Positions 1 to 64,000 of a DNA stretch of 64,000 bases are shown here, piece by piece; position 1 is the first letter of the stretch; each line of letters begins with the position of its first letter. The stretch comes from Sabellastarte sp. h YS-2021 (taxonomy: Eukaryota > Annelida > Polychaeta > Sabellida > Sabellidae): contig OZ024931.1 in NCBI GenBank assembly GCA_964017235.1, positions 100,644,221-100,708,220 of the forward strand, in the 5' to 3' direction. The notes beneath the pieces are model-generated. The model searched no databases. It was not told the DNA's origin and saw only the letters and a list, made by a program, of their open reading frames with translations. Made by a program: the position numbers and the translations under genes.

Positions 1-1213
1 TGCAAGACTTCCCATGCAAGAGAATCATCCTGATTGCTCCAGGGTGGCCCATCTTGGTTTGGGGATCTAGTGGCCATGTCCAGCCAAATCCCACTGAGCC
101 TGCCCAATCTGCCCAACCTGTTGACAGCCATTCAATCAGATCCCTCACAGAAATTTGACAAATCTTAATCTCCATGCATGGCTCCTAGAGCCTCAGCAAT
201 CGAGGAGCAGGGCTTGTCTGAGGCAGTGGCAGTGAGAATTGAGGCTCCTCAAATCAGATCAGTCTATGAGGCAAGTGGGTCATTTTTTTTTACAAAGTGA
301 CGTATCACTCATCAGTTGGACTTCAGGGCACCCCCTGTAAAATCAGTTGCTGACTTCCTTATGTACCTGTTTCAGGACAGGAAGTTGCAGCCCAACACCA
401 TTGATGGTTACAGGTCAGCCATTGCTGATAGACTGGGAAATTCGCCCATCAATATCAGTAAGGATGAAAATCTCACTCGTCTCCTGGATAGTTTCCACTG
501 AGACAGACCCAAAGGCTGGAGGGGAATCCCCTCCTGGAACCTCTCCCTGGTTTTTGCACCAGCTGACAAGGTTCATTTTGAACCAATTAAAGAGGCATCC
601 TTGAAGCATTTGACCTTCAAGACAGTTTTCCTCTTGGCCCTGGGGTCGGGCAAACGTAGAAGTGAGATACATGCTTGGCAAAACGGAAATATTAGACACC
701 AATCCGACTGGTCAAAGGTGTCCCTGTACCCATCACCCAGCTTTCTCTTCAAGAATCAGCTGGCCAAAGAGGGTCCAGACAGTGTGGCCTCAGGGGTGAT
801 AACAGCCCTGGCCCCAACTCTGGATAGATCCCTCAAGTCTGACAGGTCCCTCTGTCCGGTCAGAGCATTGCGCTACTATTTGGACAGGACCTCAGACCTC
901 AGGCTGAATAAGGTGGTGGTTTTGTCTCCTTTAAGAAAGGTTTCGACAAAGACATCTCACCTGCCACTATATCCTCTTGGATCAAGCAAACTGTGATCCT
1001 ATGTTATGAGCTCTCTGACCAGGAGGCCCACACTTTACATCAGGTTAAAGCCCATGATGTCAGAGCCTTTGCTGCTTCTAAGGTCTTCCAGTTGGGAGTC
1101 TCCTTAGACTCAATCTTGTCAGCCTGCCACTGAAGTCACATAATACCTTCACACAGTTCTATCTGAAGGGTGTGGCTTGGGCTGATTCAGAGCTTATCAA
1201 TTGGGCTAAGTAG
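1..1213 (+). pseudogene. DIRS A pol remnant: RNase H connector and tyrosine recombinase
   Basis: The first 300 bp encode the conserved connector after RNase H (CKRIILIAPGWP, then a tryptophan-rich stretch). From about 316 the YR follows: VDFRAPPVKS-like start, TIDGYRSAI, a SGKRRSEIHAW block carrying the first catalytic arginine (about 646-680), and CPVRALRYYLDRT. The HxxR box (AHDVRAF) lies near 1051-1071 and the SHNTFTQFYL tyrosine box near 1133-1165. A TGA at about 499, a frameshift near 545, another near 915 and a two-base loss at the HWK site (about 1131) destroy it. YR enzymes integrate the circular DIRS DNA. Element C carries the closest relative in the window. Confidence 0.85.
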
Positions 1214-1333
1214 TGGCTGCTCAGCAGATCCACAAGTGGCCCTTAGATTGAGGAGATTTGTATATATGCACATAGTGTAAACAGTTCTTCATGTACATAA
1301 TAATAATAATAAAAAAAAATTAAGTTTGACGTG

Positions 1334-1347
1334 CTTCCTTCGGGAGG
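1334..1347 (+). promoter_or_regulatory. Conserved UUCG-tetraloop hairpin 3' of YR (element A)
   Basis: CTTCC-TTCG-GGAGG forms a 5-bp stem closed by C-G around a UUCG loop. It sits just after the A-rich tract that follows YR. The identical hairpin is present at 42997-43010 in element C and is decayed in B (22641-22660). Its role is unknown; it could be an RNA 3' signal. Confidence 0.5.
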
Positions 1348-1630
1348 TTTATTTGCATTCTGGGACTGAACTCATTCCTCTCTTCCCCTACCTCATAGCA
1401 GGTCTGCAAAAGGGGGGGGGGAGCGACGTCGGTATAACCCCGGGTAACCAGCTGCTGGCAACCGACCATGGCCTTACAGGGTTTCCTGACCTTAAGGTCA
1501 ACCCAGGCCTGGCCTTATAGGTCTCCTGACGAAGTCAGCCAAGACCATAGGCTAAAATTTGCTATTACTTGTGAGTTCACATAAGTCCCTAGTAACTTAA
1601 CCGCTGACCAAGCGGTAGTTATTCAGCATT

Positions 1631-1720
1631 TGTCCATTGGATAGGATGTATTAACGCAATAAAATTGCAAATTTAATAAGTAAATTAAATTTTTATAAGT
1701 TAATACCCTATCCAATGGAC
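1631..1720. repeat. Internal complementary region (ICR) of DIRS A
   Basis: The sequence is the reverse complement of the left terminus (GATAGGATGTATTAACGCAA) fused to the reverse complement of the right terminus (TTTTTATAAGTTAATACCC). This is the circle-junction copy that DIRS elements use to regenerate their ends. The right ITR follows, to about 1938. Confidence 0.85.
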
Positions 1721-1938
1721 ACACCAGACCCTCCCAACAACCCCGCTAAAAAAAAAGATGCTATGACATCACTCTGTCAAGACAGGAAGTACGATGCGCC
1801 ACTTTGCGAGTGCACAGTACTGGGATCGGCCAGCCGTTGGAGACACAGGACGTCTTTTTCTGGCGTTTGGCGGGCTGGTCTGCGCCGACCGGAATAGCAT
1901 TTGTCCATTGGATAGGGTATTAACTTATAAAAATTTAA

Positions 1939-4257
1939 TTGTATCCACCGGAAGCATCTGGTGGGTACTTTGGTTTAGCGTTCGCTACGCCGGCGCCGCC
2001 GCGCGTAGAGAGATTTTCGGCATTAATGCTCTAAGAGGAAAACGACAGCAGCTAGGTTCACCAAATTTGCAGGATATCTTCATTGGGGGGTAAGCTTCTC
2101 TGGGAAGGAAAATAGCCTCATTCTGAAAAACATGATGGCCGCCACGGGCATTTCTTTGAAAATAATCTACTGGCTGTTTCTCATAGGTAGAAGGTTGAAT
2201 CTCTTCATAGGTGATATGTATAAGAGATATACATGTCCTCTACAACCTTGCACACATTTGACCTTGAAGCTCTTAATTCAAGGTTATCAACGGAGTGCCG
2301 AAGTAACCCACATAGCGGACTTTAAAAGTGCCTATATCTCCCTTATTATTGGTCCTAGAGGTTTGCAATGTGAAACCAACCCATAGGAAATCATGTGCTG
2401 TGAATCTTCTGATGTTGTCAGAATTGACCTTGGACCCCTCTTAAAAGGTCAAACGAGGATAGCCAAACTTAAAAGTGCTTATAACTCGCTTATTATTGAT
2501 CCTAGAGGTTTGGGATGGTAAACCAACATATAGGAAGTCATGCTGGTGTGGTCGGATTTGACCTTGGGCCCCTCCTTCAAGGTCAAACGAGGATAGTCAA
2601 AGTTAAAACTGCTTATAACTCGCTTATTATTGGTCCTCGAGGTTTGGGATGATAAACCAACATATAGGAAATCATGGGCTGGGAATCTTCTGGTGTGGTC
2701 GGATTTGACCTTGGGCTCCTCCGTCAAGGTCAAATAGGACAGCAAAACTTAAAAGTGCTTATAACTCACTTATTATTGATCCTAGAGATTTGGGATGGTA
2801 AACCAACATATAGGAAATCATGGGCTGGGAGTCTTCTGGTGTGGTCTGATTTGACCTTGGGCCCCTCCTTCAAGGTCAAATAGGACAGCCAAACTTAAAA
2901 CTGCTTATAACTCGCTTATTATTGATCCTAGAGGTTTGGGATGATAAACCAACATATAGGAAATCATGGGCCGGGAATCTTCTGGTGTGGTCGGATTTGA
3001 CCTTGGGCTCCTCCTTCAAGGTCAAATAGGACAGCAAAACTTAAAACTGCTTATAACTCGCTTATTATTGATCCTAGAGGTTTGGGATGGTAAACCAACA
3101 TATAGGAAATCATGCTGGTGTGGTCGGATTTGACCTTGGGCCCCTCCTTCAAGGTCAAACGAGGATAGTCAAAGTTAAAACTGCTTATAACTCGCTTATT
3201 ATTGGTCCTCGAGGTTTGGGATGATAAACCAACATATAGGAAATCATGGGCTGGGAATCTTCTGGTGTGGTCGGATTTGACCTTGGGCTCCTCCTTCAAG
3301 GTCAAATAGGACAGCAAAACTTAAAACTGCGTATAACTCACTTATTATTGATCCTAGAGATTTGGGATGGTAAACCAACATATAGGAAATCATGGGCTGG
3401 GAGTCTTATGGTGTGGTCTGATTTGACCTTGGGCCCCTCCTTCAAGGTCAAACGAGGATAGCCAAAGTTAAAACTGCTTATAACTCGCTTATTATTGGTC
3501 CTAGAGGTGTGGGATGGTAAACCAACATATAGGAAATCATGGGCTGAGAATTTTCTGATGTGGTCGGATTTGACCTTGGACCCCTCCTTCAAGGTCAAAC
3601 GAGGATAGCCAAAGTTAAAACTGCTTATAACTCACTTATTATTGCTCCTAGAGGCTTGGGATGGTAAACCAACCTATAGAAACTCATGGGCTGGGAATCT
3701 TTTTGTGTGGTCAGATTTGACTTTGGGCCCCTCATTCAAGGTCAAACAAGGATAGCCAAACTTAAAAGTACTTATAACTCCCTTATTATTGGTCCTAGAG
3801 GTTTGGGATGGTAAACCAACCTATAGAAACTCATGGGCTGGGAATCTTTTTGTGTGGTCAGATTTGACTTTGGGCCCCTCGTTCAAGGTCAAACAAGGAT
3901 AGCCAAACTTAAAAGTACTTATAACTCACTTATTATTGGTCCTAGAGGTTTGGGATGGTAAACCAACATGGAAATCATGGGCTGGGAATCTTCTGGTGTG
4001 GTCGGATTTGACCTTGCGCCCCTTCTTCAAGGTCAAATGAGGATAGCCAAAGTTAAAAGTGCTTATAACTAGCTTATTATTGATCCTAGAAGTTTACAGT
4101 ACGAAACCAACTCATACGAAATCTTGGGCTAGGAATTTTCTGATGTTAGATTTGACCTTGGGCCCCTCCTTCAAGGTCAAACAGTGGTTCACTGGCTTTG
4201 GTGAGTTTTCTTTTCGGTGGATACAAATTTGCATCGGTCTCCAATGCGTAGGTCTAG
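1939..4257. mobile_element. Satellite-bearing element T1
   Basis: A unique head of about 450 bp begins near the inverted pair GTATCCACC/GGTGGGTAC and is followed by a tandem array. A reverse copy of the first arm (CGGTGGATAC) recurs near 4213-4222, close to the right edge. The head is repeated at 57252-57700 in T2, in both cases directly before the same array. No coding capacity is seen. It interrupts the right terminus of DIRS A. The transposition class is unknown. Confidence 0.65.
2400..4190. repeat. T-type satellite array, 146-147 bp period
   Basis: About 12 monomers. The phrase AACCAACATATAGG recurs at 2521, 2655, 2801, 2947, 3093, 3227, 3373, 3519, 3667, 3814 and 3961: spacing is 146-148 bp, or 134 where a 12-bp deletion recurs. 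Each monomer carries a palindromic GACCTTGGGCCCCTCCTTCAAGGTC block and a TATAACTCGCTTATTATTGG block. Confidence 0.95.
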
Positions 4258-4281
4258 TTTACTTATTAAATTTGGAAATTT

Positions 4282-5555
4282 TCGCTACTTTTGGCGGCAA
4301 CTTTTGAGTGAGTAATAGCACTTTTACCTAATATAATTATCTGACTTTTGACTCTCAAACTATTGCATTTAGAGTATTTTGTTCCAATATGTTGTTCAGC
4401 TACTTTCTCCACAGCTACAACATGGTCAGTAGTTTGGAAGTGTATCTCCATAGCTAAGTGAGTAATAGCTACTTTGTCAATTTTTAATGATAACCATAAT
4501 GAGTAAATGGCTTATATCTTCAAAAGTATTGCAGCTACACAATTTCTCTCAAATATGTTGTTCATCTACTTTTTTGTGAACTGTAACATATTTAAGTTTC
4601 ACAACTGTTGCTCAATGTACAAGTGAGTAATGGCTACTTTATTGCTACTTTTAATGAAAATGTGAAAAATCACAAATATCTCACAAACCGTAAGAGATAG
4701 AGCAATTTCGAGCGAATTTTTGACCCACTGGGTAGTACAAGAGTATCCTATGCTAAGGGGAAAATTTTCAATTTGCGTTACTCTTGGCGGCTACTTTTGA
4801 GTGAGTAATAGCACTTTTACCTAATATAATTATATGACTTATAACTCTCAAACTATTGCATTTAGAGTATTTTGTTCAAATATGTTGTTCAGCTACTTTC
4901 TCCACAGCTACAACATGGTCAGTAGTTTGGACGTGTATCTCCATAGCTAAGTGAGTAATAGCTACTTTGTCAATTTTTAACGATAACCATAATGAGTAAA
5001 TTGCTTATATCTTCAAAAGTATTGCAGCTACACAATTTCTCTCAAATATGTTGTTCATCTACTTTTTTGTGAACTGTAACATATTTAAGTTTCACAACTG
5101 TTGCTCAGTGTACAGTGAGTAATGGCTACTTTATTGCTACTTTTAGTGAAAATGTGAAAAATCACAAATATCTCGCAAACCATAAGAGATAGAGCAATTT
5201 CGACCCACAGGGTAGTACAAGAGTATCCTGTGCAAAGGGGAAAAATTTCAATTTTCGCCACTTTTGGCGGCCATCTTGGATTTTTGCGGAAAATGAAAAA
5301 GTGTGAATATCTCGAAAACCGTAAGAGATAGAGCGATTTCAAGCGAATTTTCGACCCACAGGGTAGTACAGGAGTATCCTGTGCAAAGGGGAAAAATTTC
5401 AATTTTCGCCACTTTTGGCGGCCATCTTGGATTTTAGCAGAAAATGAAAAAGTGTGAATATCTCGAAAACCGTAACAGAGCGATTTCGAGTGAAATTTTG
5501 AACCACAGGGTAGTACAAGAGTATCCTATGCAAAGGGGAAAAATTTCATTTTATT
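4282..5555. repeat. Higher-order satellite of S-type and U-type units, about 493 bp
   Basis: The motif TTTGAGTGAGTAATAGCAC occurs at about 4303 and again at about 4796, and the sequence between is nearly duplicated. Each unit contains two S-like subunits and one U-like subunit about 163 bp apart, each with a CTC-AAAC-type core. From about 5160 simple U repeats continue (GAGATAGAG at 5186 and 5325). Confidence 0.85.
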
Positions 5556-6781
5556 TCATAAAAATGTAATATACTCTACCATATAAAAACACTTCAGTTA
5601 AGCTTGGCTTGGCGTCTGGTGACCGCCACGTACACCGTACATAGAATTTAAACTATAAGGGGAGACCCACTTTAAACCTATGTACTTGCTACCCTTTGAC
5701 CCCTGGTGACCTAATTCACTCTGCCATGCGCATTTAGTTTAGAGGCTAGAATGTCACTGGAAAACTAGCATTCTTAGTCTTCTCTCACTTCAGGCAAGAT
5801 ATCCATGACTGGGAAGAGGCTCATGGTGACGCAACTTCAACAGAAAACAAGTAACAACTCTGTCTTTGCTGAGGTAGATTCGACAGAAACTGCTTGAGAT
5901 CAAGAAGAACTACCTAAGTGAAACCTTCTCATCCATTTATTTTAGTATGGAAAGGGTTTGCTTTCTTCACTTTTCTACCTTATGCGAGGTCTTTTGGGGT
6001 TTCTCATTATAAAACACATCAACAGATTTTTCACATTACACAGTTTACAGCCATGCAGTTTAAAACACAGCATATTCAAATGATGGGAGTGGCCATCTTC
6101 TGGTCAAAATTCTTGACAAGTAACCCTCAACTTGGAAGAAATACTGCAGTGTTTTGGATCCAGTGGACCAACACTTCTTTAGGCATTGAAGTACTGCTCA
6201 GCTACATTCAGACCTAATTTCTTTCTTCTCATTCATCGGGAAGTTTTAGAAATTATAGAAGAGACATCAATGACAAGTATTTGCAACAGGAACTGGCTAG
6301 TCATGATACCATACATTTTCCATGTTTTTCCTGCGTCTATCTAACTTGACAGAGATTTGCATGAATCTTCAGTTATAGCATTGATGAACACAGCTACACT
6401 ATTATGACAAAGTTCTTTTGTGGTAAAACAGACAAGAATTAAAAGAACGCATCACAATCCATCAGAGGTGTAGTGTTGCTTTTGGAAGTAACAACCAATG
6501 TATAAAAGAAATGATGGCCGGAGGTTGGTTTACTGCAACATCTAATTTAAAAACGAATGTCATCTCGAAGTTGGGCACATTCTGCAATTCGGTTAAATAT
6601 TGAAACTACCTTATCGAATTGTCGAGAATTCCCACAATTCATAGCGGATAGATTTTGACAGAAGGAAACACAAATATTCATTAAATAAGTGTGTTGTAAA
6701 TGCTTCTATACGTTTATAAGTTCAGTAAAATGTATACAAGCCTACAGTTTTACAGTAAATTGGTGACCTTTGAGGGTAGTG
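5556..6781. other. No gene recognised
   Basis: AT-rich sequence without an ORF I can assign. A 99-codon open stretch at 5918-6217 has no recognisable domain. No tandem structure was seen. Confidence 0.5.
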
Positions 6782-7982
6782 TATATGTCGTATCAGAAAG
6801 TCCAATCCATCAGAATTTGAAATTCTGACAGAATTATCCATCAGAAAGTCCAATCTTAATATTTAACTAAAATAATGCTCTGTGGTACGGATTTGAAGTT
6901 CTGACATCAGAATTTCAAATCCTGATGGATTGGACTTTCTGATACCTAGCTATCAGAAACTCCAATCCATCAGAAACTCAAATCCTGGTATGTTTTCTAT
7001 GAGTGATTGCTCTGTGGTACGAAATTTGAAGTTCTGACATCAGAATTTCAAATTCTGATGGATTGGACTTTCTGATTCCTGGCCATCAGAAACTCCAATC
7101 CATCAGAAACTCTAATCCTGTTGGAATTTTTTAAAATCAAAAATAAGGTTTCTTATATAAACTTTATCGAACACATTATTTGACATATCAGGTAATACAA
7201 CAGTATTTTTTGCACAATACACAACACATCTTTTTGCTCCATTGTAACAGTGAAGTAGATACCAATAACCTGTACTGAATCTATAGCCAACATCCTCACC
7301 TTATATATGCTCTGATCAAAGGGACTGTACCTACTCAGGAGAAATAAAGGAACTATACATAATTGGCTTTTAAAATCTTGATTACAAGGTAGTGAGTAGC
7401 TATAGTTAATCCAATCAAAGATGTTAAGGTGTTTGATCACACAGGCATATAATATGCAGAATGAGCTAATTGGGTTGACTTAAAGAAAGTAATGAATAGG
7501 TATTTAATCCTATCAAAGAAAGTTCAGCATTTTAATAAATCACAATTAATAATAGACTAACTGACTGGATTACAAGTTTTTAAGTTATTTGCACCAAAAG
7601 AGTAATGAGTTGGTATTTAATCCTATTAAAGAAACTTCATCACCATAAAAATCATAAGCAACAATTGACTGAAAAGATTAAAACTTTGAAAGCTACTTGC
7701 AACAAAAGAGAATTAACAACACTTAGACTGATCATTTAATGAAAGGTAACTAATTCAGACACCCCCACCCATCCCACGAAAAGATAAAGAAAAATAACAA
7801 AACATGTACTTTTCACAAAGTAAACAAAATAAAACATCTTAAAATTAGGATTTGAAGTTCTGATGTCAGAAGGTCCAATTGGAGTTTCTGATGGATATTT
7901 CTATCAGAATTTGAAATTTCTGATGGATACATCTGTCAGAATTTCAAATTATGATGAATTGGACTTTCTGATACGACATATA
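6782..7982. mobile_element. Fold-back / MITE-like element with 49-bp terminal inverted repeats
   Basis: The left end, 6782-6830, starts TATATGTCGTATCAGAAAGT. It matches the reverse complement of 7934-7982 at 47 of 49 positions. Inside, several partial inverted copies of the end occur at about 6896-6950, 6955-6990, 7033-7075 and 7083-7120, so the element is hairpin-rich. No ORF is present. Flanking TA dinucleotides fit a TA target, but the ends are themselves TA-rich, so the duplication cannot be fixed. Confidence 0.85.
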
Positions 7983-8091
7983 TATCAAGCATCACACGGT
8001 CCTGGCTCTGAGGATGCAAACCGCAAGGTAATCACTCCATTTGCGATGGTGGATAGGTAGTCGCGTTACATCTATCAGACGCGTTCTCCCT

Positions 8092-8250
8092 CAATCCCAG
8101 GTACAACTAAATGTGATTCTTCATTGTTTCTTTGCTGGTGAAAGAATGCACCTTGTCATAGGTCGTTCTTTTCAGTTCACAGCCCTACCCTTTGGTATAG
8201 CAACAGCTCCACTCGAATTTGTCCGCGTAGCACCACATTCATCAGCAGTG
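8092..8250 (+). pseudogene. DIRS-type reverse transcriptase remnant (J)
   Basis: A short open stretch encodes FQFTALPFGIATAPLEF, which is RT motif B and its flank. It is closely similar to the corresponding positions of elements C and D (YQFKALPFGLSTAP and FQFTSLPFGLATAP). The catalytic YLDD box is missing downstream. This is an old fragment of an element belonging to neither of the main families here. Confidence 0.75.
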
Positions 8251-8864
8251 AGACTACTGGTTATATACTGCTGCCTACATCACACATTCCCTGAATTCTG
8301 TCATTTATAGTATTCTAGAACCTATAAAATATTCACAATCTTTACACATTCAGATATGTTGTTCACACTTTTGAAAATATATCTGTTTTGGTATAAAATC
8401 ACAGAGGTCTTACCAGGATATTCCTCCATACAGAAGATGTGTCTGTGAAGGGTTAAGGAACACATTTGGCAGACCCATTCATTAGTTAAGTGTCTGATGG
8501 TCTTGCATCTAATGGTTCTTTGTAAGCCCACAACAATTTTCTGAGGGCTCACCACATTTAGGGCTGTCAAAATGGGATATCAGACGCCTTTTCATATATG
8601 GATAAGTTCAAACAGAATGTCTTTCATCCCACAATTTTCACTTTATTTGCCAAATTTGGCACACTGCAGTGCTAGAGAGCTTTGTAGTAAAGATGAAGAA
8701 CAAACTATATGTGTTTATTTCTCCAGTTTGATACCCTAACGCAATGCAATGGAATGGCAGTAGATGTCTTGAATATCCTATGGGAGGCACTATATGGTTA
8801 TGCCTACGGTTATATATTTCTCATTTCAAAAATGGTACAAAAAATAAGAATTATACTTCTTAAA

Positions 8865-9000
8865 TTATAGCAGGAGCCCCAGGGTGACTAGGGATGTGTT
8901 GGTTTTGGGACCTGATGGACTTATTGTCAAAACCACTATTGTCCTACATCATGGAGGAATCTCTTTAAACAGCTATTCAGCCAGAGATTCACCAAAGCCT
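8865..9000 (+). pseudogene. DIRS RNase H connector remnant (J)
   Basis: In one frame the sequence reads APG-stop-LGMCWFWDLMDLLS, matching the APGWPGMPWFWDLV block that follows RNase H in D and C. It is too decayed to give domain limits. Confidence 0.6.
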
Positions 9001-9234
9001 GCCATATCTCAGCTCCATTGTATTTAAAAAAAAAAAAAGAAATCTCAGAAGCTGAGGCACTTCAGAATCTGTTTTTAAAAGAAGTCTACAGAGCAAGGTA
9101 GTTTTTTTTGGATCTGATACAAGGAGATTCAGGTGGACTCTCCTCAAAAGCGAATTTTGGATCCACTGATTTACTGGTAAAATGTGTTTTCTACCACACT
9201 TGCAGGATACAGGGTTGCTATTGCAAATCTTTTG

Positions 9235-9425
9235 GGTTCACTATTGAAATCATTCATAGTTATGAACTCAGTACACTGATACATGGTTTTTTCATTTGGG
9301 TTCACTATTGAAATAAATTCATAGGTATGAACTCAATAGACTGATAGATGGGTTGCATTTGAGCTCACTATTGAAATCTTTCATATGAACTAAATGGATT
9401 GATAGAGGTTTTTCATAGGATAGAC
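9235..9425. repeat. Short minisatellite, about 64 bp x 3
   Basis: TTCACTATTGAAAT recurs at about 9237, 9300 and 9363 (the last as CTCACTATTGAAAT), each copy followed by a tract resembling ATAGTTATGAACTCA. Confidence 0.7.
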
Positions 9426-9429
9426 CAAT

Positions 9430-9960
9430 GAAGGATGGTGCTATACCTTTTACATTCAAATCAGTTTTCTCATGACCTTGGCCTCTGATAGATATAGAGG
9501 TGAGGTTGTTTGGACTTTCAAATCTTTGAAACACGGAACTGGAAGGAGTTCACAGTTTCTCCTTCATCAGTGTCAGTTTCTTCATCAGTACTCCTAGCAG
9601 AGAACAGATAGTCTTAGATGGGCCCGATATTGTTCAAGCTGGGTTTCATTCCTGCTTTTATGCAAGTTTTAGGTCATTCTTTGACTGAAGATATGTCCCT
9701 TTGCCCCTTCAGAGCTCTAAGATTCTATCTTGACATATTTGAGATCTTAGATAAAGGAAATACATGTATGTGCTATTCATCTCTTTCAAGATGATTTTTC
9801 AGGAGGTTTACAAGGAGCTACCATGTCAACAGGTAGACAGTTCGGCTAGCTGATCAAATATTTGTCCTTGAAACTTAGAATGTTTCCATGGCCAAGGCTT
9901 AAATGCTCCTTTTATGGCTGGATGTCACACTCCATAGTTTTATACTTTAACTTGTGACTT
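9430..9960 (+). pseudogene. DIRS tyrosine recombinase remnant (J)
   Basis: Two conserved YR blocks are readable in different frames. One, near 9447-9520, corresponds to the LTFK-VFLLALASGKRRSE block, here with MTLASDRYRGEVV. The other, near 9680-9760, reads LTEDMSLCPFRALRFYLD, matching the LKEDRTLCPVRALRYYLD block of D. The gene is badly frameshifted. Confidence 0.7.
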
Positions 9961-10080
9961 GGAAGTCTAATGAAGGTCAGACTATTCTTTGGAACTATAG
10001 TATCGCCATGTGGTTCCTTCATAGTTTGTGTATTGTGTTATACATTACAGTAATTATATGGTTGTATATGTACAGTTCCA

Positions 10081-10310
10081 ATGGCCACATCACACATTTT
10101 AGTGGTACCTGAAAACCCATTGGAAATACCCCAATTATGGGACATTCATTTCCCCTGTTCAGAGATCTTGGAAAAGTATCTGATCTGGTGGCAAGACCCA
10201 AGGAATGTGTTAATAGGTTGTATTCTCCATATGGAGGAGCACAATCTCCTGCTATATATCAATGTGCCGGTCATTGGTTGGGTAAAACATTGGTATTTAG
10301 TGTTGTAAAA
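10081..10310 (+). pseudogene. DIRS RT-thumb / RNase H remnant (J)
   Basis: The translation includes ILEKYLIWWQDPRNVLIG and then a GWVKHW stretch. These match the WWQNPANVMKG and FTDA-NEGWGAH positions of D, at the RT-RNase H boundary. The catalytic aspartate position has changed. The fragment lies downstream of YR remnants, so it is out of order and may come from a second ancient insertion. Confidence 0.7.
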
Positions 10311-10645
10311 TTGCAAATATGTGGGAATTTTTCCAATGAATTGTTTGGACAGTTCCAGTTTACTTTATAACAAAATATAACGCCATATGTTATTTTGTTA
10401 AGTTTCTAAGTATGATTGTCATACTCTTGTACTTATCATCACAAGTGTGTTTGAAACTAAGAATACATACAGAGCCAAGGCAACTTTGGAAAGGTTGCCA
10501 GCTTAGTGCTTACATATATAACTTCTAAATGTTATTTTGTTAAGTTACTTTTATTGCATAACAATTAGTCTAGTACTGTATCCTCACAAGATTGCTTGAG
10601 ATTTGTACTTTGACTTTTCATTTGATTATGCCTGCTTGTGGTGAC

Positions 10646-12566
10646 TAGTGTTAGGAATCAGTCTAAAAAATCAGAATCGATTAATCAGTAATTTTAAACA
10701 ATCGATTATCGATTATAATCGTTTTTCTGCTTGCTTTGTAAGAAAGACAGAATATTCTTTTTTAACCAAATATAATAACAATAGTCTTCCAATAGGTCAG
10801 TGGTGAAAAAATCCAGGTTATTTGTTTACAGTTTGGGGTAGGGAAGGGGCTATGTTAGGAAACCAGTAGGTTGAAGAGTCAACAAATATGTGTTACCAAT
10901 AATATAATTATCTACTAAGGTGACCTTAGCAATTTTCATTCTCCCTTTTCATCAGCTAAATCATTTACAGTGTTTGAATGTAACTTCAGCAGATTAGCAA
11001 CCTATCATGCTTAAAATAAACAATGTTTCAACCCCTTTTGTTCAACATCACTTTGTGGTACACCCATGTTGTGAACTCAGGACACTTTTTTTTAACAAAC
11101 AGTGTATATATACATATACAACAAAGAGGAATAGAATATCTGCTTATCCTTATCATATGTCAAGAACAGTGACTGCCAAGCAGCTTCTGAAAATTATCCT
11201 GCATAAAATGCTTCTTTGGGAACTAAACAGCTAGACATGTATTCATGGAATTTTCCTTCTATTTTTAACTCGGGACACTTTTCAAAGACATGCTATTTTC
11301 ATTAATCAAATGGAAGAGTGACTTTTATTTTCTTCTGGTGAATATTGATATTTTGTAATATATACTAGATTATATGAAACAGTCTGGCACAAGTGAACAT
11401 GTATTTCAGCATTGTCACTCAAGTATATGCGTGTTAGATGGGGTCTGGAAAATGGGACTCTTTTCTCAGGAATAATATGATAAAAATTTCTCAAAGCAGC
11501 ATATATATGACATAAATAGTTGTATATCATTGATACATGGATGGTGCAGTTATTTTATGTATTTAGCACTTGTATATGTTTCAGTACATGGGTGTCCTGA
11601 GTTCAAACCTTTCCAAGTTAGCAACACAGGTGTACTGTTTTTATAACACATATCTTTTTTCTTTCCTAATTTTACTTCAAACTGAAAATATCTCCTAGCC
11701 TGGCCTTCCAGGCTGTCTGAACCATAATGCAAACGTGAAATATTTTGCCATAATGCACACTGTATCAAAGGCCTTTCTCATCTGGAAGTCTCCTCAGCAA
11801 GCTAGCCTAAGTAAGTGTATGAGAACATTATGAAAAATACTCATAATGCAGTCAAACAGTTGTGCCTTCTTTATACATATAAATGCCTGTGGCAAGGCTA
11901 AGTATCTCCCACCAGCTTCAATGAAGTCAGATATCCCTCACTCTTTCTCTTACTGTAAAGCATTTGTCTATTATTCTGTTAAATTTCTCTCATCCTGAAA
12001 ACAATATTCCATGAATTTCCCTTTCTAAGCAGATCTTCATGATCTATTCATTTCATATAATTATAATTTCTTAGATACTGTAAAATTCTAAGTATGGCAA
12101 TGTAGTAAACATTTCAGTTTTCTTGTTCAACAAAATTTGTCAAAAATATTCATGGCAGACTGCTGAAGTATTACAGTAGTGTGATCTCTCTCCACTTGAT
12201 TTATAGCCAAGGTTGTTATTCCCCATTTATAGGGAATATGCATGTTGTGTATGAAGCAGTGAAAGTTACATTTAATTTAGGTTGAACTTAGTTTATTGTA
12301 TTAAAAGATCTTCTAAATACGAAAAGAAATTTTGAGTTTTAGTTGTAACCAACAGGAAGTAGATACCAGTCAAAGAAACATGGCAGGTAATGTAAACAAA
12401 TGTTATGAAAATAAAATGTTAAATATCTGTAGAAAAAGGGAAAATTAGGTGGTTTATAAATCTTACTTTCGATTCACAATCGATTCTTAAAATGAGAATT
12501 GATTTTCTACATCGAAACTTTTAAATAGACGTCGAATCGATTTTCCGTCGAATCGTAGGACCACTA
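10646..12566. mobile_element. Non-autonomous hAT-like element, 1,921 bp
   Basis: The element starts TAGTGTTAGGAATC and ends in the complement of TAGTGGTCCTACGATTCG. It is flanked on both sides by the perfect 8-bp duplication GTGGTGAC (10638-10645 and 12567-12574). Eight-bp duplications are typical of hAT transposons. Both subterminal regions are rich in ATCGATT motifs (10675-10730 and 12470-12550). No transposase ORF is present, so it would need a transposase supplied in trans. It is inserted in the DIRS J remnant. Confidence 0.88.
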
Positions 12567-12616
12567 GTGGTGACAAAAATATTTAAAAATCCCACCACCA
12601 GTATGGTTGTAATCAA

Positions 12617-12718
12617 GCATTAGTGCGGAAAAGGTAAAGGTATTTTACGCAATAAAATGTAAAAATTTTATTGTAATTTAACTTTTTATAAGTTAAATAC
12701 TTAACTTATCCTCACTAG
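12617..12718. repeat. ICR of DIRS remnant J
   Basis: TTTTACGCAATAAAATGT joined to TTTTTATAAGTTAAATACTT is the reverse-complement junction of a left and right terminus, as in elements A-D but with distinct sequence. Confidence 0.75.
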
Positions 12719-12928
12719 ATTCGGATTACAGCCCTGCCAACCCCACATTTTCAAGATTTTTGGGTTGACAATATATTATATTGGCTCCCAAAATTAAAGT
12801 GAGGCTTAACAGGGTTCTTCCAGTGCACGCCCATGCGCGGTCATGCGTATACATACTGGTACCGACAAGAATATTTATTTTTAAAATATTCTCGTTTGGT
12901 CGTCCATGTTTGCTCCCGCCAACACATA

Positions 12929-12996
12929 AGCATTAGTGAAGATAAGGTAAGTATTTAACTTATAAAAAGTTAGATTACAATAAAATTTTTACAATT
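12929..12996. repeat. Right terminus of DIRS remnant J
   Basis: GTATTTAACTTATAAAAAGT followed by TACAATAAAATTTTTACA mirrors the second half of the ICR at 12660-12718. The element ends here and S-like repeats follow. Confidence 0.75.
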
Positions 12997-14270
12997 TATA
13001 GCATTTTGTTGAAATATGTTTTCATCTACTTTTTGGTAAGCTGTAACATAGTAGAATTGCAGACCTGTAGCTCATTGCATAGCTGAGTAATGGCTATTTT
13101 CAGATACTTCCTTTTCTATTTTCACTTTTACTCTGACGCTCAAAACACAAAGTCAGCTGACACAGAGCCCGTTTATCATATGTTTTGTTTACCTGCATTT
13201 CTATGATCTCTTTCATGACACCTTCAGAGTTATAGCTCCATAGCTAACTGAGTATGGCTACTTTGGTAGTTCAGCTTTGGGTATATCACTTGCTATTACA
13301 AAACTATTACATTAAGAGTGTTTTTGTAAAATACATAGTTCACATATTTTTTTATGTACTCTGTCATGGCCAATTACCCAAGCTGTAGCTTCATAGCTAA
13401 CTGAGTAATAGGTACTTTAACTAAGTAATAGCTACTTTAATTGTTCACCAATGAGTAAATCGCTTTGTAACAACAAAACTATTAATTTAAAGCATTTTTG
13501 TTGAAATACATTGATAACCTACTTTTTGTTTTCCCGAAAATTGGGGATAGTATGGATCATGCACGGTCATCGTCCGCATCCTTGTACACATCCGCAGAGA
13601 TTTCATGTGTTCAACCTACAAGCTACATTTCTTTTGGGATTTCTTTTAAACTTTGCAAGCGGCTTGCTATGGCATAGATCTGGCCACCCTATTTTTCTGG
13701 TAGCCCAGGAGTTAAAGTTATATTCTGGGGAGTAGAAAAACTGAAAAATTTTGACTATTGGTTGTGTTCAAGCTATAGGGCACAGTTTCTTTCATATTTA
13801 TTTATATTTGGTGCATGAATTGGTGGGTATGATGTCTCGCCACCCTATCTTTTTTGTAGGCCTGGGGTCAAAATTAAGCGAGTAATAGCTATTTTAGGTT
13901 TTATGAGTAAATGGTGTATAACTCAAAAACTGTTGCATGTAGAGTATTTGCATAGAATATGTCATTCACAAACTTTATCCTTAGCTACAAGATAACATTA
14001 AGTTTGGATCTCTATTGCATTAGATAAGAGAGTGAAACAATATTAGTAAAACACTAAAGTGCCTTGATCTCTATTATTATTGCATCTGCTGGTTTGCTAT
14101 GTTCGGGGATACACTACCGGCGCACAGTAATGTGAGTGGCATATTTTTAGTGTATGTTCTGTGTCATTGCCAATGACAAAAAAGTTATTGCTGTATAGCT
14201 AATTGTTAAAATCCAGCCAGTAGTTCAGAGGTGTATCACAATAGCTATGTGAGCTATAGCTATTTTCTGA
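12997..14270. repeat. Degenerate S-type tandem repeats
   Basis: Recurrent phrases such as AGCTGAGTAATGGCTA, CATTTTTGTTGAAATA and ATAGCTAACTGAGTA occur at loose spacing of about 155 bp. A GTCAGCTGACACAGAGCCC tail motif at about 13152 matches the tails of the S arrays at 53570 and 55110. No gene was seen. Confidence 0.7.
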
Positions 14271-14830
14271 GAGAAAATTTTCAAGTTTCTGAAATTCGGC
14301 TGCCACTTTGAATTTTGGTGGAAATTGATCATGTTTATTTTGAAACTGTTTAAGAGCAATTTTGGACAACTTTCGGATCACCTTGCCACAAAAGACTGCC
14401 GGTTTAAATGTTGAATTTTCAGAATTTTGGTCACCATCTGGAATTTTGGCAGAAATGGAAATATCAAAATTTATTAGAGTAATTCTTTAAAGTCTTCTAA
14501 AAAAATTTGAATTTGTCCGAATTTCGGACACGATCTCGAGTTTTAGTGGAAATTGAAAATGTTTTTTATCTCAAAAACGTTAGTGATAGAGCAATTTAAA
14601 GTAAATTTGGGATCCCCTGAGTATCATAAAACTACCTCTTTATCTCCTCTGAAAGGCTGCCAACTTGAATTTTGGTGGAAAAGAAAAATGGCTTTTATCT
14701 GGAAATCTATTAGAAAAAGAGCGATTTTGGGCAAATATTGGAGCCTTTGGGTAGTAAGAACTATTTTGGTAAGGCCTCTAAAAATTTATTATTTCTTTCA
14801 TGGCATCTTGATATGATATGTCAATATAAC
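14270..14830. repeat. Degenerate U-type tandem repeats
   Basis: Three to four diverged copies of a unit containing AATTTTGGTGGAAAT, TATCTCAAAAACGTTAGTGA and TAGAGCAATTT occur at about 130-150 bp spacing. Confidence 0.65.
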
Positions 14831-14989
14831 TGGATTCAGGTCTTTTGCGCTGCCATAGAAATTTCCTTGTGGTTGCTATAACTTAAAAATGGATGAATAT
14901 TTTTTTTAACTTGGTACATCATGTTAAGGGTGGCCAGAGGAAGACCTCCATTTTAAAGTGATCATAAACTCCCAATACTAACGAACTTA

Positions 14990-16110
14990 TGGCCACCTTA
15001 AGTCTGAAATGGACCTATGGCCATTTAAAGCCATCTAAGTCACAAACTATGAGGCTCATCTGGCTAAAATTTCACCTGAGAACACTTTAATGTATTCTTC
15101 TTACATGTGCTGAAAGTCAAGATTTTATGCTGAGGATAAAATTGTGTTTGAGGCCCATGAAGACCTCTCTTAGTTATTTTTGCTACATTTTTTTACATAT
15201 TTTGCCCTGTAATTTGGAAGAGTCTCAAATTGTACTAGATGTAACTTTTCTGTGTAATATTTGTTCATGAAAAATTTGAGGCCTGTAACTATAATTATAA
15301 GCTCACCTTAAGGTCTCAAAATTGACCTAATTTTTGGACTTTTTGCCACTTTTAAGCCCTGTAGCTTTCAAACTATGTCTCTGATCTATGTGAAATATCA
15401 TCTGGGAATATGTTCTTCTTACATGTGCCAAAAATCTAGGCCTTTAATAGTCATTTAACCTCTGTATGAGGACCCTAAACCAAACCACCCGAGTGACTTT
15501 CTTGTACATTTTTCACATATGTTGCCATATAATTTGAAAATGGTAAGTCTGAGACATCCCTGTATTAGAGGTAACAGCTATATGTCATCTTTGTTGGTGG
15601 AAAGTTTCTGGTCTACAGTTTTAATTTTGAGGTCACTTTTAGGCCTCCAAAAATACCAAAAGAGACCCAATTTATGACTTTATTGCCACTTTAAAGCCCT
15701 GTAACTGTCAAACTGTGTGGCTCATAGAATTGAAATCTCACCTGAGAGTATATTAATATGTTCTGTGTACATGTGACAGTTGCCAAGGCTTTGAAAAGAC
15801 ATTTAGCCAGGCCCATAACTATGCCACCAAGAGACCCTTTTTTGTACATGTTTCGCATACTTTGCCCTGTCATTTGGAAATGTTAAGTCTGAAAAGTTTC
15901 AAACTGTATTAGATATAGTTTTTCCATTTATTTGTAGAAAATTTGGATCTGTGGTTTTAATCTTAAAGTCACCTTTAAGAGAATGCCCACAGAGGCCCAA
16001 TTTATTTTCCACTTTTAAGCCCTGTAACTGTCGAACTATGTGGCTCATAGAATTATCAAAATTGTACATGTGCACCCCAACTATCAAATTACTGATATTC
16101 CCCTAACTGA
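14990..16110. repeat. V-type tandem repeat, about 330 bp
   Basis: The phrase AAGCCCTGTAACTGTCAAAC (with variants) occurs at about 15026, 15353, 15693 and 16016, giving periods of 323-340 bp. Shared accessory phrases are TGTACATTTTTCACATA and TTGCCCTGTAATTTGGAA. Confidence 0.85.
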
Positions 16111-16129
16111 AAGACAGAGGCTCAAGGAT

Positions 16130-16320
16130 GATCATTTATCAACGTTTTTGAGGTTCTTTAACCTGCCACAGGGAATAGGACCCAATGATAGAGCACCGCC
16201 ATTTTAAGTGGTCATCAGAGCCATGTATCTGGCTGTACCTGGGTTTGAACCCACATCCTGCGTTCCTAGGCGAGTATGTCATATATTCTACAGTGGCAGA
16301 TAAAGATAATATAAATTATT
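16130..16320 (-). mobile_element. Possible degenerate tRNA-derived SINE
   Basis: On the minus strand GGGTTCAAACCCA resembles a pol III B box with flanking short stem. A plausible but poor A box lies about 50 bp upstream. No target duplication was found. Confidence 0.3.
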
Positions 16321-16960
16321 TCCAAAAATTAAGGCTTTAATTAACCAGAAATGTATGTTGATGTAACTCCATAATTTATCAATGACATTGAAATTTTTCA
16401 ACTTAAGACCTGTTATCTTAAAATTTGAATATTAAGGGCATTATGGCTATCTTAAGCTTTAAGAAATTGTGTTTTTATCCCTCTGCTCACTGAGTTTTAA
16501 ACTTTTTAAAATCAAACTGTTAACACATATGAAAACAGGCAATGGGACATATTTATTTTCTGCTGAGCATTAAGCCCCAATATTAATGACATTGTGGCCT
16601 CCTTACAATGAAAATGAGGGATTGTCAGCCCTTAACAAGTCCAGTACAATTTAAGTTGATTATGTCTGAGTATTTTTATAACCCCTTTTACATATATTAG
16701 AGTGTTTGTGATCTGGTTCATGTGATCTCGTAGAATTTATATAGTAGCAGTGGTTCTATTGACATAACTGTTTAATGTGGGACTTCAATACCTCATTAGC
16801 TCATGCAGTCATGAAGTTATTTCAGTTGATAAATCACACATTTATAAACCCCAATTTTAAGTACATTATCCAAAACTTTTTACCTCACAACCCTTAAGGA
16901 CTGTTGGGGTATTTTTTTCACCCATGGTGTCCGGATGGTAGGGTGGGCATTCAGGCGGTA
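16321..16960. other. No gene recognised
   Basis: AT-rich sequence with no supported ORF or repeat. Confidence 0.5.
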
Positions 16961-16969
16961 GGGCGGGTG

Positions 16970-17550
16970 GCGGGAAAAAGTTTGTCTGGGCTGTATCTCA
17001 GAAACCATAAGGCGTAGGAAGTTGATACTTGGTAGGGACATTGGTTAGGGGGTGTAGGTGTGCAGCATCTGGGTGTGACCTTGGTTTGACCTTCAACCTT
17101 GCAGTAGTGACCTTTGAGTTTGGAAATCTTGTCCGGGGTATATCTCGGAAACTGTAAGGTGTAGGAAATTGATACTAGGTAGGGACATTAGTTAGGAGGT
17201 GTGGCTGTGCAAGATCATGGTGTGATCTTGATTTGACCTTTGACCTTGCCGTAGTAACCTTGACCTATAAAATATTGTCCAGGCTATATCTCGGAAACCA
17301 AAATGTGTAGGAAGTTGATACTTGGTAGGGACATTGATTGGGAGATTGTAGGTGTGTAATGTCATGGTGTGCCCTTGATTTGACCTTTGACCTTGCTGTA
17401 GTGACCTTGACCTATAAAATCTTGTCTGGGCATTACCTCGGCAACTGTAAGGTGTAGGAAGTTGATACTTGGTAGGTACACTGCTTAGGGGTCGTAAGTG
17501 TGCAACATCATGGTGTGATAATGATTTGACCTTGTCATAATCACAAGTTC
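16970..17550. repeat. W-type satellite, 147 bp x 4
   Basis: GGTAGGGACA occurs at 17031, 17178 and 17324, and GGTAGGTACA at 17471: periods are 147, 146 and 147. Each copy carries TATCTCGGAAAC and TTTGACCTTTGACCTTGC-type blocks. It lies directly upstream of the tetraspanin exon. Confidence 0.95.
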
Positions 17551-17580
17551 AGCTTTCTGAAGGTCATGTTATTGTTGCAG

Positions 17581-17679
17581 TTAAAAGAGCAGATCAGCAA
17601 GGAGCTGTTGGTGATCATAGAGGTTTACAGAGATGATGCAGACTTGCAGAACCTCATTGATTGGGTTCAAGCTGACTGG
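17581..17679 (+). CDS. Tetraspanin (TspanC8-like) internal exon, start of the large extracellular loop
   Basis: A 99-bp exon, 33 codons in phase 0, preceded by a TTGTTGCAG acceptor and followed by a GTAGGT donor. It stays open across its length and encodes a segment containing YRDDADLQNLIDWVQ. This matches the start of the large extracellular loop of Tspan5/14/15/17/33-type tetraspanins, just before the CCG motif. These four-pass membrane proteins organise membrane microdomains, and TspanC8 members escort the protease ADAM10 (family knowledge). The next exon, at 49786-49902, continues the loop in the same phase, which confirms the pairing. The exon lies 58 bp upstream of DIRS element B. The upstream exons for the first three membrane segments were not found in the window. 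Confidence 0.9.
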
Positions 17680-17737
17680 GTAGGTATAGCACACTCCAAT
17701 AAAGACAGGCAACACAGTTAAGAGCATAGAAAATAGC

Positions 17738-17965
17738 TTTTTATTGCGTTGATACTTCCTACTCAATAGACAATTGCTAATCCAGTTGGCACAGACCGGC
17801 TCGCCAAATGACAGAAAAGCCATCTTGTGTTTCCACCAGCTGGGCTGGTCATGTGCTGTGCATTCGCCAGGTGGCGCATCGTACTTCCTTCCTGTCTAGA
17901 CAGCGTCACGTCATCGCATCTTTTTCGTTTGGCGCGTGTACTGTGCAGACGGATTTTCTATCAGC
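17738..17965. repeat. Left ITR of DIRS B
   Basis: Homologous to the left ITR of C at 26569-26800 and inverted relative to the right ITR at 22783-23055. It contains CTCGCCAAATGACAGAAAA and the block CGCCAGGTGGCGCATCGTAC. Confidence 0.8.
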
Positions 17966-18049
17966 TCTTAGAGTTTGAAATATTTGTGGATTAGTGCAAG
18001 TTTGTAACTATATTTTACTTCTGCGGATTATTGTCACTGTATAGAACAA

Positions 18050-19020
18050 CATGGCCTCTCCAAGACAGAAATGAGGAGATTGTGGCCATCTAATGGCAGG
18101 ATTTGATACACACAGTTTCTGCGCTAGATGTCGCAACAAAGTTAAGGGCCCAGACCTTTGTGTTGCAAATAGTGACTGTTCTCTCTGAAATGTTTTAACT
18201 AGTGACCAATGCACACAGTTGTCAACCCCTTGTTACAAACTTAAAAAGGAAAAACATGAATCAAAGAAATCTGATAAAACTGACACTCCAAGTCTCAGTC
18301 TCTCTCTCAGCCTGCCGACCGACCAACACCAGTTTAAACCGATGCCTCTACTTAGTGCAAGAAAGCATGTAGCCTCAACTCAAGGCAGTCTGGACTGACC
18401 ACGGCAAGGGAAGGTCCTTTGTCAAGGTATCAACAGCTCTTGATGAACTTTAGTGCCTCATGAACTTTAATGCCAGCATTAGCCAAGCCATGGCCAAGAC
18501 TATGGAGCATCTTAGTGACTGTGTCTTTGTTTCTGTGGCTAACCTCACCTTGGCAAGACGTAAGTCCTACCTATCACACCTGAAGACTGGCATAAAACCA
18601 GACATTCTGGCTGCTGTAAGAACTGTTCCACTCCAGATGGCCATGTTGTTCCCAGACAACGTTCTCAAGCGAGCGGAGGACATTACGAACTATGAATCTA
18701 AAGGACAAACTCACTCCAGCTCATCTCACAGGAATGGTTGATACCATCCTTATGAGCGTCCTGAGAAATGTCCTTATAGCAAGAGATCTGACAAGCCAGC
18801 TTGGAAAAACATTGGAGCATGTGGCCAGGGCAAGAGAACTAAGGGCAAGGCATTTCACTTTTCATCACGACCAGCCAATGGTAAGCAGTCCTGTTAATGA
18901 CAATTATTATGTAAATGCTCCAGTTTATACAGGACTGCTGACCGGGAGTAAAGAGACTGTAAATGTGTACCAGTCACCAGGGACTTTAACTTTAACCATA
19001 AAGACAATAGAACCTCAGAC
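18050..19020 (+). pseudogene. DIRS B gag pseudogene
   Basis: Starts ATGGCCTCTCCAAGACAG, but the eighth codon is TGA. The N-terminal Cys/His motif is readable (CGHLMAGFDTH, then CARCRNK) to about 18240. The middle of gag is deleted, and the C-terminal helix-rich part follows from about 18400 (ISQAMAKTMEHLSD, then LARRKSYLSHLK). Gag is thought to bind element RNA and form particles. The closest copy is C gag, at 28640-28900 for the C-terminal part. Confidence 0.8.
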
Positions 19021-19810
19021 ACAACACAACAGACTACAAGTGTAAACTCACATGTTGTAACCCTTGCACATATTGTAAAAGGGCAGCCGCAAAAGAAAGG
19101 CGGTAAGTCTGGTTGTTGTAAATTGTTATCAGAGATTAAAATATGTGAAAGATGTTTCCTGTGTCAATCAATTGTCTTTTGTCAAACCTGTAGCCAATGT
19201 CCCAACTATTGCTCTAGATCTACCAAGATTGCACAATTTTTGCGAGACTTGGGAAGCTCTGGGAGCCGGACCAAAAGTTGTAAAACTACTCAAAGAAGGT
19301 TACAGTCTTCCCTTTTGGATCCAACCAAACTTGACAAGGTCACTAACCATCGCGTCATAAGCTGTTATGTTAATCCCCACAGGAACCTCTACTTGTTGGA
19401 GGCATTACATCAGCTTATCAACAAAATTGCAGTAGAACTGGTAAAAAATCAGAAATCCCTGGGTTTTTTCAGCCGACTATTTTTGGTCCCAAGACCAAAC
19501 AACCAGTAGAGACCCATCTTAGACCTCAGCAATCTGAACAAGTTTCTCAAGGCAGAAAAGTTCAAAATGGAGACACCGGAAGCAATAAGGACCTCCCTCC
19601 AGACAGGGGAGGTCCAGGGTCAAACCTTCCAGTTCAAAGCACTGCCATTCAGTCTGTCCACAGTACCAATATAGTTTACATTAGTGGCCAAGGAGGTCAA
19701 ACTGATTGCATTACTAAAGGGTAAAAGGATCCACCAGTACCTAGATGACTGGTTGTTCAGACCCAGATCCCACCAAATCTGTCTCCAGCATACACAGACT
19801 GTAGTAGCTA
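19020..19810 (+). pseudogene. DIRS B pol remnant: Cys-rich module and truncated RT
   Basis: 19020-19240 encodes the Cys-rich module (KICERCFLCQSIVFCQTC). The RT N-terminus follows (LGAGPKVVKLLKEGYSLPF in one frame, then a frameshift to FFSRLFLVPRPNN). After KMETPEAIRTSLQ about 100 bp are missing, removing RT motif A and its catalytic aspartate. Motif B (ALPFSLSTVP) and motif C (YLDDW, about 19740-19754) remain. RT would copy the element RNA; this copy cannot. Confidence 0.85.
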
Positions 19811-20478
19811 TATACAAAACACAGGAATATATATGTGCCAATCACTTCTACTAGTTTATTTTATAAAGGTGTTATGGGCCTTAACATACTATTATGTTTA
19901 TTCACACACAACTGTATTTCCACAATCAGGTGAGTTGTCTCATCAGAGGCTGGAGAATTGACCAAGTCCTATCCCTGAAGTACTTTTTCAATGGTGCAAT
20001 TGCACCGGCTCATTGCACCGGTGCAGGTGTAGGTGCAAGCACCTCTTTATGGTGCAATTTGCACTTTATGCCCTATTGGTTTGAAAGTGTCCAGATAAGT
20101 GGACACAGGAATATGTATGTGCCAATCACTTCTACTAGTTCACTTTATAAAGGTGTTATGGGCCTTAACATACTATTGTGTTTATTCACACACAACTGTA
20201 TTTCCACAATCAGGTGAGTTGTCTCATCAGAGGCTGGAGAATTGACCAAGTCCTATCCCTGAAGTACTTTTTCAATGGTGCAATTGCACCGGCTCATTGC
20301 ACCGGTGCAGGTGTAGGTGCAAGCACCTCTTTATGGTGCAATTTGCACTTTATGCCCTATTGGTTTGAAAGTGTCCAGATAAGTGTTCTGGATGTATGGT
20401 GAGTGTTTTTATAAACCATTAAGTATTGGCTTATTTACAATGATGGGATATATTAGTGTCAAATTTCTATTATTAGGG
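19811..20478. repeat. 284-bp tandem duplication inserted in DIRS B RT
   Basis: Two nearly identical copies (about 19815-20098 and 20099-20382) followed by about 95 unrelated bases. Each copy holds a dense cluster of GTGCAA/TTGCAC inverted motifs (19996-20070 and 20276-20350). RT resumes at about 20479, with roughly 130 bp of RT lost at the junction. Confidence 0.85.
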
Positions 20479-21175
20479 TCAGACCCACCCAAGAGCATTG
20501 GCAGACCCTTACAGCAAAGATTCAAGAATTACTGGCCGGACCGTACATAGGACTGTTGACAGCCACAGCAAAACAAGTCCACCTAGGTCGACATATGAGG
20601 CCCTTACAGTAGCACCTGAAAAGCAATTTGAGGGTCCCAGATTCACTAGAAAAGGTGATCCCTATCCCCAGGTCGCTCTACCCCCGTCTAAGATGGTGGC
20701 TGGAGGAAGACCATGTGTTTCAAGGTCAACCATTACACCCACTAAAACATGCTCTGCAAATCTTCACAGACACATCAAAAGAAGGGTGGGCTGCTCACTA
20801 AGGAGAACACACTGCAAGAGGAACCAGGTCCCTTAAAGAAAGCAAGTTGCACATAAATTATCTGGAAGTGAAGGCGGTCTTTCTGGCACTAAAAGAGTTT
20901 TCCAAAACCTCTGCTTGAACAACATAGCTCTCATAGCTACAGACAACACCACTGTGGTTGACTACATAAGGAGGGGGGGGGGGGGGATGAAGTCAGGCCC
21001 TCTGTGTGCTGTTTTGTGGAGAATCCTGACCTGGTGTTCAGGAAAACAGGTGACTCTCAAAGCCCGACACATTTCAGGCCAGCTGAATGTGGTAGCAGAC
21101 AAGCTATCCAGGCTAGGCCAGACCATCTGGAGTGGTCTGTCCTTCCAGAGATCTTCCAATTGATATGCAACAGGT
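20479..21175 (+). pseudogene. DIRS B RT-thumb and RNase H pseudogene
   Basis: The translation resumes with RPT-type thumb sequence, then QIFTDTSKEGW (RNase H first Asp region, about 20758-20790), SKLHINYLEVKAVFLALKEF, ATDNTTVV, and QLNVVADKLSRLGQ. A run of 14 Gs (20973-20986) replaces a short Lys/Gly stretch and shifts the frame. RNase H degrades the RNA in the RNA-DNA hybrid. Not functional. Confidence 0.85.
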
Positions 21176-22532
21176 GGCATAAACCTCAGATAGACCTATT
21201 TGCTATTAGGTTCAACAACAAACTGACCCAGTTTATGTCACCAGTACCAGACCGCATGGCATGGGCAGTCGATGCAAGATCTGGATCCATATGCCTTCCC
21301 ACCCAGAAGCCATCTTGGGCAAAGTGGTGGAGAAATTGCAGGACTACCCGTGTCAAAGAATCATTCTGATTGGTCCAGGATGGCCCAACATGCCCTGGTT
21401 TTGGGATCTAGTGGACCATGTTGAGTCAGATCCTGCTGTGCTTGCCCCACATGCCCAACCTGCTCACTCAGCTATTCAATCAGACACCATACAGGAATCT
21501 GTCAAACCTAAATCTATACGCTTGGCTCCTAGAGCCTCATAAGTCAAAGAGCAGGGCTTCTCTGAGGCAGTGGCAGCAGAAATTGAAGCTCCTCAAAGGG
21601 GATCAACCAGATCAGCCTATGAGGAAAAGTGGACCATTTTTACAAAGTGTTGCCTCAGTAATCGGGTGGACTTCAGGGCACCCCCTGTAAAGTCCATAGC
21701 CGCCTTCCTACTGTACCTATTCCAAGACAGGAAGTTACAGTATCATTGATGGCTACAGATCAGCCATTGCTGTCAAACTGGGGAATTTGTCCATAAATGT
21801 CAGCAAAGATGCGAATCTCACTCGTCTTCTGGATAGTTTCCACAGAGACAGACCTAAAGGTCGGAGGGGTATCCCCTCCTGGAACCTCTCCCTGGTGTTG
21901 CACCAGCTGACAAAGGCTCCATTTGAACCAATTAAAGAGGCCTCTTTGAGGCATTTGACCTTCAAGTCTGTTTTCCTCTTGGCCCTGGGTTTGGGCAAAT
22001 ACAAGAGTGAGATCCATGCTTAGCAAAACAAGATCATGAGACATCAGTCAGACTGGTCAAAAGTCTCTCTTTACCCCTCACCAAGCTTTCTTTCTAAGAA
22101 CCAGCTGACCAAGGAGGGCCCCAGTGGTTATACCAGCCCTGGATAAGTAACTTAGATCTGATAGGTGCTTGTGTCTGGTCAGAACCTCAGACCTTAGGCT
22201 GAACAATGAGTTTTTGTCTCCTTCAAGAAAGGTTTTGACAAGGACATCTCCCCTGCCACTATCTCATCATGGATCAAGCAGAATCTGATCCTATGCTATG
22301 AGCTCTTGGATTAAGAGACCCTCACCTTACATCAGGTTAAAGCCGATGATGTGAGGGCTTTCACTGCTTCCAAGGCCTTCCAGTCAGGAGTCTCCTTGGA
22401 ACAAATCCTTTCAGCCTGCCATTGGAAGTCACACAACACCTTCACACAATTCTATCTCAAAAATGTGGCTTGGGCTGATTCAGAGCTCTACCATTTGGGC
22501 CCAGTAGTGGCTGCTCAGTAGATCCACCAGTA
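21176..22532 (+). pseudogene. DIRS B connector and tyrosine recombinase pseudogene
   Basis: Begins with the connector (HKPQIDLFAIRFNNK, then PGWPNMPWFWDLVD at 21376-21417). The YR follows: VDFRAPPVKSIAAF (about 21668), DANLTRLLDSFHRDRPKGRR (21808-21865), LGKYKSEIHA (Arg box altered from GKRRSE to GKYKSE), and ADDVRAF in place of the HxxR box near 22340. HWKSHNTFTQFYL is at about 22420-22455. Several frameshifts and loss of the catalytic His and Arg positions make it inactive. Confidence 0.85.
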
Positions 22533-22581
22533 GCTTACATTATTGATGAGGTTTGTACATATGTAAATAGTTCTATACAGT

Positions 22582-22582
<1 letters not shown>

Positions 22583-22615
<33 letters not shown>
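22583..22615. repeat. Poly(A) tract, 33 A
   Basis: Uninterrupted A run downstream of YR in DIRS B. Shorter A runs sit at the same place in A (about 1310) and C (about 42975). Confidence 0.95.
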
Positions 22616-22620
<5 letters not shown>

Positions 22621-22721
22621 TAAAGCTGGAAACAAAGGTGACGTGCTACCTTTAGGACTTTTATTTTCTGGGACTGAACTCATCCCTCTCTTCTCCTACC
22701 TCAGAGCAGGTCTGTAAAAAG

Positions 22722-22803
22722 ATAGGAGAAGATGTATTAATGAAATAAAATTGCAAATTTAATAAATAAATTAAAATTTTTATAAGTTAATACCCTACCC
22801 AAT
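22722..22803. repeat. ICR of DIRS B
   Basis: GATGTATTAATGAAATAAAA joined to TTTTTATAAGTTAATACCC reproduces the left-right junction in reverse complement. Confidence 0.8.
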
Positions 22804-23055
22804 GGACAGGCAAGATCCTCCCAACTGGCCCCGCTATCAGCTTACTAGTGGTCTAGATAGGTTTAGACACAAGTCTAGACAGGAAGAAAGTATGATTTCG
22901 AATGCACAGTACCTGACCGGCCCAGCCGGTGGAAACACAAGACGGCTTTTTCTGTTGTTTGGCGGTCCGGTCTGCGCCGACCGGATTAGTAAATGTCCAT
23001 TGGGTAGGATATTAACTTGTAAAAATTAATTTACTTATTAAACTTGCAAATTTTT

Positions 23056-23947
23056 GGGATGGTCATGGTAAGGACGGTCTAAGGAAGATCCTTTATCAGG
23101 AGATCTTGAATGTGTAATTACCTTAGATTAAAAAGGGGTTTTCAGCCCAGGAAGTGGAGTTCATAAAAACAAAACTGGATACATGCATCTCGTTACCACA
23201 AGAACTCATTATCACAAATAAGTTTCTAAAGCTTGAAGGTCATTGGCAATATTTATCAAAAATGTGAGGTATAAGTAGCTATGCAAATTCAGAGTACAAT
23301 GGAATTTCTACATATTTGTTTGCAAACCCCACAAAATTCTGTGACCTCACATTTTCTGATTAATGTTTATGAGTATCAATGACTTAGGTACAAAAGTTTT
23401 TATGTGGTGGTATTTGATCTTGAAGCAACCTTTCTTTTATAAAACATTGTTAGAAAAATCCACAGAATTCCATGACCTCATATTTCCTCATTAATTTTAA
23501 TGCTTTAGGTGTAGAAGTATTGGAACTTAAAGTAAAATTAATTTTTGTTGCAAAAACTTATTAGAACACCCCATAGATTTCCTGTATTTGTGGGCAAGAG
23601 TTGGTGGCAACAAGTTCTCTTGTCACAAGTTGCATGTAAATCAACAAAACATGTCAGTTTGGTGCCTAGAATCATTACAAGTCTTAAAAGCTACAAAACT
23701 ATGTGCTAAAGTTTATAATTTTCTTCAGATTTAGACTGTTTCTAATATTTTAAGTTAACCTCAATTATACAGATATGTCCTTACAGTCAAAGTACTGGTT
23801 TTAAAGTGTTGTCACAATATTCTACAGAAATGGTCTTGCTACCGAGATACTGGTGGCACTGACTCATCCCTAACTAAAAGTAAAGTTTCAAATATCGAAC
23901 ACATGCATTGAATTAAGCTCATTTTCAAAGGAATTTAAAAAAAACCT

Positions 23948-23979
<32 letters not shown>

Positions 23980-24157
23980 TTGGAAAATTTCCCCATGGTC
24001 ATGAAACAAGACGGACACTAAATATAGTTTTGTAATTATACCAAACTATCCACTTATTTTTTTCCATTTCTATTTTTGCACTCAAAATTTTACTTTGAAG
24101 TTATAGCTTATTTGAGAAATGACTGTGGTCATGCCTGACATATATGAGGGGAACTTG
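23056..24157. other. Residual intron sequence, no gene
   Basis: AT-rich sequence between DIRS B and DIRS G. It holds a 31-base C run at 23949-23979. No exon or repeat was recognised. Confidence 0.5.
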
Positions 24158-24400
24158 TTATTGCTTTAATACATCTTACCTAACAGACAACTGCTATATG
24201 TCCGGCTCCAGCCGATCCAGCCAAACGTCAGATAAAGATATCCTGAGCTTCACCTCTGGCCGGACTGGTACAGTGCACTCCACTCCCCAGGGTGCCCAGT
24301 ACCTGCCTCACTTGCTAGGGGGATGTGGCATCATAGCGTCTTTTTTGTTGGGCGCATGTTTTGAAGTCAAGCTTTTGTTGGAAGAACTTTATTTTGAAGA
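24158..24400. repeat. Left ITR of DIRS G
   Basis: Aligned with F at 61556-61760: CTTACCTAACAGACAACTGC, a hairpin CGGCT..AGCCG (24203-24214), GCCAAACGTCAGATAAAGA. Inverse of the right ITR at 49440-49717. Confidence 0.8.
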
Positions 24401-24426
24401 TTATTCAGATAGTTGCTAGTTTTTTT

Positions 24427-25911
24427 AGTCGAATCTTTGATTCGAGTTATGTACTGAGTTGCGGCCACGATTTTAAATTGGCGGTTTAAACCCTTAAATA
24501 TCAAATTCTGAATAATATTTGTTCACATATCGGTACATTAAGGTGTATATTATACACTATGCCATTTTGAAGATTTTTAATGCTTTTATTCAGTTATATT
24601 TTATAAAGTAAAAAGCTTGTCTAGCACTTCGTCTGGCTTTCTCTAAGAACCCGTATGTCCTAGAAACTATTGTTTTCCCCATTGTAATGGTCTACTCGAA
24701 CGAGTCTTTTTTAACGGTTTCGTCTGCTGGTTTGTAGACGTGAATCCCCAATTAATTTATTTGTCTGCTGGGTTTATCACGCAGTTACTGTTTATGTAAA
24801 TTTGTTGTCTGCGCATCTACAGCCTATTACTCATTTGTCAAACAAATAAACCGCAAAGAAAATAATGAATGAAGTGACGTCACGGTAGTACTACACATTT
24901 GTCATTCAGCCAATCAGAATCGAGAACACGTCTGGCAGAGACAATGAAAATATTCAACCTCTGTAGTTCTACATTCAACCACTAGAAGGCACTTTTGTAT
25001 GTCCTAGAAGTTATCACGATGGGGTTTCTAACAACATTTTACAAATATATAATCCAGCAATATTTTACTGTCACCGCACCTCACTCTGTCTTCTCGCAAT
25101 ATTTAAAAGAAATAAAATATCAAATGCTGGTAGTTGTACACCCACAGAGTGCTGAAAACGTGAGGCTACAATGGTGTTTCTAACAATATTTTACAAATAT
25201 ATATAATCCAGCAATATTTTACTGTCACCGCACCTCACTCTGTCTTCTCGCAATATTTAAAACAAAATATCAAATGCTGGTAGTTTTACACCCACAGAGT
25301 GATGAAAACGTGAGGCTACGATGGGGTTTCTAACAACATTTTACAAATATATAATCCAGCAATGTTTTACTGTCACCGCACCTCACTCTGTCTTCTCGCA
25401 ATATATAAAACAAATAAAATATCAAATGCTGGTAGTTGTACACCCACAGAATGTTGAAAACGTGAGGCTACAATGGTGTTTCTAACTATATTTTAAATAT
25501 ATATAATCCAGCAATATTTTACTGTCACTGCACCTCACTCTGTCTTCTCGCAATATATAAAACAAATAAAATATCAAATGCTGGTAGTTGTACACCCACA
25601 GAGTGATGAAAATGTGAGGCTACAATGGTGTTTCTAACAATATTTTACAAATATATATAATCCAGCAATATTTTACTGTCACCGCACCTCACTCTGTCTT
25701 CTCGCAATATTTAAAACAAATAAAATATCAAATGCTGGTAGTTGTACACCCACAGAGTGATGAAAACGTGAGGCTACAATGGTGTTTCTAACAACATTTT
25801 ACAAATATATAATCCAGCAATATTTTACTGTCACGGCACCTCACTCTGTCTTGCGGGCGATAATACCAAGTTTACAGATTTCAACACCCACTGCTGTCCT
25901 AAGATTCGACT
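24427..25911. mobile_element. Satellite-bearing element X in the DIRS G leader
   Basis: The inverted pair AGTCGAATCTT (24427-24437) and AAGATTCGACT (25901-25911) bounds 1.49 kb that separates G's ITR from its gag. It has a unique head of about 580 bp and then a tandem array. No ORF or clear target duplication. The boundaries are inferred from the inverted 11-mers and from where G homology stops. Confidence 0.55.
25018..25855. repeat. X-type satellite, about 152 bp x 5.5
   Basis: TTTCTAACAAC/T recurs at 25025, 25177, 25327, 25479, 25631 and 25785. Each copy contains ATAATCCAGCAATATTTTAC and CCTCACTCTGTCTTCTCGCA. Confidence 0.95.
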
Positions 25912-25975
25912 CTGTGGTTGGCAGAAAGCCAGCCACTTCGCCCTAGTTTTCCTTTTGTAATCATTTAACTTTATT

Positions 25976-26568
25976 GTGGCTTCACCGGGTTAACACAGAG
26001 GTTCCTGTGAGCACATAATGGCTATTTTGAACCAACATCAACATTGTACTAGATGAAGAGAGAAGGGTCAGGGTAATGGTCCCTGTGTGTTGAAGCAAAC
26101 GTAGGAAAGATAAAGAAAAGAAGAAAGTTTAAGACTTAAGGACCCTTCCTCTGTTACAAGCCCTCATCCAAGACAGCTTTCTCACCGATGGAAGCACCAG
26201 TCTCTCATCCAGCACCAAATTAATTTTACTTTAAGTTCCAATAGTTCTACAACCAAAGCTGGCCTGGCTTCTATTTGGATGGTTCTCAGGCAACTCAGTC
26301 AATGGAAATGTTGTCTCCTGTACAAAATCTGTACCGTGATCCGGAACCAGTCTTCTCCCATCCAAGCACTGCCTAAGGCCCTTCAACATTTATCTGACTT
26401 TACCTTTATGCAGACGGCCAATCTCACTCTGGTGAGGAGAGATTCTTATCTGGATCACTTAAAGCAGGGCGTCAAACTGGACACTTTCTATGCCCTCAGA
26501 AACTGCCCACTGAATGGATATGCCTGGGGACAGTTCATGTTGTTCCATGTGTTGTAGAAAAAAGACAA
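25976..26568 (+). pseudogene. DIRS G gag pseudogene
   Basis: The start has become GTG (GTGGCTTCACCGGG, against ATGGCTTCACCAGG in F), and a stop follows five codons later. The Cys/His region survives as RGSCEHIMA and GPCV. Most of the centre is deleted. The C-terminus reads LQHLSDFTFMQTANLTLVRR, like F gag. DIRS C interrupts it at about 26569, and the downstream half of G restarts at 43629. Confidence 0.8.
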
Positions 26569-26800
26569 TTTTATTGCGTTAATACATCCTATCCAATGGA
26601 CAATTGCTAATCCGGTCGGTGCAGACCGGCCCGCCAAACGACAGAAAAAGTTGCCTTATATGAATGCATAATGCCCTCACAAGCTGACTGGTCCCATTGT
26701 GCACTCGCCAGGTGGCGCATCGTACTTCCTTCCTGTCTAGACAGCGTGACGTCATAGCATCTTTTTCATTTGGCGCGTGCACTGTTCAGACGAAGTTATT
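26569..26800. repeat. Left ITR of DIRS C
   Basis: Contains a CCGGTC..GACCGG hairpin (26612-26629), CCCGCCAAACGACAGAAAAA, CGCCAGGTGGCGCATCGTAC and a palindromic TGACGTCA (about 26748). It is inverted relative to 43330-43628. It probably includes the promoter, because gag begins about 100 bp later. Confidence 0.8.
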
Positions 26801-26895
26801 TGGTGAGATATTTTTTGGAAATTTCATTATACTTGTAAGCTTAATTTTTATTTGTGTCATGTTACATTACTTCATAGAACTCTCAGATTCAGTTA

Positions 26896-29062
26896 TGTCT
26901 TCTCCGGGACAAAAACGTGGTGGTTGTGGCCACTTAATGGCCAGATTTGATACACACAGTTTTTGTGCGGGATGCAGAGAGAAAAGCAAGGGACCTGATC
27001 CCTGCGTATCTAAGAGTGATTGCCAAGCTTGCAACGTTCTTACGGAGGATCAACGTATTCAGTTATCCACCCCAAGCTATAGAATCAAAAAGGAAAAACA
27101 TGACTTAAAGAAACAGGGTAACATTCCATAAAAGACTCAGACAGTTCCTCCCTCATTGACCCGTCCTCTGTGAGGGTAGTGGGGGCTGTGGAAAAAGGAA
27201 AAACGTGACTTAAAGAAACAGGGTGACACTCCAGAAAAGAACTCAGACAGTTCATCCCTCATTGACCCTTCCTCTGTGATGGTAGTGGGGGCTGTGGCAT
27301 TTTACAATCCCCTGGTTCGAGTTCAGGACCTGACAAGAGGAAGAAGGACAAGAAAACTACTTCAGAGAAGCCTAAGTCTAGTAAATCTTCAGATAAGCCC
27401 AGCAAGTCGGTCGAACGCAGACCTTCCAGATCCTCAGCTGATGACAGGATCAATGAATTGGATAAGAAGTGGGCTGATCGCTTTAATAGACTTGAGGCAT
27501 TGCTTCTCTTAAAATCTCTTGACCAGCCAGAGCCGACCTTTCAGGCTCCCAATGTTGCACTGACCCACCCCCCACCAGTTGGTGCTGTCAAGTCTTCCGC
27601 TCCATTCATGAGACCTTCAACCGACCAACCAGCCAGCTCAGATTTGCCAGGTACTGGCCAGTCAACCCCTCAGGGACAGCCTACCAGCAAATCGCCCCGT
27701 ATTGTAAAACAGAAACGCTCTTCTACTGCAGACTTGCCTAGTACCGACCACCGTTCTTCAAAGAAGCAGTCTACTAGCAAGTCGTTTCATGTTCAACCCA
27801 ACACCAGCCGACCTTCAGATTTGTCTGGCACCGGCTCCTGCTTTACATCAGGTTATCAGCAAATCGACCTCAGCACCGGCAAAGGATCAGAGTGTATCAT
27901 CTATGGACACAGACTCTGATAGTGATTTCTCAGACCGACCACCAGTCGACATCTTTGTAGAAGAAGGTGAACTCTCTGATCAGGACCCAGATGCAACTAC
28001 CGACCCCGACCAGACATTATCTGAAGATCAGACATACAGAGAAACTTTACGGGGTATTATGTCCTACATGGGTTGGACACACATCCCGGATGTACAGTCG
28101 ACAGCAGCCACAGGGGACAACAACCCTTTTGCAGGCCCAAAATCTCAACCAGCTGGTAAAGTGTCTGTCCGTTTTTGGCTTTGCAACAAGATATCCAAAT
28201 TAAACGTCACTTTAGTGGCAGGCTACCCTTCACGCAGTTCTGAGGCAGAAGGATTATTGAGGGACCAGTATGTATGATCACCCAAGTCTCAGTCAAAATG
28301 GTATGGCCTGTTCACTGACCAGAAGGCTGGTCCTGCCACCAGAGACTCAGTTACCTCATGGAGTACAGACTCCTCAAAGCTTAACAGCTCGTATAGTAGA
28401 ATTGCCAGAGCTGCAGGCATTGCTGCAACCCCTCCAGACAGATTACCCATGACAATTTGAGGAGATGGGAGAAGTCGGGTCGCGAAGCTTCCACTTACTG
28501 CAACCAGGCAGCCGGCTTCAGTAGATGTCTTCTTAAGGTGCAAGAAAATATGCACAGCCAGTTGAAAGCCATCAGGACAGACCTCAACAAAGGGAAGTGT
28601 TCGCCAAAGGTCTCCACTGCCGTAGAAGAACTACAGTACTTAGCTGATTTCAACTCCAGCATATCACAAGCTATGGCAAAGACTATGGAACACTTAAGTG
28701 ATTTCGTCTTTGTGACAGTAGCAAACTCAACTCTGGCCAGAAGAGATGCCTACCTCTCGCACCTGAAATCTGGCATTAAACCAGACACTCTGGCAGCCTT
28801 ACATACTGCCCCCCTGTAAATGAACACCCTGTTTCCTGATGAAGTCCTCAAGCAGGCAGAACAAGATATTGCCACCTTTAAGAGCAAGAATCAGCCGCTT
28901 TCTAGTAAGAAGGGTCGTTTCCACCCATATGAGAGGACAGACAAGCGGTCAGATAACAGGAAACCAGAACGTCCAGCAGGCAGCAGTCATACAAATGACA
29001 ATCAATGTGTAATTTCACCAGTTCAAGGACTGCTGCCCGGGAGCTTAAAGACAGTAAAACGT
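26896..29062 (+). pseudogene. DIRS C gag pseudogene
   Basis: The start ATGTCTTCTCCGGGACAA is intact. The N-terminal Cys/His motif reads RGGCGHLMARFDTH, CAGCREK, GPDPC, CQAC. A tandem duplication of about 105 bp (27088-27191 and 27192-27297) brings a TAA at 27129. Downstream, with frameshifts, come a Pro/Ser/Thr-rich middle, an acidic EEGELSDQDP, YRETLRGIMSYMGWTHIPD (about 28040-28090), and the C-terminal helix-rich domain (ISQAMAKTMEHLSD, LARRDAYLSHLK). A TAA at 28817 splits the end. DIRS D sits immediately after it, so the gag tail and the linker to pol are displaced. Confidence 0.85.
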
Positions 29063-29183
29063 GTTTATTTTATTGCGCTACAATAGCTTACCATGTGGGA
29101 CTGAATGCTATCCTCAGATGGCCGCCAGGCCCGGCCAACGTCTAAGAAAAACAGACATTTATAGTTGGCCGTAGCCTCAGGTT

Positions 29184-29413
29184 GTTTGGCATTTTGTACA
29201 GTACTTGCAAAAGACAAGGGATTGACACAGAAAACATTTTTCACATACTTTAATTTCTCTTTGTAAGTTGGTACAATAACGGGACTTACATCTTTTTTTT
29301 GTGATTGCCGTTTCACAAAAAGTACATGACCTACAGCATTTAAGCTTACACTTAAACTGTCTTGTGTCTGAGAATTTAGTGTCTTTCTTGTACAACTGGG
29401 AGACTGAGTAAAC
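29184..29413 (-). repeat. Inverted copy of DIRS C gag-pol linker
   Basis: The reverse complement equals 34771-34867 (97 bp), 36 bp absent elsewhere in this C copy (29281-29316), and 39841-39937 (97 bp), with no mismatch that I see. It encodes the Cys-rich module on the minus strand. It preserves C's linker as it was before element S inserted. Confidence 0.92.
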
Positions 29414-29600
29414 TTGAAAATTTTAATAAAAGCTACAAGCTTACCATGTGGGACTGAATGCTGTTCTCGGATGGCCGCCAGGCCCGGCCAACATCTAAGA
29501 AAAACAGACATTTATAGTTGGCCGTAGCCTCAGGTTGTCATCACGTGACCTACCCCATTTGTCTTCTCCTTTCTCGTTGGCCACCGCCATATTGGAATAT
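29414..29600. repeat. ITR of DIRS D (second, inner copy)
   Basis: Begins as the reverse complement of D's right end (TTGAAAATTTTAAT, with a 20-bp gap), then CTACAAGCTTACCATGTGGG and GGCCGCCAGGCCCGGCC. It carries a CACGTG box in GTCATCACGTGACC. The same block occurs at 60011-60140 in E. Confidence 0.8.
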
Positions 29601-29632
29601 ACCAAAGAAATCTTCTCACTCTTTCAAACAGT

Positions 29633-31030
29633 ATGATGTGGTCCCGAGCTCTGCCTCGGACCACTAGTCTGATCAATCTGACGAACCTCGGCTAGTCCCT
29701 AGAAGAGCCAAGAAACATACTGATAAATCCAAACACAAATCTAGGTCCAGATATTTACCTTCTTCCTCAGAGGAGGATCAGTCCTCTGAGCTCAAACATA
29801 AGCCTCCAAAACCTTCTAGGAAGACCTACACTGATCAAGACCATCCTCAACATGAACCAGATCCTCCTTACTACAGGGAAGTAGCTCTGTCTGACATCCC
29901 CTCTCAGTATGCAAAGGAGGTGGATACCTTCAGGCGTATTCTCAAACTTCCAGACCCTAGGGACTCCTTACCCAGGTCTTCAACTGCGGTCATGGGCCTT
30001 GACGATGAGAAAGGCAGGCAGGAGCTCAGGCCAAGAGGCCCTTCCTCTATGCTGCCCCTGAACTCGATTATCAAGACTTTCAAGAAGCAAATTTACCTGA
30101 GGGTAAATACATCAAAGCTCCTTCTTCCAGTGCCAAGTGGTACAAGGTGGGACAACCTTGTTACGAAGACAAGATTCAAGAACTAAATACAGACTTTGCC
30201 AAGATCTGTATTTCTCCTAAGCCCTCTGGGGCCCCTATGGCCAAGGTTCCCCAGAATATTTCTACGCTTAACTTTACTACCACCTTTGCCAAGACTTTTC
30301 CTTCCTGCAATTCCACTCTGGAAAAGTGCCAGCATAGTTTGAAGTCGACCTTCAAGAAGGTCAAATCTCAAATTAAAAAAGGTGCCAACCCTGAAAAGGT
30401 AGCAAAGCATGGATACGAGGAAGCCTGTGAATACCTGGATCTTTGGAACAAGACACTTCTTATCCAGCTCAGGGCCTTGGCTTGTCTCAGCAAATCCCTT
30501 GCTCATATACTCCAGAGGGAATTATATTCCATGGGCAACACCGGCTTGCTTAGGCGCGAAGCCGAAATGACCCTGTTGCAACCACATTAAGGGGAGACGA
30601 GATGTCAGGAACTCAGGAATGCGTCCTTTTGGCCGCCTTCCTTGTTCAAGTCTCAATTAGTCAAGGAAGGTGAAGACTTCCTTCTTAAAAAGGCACCTCA
30701 AAAGATTCTCAGGGTTTCAGACCCTACCAGAATAAGCCCTTTCGTGGTCCCCACAAGAAAAGAGGCTTCTACAGGAAACATCCCTATGGGGGCAACTCCT
30801 CTCAAAACAGTAACCAATTGTTTTCCTCTGGCAGGGGAAAACCAAACTTCAGAGGCTCCAGGGGTTGTTTTTGACCCCATAATAGGGGAAGAGGGCGTGG
30901 AAACCCCTCCTCCCAATGACTCCTCCAAAGCCTCACTCAGTCCACCAGAAGGAGGTCGCCACCATTCTTTCAGGAGAGACTGGCAAACAAACAAATGTTC
31001 ATCAAACGTGTTAAACATTATCACTAATGG
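29633..31030 (+). pseudogene. DIRS D gag pseudogene
   Basis: The homology starts mid-gag, since E has about 400 bp more upstream, so the N-terminus is deleted. Readable blocks are YREVALSDIP, VDTFRRILKLPDPRDSLPRS, SAKWYKVGQPCYEDKIQELN, a long helical segment (30240-30560, 147-codon open stretch) and an RG-rich tail in a shifted frame (SGRGKPNFRGSRG, about 30830-30870). Frameshifts occur near 30100 and after 30590. A basic RG tail fits RNA binding, as in F gag. Confidence 0.8.
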
Positions 31031-31059
31031 CTACATACTGCCTCTCCAAACTTGGTCAG

Positions 31060-33901
31060 ATTTCCTCTGATTCTGTCAGAATACAAGACCCTTCAAAAAG
31101 ACCAAGCTCTAGCAGATTGTATCCAGTCTCTCCTGTGAAAGAACGAAAGGGTGGAAAATGTAAAATCTCTCGGGTTTTACAGTCGCCTGTTTCTAGTCCC
31201 CAAGCCTCACCAAAGGTGGAGGCCAGTAATAGACTTAAGCAGGCTCAACATTTTTCTACATGTAGAAAAGTTCAAAATGGAAACTCCAGAGTCCATCAGG
31301 ACCTCCCTGGTTCCAGGGGAATGGGTATCGTCGATAGACCTATTAAACGCTTACCTTCACATCCCCATCCACCCAAACTCAAGGAAATACCTAAGGTTTT
31401 GCCACAGGTCACAGGTGTTCCAGTTCACCTCCCTTCCTTTCGGACTAGCCACAGCCCCCCAGGTCTTTACAATGATCGTAAAGGAAGTGAAGCTCATGGC
31501 CCTCTCCAGAGGACTCAGACTTCACCAATACCTGGACGACTGGCTGATCAGGTCCCAGTCTCAGGAAGAAGCCCAAGTGAACACTCAGGCAGTGGTAGAC
31601 CTAACTCAGTCCTTGGGGTGGATAATAAACCAGGAAAAATCAGACCTGAAACCTACTCAGGTGTTTTCGTTCGTGGGCTACGAATACCATCTAGATTCAG
31701 ATTTTGTAAGACCCACTCAAGAGAGATGGCTTAAACTTCAGGATTTGATCCTACGGCTCAAGTCAAAACATGTTTTGACTGCAAGATGTTTGATGTCGCT
31801 AATTGAGTTGCTTGCCTCAACGGAGAAGATGGTCCCGGAGGGACGCCTTCACATGAGGCCCTTTCAGTTTCGTCTCAAGGAGCATTGGAGATATCCTCAG
31901 TCGCTGGACCACCTCTTTCCTAGAACAGATGCCATTTCTGCACACCTAGATTGGTGGCAGAATCCTGCAAACGTGATGAAAGGCTCAGACCTTCATCCCA
32001 AAGACCACAGTATCCAACTCTTTACAGACGCCTGAAACGAAGGTTGGGGTGCTCACTTAGATCAAAGATCTACCAAGGGTCTGTGGTCAGACCAGGAAAA
32101 AAGGCTACACATAAACGTCCTAGAGATGAAGGCGGTCTCACTGGTCCTTCGAAATTTCAAGGACCAGTGCCAGGACCAAACAGTTCTAGTTGCAACGGAC
32201 AACTTGACAGTGGTAGCCTATATAAACAAACAAGGAGGAACTCACTCAGTAGAGATGTGCGCTCTCCTGTGGAAGATCATGACTTGGTGCCACCACTATC
32301 ACATAACTTTTAAGGCCAGACACATTCCAGGGTGTCTGAATGTGATGGCCGACCTCCTATCCAGGTCCAACCAAGTGCAGTCAACAGAATGGTCACTGCA
32401 TCCATAGGTGTTCAAACAGATCTGCCAGAAGTGGTTCACTCCTCATGTGGACCTGTTTGCCACTCATCTGAACCACAAACTCCCTCTCTATGTGTCTCCA
32501 ATCCCAGACCCAAAGGCCTGGGACATCGATGCTCTGAACATAAACTGGACGGGTCTGACTGCTTATGCTTACCCTCCGACGGCTCTCTTTCACAGGGTGA
32601 TCCAAAAAATCAGGCAATGCCATTGCCTAATCATCGTAATAGCACCAGGCTGGCCAGGGATGCCCTGGTTTTGGGACCTAGTGCAGCTCTCAACAGAGAT
32701 CCCACTACAACTCCCGGTGTCAATGACTCAAGCTCAACATCCACGCCTGGTGTCTAGGAGCGGACAACTCCAAGAACAAGGCTTCTCTGTGGAAGTGGCA
32801 GAGAGAATTGCTGCCCCTCAGCGGTCATCAACAAGGACCATCTACAAGTCAAAGTGGGCCCTATTTGAAAAATGGTGCAGAGAAAATTCTGTGGATTTCT
32901 CCACTCCATCTGTGAAACAAAGCTCAGATTTTTTCATGTACCTGTACCAAGACCTAAACAGGTGCCCCTCGATCATTGATGGTTACAGGACTGCCAACGT
33001 TGACACTTTGGGCCCAACGGCCCACCATATTACACATAATGCAGACCTTCATAGGTTACTCTCCAGTTTCCACAGGGATCGTCCCAAAAGTTCCAGAAAT
33101 CTTCCCAAGTGGAACCTTTCTGCTGTTCTCAATGATCTCACAAAAGCACCCTTTGGGCCTATGAAAGACACAGACCTCAAACATCTTACCCTCAAAACTG
33201 CTTTCTTGCTAGCTTTGGCCTCCGGCAAGCGCCGCAGCGAAATCCATGCCTGGGTTGCAAACAAAGTATCTAATCTAGGCCAATGGGAAAAGGTTTCCTT
33301 GTTCCCTTCTTCTGACTTCATAGCCAAAAACCAACTAGCAAGAGAAGGCTCTCAAAGTGTGTCTCCGGTGACTATTCCTGCTTTGACTACCATTGTAGAT
33401 AGACAATTCAAAGAAGACAGGACCCTGTGTCCGGTGCGGGCCCTGAGGTACTATTTGGATCGGACCAAAGACCTGAGAGGGTCTCGGTCCATCCTTTTCA
33501 TCTCCTGCAAGAAGGGACACACCTCAGACATCAGGACCGCTACTCTCTCTTCCTGGTTGAAACAAACCATTCTACTTTGTTATAAACAAGCAGACCAACA
33601 AGCCTTGGAGTTGGTCTAAGTAAAAGCACATGACATTAGGGCCTTCACAGCCTCTAAGACTTTTTACGGTGGGGTATCGGTGGACCAGATCATGCAAGCC
33701 TGTCACTGGAAGGCTCACAACACATTTACAAATTTCTATCTAAAAGACCTTACCTGGTCATACAACGACAACAATATGTATCTGGGGCCAGTAGTAGCGG
33801 CACAACAGGTCCTAGACCCTTCCCCTCAGAACAGTCATCCTCGGAAAGAAAAGAAGGGGGGCGGGGGCAGATCCGCTACAACCAAGTCTTCAGGAGTCTA
33901 A
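31060..33901 (+). pseudogene. DIRS D pol pseudogene: RT, RNase H and tyrosine recombinase in one frame
   Basis: From 31151 to 33901 a single frame carries all three domains, broken only by TGA 32033, TAG 32405 and TAA 33617; a fourth stop (TGA 31136) lies just upstream. RT: FYSRLFLVPKP, motif A with Asp at 31337-31339, LPFGLATAP (about 31437), YLDDWL with the Asp pair at 31535-31540. RNase H: LFTDA, LEMKAV, ATDNLTVV, NVMADLLSR. YR: GKRRSEIHAW (about 33224-33253), AHDIRAF (33628-33648), HWKAHNTFTNFYL with the Tyr near 33738. The catalytic residues of all three enzymes survive, so the copy is dead through nonsense mutations only. The frame shows YR fused to RT-RH, not in a separate ORF. Confidence 0.9.
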
Positions 33902-33959
33902 TCCCAGGGTCTAGGTATAGGTTTACCTCATCAGGGTGTTTCGGGTAAGGTCTTTATAT

Positions 33960-34125
33960 TCTTCATTTTCTTTTACCTTTAGCATTAATTGTATAATGTA
34001 CTAAGGACCTTAAGGTTGTCATTAATCTCTTTTATCTCAAGATCCTCTCATTTTCTTTTAGCTTTAGCATTAATTGTATAATGTATTAAGGACCTTAAGG
34101 TTGTCATTAATCTCTTTTTCTTTGG
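33960..34125. repeat. 85-bp direct repeat in the DIRS D 3' region
   Basis: CATTTTCTTTTA(C/G)CTTTAG starts at 33964 and again at 34049; both are followed by TTAATTGTATAATGTA and ACCTTAAGGTTGTCATTAAT. Confidence 0.9.
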
Positions 34126-34426
34126 TACCTCTGAGCCTTGGGCTCAGAATCCTCCCGTGATGGCCCTTGGGGCTTTATCCCACCGAAGTGTACTTCGGCT
34201 ACACCTCTTTCTCCTGTCAAAACACCCATACAGTTTATTAGCACTGTCAATCATTTTAGGTTTTTTGGCTTCTTACAGGCCCAACCCTCGGGTTTGGGGC
34301 ACTGTAAACGGGACTCAGACTGGTATTATCTAACCTTCATTCTACTTATTCTATCAAAAATCTAAGAAAAACAAACATATCTTCCAGTCTCAGCTGTAAT
34401 CCAGCCACCGGGCGGTTGCATTCAGC

Positions 34427-34518
34427 ATTCAGTCCCACATGGTAAGCTATTGTAGCGCAATAAAATTGAAAATTTTAATTACTTAAATGTAGCTTTTATA
34501 AGCTACAAGCTTACCATG
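34427..34518. repeat. ICR of DIRS D
   Basis: GCTATTGTAGCGCAATAAAA joined to TGTAGCTTTTATAAGCTAC is the reverse complement of right end plus left end. The right ITR follows to 34770. Confidence 0.85.
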
Positions 34519-34770
34519 TATTACTGAGAAGAGTCCCACCCGACCTCTCCGCTGCAATACAGCTGAGGGGGTATGGGTTAAAATTTCAACGGGAAAGGAG
34601 AAGACAAATGGGGTAGGTCACGTGACGACAACCTGAGGCTACGGCCAACTATAAATGTCTATTTTTCTTAGACGTTGGCTGGGCCTGGCGGCCATCCGAG
34701 AACAGCATTCAGTCCCACATGGTAAGCTTGTAGCTTATAAAAGCTACATTTAAGTAATTAAAATTTTCAA

Positions 34771-34867
34771 GTTTACTCAGTCTCCCAGTTGTACAAGAAA
34801 GACACTAAATTCTCAGACACAAGACAGTTTAAGTGTAAGCTTAAATGCTGTAGGTCATGTACTTTTT
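34771..34867 (+). pseudogene. DIRS C gag-pol linker, first piece (start of Cys-rich module)
   Basis: The sequence encodes (KFSDTRQ)FKCKLKCCRSCTF in the frame that leads to the pol Cys-rich module. It is cut by element S at 34868 and continues at 39841. Confidence 0.75.
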
Positions 34868-35279
34868 ATGTCAGCTGACTTGTCAGTCAGCTGACATTAT
34901 GTCGTCACTCGGCGGCGTGGGCGTACGCGTCCGCGTGAACAACTTCTCCTCCAAAACTACAAGGCCTAGAGACGTGCTGTTTTTTTTAAAAGATACCTTA
35001 TCTATCGAGGATGAAAAATTGTTCAAGGCATGCAAATCTGTCTGTTCATCTGTTTGCTAGAGACATTACAAGGGGGGTACCCCCACCAAAAGTGTGAAAA
35101 TTTCAACACTTAATCACAATTTTCTCAGTGACTATTGCAGGGATTTCTCACATATCTTGCATATATGTACTAGGCCACAGGTAGATTCTCTTGTGTGAGT
35201 ATGAGACCTGGATCTGTCTTACTTTTTTTTTAATAAATTTTTTTAATAATTTTTAATGCATTAAAATTCATGAAATCAT

Positions 35280-38200
35280 GCACAAAATCATTTATAACTT
35301 GAAAAGTGTTGCATTTAGAGCATTTTGTTAAAATATGTTATTCAGCTAATTTTTTCATAGCTACAATATGGTGAGTAAGTTGGGTGCCTGTCTCAATAGC
35401 TAAGTGAGTAATAGCTACTTTTGGGCTTTTCAGTAACTTCCATCATGAGTAAAATCACTTGTAACTTAAAAACTATTGCATTTAGAGAATTTCGTATAAA
35501 TATGTTATTCAGCTACTTTTGGGTCAGCTATAACATAGTAAAATTTTAGACCTGTAGCTCATGGCATAGCTGAGTAATAGCTACTTTTAGGTTATCACTG
35601 TTGAGTAAATCGCTTATAACTTCAAAACTATTGCATTTAGAGAATTTCGTATAAATATGTTATTCAGCTACTTTTGGGTCAGCTATAGCATAGTAAAATT
35701 TCAGACCTGTAGCTCATGGCATAGCTGAGTAATAGCTACTTTTAGGTTATCACTGTTGAGTAAATCGCTTATAACTTGGAAACTATTGCATTTACAGTAT
35801 TTTGTTTCAATATGTTATTCACCTATTTTGGGATCAGCTATAACATAGTGAAGTTTCAGATCTGTGGCTCATTGCATAGCTGAGTAATAGCTACTTTGAA
35901 GTTCTCACTATTGAGTAAATCACTTGTAACTTAAAACCTATTGCATTTAGAGAATTTCGTATAAATATGTTATTCAGCTACTTTTGGGCCAGCTATAACA
36001 TAGTGAAATTTCAGATCTGTAGGTCATGGCATAGCTGAGTAATAGCTACTTTAAAGTTCTCACTATTGAGTAAATCAGTTGTAATTGGAAAACTATTGCA
36101 TTTAGAGTATTTCGTATATATATGTTATTCAGCTACTTTTGGGTCAGCTATAACATAGTAGAATTTCAGACCTGTAGCTCATGGCATAGCTGAGTAATAG
36201 CTACTTTTAGGTCATCACTATTGAGTAAATCAGTTGTAACTTGAAAACTATTGCATTTACAGTATTTTGCTTAAATATGTTGTTCACCTACTTTTGGGTC
36301 AGCTATAACATAGTGAAATTTCAGATCTGTAGGTCATGGCACAGCTGAGTAATAGCTACTTTGAAGTTCTCTCTATTGAGTAAATCAGTTGTAATTGGAA
36401 AACTATTGCATTTACAGAATTTCGTATAAATATGTTATTCAGCTACTTTTGGGTCAGCTATAACATAGTAAAATTTCAGACCTGTAGCTCATGGCATAGC
36501 TGAGTAATAGCTACTTTTAGGTTATCACTATTGAGTAAATCAGTTGTAACTTCAAAACTATTGCATTTACAGTATTTTGCTTAAATATGTTGTTCACCTA
36601 CTTTTGGGTCAGCTATAACATAGTAAAATTTCAGACCTGTAGCTCATTGCATAGCTGAGTAATAACTACTTTGAGGTTCTCACTATTGAGTAAATCAGTT
36701 GTAATTGCAAAACTATTGCATTTAGAGAATTTAGTATAAATATGTTATTCAGCTACTTTTGGGCCAGCTATAACATAGTGAAATTTCAGATCTGTAGGTC
36801 ATGGCATAGCTGAGTAATAGCTACTTTAAAGTTCTCACTATTGAGTAAATCAGTTGTAATTGGAAAACTATTGCATTTAGAGTATTTCGTATATATATGT
36901 TATTCAGCTACTTTTGGGTCAGCTATAACATAGTAGAATTTCAGACCTGTAGCTCATTGCATAGCTGAGTAATAACTACTTTGAGGTTTTCACTATTGAG
37001 TAAATCAGTTGTAATTGCAAAACTATTGCATTTAGAGAATTTAGTATAAATATGTTATTCAGCTACTTTTGGGCCAGCTATAACATAGTGAAATTTCAGA
37101 TCTGTAGGTCATGGCACAGCTGAGTAATAGCTACTTTGAAGTTCTCTCTATTGAGTAAATCAGTTGTAATTGGAAAACTATTGCATTTACAGAATTTCGT
37201 ATAAATATGTTATTCAGCTACTTTTGGGTCAGCTATAACATAGTAAAATTTCAGACCTGTAGCTCATGGCATAGCTGAGTAATAGCTACTTTTAGGTTAT
37301 CACTATTGAGTAAATCAGTTGTAACTTCAAAACTATTGCATTTACAGTATTTTGCTTAAATATGTTGTTCACCTACTTTTGGGTCAGCTATAACATAGTA
37401 AAATTTCAGACCTGTAGCTCATTGCATAGCTGAGTAATAACTACTTTGAGGTTCTCACTATTGAGTAAATCAGTTGTAATTGCAAAACTATTGCATTTAG
37501 AGAATTTAGTATAAATATGTTATTCAGCTACTTTTGGGTCAGCTATAACATAGTAAAATTTCAGACCTGTAGCTCATGGCATAGCTGAGTAATAGCTACT
37601 TTTAGGTCATCACTATTGAGTAAATCAGTTGTAACTTGAAAACTATTGCATGTACAGTATTTTGCTTAAATATGTTGTTCACCTACTTTTGGGTCAGCTA
37701 TAACATAGTAAAATTTCAGACCTGTAGCTCATGGCATAGCTGAGTAATAGCTACTTTGAGGTTATCACTGTTGAGTAAATCGCTTATAACTTGGAAATTA
37801 TTGCATTTAGAGTATTTTGTTTCAATATGTTATTCACCTATTTTGGGGTCAGCTATAACATAGTGAAGTTCCAGACCTGTGACTCATTGCATAGCTGAGT
37901 AATAGCTACTTTGAAGTTCTCAATGTTGAGCAAATCACTTATAATTTGAAAACTATTGCATTTAGAGAATTTAGTATAAATATGTTATTCAGCTACTTTT
38001 GGGTCAGCTATAACATAGTAAAATTTCAGACCTGTAGCTCGTGGCATAGCTGAGTAATAGCTACTTTTAGGTTATCACTGTTGAGTAAATCACTTATAAC
38101 TTGGAAACTATTGCATTTAGAGTATTTTGTTGCAATATGTTATTCACCTATTTTGGGGTCAGCTATAACATAGTGAAGTTCCAAACCTGTGGCTCATTGC

Positions 38201-38865
38201 ATAGCTGAGTAATAGCTACTTTGAAGTTCTCACTGTTGAGTAAATCAGTTGTAATTGGAAAACTATTGCCTTTACAAAAATTTGTGCAAATATGTTATTC
38301 AGCTACTTTTGGGTCAGCTATAACATAGTGAAATTACAGACCTGTAGCTCATGGCACAACTGAGCAATAGCTATTCTCAGGCACTGACTGTTGAGTAAAT
38401 CGGCTATAACTTGAAAAATATTGCATTTGGAGTATTTTGTTAAAATATATTGTTCACCTACTTTTGGGTTAGCTATAACATAGTGAAATTACAGACCTAT
38501 AGCTCATGGCATAGCGGAGCAATAGCTATTTTCAGGTTCTCACTATTGAGTAAATCAGTTGTAACTTGAAAACTATTGCATTTACAGTATTTTGCTTAAA
38601 TATGTTGTTCACCTACTTTTAGGTCAGCTATAACAGAGCAAAAATTCAGACATGTAGCTCATTGCATAGCTGAGTAATAGTTACTTTGAGGTTCTCACTC
38701 TTGAGTAAATCAGTAGTAACTTGAAAACTATTACATTTAGAGTATTTTGTTAAATATGTTATTCACAGACGTTTTGGTCAGCTATAACATAGTGAAATTG
38801 CAGACCTCTATGTCATGGCATAGCTGAGCAATAGCTTCTTTCAGGTTCTCACTGTTGAGTAAATC
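35280..38865. repeat. S-type satellite array, 155 bp x about 23
   Basis: GGGTCAGCTATAACATAG-type anchors at 35521, 35676, 35830, 35986, 36141, 36296 and 36451 give periods of 154-156 bp. Variant monomers (TTTAGAG..TTCGTATA against TTTACAG..TTTGCTTA) alternate, and longer blocks repeat, for example 36390-36780 against 37170-37560. Confidence 0.95.
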
Positions 38866-39690
38866 ATTGTATCCAACCTGTAGGAAATCATGGGCTGGGA
38901 ATCTGTTAATATGGTCCGATTTGACCTTGGAACCCTCCTTCAAGGTCAAATGAGGATAGCCAAACATAAAAGTGCTTATAACTCGCTTATTATTGGTCCT
39001 AGAGGTTTGGAATGAAAACCAACCTATAGAAACTCATGAGCTGGGAATTTTTTGGTGTGGTCGGATTTCACCTTGGACCCCTCCTTCAAGGTCAAATGAG
39101 GATAGCCAAACTTAAAAGTGCTTATAACTCGCTTATTATTGGTCCTAGAGGTTTGGAATGGAAAACCAACCTATAGAAAATCATGGGCTGGGAATCTTTT
39201 GGTGTGGTCAGATTTCACCTTAGACCCCTCCTTCCAGGTCAAACGAAGATAGCCAAACTTAAAGTGCTTATAACTCGCGTATTATTGGTCTTGGAGGTTT
39301 GGGATGGTAAACCAACATATAGGAAATCATGGGCTGGGATTCTTTTGGTGTGGTCAGATTTGACCTGGGACCCCTCCTTCAAGGTCAATTGAGGATAGCC
39401 AAACTTACAATTGCTTAGAACTCGCTTATTATTGGTCCTACAGGTTTGGGATGGTAAACAAGCTACAGGAAATCATGGCTGGGAATTTTTTTGTGTGGTC
39501 GGATTTGACCTTGGACCCCTCCGTCAAGGTCAAACAAGGATAGCCAAACTTAAAAAGTGCCTATGACTCACTTATTATTGGTCCGAGAGGTTTGGGATGG
39601 TAAACCATCCTAAATTCTTTGGCTGGGAATCTTTTGGTATGGTCAGATTTGACCTTTGGACCCCTTCTTCATGGTCGAACGAGGATATTG
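38866..39690. repeat. T-type satellite array inside element S
   Basis: About 5.5 monomers with TATAACTCGCTTATTATTGG and the GACCTTGGACCCCTCCTTCAAGGTC palindrome. S-type sequence resumes at about 39690. Confidence 0.9.
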
Positions 39691-39840
39691 CATTTATAGT
39701 ATTTCTTTAAATATTTTTAACCTACTTTTTACACTTAAACAATTACCTTGTTACTTTATTTCATAATACCATTTGCAGGGCACAACTTTTTTGTCCTTTT
39801 TTTCTGTCAGCTTCGGAATATCTTTCGAACATGCTGTTCA

Positions 39841-42800
39841 GTTATTGTACCAACTTACAAAGAGAAATTAAAGTATGTGAAAAATGTTTTCTGTGTCAAT
39901 CCCTTGTCTTTTGCAAGTACTGTACAAAATGCCAAACATGTTGCTCAAAATCAACCTGTAGGGGCATGACTTCAAAATTTTTGGCAAACTTGGTTGGATC
40001 TGGGTGCCAGTCCGAAAGTTGTTCAAATCCGGAGAGAGGGTTATCCCCTCCCCTTTCGGACTCGGCCAAAACTCACACGTTTTGCCACTGTCATAAGCCG
40101 TTATGTCAATCCCCACAGGAACAGCTACCTGTTGGAGGCATTACATCAGCTTATAGACAAGAACGCAGTGGAACTAGTACAAAATCAAAAATCTCAGGGC
40201 TTTTTCAACCAACTATTTTTAGTCCCAAAACCAAACAACAAGTGGAGGCCTATACTAGATCTGAGCAATATAAATCTCTTCCTCAAGGTGGAGAAATTAA
40301 AAATGGAGACACCGGAAACCATCAGGACTTCCCTCCAACAAGGGGAGTGGGTGACCTCAATAGACTTCAAGGACGCCTACTTTCATATCCCAATACAGGA
40401 ACAGTCCAGAAAATATCTGAGATTTCATGTAGAGGGTCGAACTTACCAGTTCAAAGCTCTGCCCTTTGGTCTGTCCACAGCACCTATGGAGTTCACTGTG
40501 GTAGCAAAGGAGGTGAAACTGATGGCCATACACAAGGGTATAAGAATCCACCAGTACCTAGACGACTGGTTGGTGAGAGCCAGATCCCACCAAACCTGTC
40601 TCCAGCATACCCAAACTCTAGTGAAAATGTGTCAAGACCTAGTTTGGCTGGTAAATGTAGAGAAATCAGAGCTGGAGCCCAAACAAGTCTTCAATTTTGT
40701 AGGCAACCAGTTCGACCTCAGGTCCAGTCGGGTCTGACCAACACCGGAACGGTGGCAGAACCTTCAGGAGAAAATAATAATAATAATACCCAGGTCCCTG
40801 CACCCACACTTACAATGGTGGCTGGAGGAGAGCATTGTGCTCCAAGGTCGACCATTACACCCAATAAAACATGCTCTGCAAGTCTTTACAGACTCATCAA
40901 ACGAAGGGTGGGGCGCTCACTTAAACGAACGCACTGCAAGAGGGTCCTGGTCTCTGCCAGAAAGCAAGCTGCATATAAACTATCTGGAACTAAAAGCAGT
41001 CTTCCTGGCTCTGAAAGAGTTCCAAGACCTCTGTTCAAACCAGATAGTACTGGTGGCAACCGACAACACCACAGTAGTGTCATACATAAACAAGGAAGGA
41101 GGCATGAGGTCAGGTCCACTATGTGCCCTCCTGTGGAGAATCTTGACCTGGTGTACCAGCAAACAAGTAACTCTAAAGGCCTGACACATTCCAGGCCGGC
41201 TGAATGTGGTAGCAGACAAACTATCCAGGCTAGGCCAGACCATCCAGACAGAATGGTCCTTTCTTCCAGAGGTCTTCCGAACAATATGCAGCAGGTGGCA
41301 CCGGCCTCAAATAGACCTATTTGCCATGAGGTTCAACAACAAGCTGCCCCTGTTTGTTTCACCAGTACCGGATCCCCTGGCCACAGCAGTGGACGCACTC
41401 AGTCTACTATGGGAGGATCTGGACGCATACGCCTTCCCACCAGCAGCCATATTGGGCAAAGTGGTGGAGAAGTTGCAGGACTCCCCATGCAAAAGAATCA
41501 TTCTGATTGCCCCGGGGTGGCCGAACATGCCTTGGTTTTGGGACCTGGTGACCATGTCCACTCGAATCCCACTGTGGCTGCCCAACCTGCCCAACCTTTT
41601 AACTCAGCCCTTCAACCAGATCCCTCACAGAAATCTGGCAAACCTGAATCTCCATGCATGGCTCCTAGAGTCTCAGCAATTAAAGAGCAGGGCTTCTCTG
41701 AGGCAGTGGCAGCTAGAATTCAGGCTCCTCACAGAAGATCAACCAGATCAGTCTATGAGACAAAGTGGGCCATTTTTCCAATGGTGCATCACTAATCAGG
41801 TGGACTTCAGGGCACCCCCTGTAAAGTCAGTGGCTGACTTGTTAATGTACCTGTTTCAGGACAGGAAGTTACAGCCCAGTACCATTGATGGCTACAGGTC
41901 TGTCATTGCTGATAAATTAGGAAACTCAGCCATTAACATCAGCAAAGATGAAAATCTCACCCGTCTCTTGGATAGTTTTCACAGAGACAGACCCAAAGGC
42001 CGGAGGGGAATCCCCTCTTGGACAAAGTTGGGGTTTTACGTCCCGTTCAACAGCCAGGGTCATATTGGGACAGGTCCTCAGAATTGCCACTTGTGGGACT
42101 CGAACCCACAGAGGTGACAGCCTATGATTAGATGCCAAACTTGCTAACCACTAGGCCACTGAGGACCTCTAGAATCCCCTCTTGGAACCTTTCCCTGGTT
42201 CTACACCAGCTGACAAAGGCTCCCTTTGAGCCTATCAGAGAGGCCTCCTTGAAGCATTTGACCTTCAATACAGTCTTCCTATTAGCCCTTGGGTCAGGCA
42301 AATGCAGAAGTGAAATTCATGTGTGGCAAAACAAGAACATCAGGCACCAGTCTGACTGGTCTAAGGTGTCCCTGTTCCCATCACCCAGCTTTCTGTCCAA
42401 GAATTAGCTGGCCAAAGAGGGTCCAGACAGTGTGGCCCCAGTGGTTATACCAGCCCTGGCCCCAACTCTGGATAGATCCCTCAAGTCTGACAGGTCTCTC
42501 TGTCCGGTCAGAGCCGTGCGCTACTATTTGGATAGGACCTCAGACCTCAGGCAGAATAAAGAGTTGGTCTTTGTCTCCTTCAAGAAAGGTTTCGACAAAG
42601 ACATCTCACCTGCCACTATCTCCTCATGGATCAAGCAGACTGTGATCCTACGTTTTGAGCTCTCAGATCAAGAGGCCCACACCTTGCATCAGGTCAAAGC
42701 CCATGATGTCAGGGCCTTTGCTGCTTCTAAGGCCTTCCAGTCGGGAGTCTCCTTGGAACAAATCTTGTCAGCCTGCCACTGGAAATCACATAATACCTTC

Positions 42801-42890
42801 ACACAATTTTATCTGAAGGATGTGGCTTGGGCTGACTCAGAGCTCTACCACCTGGGACCTGTAGTGGCTGCTCAGCAGATCCACCAGTAG
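39841..42890 (+). pseudogene. DIRS C pol pseudogene: Cys-rich module, RT, RNase H, tyrosine recombinase
   Basis: The Cys-rich module (VCEKCFLCQSLVFCKYC) is followed, in another frame from 39994, by RT (GFFNQLFLVPKP). Motif A has Asp at 40363-40365, ALPFGLSTAP is near 40453, and the motif C Asp pair is at 40561-40566. The thumb is shortened by about 45 residues around an (ATA)5 run. RNase H has its first Asp at 40891-40893, then LELKAV, ATDNTTVV and NVVADKLSR. YR runs from about 41690: GKCRSEIH (Arg kept), AHDVRAFAASKAF and HWKSHNTFTQFYL. Broken by TGA 40735, TGA 41182, a SINE at 42022-42171 and TAG 42405. The other residues I can check look intact. Stop of YR at 42888. Confidence 0.9.
42022..42171 (-). 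mobile_element. tRNA-derived SINE in DIRS C YR
   Basis: On the minus strand GTGGCCTAGTGGTTAGCA (A box) and GGGTTCGAGTCCCACA (B box) are about 45 bp apart, followed by a short body ending GACGTAAAACCCCAACTTT. It is flanked by perfect 14-bp duplications GAATCCCCTCTTGG (42008-42021 and 42172-42185), as made by LINE-driven insertion. Length 150 bp. Confidence 0.92.
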
Positions 42891-42996
42891 TCCAGGACAT
42901 AGAGGAGATTTGTACATATGTAAATAGTTGTACATATGTAAATATTTGTACATATAGTTAAGAAGCATTGTTCAAAAAAAAAAAAAACTCTGACGT

Positions 42997-43010
42997 GCTT
43001 CCTTCGGGAG
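42997..43010 (+). promoter_or_regulatory. Conserved UUCG-tetraloop hairpin 3' of YR (element C)
   Basis: CTTCC-TTCG-GGAGG, identical to 1334-1347 in A. It is preceded by an A run and followed by the conserved block GGACTGGACTCATCCCTCTC. Confidence 0.5.
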
Positions 43011-43251
43011 GTTTATTCTATGGGACTGGACTCATCCCTCTCTTTCCCTACCTCAGAGCAGGTCTGTTTAAAAAGGGGGGGGGGGTCGTCTTGGACCAGG
43101 TAACCGGTTTCTGTTAACCGATTATGGCCTTAAGGGTTTTTGACCTCAAGGTCAACCCAGGCTTGAAAAGAAAAATTTGTTAGTTCTGTTTAGGAGTTCA
43201 TCTAAGTCCCTAGTAACTTACCCGCCGACCAAGCAGTAGTTATTCAGCAAT

Positions 43252-43340
43252 TGTCCATTGGATAGGATGTATTAACACAATAAAATTGCAAATTTAATAA
43301 GTAAATTAAATTTTTATAGGTTAATACCCTACCCAGTGGA
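43252..43340. repeat. ICR of DIRS C
   Basis: GATAGGATGTATTAACACAA joined to TTTTTATAGGTTAATACCC. The right ITR follows to 43628 and includes GGCGGGCCGGTCTGCACC. Confidence 0.85.
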
Positions 43341-43628
43341 CACACAAGACCCTCCCACCGACCCCGCTATCAGCTTACTAGGGGTGTAAATATGTTTAGA
43401 CAACAAAAAAGATGCTATGACATCAAGCTGTCTATACAGGAAGGAAGTACGATGCGCCACCTGGCGAGTGCACAATGGGACCGGCCAGCTTGTGAGGGGA
43501 TTATGCACTCATATAAGGCGACTTTTTCTGTCATTTGGCGGGCCGGTCTGCACCGACCGGATTAGCAATTGTCCATTGGATAGGGTATTAACTTATAAAA
43601 ATTTAATTTACTTATTAAATTTGCAATT

Positions 43629-43885
43629 CTGTATGTGTGACTTCCAATGTTGTTTGTCCTGGTGTGACTCCTGTACATTTTCCAACAAAATTGTCAAGGT
43701 ACTTGCAAAAAAAGCATAAGGCCTTTATTAAAATAGAAAAGAATGAAGCTTGTGAAAAGTGCTTCTATTGTAGATCATTGTTGTTCTGTCCCCAGTGTCT
43801 TAAATGCCCTCAATGTTGCATTCACTCAACCTGCGGGTGGTCACATGCAAAAATTTTGGTAGACTTGGGATCATCTGGATGAGAA
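43629..43885 (+). pseudogene. DIRS G pol, Cys-rich module
   Basis: Begins exactly at C's right end, with CDFQCCLSWCDSCTF, and continues EACEKCFYCRSLLFC, then CLKCPQCC and STCGW. The cysteine spacing matches B and C. The ORF ends at a TGA (43880) as RT begins in another frame. Confidence 0.8.
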
Positions 43886-44680
43886 TCAAAAAGTGGTCAC
43901 GATCTTGAAGGACGGTTAGGTGCTCTCATTCAAGATCAGACCTACTCTCACCAGGATCCGTTGATTATTAGCGGATATGAAAATTCCCCCCCTGCCCCCA
44001 GGAACAGCTACCTGGAGGAGACTTTGGATTTCTGGATCCAGAAACAGACAATAGAAATAGTGCAGGTTCAATCCTTCCAGGCCTTTTTCAACAGGTTGTT
44101 TCTGGTACCCAAACACAACAACATATGGCTTCCCATTCTTGATCTGAGTACTCTGAACTGTTTTTTTTTCATTGAAAACCTTCAAAAAGCTTCAGTGCCT
44201 TGGCAGATGTTTACATCAATTTCGCCGCTTTATAAATGTCTATGAGAATGTCTTTGCACTCAGGGGAATGAGTGACTTCTCTGGACTTTAGCGACCCATA
44301 TTTCCACACTCCCATAGCCCAAAGGTCATGAAAATTTCTGAGATTCTATTTATAAGGCGAAATTTATCAGTTAAAAGCCCTCCCCTTTGGTCTCTAAACA
44401 GATTCAGTGGAGTTTACTTGTGTGGTCAAAGAGGTCAAGTTAATGGCTCAAACAAGGAGTATAAAAATCCACCAGTACCTAGATAAGAGCCCAAACAAAA
44501 GAATCCTGCAACCAGGACACTCAATCTATCCTGGCCCTTTGTCAGGAGTTGGGTTGGGTGGTCAATCTCACCAAGTCAGAGTTGGAACCGAAACAGACTT
44601 TCGACTTTGTAGGTTATCAATACAATCTCTTGCAGTCTGGTCAGGCCCACCCAAAGCAAGTCACTGCAACAGAAACTTGT
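43886..44680 (+). pseudogene. DIRS G RT pseudogene
   Basis: Readable blocks: FFNRLFLVPKHNN (about 44086-44125), a disrupted motif A region, LKALPFGL-stop-T (about 44373-44400), VVKEVKLMA, and IHQYLDK. The last shows that YLDDW has become YLDK with the second catalytic Asp lost (about 44477-44488). SELEPKQTFDFVGYQYNL closes the palm. Confidence 0.85.
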
Positions 44681-45181
44681 CTCTCTGATGTCAAAACCAA
44701 CATGTCATGTGAGACAATTCATGGGTTTCTCACTGCAATAAAAAAACAGGTGCCCTTGGAAAGGAAAATCCCAGTTCCCAGATCTCTGAACCCTCATCTT
44801 CAGTGGTGGACCCAGGAAGCAAATATTCTTCCGGGTCAACCTTTGTGTCCCCTTCAGCATGCCCTTCAGGTCTTTATGGGCACCTTAAATGAAGACCTTG
44901 GTGCTGGCCTAGGAGACAACACAGTAAGAGGGACTCGGTCAGTTCCAAAAAGCAAGTTGCACATAAACTTTCTGGAACTAAAAGCCATTCTGCCAGCTCT
45001 AAAATGGTTCAAGCTCCTTGTTCAGGGAAAAACTGTGTTGATTGCCACAGACAACACCACAGTTGTAGCCTACAAAAACAAGTAGGGCGATATGAGATCA
45101 GGCTCACTTTGTGTCTTTCTATGGTAACTCCTTTCAAGGTACAATATAAGGCAGATTTTTCTGAAAGCCAGGCATATTCCA
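44681..45181 (+). pseudogene. DIRS G RNase H pseudogene, first part
   Basis: ALQVFMGTLNEDLGAGL replaces the usual VFTDSSNEGWGAH, so the first RNase H aspartate is lost. HINFLELKAILPAL, ATDNTTVVAYKNK and KARHIPG follow. H1 interrupts it at 45182. Confidence 0.85.
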
Positions 45182-45725
45182 GGGGCCGATTTCACAAAGG
45201 GACTTAAGTCCAGATTTAGACTTAAATTTAAGACTTTGGTCTTAAATTTTGTCAACAGAATGTTAAGTCTGTGGTCTTAGACTTAGCGGATTTCACAAGG
45301 CAGCTAAGTCCATGAAATTGCTAAGTCAGTGGACTTAACTTTAAGTCTGTGAGGTAGTGGGCTTAAATTTTGTAAAGAGGTCTTAAATATGGCCGCCATA
45401 AACTTTTCTCCACTTCAAAATTTGAAATGGCTGTAAATAAAGTATAATTATAAAGAACACTTTACTGAAGTAGTCTTTGGGAAGCGTATATGATGTAATA
45501 AGGTTTTCTATTTCAAAACAGTACTTATCCTCAGATAAAATACATCAAATGAAGGATATAAAAGGTCATATAACACAGAAAACCACTGTGGTTATTTGAT
45601 AAGCTAAGTCACCCTTTGTGAAATCCATTTAAGTCCCAGACCTAGCTAAGACCAAAGTCTTAGATTAAAGTCCAAGACTTAGCCAATAAAGGGACTTAGT
45701 TTAAGTCCTTTAGTGAAATCACCCC
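45182..45725. mobile_element. MITE-like element H1, 544 bp
   Basis: Ends GGGGCCGATTTCACAAAGGG and CCTTTAGTGAAATCACCCC are inverted copies. The interior is packed with CTTAAGTC/GACTTAAG motifs and a second, inner pair (GGATTTCACAAGG at 45289 and CCTTTGTGAAATCC at 45615). No ORF. It splits RNase H of G between RHIPG and GYLNVIADKL. Confidence 0.85.
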
Positions 45726-45771
45726 TGGTTATCTGAATGTAATTGCAGACAAACTCTTCCTTCGGGGTCAA
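45726..45771 (+). pseudogene. DIRS G RNase H, 46-bp island between H1 and H2
   Basis: Encodes GYLNVIADKLFLRGQ, the NVVADKLSRLGQ block of RNase H, isolated between two insertions. Confidence 0.8.
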
Positions 45772-47957
45772 GGGCCGGTTTCATGAAGCCTTCTTTGTTT
45801 TTTCTTCCTTAAAGTAAAGGAAGAGGGATTTCTAACCTTTGGCAAGGCTTCCCTCAAATCCTGTTTCACAAAGCCTCCTTTATTCCACCTTACCAGAGAT
45901 TTTCCTTAACAAAGGAAGAGTGATTCGCTGTATAACCACATTGCTTGGAATTTCCCTCCATTGCTTATATAACCTTCACACAATTTAGTTTAAATATTAA
46001 GAGCGTAAATTGCATTTTAGCATTTTAACTATTTTAATCTTGGTACATTAGGTACATTTTAATTTTCAGATACATCATTTGCATTTTTATTTCTTTTGGG
46101 AGTTGTTTCCAAAACCTATAACCACACCAATGTTTTTCTTTCACTGTAAGTACATGTGTACTTGTGCACTTATTTTGTACCTAAATTACCTTATGGATTC
46201 AATGTCCTTACTGTAACACTGTTAAAGATCAATAAAGTCAGTAAATCTATATTTTACTATATTATCACCCACCCGGCTCGCCGGCGGGAGATTATACTTT
46301 GTACCATGTGTGTGTGTGTGTGCGTGAGTGTGTCACGCAGTTTTCTCTGAAACTACTATAGTTTCACATTTTTGGTTAATTACATGTCCTAATGAATTTT
46401 TACGCTCTTCAATATTTTTGGGGGTTTGGTGAACTTTGACCTACTTTTGAGTGAGTAATAGCACTTTTACCTAATATAATTATATGACTTATAACTCTCA
46501 AACTATTGCATTTAGAGTATTTTGTTCAAATATGTTATTCAGGTACTTGCTCCACAGCTACAGCATGGTCAGTAGTTTGGAACTGTATCTCCATATGTTG
46601 TTCATCTACTTTTTTGTGCTACTTTTAGTGGAAATGTGAAAAAAATCAAAAATATCTCGAAAACCGAGATAGAGTGATTTCGAGGAAATTTTTGACCTGC
46701 AGGGTAGTACAAGAGTATCCTGTGAGTAGGGGAAAAATTTCAGTTTTCGCCTCTTTTGGCGGCCATCTTGGATTTTAGCAGAAAATGAAAAAGTGTGAAT
46801 ATCTCGAAAACCGTAACAGATAGAGTGATTTTGAGCGAATTTTTGACCCACAGGGTAGTACAAGAGTATGCTATGCACAGGGGAACAATTTCAATTTTCA
46901 CCACTTTTGGCGGCCATCTTGGATTTTAGCGGAAAATGAAAAAGTGTGAATATCTCAAAAATCGTAAGAGATAGAGTGATTTTGAGTGAATTTTTGACCC
47001 ACAGGGTAGTACAAGAGTATCCTATGGAAAGGGGAAAAATTTCAATTTTCCCCACTTTTGGCAGCCATCTTTGATTCAAGCGAAAAATAAAACATTGAAA
47101 ATATCTCAGAAACGGTAAGAGATAGAGTGATTCTGAGCAAATTTTTTACCCACAGGGTAGTACAGGAGTGTCCTGTGGCTGGGGGAAAAATTTCAATTTT
47201 TGCCACTTTGGGCGGCCATCTTGGATTTTAGCGGAAAATGAAAAAATGTGAATATCTCAAAAACCGTAAGAGATAGAGTGATTTTGAGTGAATTTTTGAC
47301 CCACAGGGTAGTACAGGAGTGTCCTGTGGCTGGGGGAAAAATTTCAATTTTTGCCACTTTTGGTGGCCATCTTGGATTTTATAGCGGAAAATGAAAAATT
47401 GTGAATACCTCGGAAAAGGTATTTCTTCCCCTTTAATGCTCGGCGGGAGATACACACCGCGGCAGTGGTCTTGTTTTAATAAATTTTGTAAAATGCAGTT
47501 TGGTTGTGATTATATTTTGCAAATTAATAAAGTTGGTCACATGACAATTTTTACCCAAAGTAAGGGAGGGGCCCTTTATGTTCAAGTAAACTCCATGAAT
47601 ACGTTTCTCACTTCAAAAGTTTGAACATCAGTTTTTCAAGAATTAAACAACCAAATTGTATGAAATAAACAGCAAAACATTGTTTGTGGATGTAGGTTTG
47701 ACAATAATGTTTCAAGTTCTATATATTTAGGTGGATTCACCTTAAAATGTTCATTAAAGTTAATAAACATTCCTTGAAGGACACTTCCTTAAGTCTAAGG
47801 TAGGTCCTTAGCTTCCTTGAAATTCAAGGGAGTTTTCAAGGTCTCCTTTAAGGAAGGAGGCTTTGTGAAACTGAGATCTTTTAAAGGCGGGAGAAAATCA
47901 AGGAAATCCTAGAATTTAAGGTGACCTTTATCTTAAGGAGGCTTCGTGAAACCGGCC
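45772..47957. mobile_element. TIR element H2 carrying a satellite, 2.2 kb
   Basis: Ends GGGCCGGTTTCATGAAGCC and GGCTTCGTGAAACCGGCCC are inverted. Subterminal repeats of the same motif occur at 45869 (TTTCACAAAGCCTCC) and 47857 (GGAGGCTTTGTGAAAC). The interior includes a (TG)8 run (46307-46322) and an S/U array (46440-47400). No ORF. The TIR resembles that of H1 (GGGCCGRTTTCA). Confidence 0.85.
46440..47400. repeat. U-type satellite array, 151 bp, inside H2
   Basis: GAGATAGAG-type anchors at 46666, 46817, 46968, 47119 and 47270 are each 151 bp apart. Units include GACCCACAGGGTAGTACA and GGCGGCCATCTTGGATTTTA. One S-like unit (46445-46600) precedes them, as in the higher-order repeat at 4282-5555. 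Confidence 0.95.
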
Positions 47958-49375
47958 CCAGGTCATTCAGACAGAATGGTCTCTCCTGCATGAGGTATGC
48001 AACCAGATTTGTCTGGAGTGGCACTGTCCAAAGGTGAATAAATCCCTTTGCCACCAGATACAACAACAAGCTGCCCAAGTTTGTGTCCCCAATTCGGGAC
48101 CCCAAAGCGTGGGCAGTAGCTGCTCTGACTTTGTCTTGGGAGGATCTGTATCTGAACGATTTTCATCCAGTTTCTCTCCTGGGAAAAATTATCAGTAAAA
48201 TCTCAGATCACTTGTGCATTGTCATTCTGGTAGCCTCGGGTTGGCACAACAGGCTGTGGTTTGGGGACCTAGTCAATCTGTTGTCCTAAATTACCAAATG
48301 CCTCCCCAACCAACCCAATCAAGTGAGCCAACCTTCAACTGAGCCTTTAGCAGAGATCTGGTGAATCTCAACCTCAATAACTGGCTCCTGGAGCTGCTTC
48401 AATCAAAGAACAAGGTTTCTCTGAGCAAGGTGCAATAAGAATTGAGGCTCCTCAAAGATGCTCAACCAGAGCATTCTATGAAAGAAAGTTTTGTTCGATG
48501 GTGCAAAGCAAGTCAGATGGACTTCAGGTCGCCATCTATCAAGGTTATAGCTGATTTTCTCCTGCACCTTTTCCAGGGTAAAAATCTCTAGCCTAGTACT
48601 ATTGATGGCTATAGGTCAGCCATCTCTGACAAGATTGGGAGTTCTTCCTTAAATATTAGTAAGGATGAAAACCTCAATCATCTTTTGGACAGGTTGCATA
48701 AAGACAAATCCAAAGGTTGTAGGAGTGTCCCCTTGTGGAACCTCCCTTTCGTCTTACATCTGTTGACCAAACCACCTTTTGAACCCTCAAAAAGACTTCC
48801 TTAAAACATCTGACCTTTAAGATGTTTTTTCTTCTCACCTTAGGTACTGTGAATCATAGAAGTGAAACATATGCATGGTTGAACAAGAATATTAGACCCC
48901 AGATAGAATGGTCAAAATTTTTTGCCAAGAATCATTTGGCTAAAGAGGGCCCAGAGTGTGTGGCCCCAATGGTAATCCCTGCCCCGACTCCCACACTGTC
49001 CACCAAAGGGGACAGGACCCTTTACCCAGTCAGAGCCTTGTGCTATTATCTGGACAGGACCAAAGATCTTAAGACAAAATAAGGAGCTTGTGTTTGTCTT
49101 CATCAAGAAGAGCTTTGTCAAGAATATTTCTCCTGCCACTATTTCTTTTTGGATAAAGCAATGGTTATCCTCCGCTCTGAGTTGTCAGATCAGAAAGCTC
49201 ACACTTTACATCAGGTTAGATCACATGCTGCCTGAGCCTTTGCTACTTCCAAAGCTAGTTCACCAGTTAATATTCAGGATTGAGCAATGTTATTGGCTAT
49301 TAAAAAGAGTTCTGCCTTTAGTCCCTTGTAAGCTTCCCTCCATCCACTGGGTAGTTAATCTAGCTGTTGTCTGTT
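47958..49375 (+). pseudogene. DIRS G connector and tyrosine recombinase pseudogene
   Basis: Resumes after H2 with IQTEWSL-like sequence, then the connector (LPKFVSPIRDPKAWAVAALTLSWEDL), then YR: ADFLLHLFQ (about 48550), TIDGYRSAIS, FFLLTLGTVNHRSETYAWLNKN (Arg box altered), YPVRALCYYLDRTKDL (49024-49072), and a heavily frameshifted end without a clear HxxR or Tyr box. Inactive. Confidence 0.8.
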
Positions 49376-49456
49376 AGGTAAGATGTATTACTGCAATAAA
49401 TAGAAAATTTAGGTTGTAAATTCATTTTTTTATCAGTTAATATCTTACCTAACAGA
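49370..49456. repeat. ICR of DIRS G
   Basis: GTAAGATGTATTACTGCAAT joined to TTATCAGTTAATATCTTACC reproduces the junction of G's right and left ends. The right ITR runs on to 49717. Confidence 0.8.
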
Positions 49457-49785
49457 CAGTACATTCCCACCCATCCTGCCCCACATTTATCTTGCTGCGG
49501 ACTTAATCTTTAGAGGAATGAAAAAGCGATGATATGTCCCTCTAGGAAGTGAGGAGGGAACTAGGTAACCTGGCAGGTGGAGAGCACTGTACCGGTCTGG
49601 CCAGAGGTGAAACTCAGGATGTCTTTTTCTGTCGTTAGGTGCAAGCTAGACATATAGCTATTGTCTGTTAGGTAAGATGTTAACCAATAAAAATTTAATT
49701 TACAGCTTAATTTTCTAGTTTGAGCTGTTTCAGTTGATGACAAGCATTGTGTAGTGATGCATTCATTGTTTTTGACTGCCTGTAG

Positions 49786-49902
49786 CTCAAATGCTGTGGT
49801 ATTGCTGACTACAATGACTGGGACTCCAACATTTACTTCAACTGCACATCCCCATCAGTAGAAGCTTGTGGCGTTCCCTTCTCCTGCTGTGTGGTGGATG
49901 AG
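49786..49902 (+). CDS. Tetraspanin (TspanC8-like) internal exon with CCG motif
   Basis: A 117-bp exon, 39 codons in phase 0, with a strong acceptor (TTTTTGACTGCCTGTAG) and a consensus donor (GAG/GTAAGT). It encodes [20 protein letters not shown] and then a stretch ending CGVPFSCC. The CCG signature, the NIYFNC motif and the FSCC pair are diagnostic of the large extracellular loop of the tetraspanin C8 group. Six of the eight loop cysteines are here; the remaining two (QCGYD and GC positions in the family) should lie in a later exon not seen in this window. The exon starts 68 bp after the right end of DIRS G. No frame damage is visible, so the gene is probably functional. Confidence 0.93.
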
Positions 49903-49964
49903 GTAAGTTGAGACCCTCAATAGTCACGTAGTTGACCTGTGACCTGCATCAGTAAGTTATAGGT

Positions 49965-51000
49965 GGCTCTGTTTATTTTTATGTCATTATGTCATCACTC
50001 TGTAGCATCTGGATTTTTTTAAAAGATACCTCCTCTATCGAGGATGAAAAATTGTTCAAGGCATGCATATTTGTTCATTCGTCTGTTCTCTAGAGCCATT
50101 GTAAGTGAGGTAGCCCCTCCCAAAGTGTGAAAATTTCAACACAATTTTCTCATTGACTATTGCAGGGATTTATCTCCTATCATGCACATATGTTCACATG
50201 TTTTTATGTCAGCGAACTTGTCAATCAGCTGAATCATGTCGTCACTCTGCGGTATACACTTACTCATCCTCGTCCGCAACTTCTCCTCCAAAATTACAAG
50301 AGCCTAGAGAGCTGTTTTTGGGGTTTTTTTTTTTTGAAAAGATACCTTATCTTTCGAGGATGAAAAATTGTTCAAGGCATGCAAATCTGTCTGTTCGTCT
50401 GTTTGTTAGAGACATTACAAGTGAGGTACCCCCCACCAAAAGTGTGAAAATTTGAACACTTTATCACAATTTTCTCAGTGACTATTGCAGGGATTTCTCT
50501 CATTTCTTGCATATATGTACTAGGTCACAAGTAGATTCCCTTGTGTGAGTATCAGGCATGGATCTGTTTAAATTATTTTTTTATGAATTTTTAAAATAAT
50601 TTTTAATGCATTAAATTCATGAAATCACGCACTAAATCACTTGAAAAGTATTGCATTTTGTTAAAATATGCTATTCAGCTACTTTTTCCATAGCTAGATA
50701 GTGGTGAGTAACTTGGGTGTCTATTCCAATAGCTAAGTGAGTAATAGATACTTTCTGATTTTGCAGTACCTTTCATAATGTGTAAAATTACTTGTAACTC
50801 GAAAACTATGGCATTTAAAGAATTTTGTATAAATATGTTATTCAGCTACTTTTAGGTCAGCTATGGCATAGTAAAATTGCAGACCTGTAGATCATTGCAT
50901 AGCTGAGTAATAGCTACTTTGAGGTTATCACTGTTGAGTAAATTGCTTGTATCTTCAAAACTGTTGCATTTACAGTCAAATCAAAGTAATTTAACTTGAA
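49965..51000. repeat. S element head fragments and short S array
   Basis: 49978-50145 and 50197-50600 are two copies of the S head (GAGGATGAAAAATTGTTCAA), followed by about two S monomers. This lies in the intron downstream of the second tetraspanin exon. Confidence 0.8.
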
Positions 51001-51319
51001 TAGGCCTCTACACAGTATCCTGTGTGTAAATGCTGACAAAAAAACTTCCTGTTTCTTATTGTTAATCTTTCTCAGCCGTATGATTGACATAAACAAAAAT
51101 GCTTGGGAAAATTTATTTATTTGATAAGTAAAATCAAAGGAACATCTTTATGGATATCAAGCCCTGAAAATTTCACAGTAATCATTATTTTAAAAGTTCA
51201 TTACAGCAAAAACTGCACAGAAGAATTACACCCCTTAGATGTTTCATGTTATGTAGAATTGAAAGGTTAGCTGAACAACTCCTCTCTGTGGTATACATAG
51301 CTGATAAAACAATAAGAAT

Positions 51320-51349
<30 letters not shown>
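51320..51349. repeat. Poly(G) tract, 30 G
   Basis: Uninterrupted G run. It could form a G-quadruplex, or its length could be unreliable in the assembly. Confidence 0.9.
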
Positions 51350-51351
<2 letters not shown>

Positions 51352-51512
51352 AGTCAAATCAAAGTAGTTTAACTTGTATAGGCCTCTTGTGCCTGTGGAG
51401 GGAAAACAAGCTTGTGTACATAAAACTTAGATCGTTTTGTTTTTTTGCTAGTTAAACTTTTGCCGTTTGGAATTTCATACGAATGGTAAAAAGTTAGTGT
51501 TTGTAAAGTATT

Positions 51513-52509
51513 ATGTCCACCCCACTGGGGGGTGGACATATTATTTTTGCTTTTTCCGCCGTCTGCCGTCCGCCGTCCCACTTGGTTTCCAGACATTTTA
51601 GGCAACAGTTCTTATCCTATCTTTACCAAATTTGGCATGCAGGTTTATTGGGTTAATAGCTTGTATGGGATTGCTTTTGGTGATGATAGCTCTATAGCTA
51701 ACTGAGTAATAGCTGCTTTGCTACTTTTGAGTATCTCTTTGGTTTCCAGACATTTTAAGGAATGCTATTAAGCCTAGCTTTCTGAAATTTGGTATAGAGG
51801 TTCATTGCAAATGTGCTCATATCTCCTAAACCGTGCGAGATAGAGCGATTTCGTCAAAATTTTCGACCCACAGGGTATCTAAGGAATGTACTCTTTGCAA
51901 TTTTCAAAAAATTTTCCCCTCCCCAAAAATGGCGGCCATTTTGAATTTTCGAATTTTTGCCAAAAATGGCAAAACACAAATTTGCTTCTATCTCCTTAAC
52001 CGTGCGAGATAGAGCGATTTCGTCGAAATTTTCGACCCATGGGGTATATAAGAAATGTACTCTTTGCAATTTTCAAAAAATTTTCCCCTCCCCACATATG
52101 GCGGCCATTTTGAATTTTCGAATTTTTGCCCAAAATGGAAAAACACAAATTGGCCTTAACCGTGCAAAATAGAGTTATTTCGTTGAAATTTTCGACCCAT
52201 AGGGTATCTAAGAAATGTACTCTTGCCAATTTTCAAAAAATTTTCCTTTTCCCAAAAATGGCGGCCATTTTGAATTTTCAAATTTTTGCCAAAAATAGAA
52301 AAACAGTAATTTGCTTCTATCTTCTTAACCGTGCAAGATAGAGTGATTTCGTCAAAATTTTTGACCCAACCAATGCAAAAAGGCATGAAGCTGAAATAAT
52401 TTACATCTACACTAATAAATATTTAAGCATCATTGATATATTTTACAAATGAAACAGGGTCTTGTAAGACGACTGTACAATTTTGGCAAAAGGTTCATGG
52501 GGTGGACAT
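51513..52509. mobile_element. TIR element Y, complete copy, 1 kb
   Basis: Begins ATGTCCACCCCACTGGGG, itself a hairpin with the following GGTGGACAT, and ends CATGGGGTGGACAT. The interior carries three to four U-like monomers (51800-52370) with GGCGGCCATTTTGAATTTTC. No ORF. A second, 3'-truncated copy is at 59448-60006. Confidence 0.8.
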
Positions 52510-52790
52510 TACACATGATAATGTGTGTTGTTCTATGCTATCCTGTTTCTATTCGCATCTACTATCAACAGGGCGTCCTATTTCTAGTTCCTGAATAAAA
52601 TGAATATATATATTTTGTGAAAAAAGAAAATTAAATGCCCATGTTTTGTAAATATGACCTGAATGTAATTTATATGGTGAAGTTTATAGACCGATCATAA
52701 CTTGGATATGGACTCACTGAAGGTAGGCCTTATCAGTAGTTTTATTTAGCGTGACTTTAATTTCACATTTGATCTGTATTCGCGAATATA
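52510..52790. other. No gene recognised
   Basis: AT-rich spacer between Y and the next S array. Confidence 0.5.
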
Positions 52791-55150
52791 GCGAAAATTA
52801 ATGTCATGCGAAAATAACCACTTATACAGTATTTTCTATGAATATGTTGTTCATCTGCTTTTGGGTCAGCTATAACATAGTTAAATTGTTCACATGTATG
52901 TCATGGCATAGCCGAGCAAGAGCTACTTTCAGGTTCTCACTGTTGAGTAAATCAGATATAACTGGAAAACTATTGCATTTAGAGTATTCTGTTTAAATAT
53001 GTTGTTCACATACTTATGGGTCAGCTATAACATAGTGAAATTGTAGACCTGTAGCTCATGGCACCACTGAGCAATAGCTACTTTTTAGATTTTCACTGTT
53101 CAGTTAATCGGTTGTAACTTGAAAACTATTACATTTACAGTATTTTGTTTGAATAAGTTATTACCTACTTTTGGGTCAGCTATAAAATAGTAAAATCGCG
53201 GACCTGTAGCTCCTTGCATAGCTGAGTAATAGCTACTTTCAGGTTCTCACTGTTGAGTAAATCAGTTGTAACTTGAAAACTATTTCATTTACAGCATTTC
53301 TTTAAATGTGTTATTTAGCTACTTAAAATTGCAGCCCTTTAACTGATTGCATAGCTGAGCAAAAGCTACTTTGAGATTCTCACTGTTGAGTAAATCAGTT
53401 GTAACTCAAAAACTATTGCATTTGCAGTATTTTCTTTAAATATGTTTTTAACCTATTTTCTACACCTCAACAGTTACCTTCTTACTTTCTTTCTGAATAC
53501 CATTTGCAGGGCACAACTTTTGTGTCCTTTTCTTCTGTTACTCCGAAACTCAAAACATACAGTTAGCTGACACAGAGCCCGTTCACGGGCACTGATTGCT
53601 TGTTGGCTTTTCAGTACATTCCATAATGAATAAAATCTTGTAACTTGAACACAATGCATTTAAAGAATTTTTTATAAATATGTAATTCAGCTACTTTTGG
53701 GTCAGCTATAACATAGTGAAATTGTAGACCTGTAACTCATGGCTTAAGCCTCTCTTACATCCCGTCGTACGTGTATAGACACGTAAGTGTGCTGCCTAAG
53801 TCTCCCTTAAGTTACCCTTGAGGCATGGATGCGTTTGTAGATATCATGCGTGCAAGCAGAGAAAATGTGCATGCAAATTTTCATTGCAGGAACTGTACGA
53901 CCTTGATATTTTGTTATAAAATCGCAAGTGTACCTTAAGTGTCCCTTGCAATTCAGGCGAATTTTCTCTGTAACCAGGACGTACGTGCACGTACGATGGG
54001 ATGTAAGAGAGGCTATAGCTGAGTAACAGCTACTTTCAGGTTCTCACTGTTGAGTAAATGAGATCTAACTTGAAAACTATTGCATTAGCAATATATTTTG
54101 CTTTGAATATGTTGTTCACCTACTTTTGGGCCAGCTATAACATAGTAAAGTTGCAGACCTGTAGCCCATGGCACAGCTGAGCTACAGCTTCTTTCAGAAT
54201 ATCACTGTTCAGTAAATCACTTGTAACTTCAAAACTATTGCATTTAGAGAATTTTGTTTAAATATGTTATTCACCTACTTTTGCGTCAGGTATAATATAG
54301 TGAAATTGCAGGCATGTAGCTCATGGCATAGCTAAGCAATGGCTATTGTCAGGTTTTCACTGTTGAGTAAATCTGTTGTCATTTGAAAACTATTGCATTT
54401 ACAGTATTTTATTTAAATATCTTGTTCACCTACTTTTTGGTCAGGGATAACATAGTGAAATTGCAGACCTGTAGCTCATGGCATACCTAAGCAATGGCTA
54501 TTATCAGGTTCTCATTTTTGAGTAAATCAGTTGCAACTGGAAAACTATTGCATTTAGATTATTTTGTTGAATTTTGTTTTTCACTTACTTTTGGGTCTGT
54601 GATACGTAGTACAATTGCAGACCTATACCTCATGGCATAGTTGAGCTATAGCTACTTTCAGAGTATTACTGTTGACTAAATCAGCTGTAACTTGAAAACT
54701 ATTGCATTTAAAGTATTTTGTGTAAATAAGTTATTCCCTTACTTTTGGGTCAGCTATAGCGTAGTAAAATTGCAGACCCTAAGCTCATTGCAAGGTAGCT
54801 CATTGCAAGGCGGAGCAATACCTTTGAGGTTCTCACTGTTGAGTAAATTAGTTGTAACTCGAAAACTATTGCATCTTGAGAATTTTGTTTAAATATGTTA
54901 TTCAGCTACTTATGGGTCAGCTATAACATAGTGAAATTGTAGACCTGTAGTTCATGGCATAGCTGAGCTACTTTCAGATTCTCACTGTTGAGTAAATCAG
55001 TTCTAACTCGAAAACTTTTGCATTCACAGTACTTTACTTTGAATACCATTTTCAAGGCACGACTTTTGTGTCCTTTTCTTCATTGACTTCTACTCTGAAA
55101 CTCGAAACACAGTCAGCTGAGACAGAGCCCATTCACGAGCACTGATTGCT
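52790..55150. repeat. S-type satellite array, diverged
   Basis: About 13 monomers with GTCAGCTATAACATAG, AGCTGAGTAATAGCTACTTT and GAAAACTATTGCATTTA, more diverged than 35280-38865. Two S tail motifs (GGGCACAACTTTTGTGTCC at about 53508, and a diverged copy at about 55055) lie inside and at the end. A MITE at 53747-54014 interrupts it. Confidence 0.9.
53747..54014. mobile_element. 268-bp MITE in S satellite
   Basis: 27-bp inverted ends beginning AGCCTCTCTTACATCCC, with one mismatch. Flanks TTA and ATA suggest a 3-bp target duplication, as in PIF/Harbinger. The surrounding S monomers give the empty site (GGCATAGCTGAG). Confidence 0.88.
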
Positions 55151-55798
55151 TGCTTGGATGATTTGAGCCAGAATTGAGGAACATGCAAGAATCTTTTATC
55201 TGACAGTTGTATTGTGTACTTTATCTTCCAAATGAGTAGACAAAGGAGAGCCAAACTAACTGGGACGGCCACTGTGAAGAAACTTTTAAACTAGAGTGTC
55301 AGTTTTGAAGATACGGTGAATTTCAACTGGGAGCCAATGGAATCATTTGAGAATAAGAGATGCCCTTGTGTATTTGTTATAGGAATAAAAGACATATTTG
55401 AGTGCTTTATGATGGTTTAAAACTATCGATCGGCTGAATATTAAAGCCACGAAGCCCTATTCCAAAATGGTTACATGATATTTTGAACAAAATAAGCGGT
55501 AAATCTTACGCAAAAATCAAAACAAATCCAATGACATGTTGGCTGTTCCATTAACTAAACATGCATAGTGATGGATGTGCAAACAACCTTTTGGTTAAAA
55601 TATTGTTAGGAAATCCAGCACAGAATAATGTGATCTCATAAATATTAATGAGTAGTCGATCTTTAAATGAAATATTGATAAAAATCCCAACTGAATTATT
55701 TGACTTCATATATGCTGCATATTATTTTACCACGAGTTGTTTGTTTACATTTGTATGCGAAGGGACGATGCACGCAGAATTAAACAGCGTTGTTTTAT
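55151..55798. other. No gene recognised
   Basis: AT-rich sequence with no supported ORF or repeat. Confidence 0.5.
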
Positions 55799-57030
55799 TT
55801 ACCGTTCTGTTTTGGCGATTCCAGCATTGCGCAAAAGATGTGTTAAAGGTCTCTGCGCAGCGTACCATTTTAGAATACACTTTGTGACAATCCTAGGAAG
55901 TGTGTTTTGAATACACTGCAGTTTGCGCATGTTGAGACTGGAAAGACTCGAGAAGAGAGAGTTGCAATAATCAAGGCCACTACTCACTAAGGCACTAGCC
56001 GCCAGGATAGCAGCCTCATCAGTCATATACTATCTAACCCATCTGAGATCACATATTTAAATGAAACATGTCTTACAAATATTTCGGACATAATCAACAA
56101 AGGACAAATTAGCATCAAACCAGACACCAAGGTTCTTTACAACAACTGCTGGATCTAACTTGGAGGTAGGGATCTAATTTCTTGAGTTAAGCATGAGATC
56201 CAAAGATGGTAAATTTTGTTTTGTGAAGGTTTAATTTGGGTATAGTGGACGACATCCATTCTTGAACATCTAGAAGACATGAATTCAGTTTGTCAAAAGC
56301 CAGGGCTGCATTTTTGTGAGAGATATGAATAAACAACTGGGTGTTATATGCATAAAATTAGAATTTGATGTCGGTGTGCATTCCAATAACCTTACTCAAA
56401 GGAGTGGTGTAGAAGGAGAACAGCAGAGGACCAAGGACTGAGTTTTATGGTACTCCAAACAGCAGCTCACACAATTCAGAGAGGGTTGACCCAATTTTAA
56501 TTGCTTGGAATCGGATGGCTGAGATAGGAGGTGAACCACTTCAAGGCTGTGCCGCAACCACCGAACCTTGACCTAAGATAGTAAAAAAAAGGTAGTGTGG
56601 TCAAGTGTGTCGAACGCAGCCAAACAGATCCAGTAAGACAAGTGCAGTAGGCTCGCCACATGAGGGTGAGATATGAATATTGTTTTTTGATCTGGAGCAG
56701 GGCGGTTTCAGTATAGTGACCACTTTTGTATGCAGATTGCTTAGGATTGTCAAGATTGTTACTGTTGATCTGTTGCATGAGCTATTTCAGAACTACCTGC
56801 TCCACCAATTTTGACATGAAACATAGTTCTGATACCGGTCAAGAATTCTTTAAATCTTTGCTTGGAAGTGATGCTTTCTTTATTAGGGGAGTAACAACTG
56901 CCTTCTTGAATTTTTGAGGAAACACACCCTCAGCTAAAGACAGGTTGACAAGTAATATCCACACAATCTTTCAAAAAGATAGTAGGCACTGGGTGTAAAA
57001 GACATGATTTTGTAGGGGAAGTTTTGATGA
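55799..57030 (-). pseudogene. LINE (CR1/L2-like) reverse transcriptase fragment
   Basis: On the minus strand: QSAYKSGHYTETALLQI (about 56700-56750), FYYLRSRFG and LKWFTSYLS (56530-56610), then S-VLGPLLFSFYTTPLSK. The catalytic box follows as FYAYNTQLF (FYADD expected) at 56340-56357. Downstream are NLGVWFDANLSF and the C-terminal SSGLDYCNSLFSSLSS (55950-55995). Both aspartates of the YADD box are gone and several stops interrupt it. This is a LINE and not part of the DIRS families. Confidence 0.85.
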
Positions 57031-57035
57031 TTTTT

Positions 57036-57251
57036 AATGGACAATTGCTAATTTGGTCGGTGCAGACCGTCAAACTACAGAAAAAGCCATTCTGTTTTTC
57101 CACCAGAACTGGTCTAGTACTGTGCATTCGCAAGGTAGCGCATGGTGCTTCCTTCCTATCCAGACAACATGACATTATAGCATCTTTTTCATTTGGCACG
57201 CATACTGTGCAGACAGATTTTGGAGAAATTCTCAGAAGTTGAAGAATTTTG
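57036..57251 (+). mobile_element. DIRS left ITR fragment (I)
   Basis: AATGGACAATTGCTAATTTGGT to the leader is homologous to C's left ITR (26598-26810), including GCGCATGGTGCTTCC. The terminal TTTATTGCG is absent and T2 follows. It is a truncated relic. Confidence 0.8.
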
Positions 57252-59447
57252 TGGATACTTTGGTTTAGCGTTCACTACGCCGCCACCGCCGCGCATAGAG
57301 AGATTTTCGGCGTTAACGCTCTCAGAGGAAAACTACACTAGCTAGGTTCACCAAATTTGCAGGATATCCTCATTGGGGGGTAAGCTTCTCTGGGACTGAA
57401 ATTAGCCTCATTCTGAAAATCAAGATGGCTGCCGCAGGCATTTCTTTGAAAATTATGTACATTTTTCTACTGGCTGTTTCTCATAGGTAGAAGGTTGAAT
57501 TTCTTCATAGGTGGTATGTATGATAGATATATAGGTCCTCTACAACCCTGCAGACATTTGACCTTGAAGCTCTTAATTGAAGGTCATCCACGGAGTGCCG
57601 AAGTAACCCACATAGCGGACTTTAAAAGTGCATATATTGGTCCTAGAGGTTTGCAATGTGAAACCAACTTATAGGAAATCATTGCTGCAAATCCTCTGGT
57701 GTGGTCGGATTTAACCTTGGGCCCCTCCTTCAAGGTCGTAGAGGTTTGGGATGGTAAACCAACCTGTAGGAAATAATGGGTTGGGAATTTTTTGGTGTGG
57801 TCGGATTTGACCTTGGGCCCCTCCTTCAAGGTCAAATGAGGATAGTCAAACTTAAAGGTGCTTATAACTCGCTTATTATTGGTCGTAGAGTTTTGGGATG
57901 GTAAACCAACCTGTAGGAAATCATGGGCAGGGAATTTTTTGGTGTGGTCGGATTTGACCTTGGGCCCCTACTTCAAGGTCAAATGAGGATAGTCAAACTT
58001 AAAACTGCTTATAACTCGCTTATTATTGGTCCTAGAGGTTTAGGATGGTAAACCAACATATAGGAAATCATGGGCAGGGAATCTTGTGGTGTGGTCGGAT
58101 TTGACCATGGGCCCCTCCTTCAAGGTCAAACAAGGATAAAACAAGGTTAAAAGTGCTTATAACTTCCTTAATATTGGTCCTAGAGGTTTGGGATGATAAC
58201 GCAACCTATAGGAAACCATGCGCTGGGAATCTTTTGGTGTGTTCAGATTTGACCTTGGGCCCCTCCTTCAAGGTCAAATGAGGATAGTCAAACTTAAAGG
58301 TGCTTATAACTCGCTTATTATTGGTCGTAGAGTTTTGGGATGGTAAACCAACCTGTAGGAAATCATGGGCAGGGAATTTTTTGGTGTGGTCGGATTTGAC
58401 CTTGGGCCCCTACTTCAAGGTCAAATGAGGATAGTCAAACTTAAAACTGCTTATAACTCGCTTATTATTGGTCCTAGAGGTTTAGGATGGTAAACCAACA
58501 TATAGGAAATCATGGGCAGGGAATCTTGTGGTGTGGTCGGATTTGACCATGGGCCCCTCCTTCAAGGTCAAACAAGGATAAAACAAGGTTAAAAGTGCTT
58601 ATAACTTCCTTAATATTGGTCCTAGAGGTTTGGGATGATAACGCAACCTATAGGAAACCATGCGCTGGGAATCTTTTGGTGTGTTCAGATTTGACCTCGA
58701 ACCCCTCTTTCAAGGTCAAATGAGGATAGGCAAACTTTAAAAAGTGCTTATAACTCCCTTATTATTGGTCCTAGAGGTTTGGGATGGTACACCAACCTAT
58801 AGAAAATCATGGGCTTGGAATCTTTTTGTGTGGTCAGATTTGACCATGGGCCCCTCCTTCAAGGTCAAACGAGGATAGCCAAGGTTAAAAGTGCTTATAA
58901 CTTCCTTAATATTGGTCCTAGAGGTTTGGGATGATAACGCAACCTATAGGAAATCATGCGCTGGGAATCTTTTGGTGTGTTCAGATTTGACCTCGGACCC
59001 CTCCTTCAAGGTCAAATGAGGATAGCCAAACTTTAAAAAGTGCTTATCACTCGCTTAATATTGCTCCTAGAGGTTTGAGATGATAAACCAACCTATAGGA
59101 AATCATGGGCTGGGAATCTTTTGGTGTGTTCAGATTTGACCTCGGACCCCTCCTTCAAGGTCAAATGAGGATTGGTAAACCAACCTATAGGTAATCATGG
59201 GCTGGGAATCTTTTTGGTGTGGTCGGATTTAACCGTGGGCCTCTCCTTCAACGTCAAACGAGGATAGCCAAACTTAAAAGTGCTTATAACTCGCTTATTA
59301 TTGATCCTAGAGGTTTGGGATGATAAACCAACATATAGGAAATCATGGGCTGGGAATCTTTTTGTGTGGTCAGATTTGACCTTGGGCCCCTTGTTCAAGG
59401 TCAAACGAGGATAGCCAAACTTAAAATAGGTTATAACTCGTTTATTA
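57252..59447. mobile_element. Satellite-bearing element T2
   Basis: A head (57252-57650) homologous to 1966-2360, followed by about 12 T-type monomers. A block of about 440 bp is duplicated almost exactly (57820-58260 against 58255-58690). The right end is cut by Y2. Confidence 0.8.
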
Positions 59448-60006
59448 TGTCCACCCCACTGGGGGGTGGACATATTATTTTTGCTTTTTCCTCCGTCCGG
59501 CGTCCCACTTGGTTTCCAGACATTTTAGGCAACAGTTCTTATACTATCTTTACCAAATTTGGCATGCAGGTTTATTGGGTTAATAGCTTGTATGGGATTG
59601 CTTTTGGTGATGATAGCTCTATAGCTAACTGAGTAATAGCTACTTTGCTACTTTTGAGTATCTCTTTGGTTTCCAGACATTTTAAGGAATGCTATTAAGC
59701 CTATCTTTCTGAAATTTGGTATGGAGGTTCATTTGGTTAATAGCTTGTATGGGATTTGGGGGTAATTGCTTCATAGATGAGTGAGTAATTAATTAAATAA
59801 ATGAGTAATTGGCTATTTTGAATACTGAAAAGGGCAAATGTGCTTATATCTCCTAAACCGTGCGAGATAGAGCGATTTTGTCGAAATTTTCGACCCACAG
59901 GGTATCTAAGGAATGTAATCTTTGCAATTTTCCAAAAAATTTCCCCTCCCCAAAAATGGTGGCCATTTTGAATTTTCGAATTTTTGCCAAAAATGGCAAA
60001 ACACAA
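59448..60006. mobile_element. TIR element Y, 3'-truncated copy
   Basis: ATGTCCACCCCACTGGGG start inserted in a T monomer. Homologous to 51513-51980. It ends abruptly at DIRS E. Confidence 0.85.
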
Positions 60007-61555
60007 TATTATTGCGCTACAATAGCTTACCATGTGGGACTGAATGCTTTACTGGTTGCCGCGAGGAACTACGACCAACGTCTAAGAAAAAAAGACATTT
60101 ATTCTTGCCCGTAGCCTCAGGTTGTCGTCACGTGATCTGCCCCTTATGTTACAACTTTTCTTGTTGGTCGCCGCCATCTTACAATCTTTGGGAAGTATTT
60201 ACTGCCTTTTTCTTTATATATCTCAGTGCAGTATTATTGTTAAACGTTCCTGTTTATGTATTTCATTTATTACTGTATAAAGCACATTCTGGCCAATTTT
60301 CAGCACTTCGCTTTTGTAAATTGTCCTTATTTTAAGTTTTCTGAACTCGCCTCGACTGGCTTTTTCTTCTGCGAGTTGTTGACTCGAGGTCTACTCGCAT
60401 TTGTTTTATTGCGTTAAAGCAGGTCTTCTCAAGGAAGAACACACCAAACTAGTATAAATACCTAAATACCAAATGCATCTATTTCCTTCCTACCTGCAGA
60501 GAGGCAGGTAAGGTCGACGATCCGTGTGTCACAGCTAATCTTAAAAATATCTTTGTCTTCTTGCGTCGACATACATATATTGGAGGCGTTCAATAATTTT
60601 CGTGAAGATTTTCAGAAATCTTTACAAAAGCAAAAGGAGGTGGATCAGACCTCTTCTTCTGCTCATAAAACGAACACACCCTCCAAAGATCTGGACAAAT
60701 CCTCGAATCCAGTAGTGCTATCGAGTCACTGGAGGTGGAGTTCGCCTCAGAACTTCAAATTTCTCGCCTCGACTCGTATTCTAGTCGCCTCGTAGACGAC
60801 GCGGGTCAAGGTCGTAGTTCGGCCGAGGATCCCTCGAAGGTTGCCTCGACCAGCCCAAAACAATATTCACACTCTTCTAGACAATATGCTGTAGATCCGA
60901 GCTCCTCGGACCACTACTTGGACTATTCTAATGACCCTCAACCAGCCCTAGTAGGCCCAAAGCACTCTGATAAGCCAACACAAGTCGAGGGCCAGATTCG
61001 TACCCTCATCTTCAGAGGAAGATCAGTCCCCTGAACATATGCATAAGTTCTCTAAGCCCTCCAGGAAGTCATACCCTGATCAGGACCACTTAATTCACAG
61101 TTGGAGAAGGAAACCCCAACATGACCCCTACCCTCCTCATTATAGGGAAGTAGCATTGGCTGACATCCCATTCTAATATGCTGAGGAGGTGGATACGTTT
61201 CGACGCATCCTCAAGTTGCCTGAAACTAGGGAATCCTTACCTAGATCTTCAACTGCGGTCATGTCCCTTAAACTAATGAGTAAGGAAATTAATGAGTCCT
61301 GGTAGCGCGGGACTCCTAGGTTCTTATCCTTGGTGAATTTGTTCTGGGGCACAAGTCCTCCTAGGGTGACCATGTTGCCTCTCAATCCAATCATTAAGAA
61401 TGCTTTTGGTAAATTTGATCAGGATTTCCAAACAGCAAATTTACCTGAGGGTAAGTACATCCAACCACCTCCTTCCACTGTCAAGTGGTACCAGCTAGGC
61501 CAGTCTTGTTATGAGGGCAAAATACAAGAGCTGAAAACAGACTTTGCCAAGATTT
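60007..61555 (+). mobile_element. DIRS element E (D family), cut by F
   Basis: Left terminus TATTATTGCGCTACAATAGC inside Y2. The ITR (60011-60200) matches D, with CACGTG in GTCGTCACGTGATC. Gag follows and stops at 61555, where F begins. Confidence 0.85.
60526..61555 (+). pseudogene. DIRS E gag pseudogene, 3'-truncated
   Basis: Readable blocks are LEAFNNFREDFQKSLQK (about 60580-60630), FASELQISRLDSYSS, DPSSSDHYLDYSNDP, YREVALADIP, VDTFRRILKLPETRESLPRS, LPEGKYIQPPPSTVKWYQLG and QELKTDFAKIC. It is collinear with D gag but has more N-terminal sequence. Frameshifts at about 60720 and 61000 and a TAA near 61174 break it. Confidence 0.8.
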
Positions 61556-64000
61556 GTTTTTATTGCGTTAATATATCTTACCTAGTGGACCAGTGCATTT
61601 GTCCGGCGCGCAGCCGGTCCCGCCAAACGTTAGACAAAAACGTCCTGAGCTGGGCTCTGACCGGGACCGGTAGTGTACTCCTCATTCGCCAGGTGTCGTG
61701 ACTGCACCCAGCTCCCCTACTGCGCGTGCGCGCGCATGCGTACTTCCTCTTTTTGTTTGGCGCCATAGTGTGTTAGCGGATAATTTTCAGTAAAATAATC
61801 TTGGAATTATATTGTTTCTTTGCAAACGTGTTAGAAGGAAAACTTCGGATATTGCAAAATATATGTATCATGGCTTCACCAGGACAGAGGCGTGGTAGTT
61901 GTGGCCATGTTATGGCGGGGTTTGACCTTCATAAAAAGTGTGCCCGCTGCAGGGACAAAAAGGTGGGAGATGACCCTTGTGTCAAAGGTCAGGATTGTGA
62001 TTTGTGTGATAAATTGTCTGACTCTCAGAAAGGTATGTTAGCAACTCCACAGTACCAAATCCGAAAAGACAAAAAAGCAGGAATTTTGATCTCTCCTAGT
62101 AAAGTTACTGTTGTGGGTCCAGTGGAGGATCAAGATGAAGTTGAGATGTCTCCGGTCACTGCGCATGCGCAGGGACGGATTGTTACCGGTACCTTCCCGG
62201 TTTCTGACCAGACAAGTACAGGAGACTTTGTCTCCCGTCAGGATTTTGAACTATTAAATAATCAATTGGAGGAAAAATTCGCCCGTTTTGAGGCTCTCCT
62301 TACTAGAACCAACATATTTTCTACTCCAAAGATGCCTGTGCCAACGGGTCAAGCCCATATCTCTGATACGCCTTTTATCAATCCCTCTCCTGATCCCAGA
62401 GCCACCGGTCCGGTGAGGCCTCCGGATCAGGACGTAGAGGATTCTGCTACTTCTGTTAAAAAACAGAAAGGAAAATCAAAACACAAGAAGTCTATCAAAC
62501 CGGCCGCTGCTGCCGGTTCTGCAAGTCAGGTTGCTAGGGACCCTATTCCTCCCAAGACAGTGGTACCCGGTCCGGGTTTACAAGTTCTTGGTGAACCGGA
62601 GGAAACTGTGCCTGCTATCACCAGTGTCTCTTCCTTAGGGTCCACCTCTCAACCGGTCATTACCGGTCCACAGTATACCAGTACTTCTGCTTCCTTTGCA
62701 CCGGATAGTTTTGCTCAGCCGGATCCGGCTCTGTCAGACGGGGAACCCCTTCCGGACCGGTCAGATAAGGAATCCGGTGAGGAGGGTGAACTTTCAGATA
62801 CTGAAATCAATGAGAAAAACGAGGAAATGAACTACAGAGAAACGGTCCGGTCGGTCCGATCCTTTCTTGGCTGGTCTCACATACCAGATTTTGAAGCTTC
62901 AGCAAGTGATGCAGACAACCGTTCTGACAACCCTTGGAAAGGAAAACATCCTCGTCGCTCAGGCAAAGTTTCAGTGGAGTTACCAGCTGACGACTGGCTT
63001 TGCTATAAAATGGAAAAACTGAACACTCGTGTTGCAGAAGGTTACCCTTCTCGTTCCCAGGAAGCCGCAGGTCTGAAACAAGACCAGTTTGTCAGAACAC
63101 CCAAAAGCCAGGCAAAGTGGTATACACAGTCACGACTCAAACAGGATATAAATCAAAGACCTGGACGTACAATCTTTGGCTGGTCGGGTTCCGAAGCATG
63201 CCTGAACTCTCAATTCTCCCGTATTGCCAAGACTTCCTCATATCCATCTTCAGGACCAGCATCTAGGCCTATCCCTCAGGAGATTCTTAGAAGGTGGGAG
63301 CAATGTGCTAAGGAAGGCTCTTTGATTACCAATCACGCAGCAGGGTTCAACAGGTGCGTGAGTGAAATTCAGGACAAAATGAATCAACATATTTCATTTT
63401 TAAACGCTACCATTGTTCAGGGCAAGGCCCCTAAGGAGGTCACCGACGCCATCAAGGACTTGAAAGACTTGTCAGCTTTCCACAGTAGTGTTTCTGTTGC
63501 CTTAGGTACTGCCTTCCAGCACCTCGCAGACAGCTTATTTGTTCAGCTAGCCAACTTCATTTTGTTGAGGAGAGATTCTTATCTCGAGTACGTTAAACCA
63601 GGCCTGAAACCTGATACCTGGAATAAACTACGAAATGCTCCCCTGTTCACTTACGGGCTATTCCCGGATGATGTACTGGCAGTAGCGGAGCAGGATATTC
63701 AAAAGCATGATTCAAACAAGAGTGCTACTGGTCCCGGCCCGGGCACATATCAGCACTCAAAGAAGCATCAATTCCGGTACCAACCATATGGAAAGAAAGA
63801 GAGTCGTCAATCCGGCTTCTCCTCTTCCCAAAATCAACAACCTTGGAGGCAATTCTCGGGCAGAGGCAGGGGTAGGGGTCGTGGTAGAGGTGGATCTGGT
63901 TCTACATACTACTCCAAGCCTGCCCGTGGTACAAAACCATATAAATGACAATCAATATCTACTGAGTCCCCCAGTTGTGTTAAGTTCAAGTTTAGGGGAT
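61556..64000 (+). mobile_element. DIRS element F, left part, youngest copy
   Basis: Left terminus TTTTTATTGCGTTAATATAT, inserted in E gag. ITR 61556-61790 with the CCGGC..GCCGG hairpin (61603-61617). An intact gag follows. The rest of the element is outside the window. CpG content is clearly higher than in the other copies. Confidence 0.88.
61870..63948 (+). CDS. gag: DIRS F Gag protein (intact, 692 codons)
   Basis: The start is ATGGCTTCACCAGGACAG, conserved with B, C and G; an open frame extends further upstream but without homology. Residues 5-55 hold a Cys/His motif (RGSCGHVMAGFDLH, CARCRDK, DPC, CDLCDKL), probably zinc-binding. A coiled, charged segment, a Pro/Ser-rich linker and an acidic EEGELSD stretch lead to YRETVRSVRSFLGWSHIPD. 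Then come DDWLCYKMEKLN, KSQAKWYTQS, a helix-rich domain with FQHLADSLFVQLANF and LRRDSYLEYVKPG, and an RG-repeat tail (SGRGRGRGRGRGG) suited to RNA binding. It should form the element's particle. No stop or frameshift was seen, unlike the other gag copies here. Confidence 0.9.
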   Translation: MASPGQRRGSCGHVMAGFDLHKKCARCRDKKVGDDPCVKGQDCDLCDKLSDSQKGMLATPQYQIRKDKKAGILISPSKVTVVGPVEDQDEVEMSPVTAHAQGRIVTGTFPVSDQTSTGDFVSRQDFELLNNQLEEKFARFEALLTRTNIFSTPKMPVPTGQAHISDTPFINPSPDPRATGPVRPPDQDVEDSATSVKKQKGKSKHKKSIKPAAAAGSASQVARDPIPPKTVVPGPGLQVLGEPEETVPAITSVSSLGSTSQPVITGPQYTSTSASFAPDSFAQPDPALSDGEPLPDRSDKESGEEGELSDTEINEKNEEMNYRETVRSVRSFLGWSHIPDFEASASDADNRSDNPWKGKHPRRSGKVSVELPADDWLCYKMEKLNTRVAEGYPSRSQEAAGLKQDQFVRTPKSQAKWYTQSRLKQDINQRPGRTIFGWSGSEACLNSQFSRIAKTSSYPSSGPASRPIPQEILRRWEQCAKEGSLITNHAAGFNRCVSEIQDKMNQHISFLNATIVQGKAPKEVTDAIKDLKDLSAFHSSVSVALGTAFQHLADSLFVQLANFILLRRDSYLEYVKPGLKPDTWNKLRNAPLFTYGLFPDDVLAVAEQDIQKHDSNKSATGPGPGTYQHSKKHQFRYQPYGKKESRQSGFSSSQNQQPWRQFSGRGRGRGRGRGGSGSTYYSKPARGTKPYK

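What the first reader, a model, noticed from the sequence alone, without database searches (positions are those of the whole stretch)
17680..49785. Four-level nested retrotransposon stack fills one tetraspanin intron
Seen directly: C sits between the two halves of G's coding sequence, D and S sit between C's gag and pol, and a T-type array lies within S. This gives a relative order: G, then C, then D, then S. The gag/pol-bearing elements share the host gene's orientation, which is unusual because sense retrotransposons in introns often harm splicing.
Basis: partly seen in the sequence, partly recalled or inferred. Interest (0 to 1): 0.72.

Follow-up and report, generated by a model that had tools for sequence, protein, structure and literature searches.

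The report
Sense-oriented DIRS stack in tetraspanin intron
A 32-kb intron of an animal tetraspanin gene is built almost wholly from jumping elements nested inside one another, and in this gene and the others sampled the large elements lie with striking regularity in the direction in which the gene is read, which may tell how they choose their strand.

Summary
The stack is real. Exons 17581-17679 and 49786-49902 encode adjoining parts of a tetraspanin and bound a 32,106-bp intron, 96% of it inside two top-level elements. The elements are DIRS1-like tyrosine-recombinase retrotransposons, not LTR elements. E1 lies beside G; G holds C; C holds D and S; S, a Helentron-type (HINE-like) satellite carrier, holds a second array. 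Terminal-repeat distances (G 0.223, C 0.074, D 0.049) agree with the nesting, though C and D do not differ significantly. An inverted copy of C beside D lacks S and serves as its empty site.

The stack alone is ordinary: DIRS-1 is known to insert into DIRS-1. The surprise is orientation. In the 148 kb examined, 14 DIRS coding clusters are sense; the single antisense one is the inverted C copy. Array queries with several places are all sense. Of 13 flanks of other tetraspanin exons, the 9 with such repeats are mainly sense; upstream of S at 26 other places, all 19 informative loci agree, one barely. Short repeats are mixed. Human ERVs in introns show the opposite bias. I weakly favour strand choice at insertion over selection. 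Transcripts, reads and a genome-wide census are missing.

The parts
17581..17679 (+). Tetraspanin exon (large-loop part 1), 99 nt, phase 0-0
   Evidence: joint peptide with next exon:
17680..49785 (+). Intron, 32,106 bp
   Evidence: donor GTAGGT and acceptor CTGTAG by eye
17738..23055 (+). E1, DIRS1-like element beside the stack, with a 284-bp tandem duplication at 19819-20385
   Evidence: termini 17757-17901 / 22873-23009, K2P 0.169; domain pieces
24150..26567 (+). G, left piece: left terminus and gag remnant, with array 25019-25852
26568..29066 (+). C, left piece: left terminus and gag; begins with ATT
29067..34772 (+). D, DIRS1-like element; ATT at left end, AGT at right end; pol interrupted by in-frame stops
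29186..29412 (-). Inverted copy of C's right flank of D, without S (pre-S empty site)
   Evidence: 29183-29280 = 39841-39938 inverted, 98 bp 100%; alignment
34773..34867 (+). C, middle piece between D and S
   Evidence: alignment
34868..39841 (+). S, Helentron-type (HINE-like) element with 155-bp array; replaced 37 bp of C
   Evidence: 3' end not established
38873..39687 (+). T-type 147-bp array inside S's array
39842..43628 (+). C, right piece: RT, RNase H, recombinase, internal complementary region, right terminus; ends with ATT; short repeat at 42023-42173
43629..49722 (+). G, right piece: Cys-rich/RT to recombinase and right terminus, with a TIR-ended insert at about 45182-47959
49786..49902 (+). 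Tetraspanin exon (large-loop part 2), 117 nt, phase 0-0

Best explanation
Shown from sequence: a tetraspanin intron that would otherwise be about 1.2 kb grew to 32 kb by serial insertion. DIRS1-like elements E1 and G entered the intron, C entered G, D entered C, and the satellite-carrying S entered C after an inverted duplication at D's left end. C carries the same 3-bp ATT at both ends; D carries ATT at the left and AGT at the right. Shown at the places sampled: the orientation is not incidental. In this gene the DIRS elements and the array-bearing elements that could be tested are sense, and the same holds for most such repeats in flanks of other tetraspanin exons. Inferred and less certain: the strand is chosen at insertion. 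Helentron-type elements are thought to move as a single strand and DIRS as a circle recombined into DNA; if both use the strand left exposed by transcription, or the lagging-strand template of a fork running with the gene, the element's plus strand ends up in the coding strand. A preference of DIRS for existing DIRS copies then builds co-oriented nests.
For: Paired inverted termini and internal complementary regions; RT and RNase H profiles over cut-off; collinear domain pieces on both sides of the inserts; ATT at both ends of C, as tabulated for Aplysia elements (PMC3266345 passages); distances G 0.223, C 0.074, D 0.049; inverted C copy without S. Orientation: 14 plus clusters to 1 minus, the minus one being the inverted copy; S155 11:0, T147 4:0, H151 7:0, A16982 5:0, A51808 6:0, X152 2:0 (some queries overlap); 1018 direct matches over 2 kb apart to 146 inverted at any distance, nearly all of them DIRS termini; 9 of 9 informative tetraspanin flanks of 13, p 0.0039, and 19 of 19 informative S loci of 26, p 3.8e-6. 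For strand choice at insertion: no T/A asymmetry in 19.5 kb of unmasked sequence; short repeats mixed; no megabase-scale strand domains. DIRS-1 insertion into DIRS-1: PMC5633606 passages.
Against: No transcripts, reads or related species. Controls are flanks of one gene family, and three rest on exon hits below Pfam's cut-off (L058-L060). Only one DIRS element lies in those 13 flanks. Exceptions: a 91-bp inverted array match in L048; L024 almost evenly split, 118 to 110 bp; L043 with inverted matches only in the wider comparison. S loci include S's own family, and their gene context is unknown. Donor-like motifs are commoner on the antisense strand of D (9 to 2), C's pol piece (7 to 1) and the S array (9 to 3), as selection would want. 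Short or other repeats in the control flanks also lean direct, 14 to 7. The step from strand to mechanism has no direct test.
Confidence: 0.5

Rival explanations
1. Selection: insertions occur in both orientations, but antisense DIRS and array elements in introns are removed because they bring splice or polyadenylation signals, or make RNA complementary to active elements.
For: Donor-like motifs are commoner antisense in D, C's pol piece and the S array; acceptor-like motifs antisense in T147 (8 to 0). Selection on orientation is the accepted reading for human ERVs (PMC1794541, abstract).
Against: E1 has equal donor-like counts, H151 and A16982 have more on the sense strand, A51808 has none on either, and poly(A) hexamers are not commoner antisense overall; the bias is near total even deep in long introns; short repeats are mixed.
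Confidence: 0.35
2. Exclusion of inverted repeats: once a gene holds copies in one orientation, opposite copies are unstable or make double-stranded RNA and are lost.
For: Very few inverted matches apart from DIRS termini in 148 kb. The human Alu precedent was seen only as titles in a reference list.
Against: It predicts agreement within a family, not between unrelated families, and not with gene direction; both are seen. DIRS termini are inverted repeats themselves and persist.
Confidence: 0.05
3. Sampling: the pattern is chance or specific to this gene and a few related loci.
For: One gene family, 13 flanks, 26 S loci; elements within a gene are not fully independent.
Against: 9 of 9 and 19 of 19 loci agree, on both strands and several contigs.
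Confidence: 0.08
4. The stack is an assembly artefact.
For: No reads were available, and the region is repeat-rich.
Against: Paired termini with distances that match within elements, ATT at both C ends, collinear pieces on both sides of the inserts and in-phase exons are not expected from random joins.
Confidence: 0.02

Closest known systems
DIRS1-like retrotransposons (PMC3266345, passages), including the Aplysia AcaDIRS elements
   Same: Inverted termini, internal complementary region, RT and RNase H, recombinase end, ATT at both ends of C
   Different: Old, broken copies; the recombinase matches Pfam only below its cut-off and no methyltransferase was detected; D has AGT at its right end
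DIRS-1 of Dictyostelium, which inserts preferentially into DIRS-1 (PMC5633606, passages)
   Same: DIRS within DIRS
   Different: There clustered at centromeres; here in an intron, co-oriented with the gene
HINE / Helentron non-autonomous elements carrying satellite-like arrays (PMC7492417, PMC4067079, passages)
   Same: T-run at the 5' end, palindromic subterminal repeat, central array of about 155-bp units
   Different: S replaced 37 bp of target; its 3' structure was not established; it holds a second, unrelated array
Orientation bias of human ERVs in introns (PMC1794541, abstract)
   Same: A strand bias of intronic elements relative to the host gene
   Different: There antisense; here sense and near-total at the places sampled

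Membership tests
DIRS1-like retrotransposon | Inverted terminal repeats | tested here: met
   E1, G, C and D
DIRS1-like retrotransposon | Internal complementary region matching both ends | tested here: met
   C 97.7% and 93.4%, D 95.7% and 94.0%, G 81.6% and 79.0%; in E1 only the right half is clear, 91.7%
DIRS1-like retrotransposon | Same 3-bp motif at both ends, no target-site duplication beyond it | tested here: inconclusive
   C has ATT at both ends; D has ATT and AGT; E1 and G too diverged to read
DIRS1-like retrotransposon | Reverse transcriptase and RNase H | tested here: met
   PF00078 66.2 and 77.9 bits for D and C; RNase H families just over cut-off; E1 and G by similarity to these
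DIRS1-like retrotransposon | Tyrosine recombinase | tested here: inconclusive
   C end piece PF00589 22.1 bits, under the cut-off of 27.1; no recombinase match for the D pieces given; R, HxxR and Y motifs by eye from recall
DIRS1-like retrotransposon | Methyltransferase domain | tested here: inconclusive
   No Pfam match in 32408-33616 or 41185-42114
HINE (Helentron non-autonomous) | T-rich 5' end with palindromic subterminal repeat, shared by copies with different flanks | tested here: met
   minus-strand copies were printed unturned and not compared at the end
HINE (Helentron non-autonomous) | 3' subterminal repeat and palindrome, TT target, no target duplication | tested here: inconclusive
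   The search with the right end did not complete; the S site lost 37 bp
Tetraspanin gene | Tetraspanin profile and large-loop cysteine motifs | tested here: met
   PF00335 35.8 bits; PDB tetraspanins; CCG and PFSCC in the peptide
Tetraspanin gene | Exons joined in a transcript | not testable with these tools
   No RNA data; further candidate exons on the same strand at window -51676 and 86169

The most novel reading that the evidence does not exclude
In this animal genome, elements that move through circles or single strands (DIRS and Helentron-type satellite carriers) enter transcribed DNA in one orientation only, because the element strand is joined to the strand that transcription, or a co-directional replication fork, leaves single-stranded. 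Intron growth by nesting and the dispersal of satellite arrays would then both be dictated by gene direction.
Probability: 0.3. Interest if true: 0.85.

Novelty: new variant of a known kind. Interest (0 to 1): 0.58.

Why it matters
How DIRS circles and Helentrons choose target and strand is open (from general knowledge). A near-complete sense orientation across unrelated families, opposite to the bias reported for human ERVs, would make strand choice testable from genome annotation and young insertions alone. It might also help explain how a gene can carry so many such elements while its exons stay in order.

Tried and rejected
LTR gag/pol identity: rejected, because termini are inverted and an internal complementary region is present. 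T-rich target as the cause of orientation: not supported, T-runs and A-runs are about equal in 19.5 kb of unmasked sequence (52 to 60 at five or more). Megabase-scale strand domains: not supported, 63 of 117 neighbour pairs agree, permutation p 0.39, after two of three tandem copies were dropped from the 132; the 4 pairs under 300 kb all agree. Reading the short 31-aa C_YR hits in L048, L051, L052 and L054 as DIRS: rejected, they are a separate short repeat, 3 sense and 2 antisense in the flanks; they stand under DIRS in the tally and were moved. Dropped before the counts: L003-L008, which overlap L048-L053 or showed little (L001-L008 are exon loci); L018 (home); L034, L046, L047 (same places as L030, L043, L038). 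Host identification: genome size made me read passages of the zebra mussel genome paper; nothing settled it, and the species is unknown.

Literature: ten searches. No listed title or abstract start described sense-only DIRS or HINE in introns; that covers only the open-licence library and the rows listed, and I did not read the listed papers through.

Full report
What was checked. The window is C5:100644221-100708220 of a 1.786-Gb genome in 647 contigs, animal by its tetraspanin and elements. The finding's interval is bounded by splice sites: donor at 17680 (GTAGGT) and acceptor ending at 49785 (CTGTAG), both flanking exons in phase 0. Together the exons encode part of the large loop of a tetraspanin; the best solved relatives are Tetraspanin-10 (E 1.2e-19) and Tetraspanin-15 (4.6e-17), and Pfam agrees. 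An N-terminal exon hit lies about 52 kb upstream of the window and a candidate further loop exon at window position 86169, both on the plus strand. That all belong to one gene is inferred from order and strand; no transcript was available.

The stack. Comparison of the window with itself on both strands gives paired inverted termini for four large elements: E1 (17757-17901 with 22873-23009), G (24152-24323 with 49537-49696), C (26567-26766 with 43406-43603) and D (29077-29185 with 34628-34734). Before its right end each has sequence complementary to its own ends, in E1 clearly only for the right half. This is the structure given for DIRS1-like elements (PMC3266345, passages). RT and RNase H profiles match in C and D; the recombinase match in C is below Pfam's cut-off and absent for the D pieces. 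Domain pieces are collinear: G's gag piece matches up to about 26512-26554 and its Cys-rich/RT piece from 43658; C's gag ends near 29083 and its RT side resumes after 39841. Up to about 300 bp of G between its two pieces was not aligned. C has ATT at both ends (26568-26570, 43626-43628), as tabulated for the Aplysia elements; D has ATT at the left and AGT at the right.

Age order. Kimura distances between the two termini are G 0.223, E1 0.169, C 0.074 and D 0.049, with standard errors 0.045, 0.040, 0.021 and 0.023. G against C is clear; C against D is within error, so for D the nesting itself is the evidence.

A built-in empty site. D's left end holds about 227 bp of C in inverted orientation (29186-29412). 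It matches the C sequence on both sides of S without a difference except at the S junction and the outer end of the alignment, carries 37 bp that are missing at S, and lacks S. So S came after this inverted duplication. The likely route, inferred, is a fold-back or template switch between D's two terminal repeats that ran on into the right flank and rejoined D's left terminus.

S and T. S starts with a T-run and the palindromic repeat GTCAGCTGAC. Its first 140 bases gave 30 matches in the genome, the home copy included, and plus-strand copies share that end with different flanks. With its 155-bp array this fits Helentron-type non-autonomous elements that carry satellite-like arrays (PMC7492417 and PMC4067079, passages). 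The 3' end was not established. T, a 147-bp array, interrupts S's array. G also carries an array (25019-25852) and an insert with terminal inverted repeats (about 45182-47959, by eye).

Orientation, the unexpected part. In 148 kb around the gene (C5:100590000-100738220), window DIRS pieces gave 14 merged coding clusters on plus and one on minus; the one on minus is the inverted C copy. Allowing for split elements I count at least 11 separate elements, all sense; one of the 14 clusters (92944-93993) lies past the last exon seen. Of 18 repeat queries in the same stretch, the array units and flanks with two or more places were all plus, for example 11:0, 4:0, 7:0, 5:0, 6:0 and 2:0, some queries overlapping; the queries with both strands were the DIRS termini and one element with its own inverted repeats. 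Many of the 33 arrays found by TRF were not queried separately. Compared with itself, the stretch holds 1018 direct matches more than 2 kb apart (394,590 bp) and 146 inverted matches at any distance (15,944 bp), all but about ten of them DIRS termini.

Controls. I fetched flanks of other tetraspanin exons, 13 loci on both strands; three rest on exon hits under Pfam's cut-off (L058-L060). Turned to gene orientation and matched against the home gene, 9 of 13 hold arrays, DIRS or the R15010 repeat, and in 9 of 9 the majority is sense, sign-test p 0.0039: arrays 10 direct to 1 inverted, R15010 6 to 0, DIRS 1 to 0, short or other 14 to 7 (some of the direct ones adjoin arrays). In the 1.49 kb upstream of S at 26 other S loci, turned by S, 19 are informative and 19 of 19 are mainly direct, p 3.8e-6; L024 is split almost evenly (118 to 110 bp), and L043, not among the 19, has only inverted matches in the wider comparison. 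The array class includes S's own family, so part of this agreement is within a family; T147, A16982, A51808 and DIRS also agree with S where they occur, with L024 as the mixed case. Unmasked sequence of the gene span (19.5 kb) shows no T/A asymmetry. The 132 scored copies of the D family, of 68,646 first-look candidates, show no megabase-scale strand domains.

Interpretation. Nesting alone is ordinary: DIRS-1 is reported to insert preferentially into DIRS-1 (PMC5633606, passages). A near-total sense orientation across unrelated families is opposite to the bias of human ERVs in introns (PMC1794541, abstract). I favour strand choice at insertion, since the families affected are ones thought to move through circles or single strands while short repeats are mixed; this is inference. 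Selection remains a close rival because donor-like motifs are commoner on the antisense strand of D, of C's pol piece and of the 155-bp array, though not of the other families. My odds: the DIRS nest as described 0.95, the sense pattern beyond this gene about 0.8, strand choice at insertion as its cause about 0.4.

Limits. Host species, transcripts and reads are unknown.

Noticed in passing
window 61263-61381 (+): A U12 snRNA match of 119 nt, internally shortened, lies in a D-like element where D has no counterpart. Of 15 U12 matches over cut-off in the genome, 2 are 151 nt and 13 are 118-120 nt (44 of 122,479 candidates scored), which suggests a U12 copy riding on a DIRS family.
   Followed up: partly
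genome-wide, query window 31139-32032: The D reverse transcriptase has 68,646 loose candidates; 132 were scored, many with the same score at 92% identity, so a homogeneous young family exists. Three lie in tandem at C6:76067913-76079966.
   Followed up: partly
window 29067-29593: D's left end is doubled around an inverted piece of C; the inner copy carries the right-end sequence, as after a fold-back between D's terminal repeats.
   Followed up: partly
window 57036 to about 84700 (past the window end) and -22490 to -13380: Termini and coding pieces suggest two more DIRS nests in neighbouring introns of the same gene.
   Followed up: no
window 1940-2321 and 57214-57621: The left flank of two T-type arrays begins directly beside a DIRS terminus in both places.
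   Followed up: no
window 61801-63948 (+): A long open frame of 715 aa related to the DIRS gag pieces; no Pfam match at E 0.001.
   Followed up: partly
window 56500-56781 (-): An open stretch on the minus strand that by eye resembles a non-LTR (LINE) reverse transcriptase, so antisense to the gene; not tested with a profile.
   Followed up: no
window, e.g. 2322-4182, 35446-38871, 46666-47411, 51808-52368: Many of the dispersed arrays have units of about 147-169 bp, close to nucleosome length.
   Followed up: no
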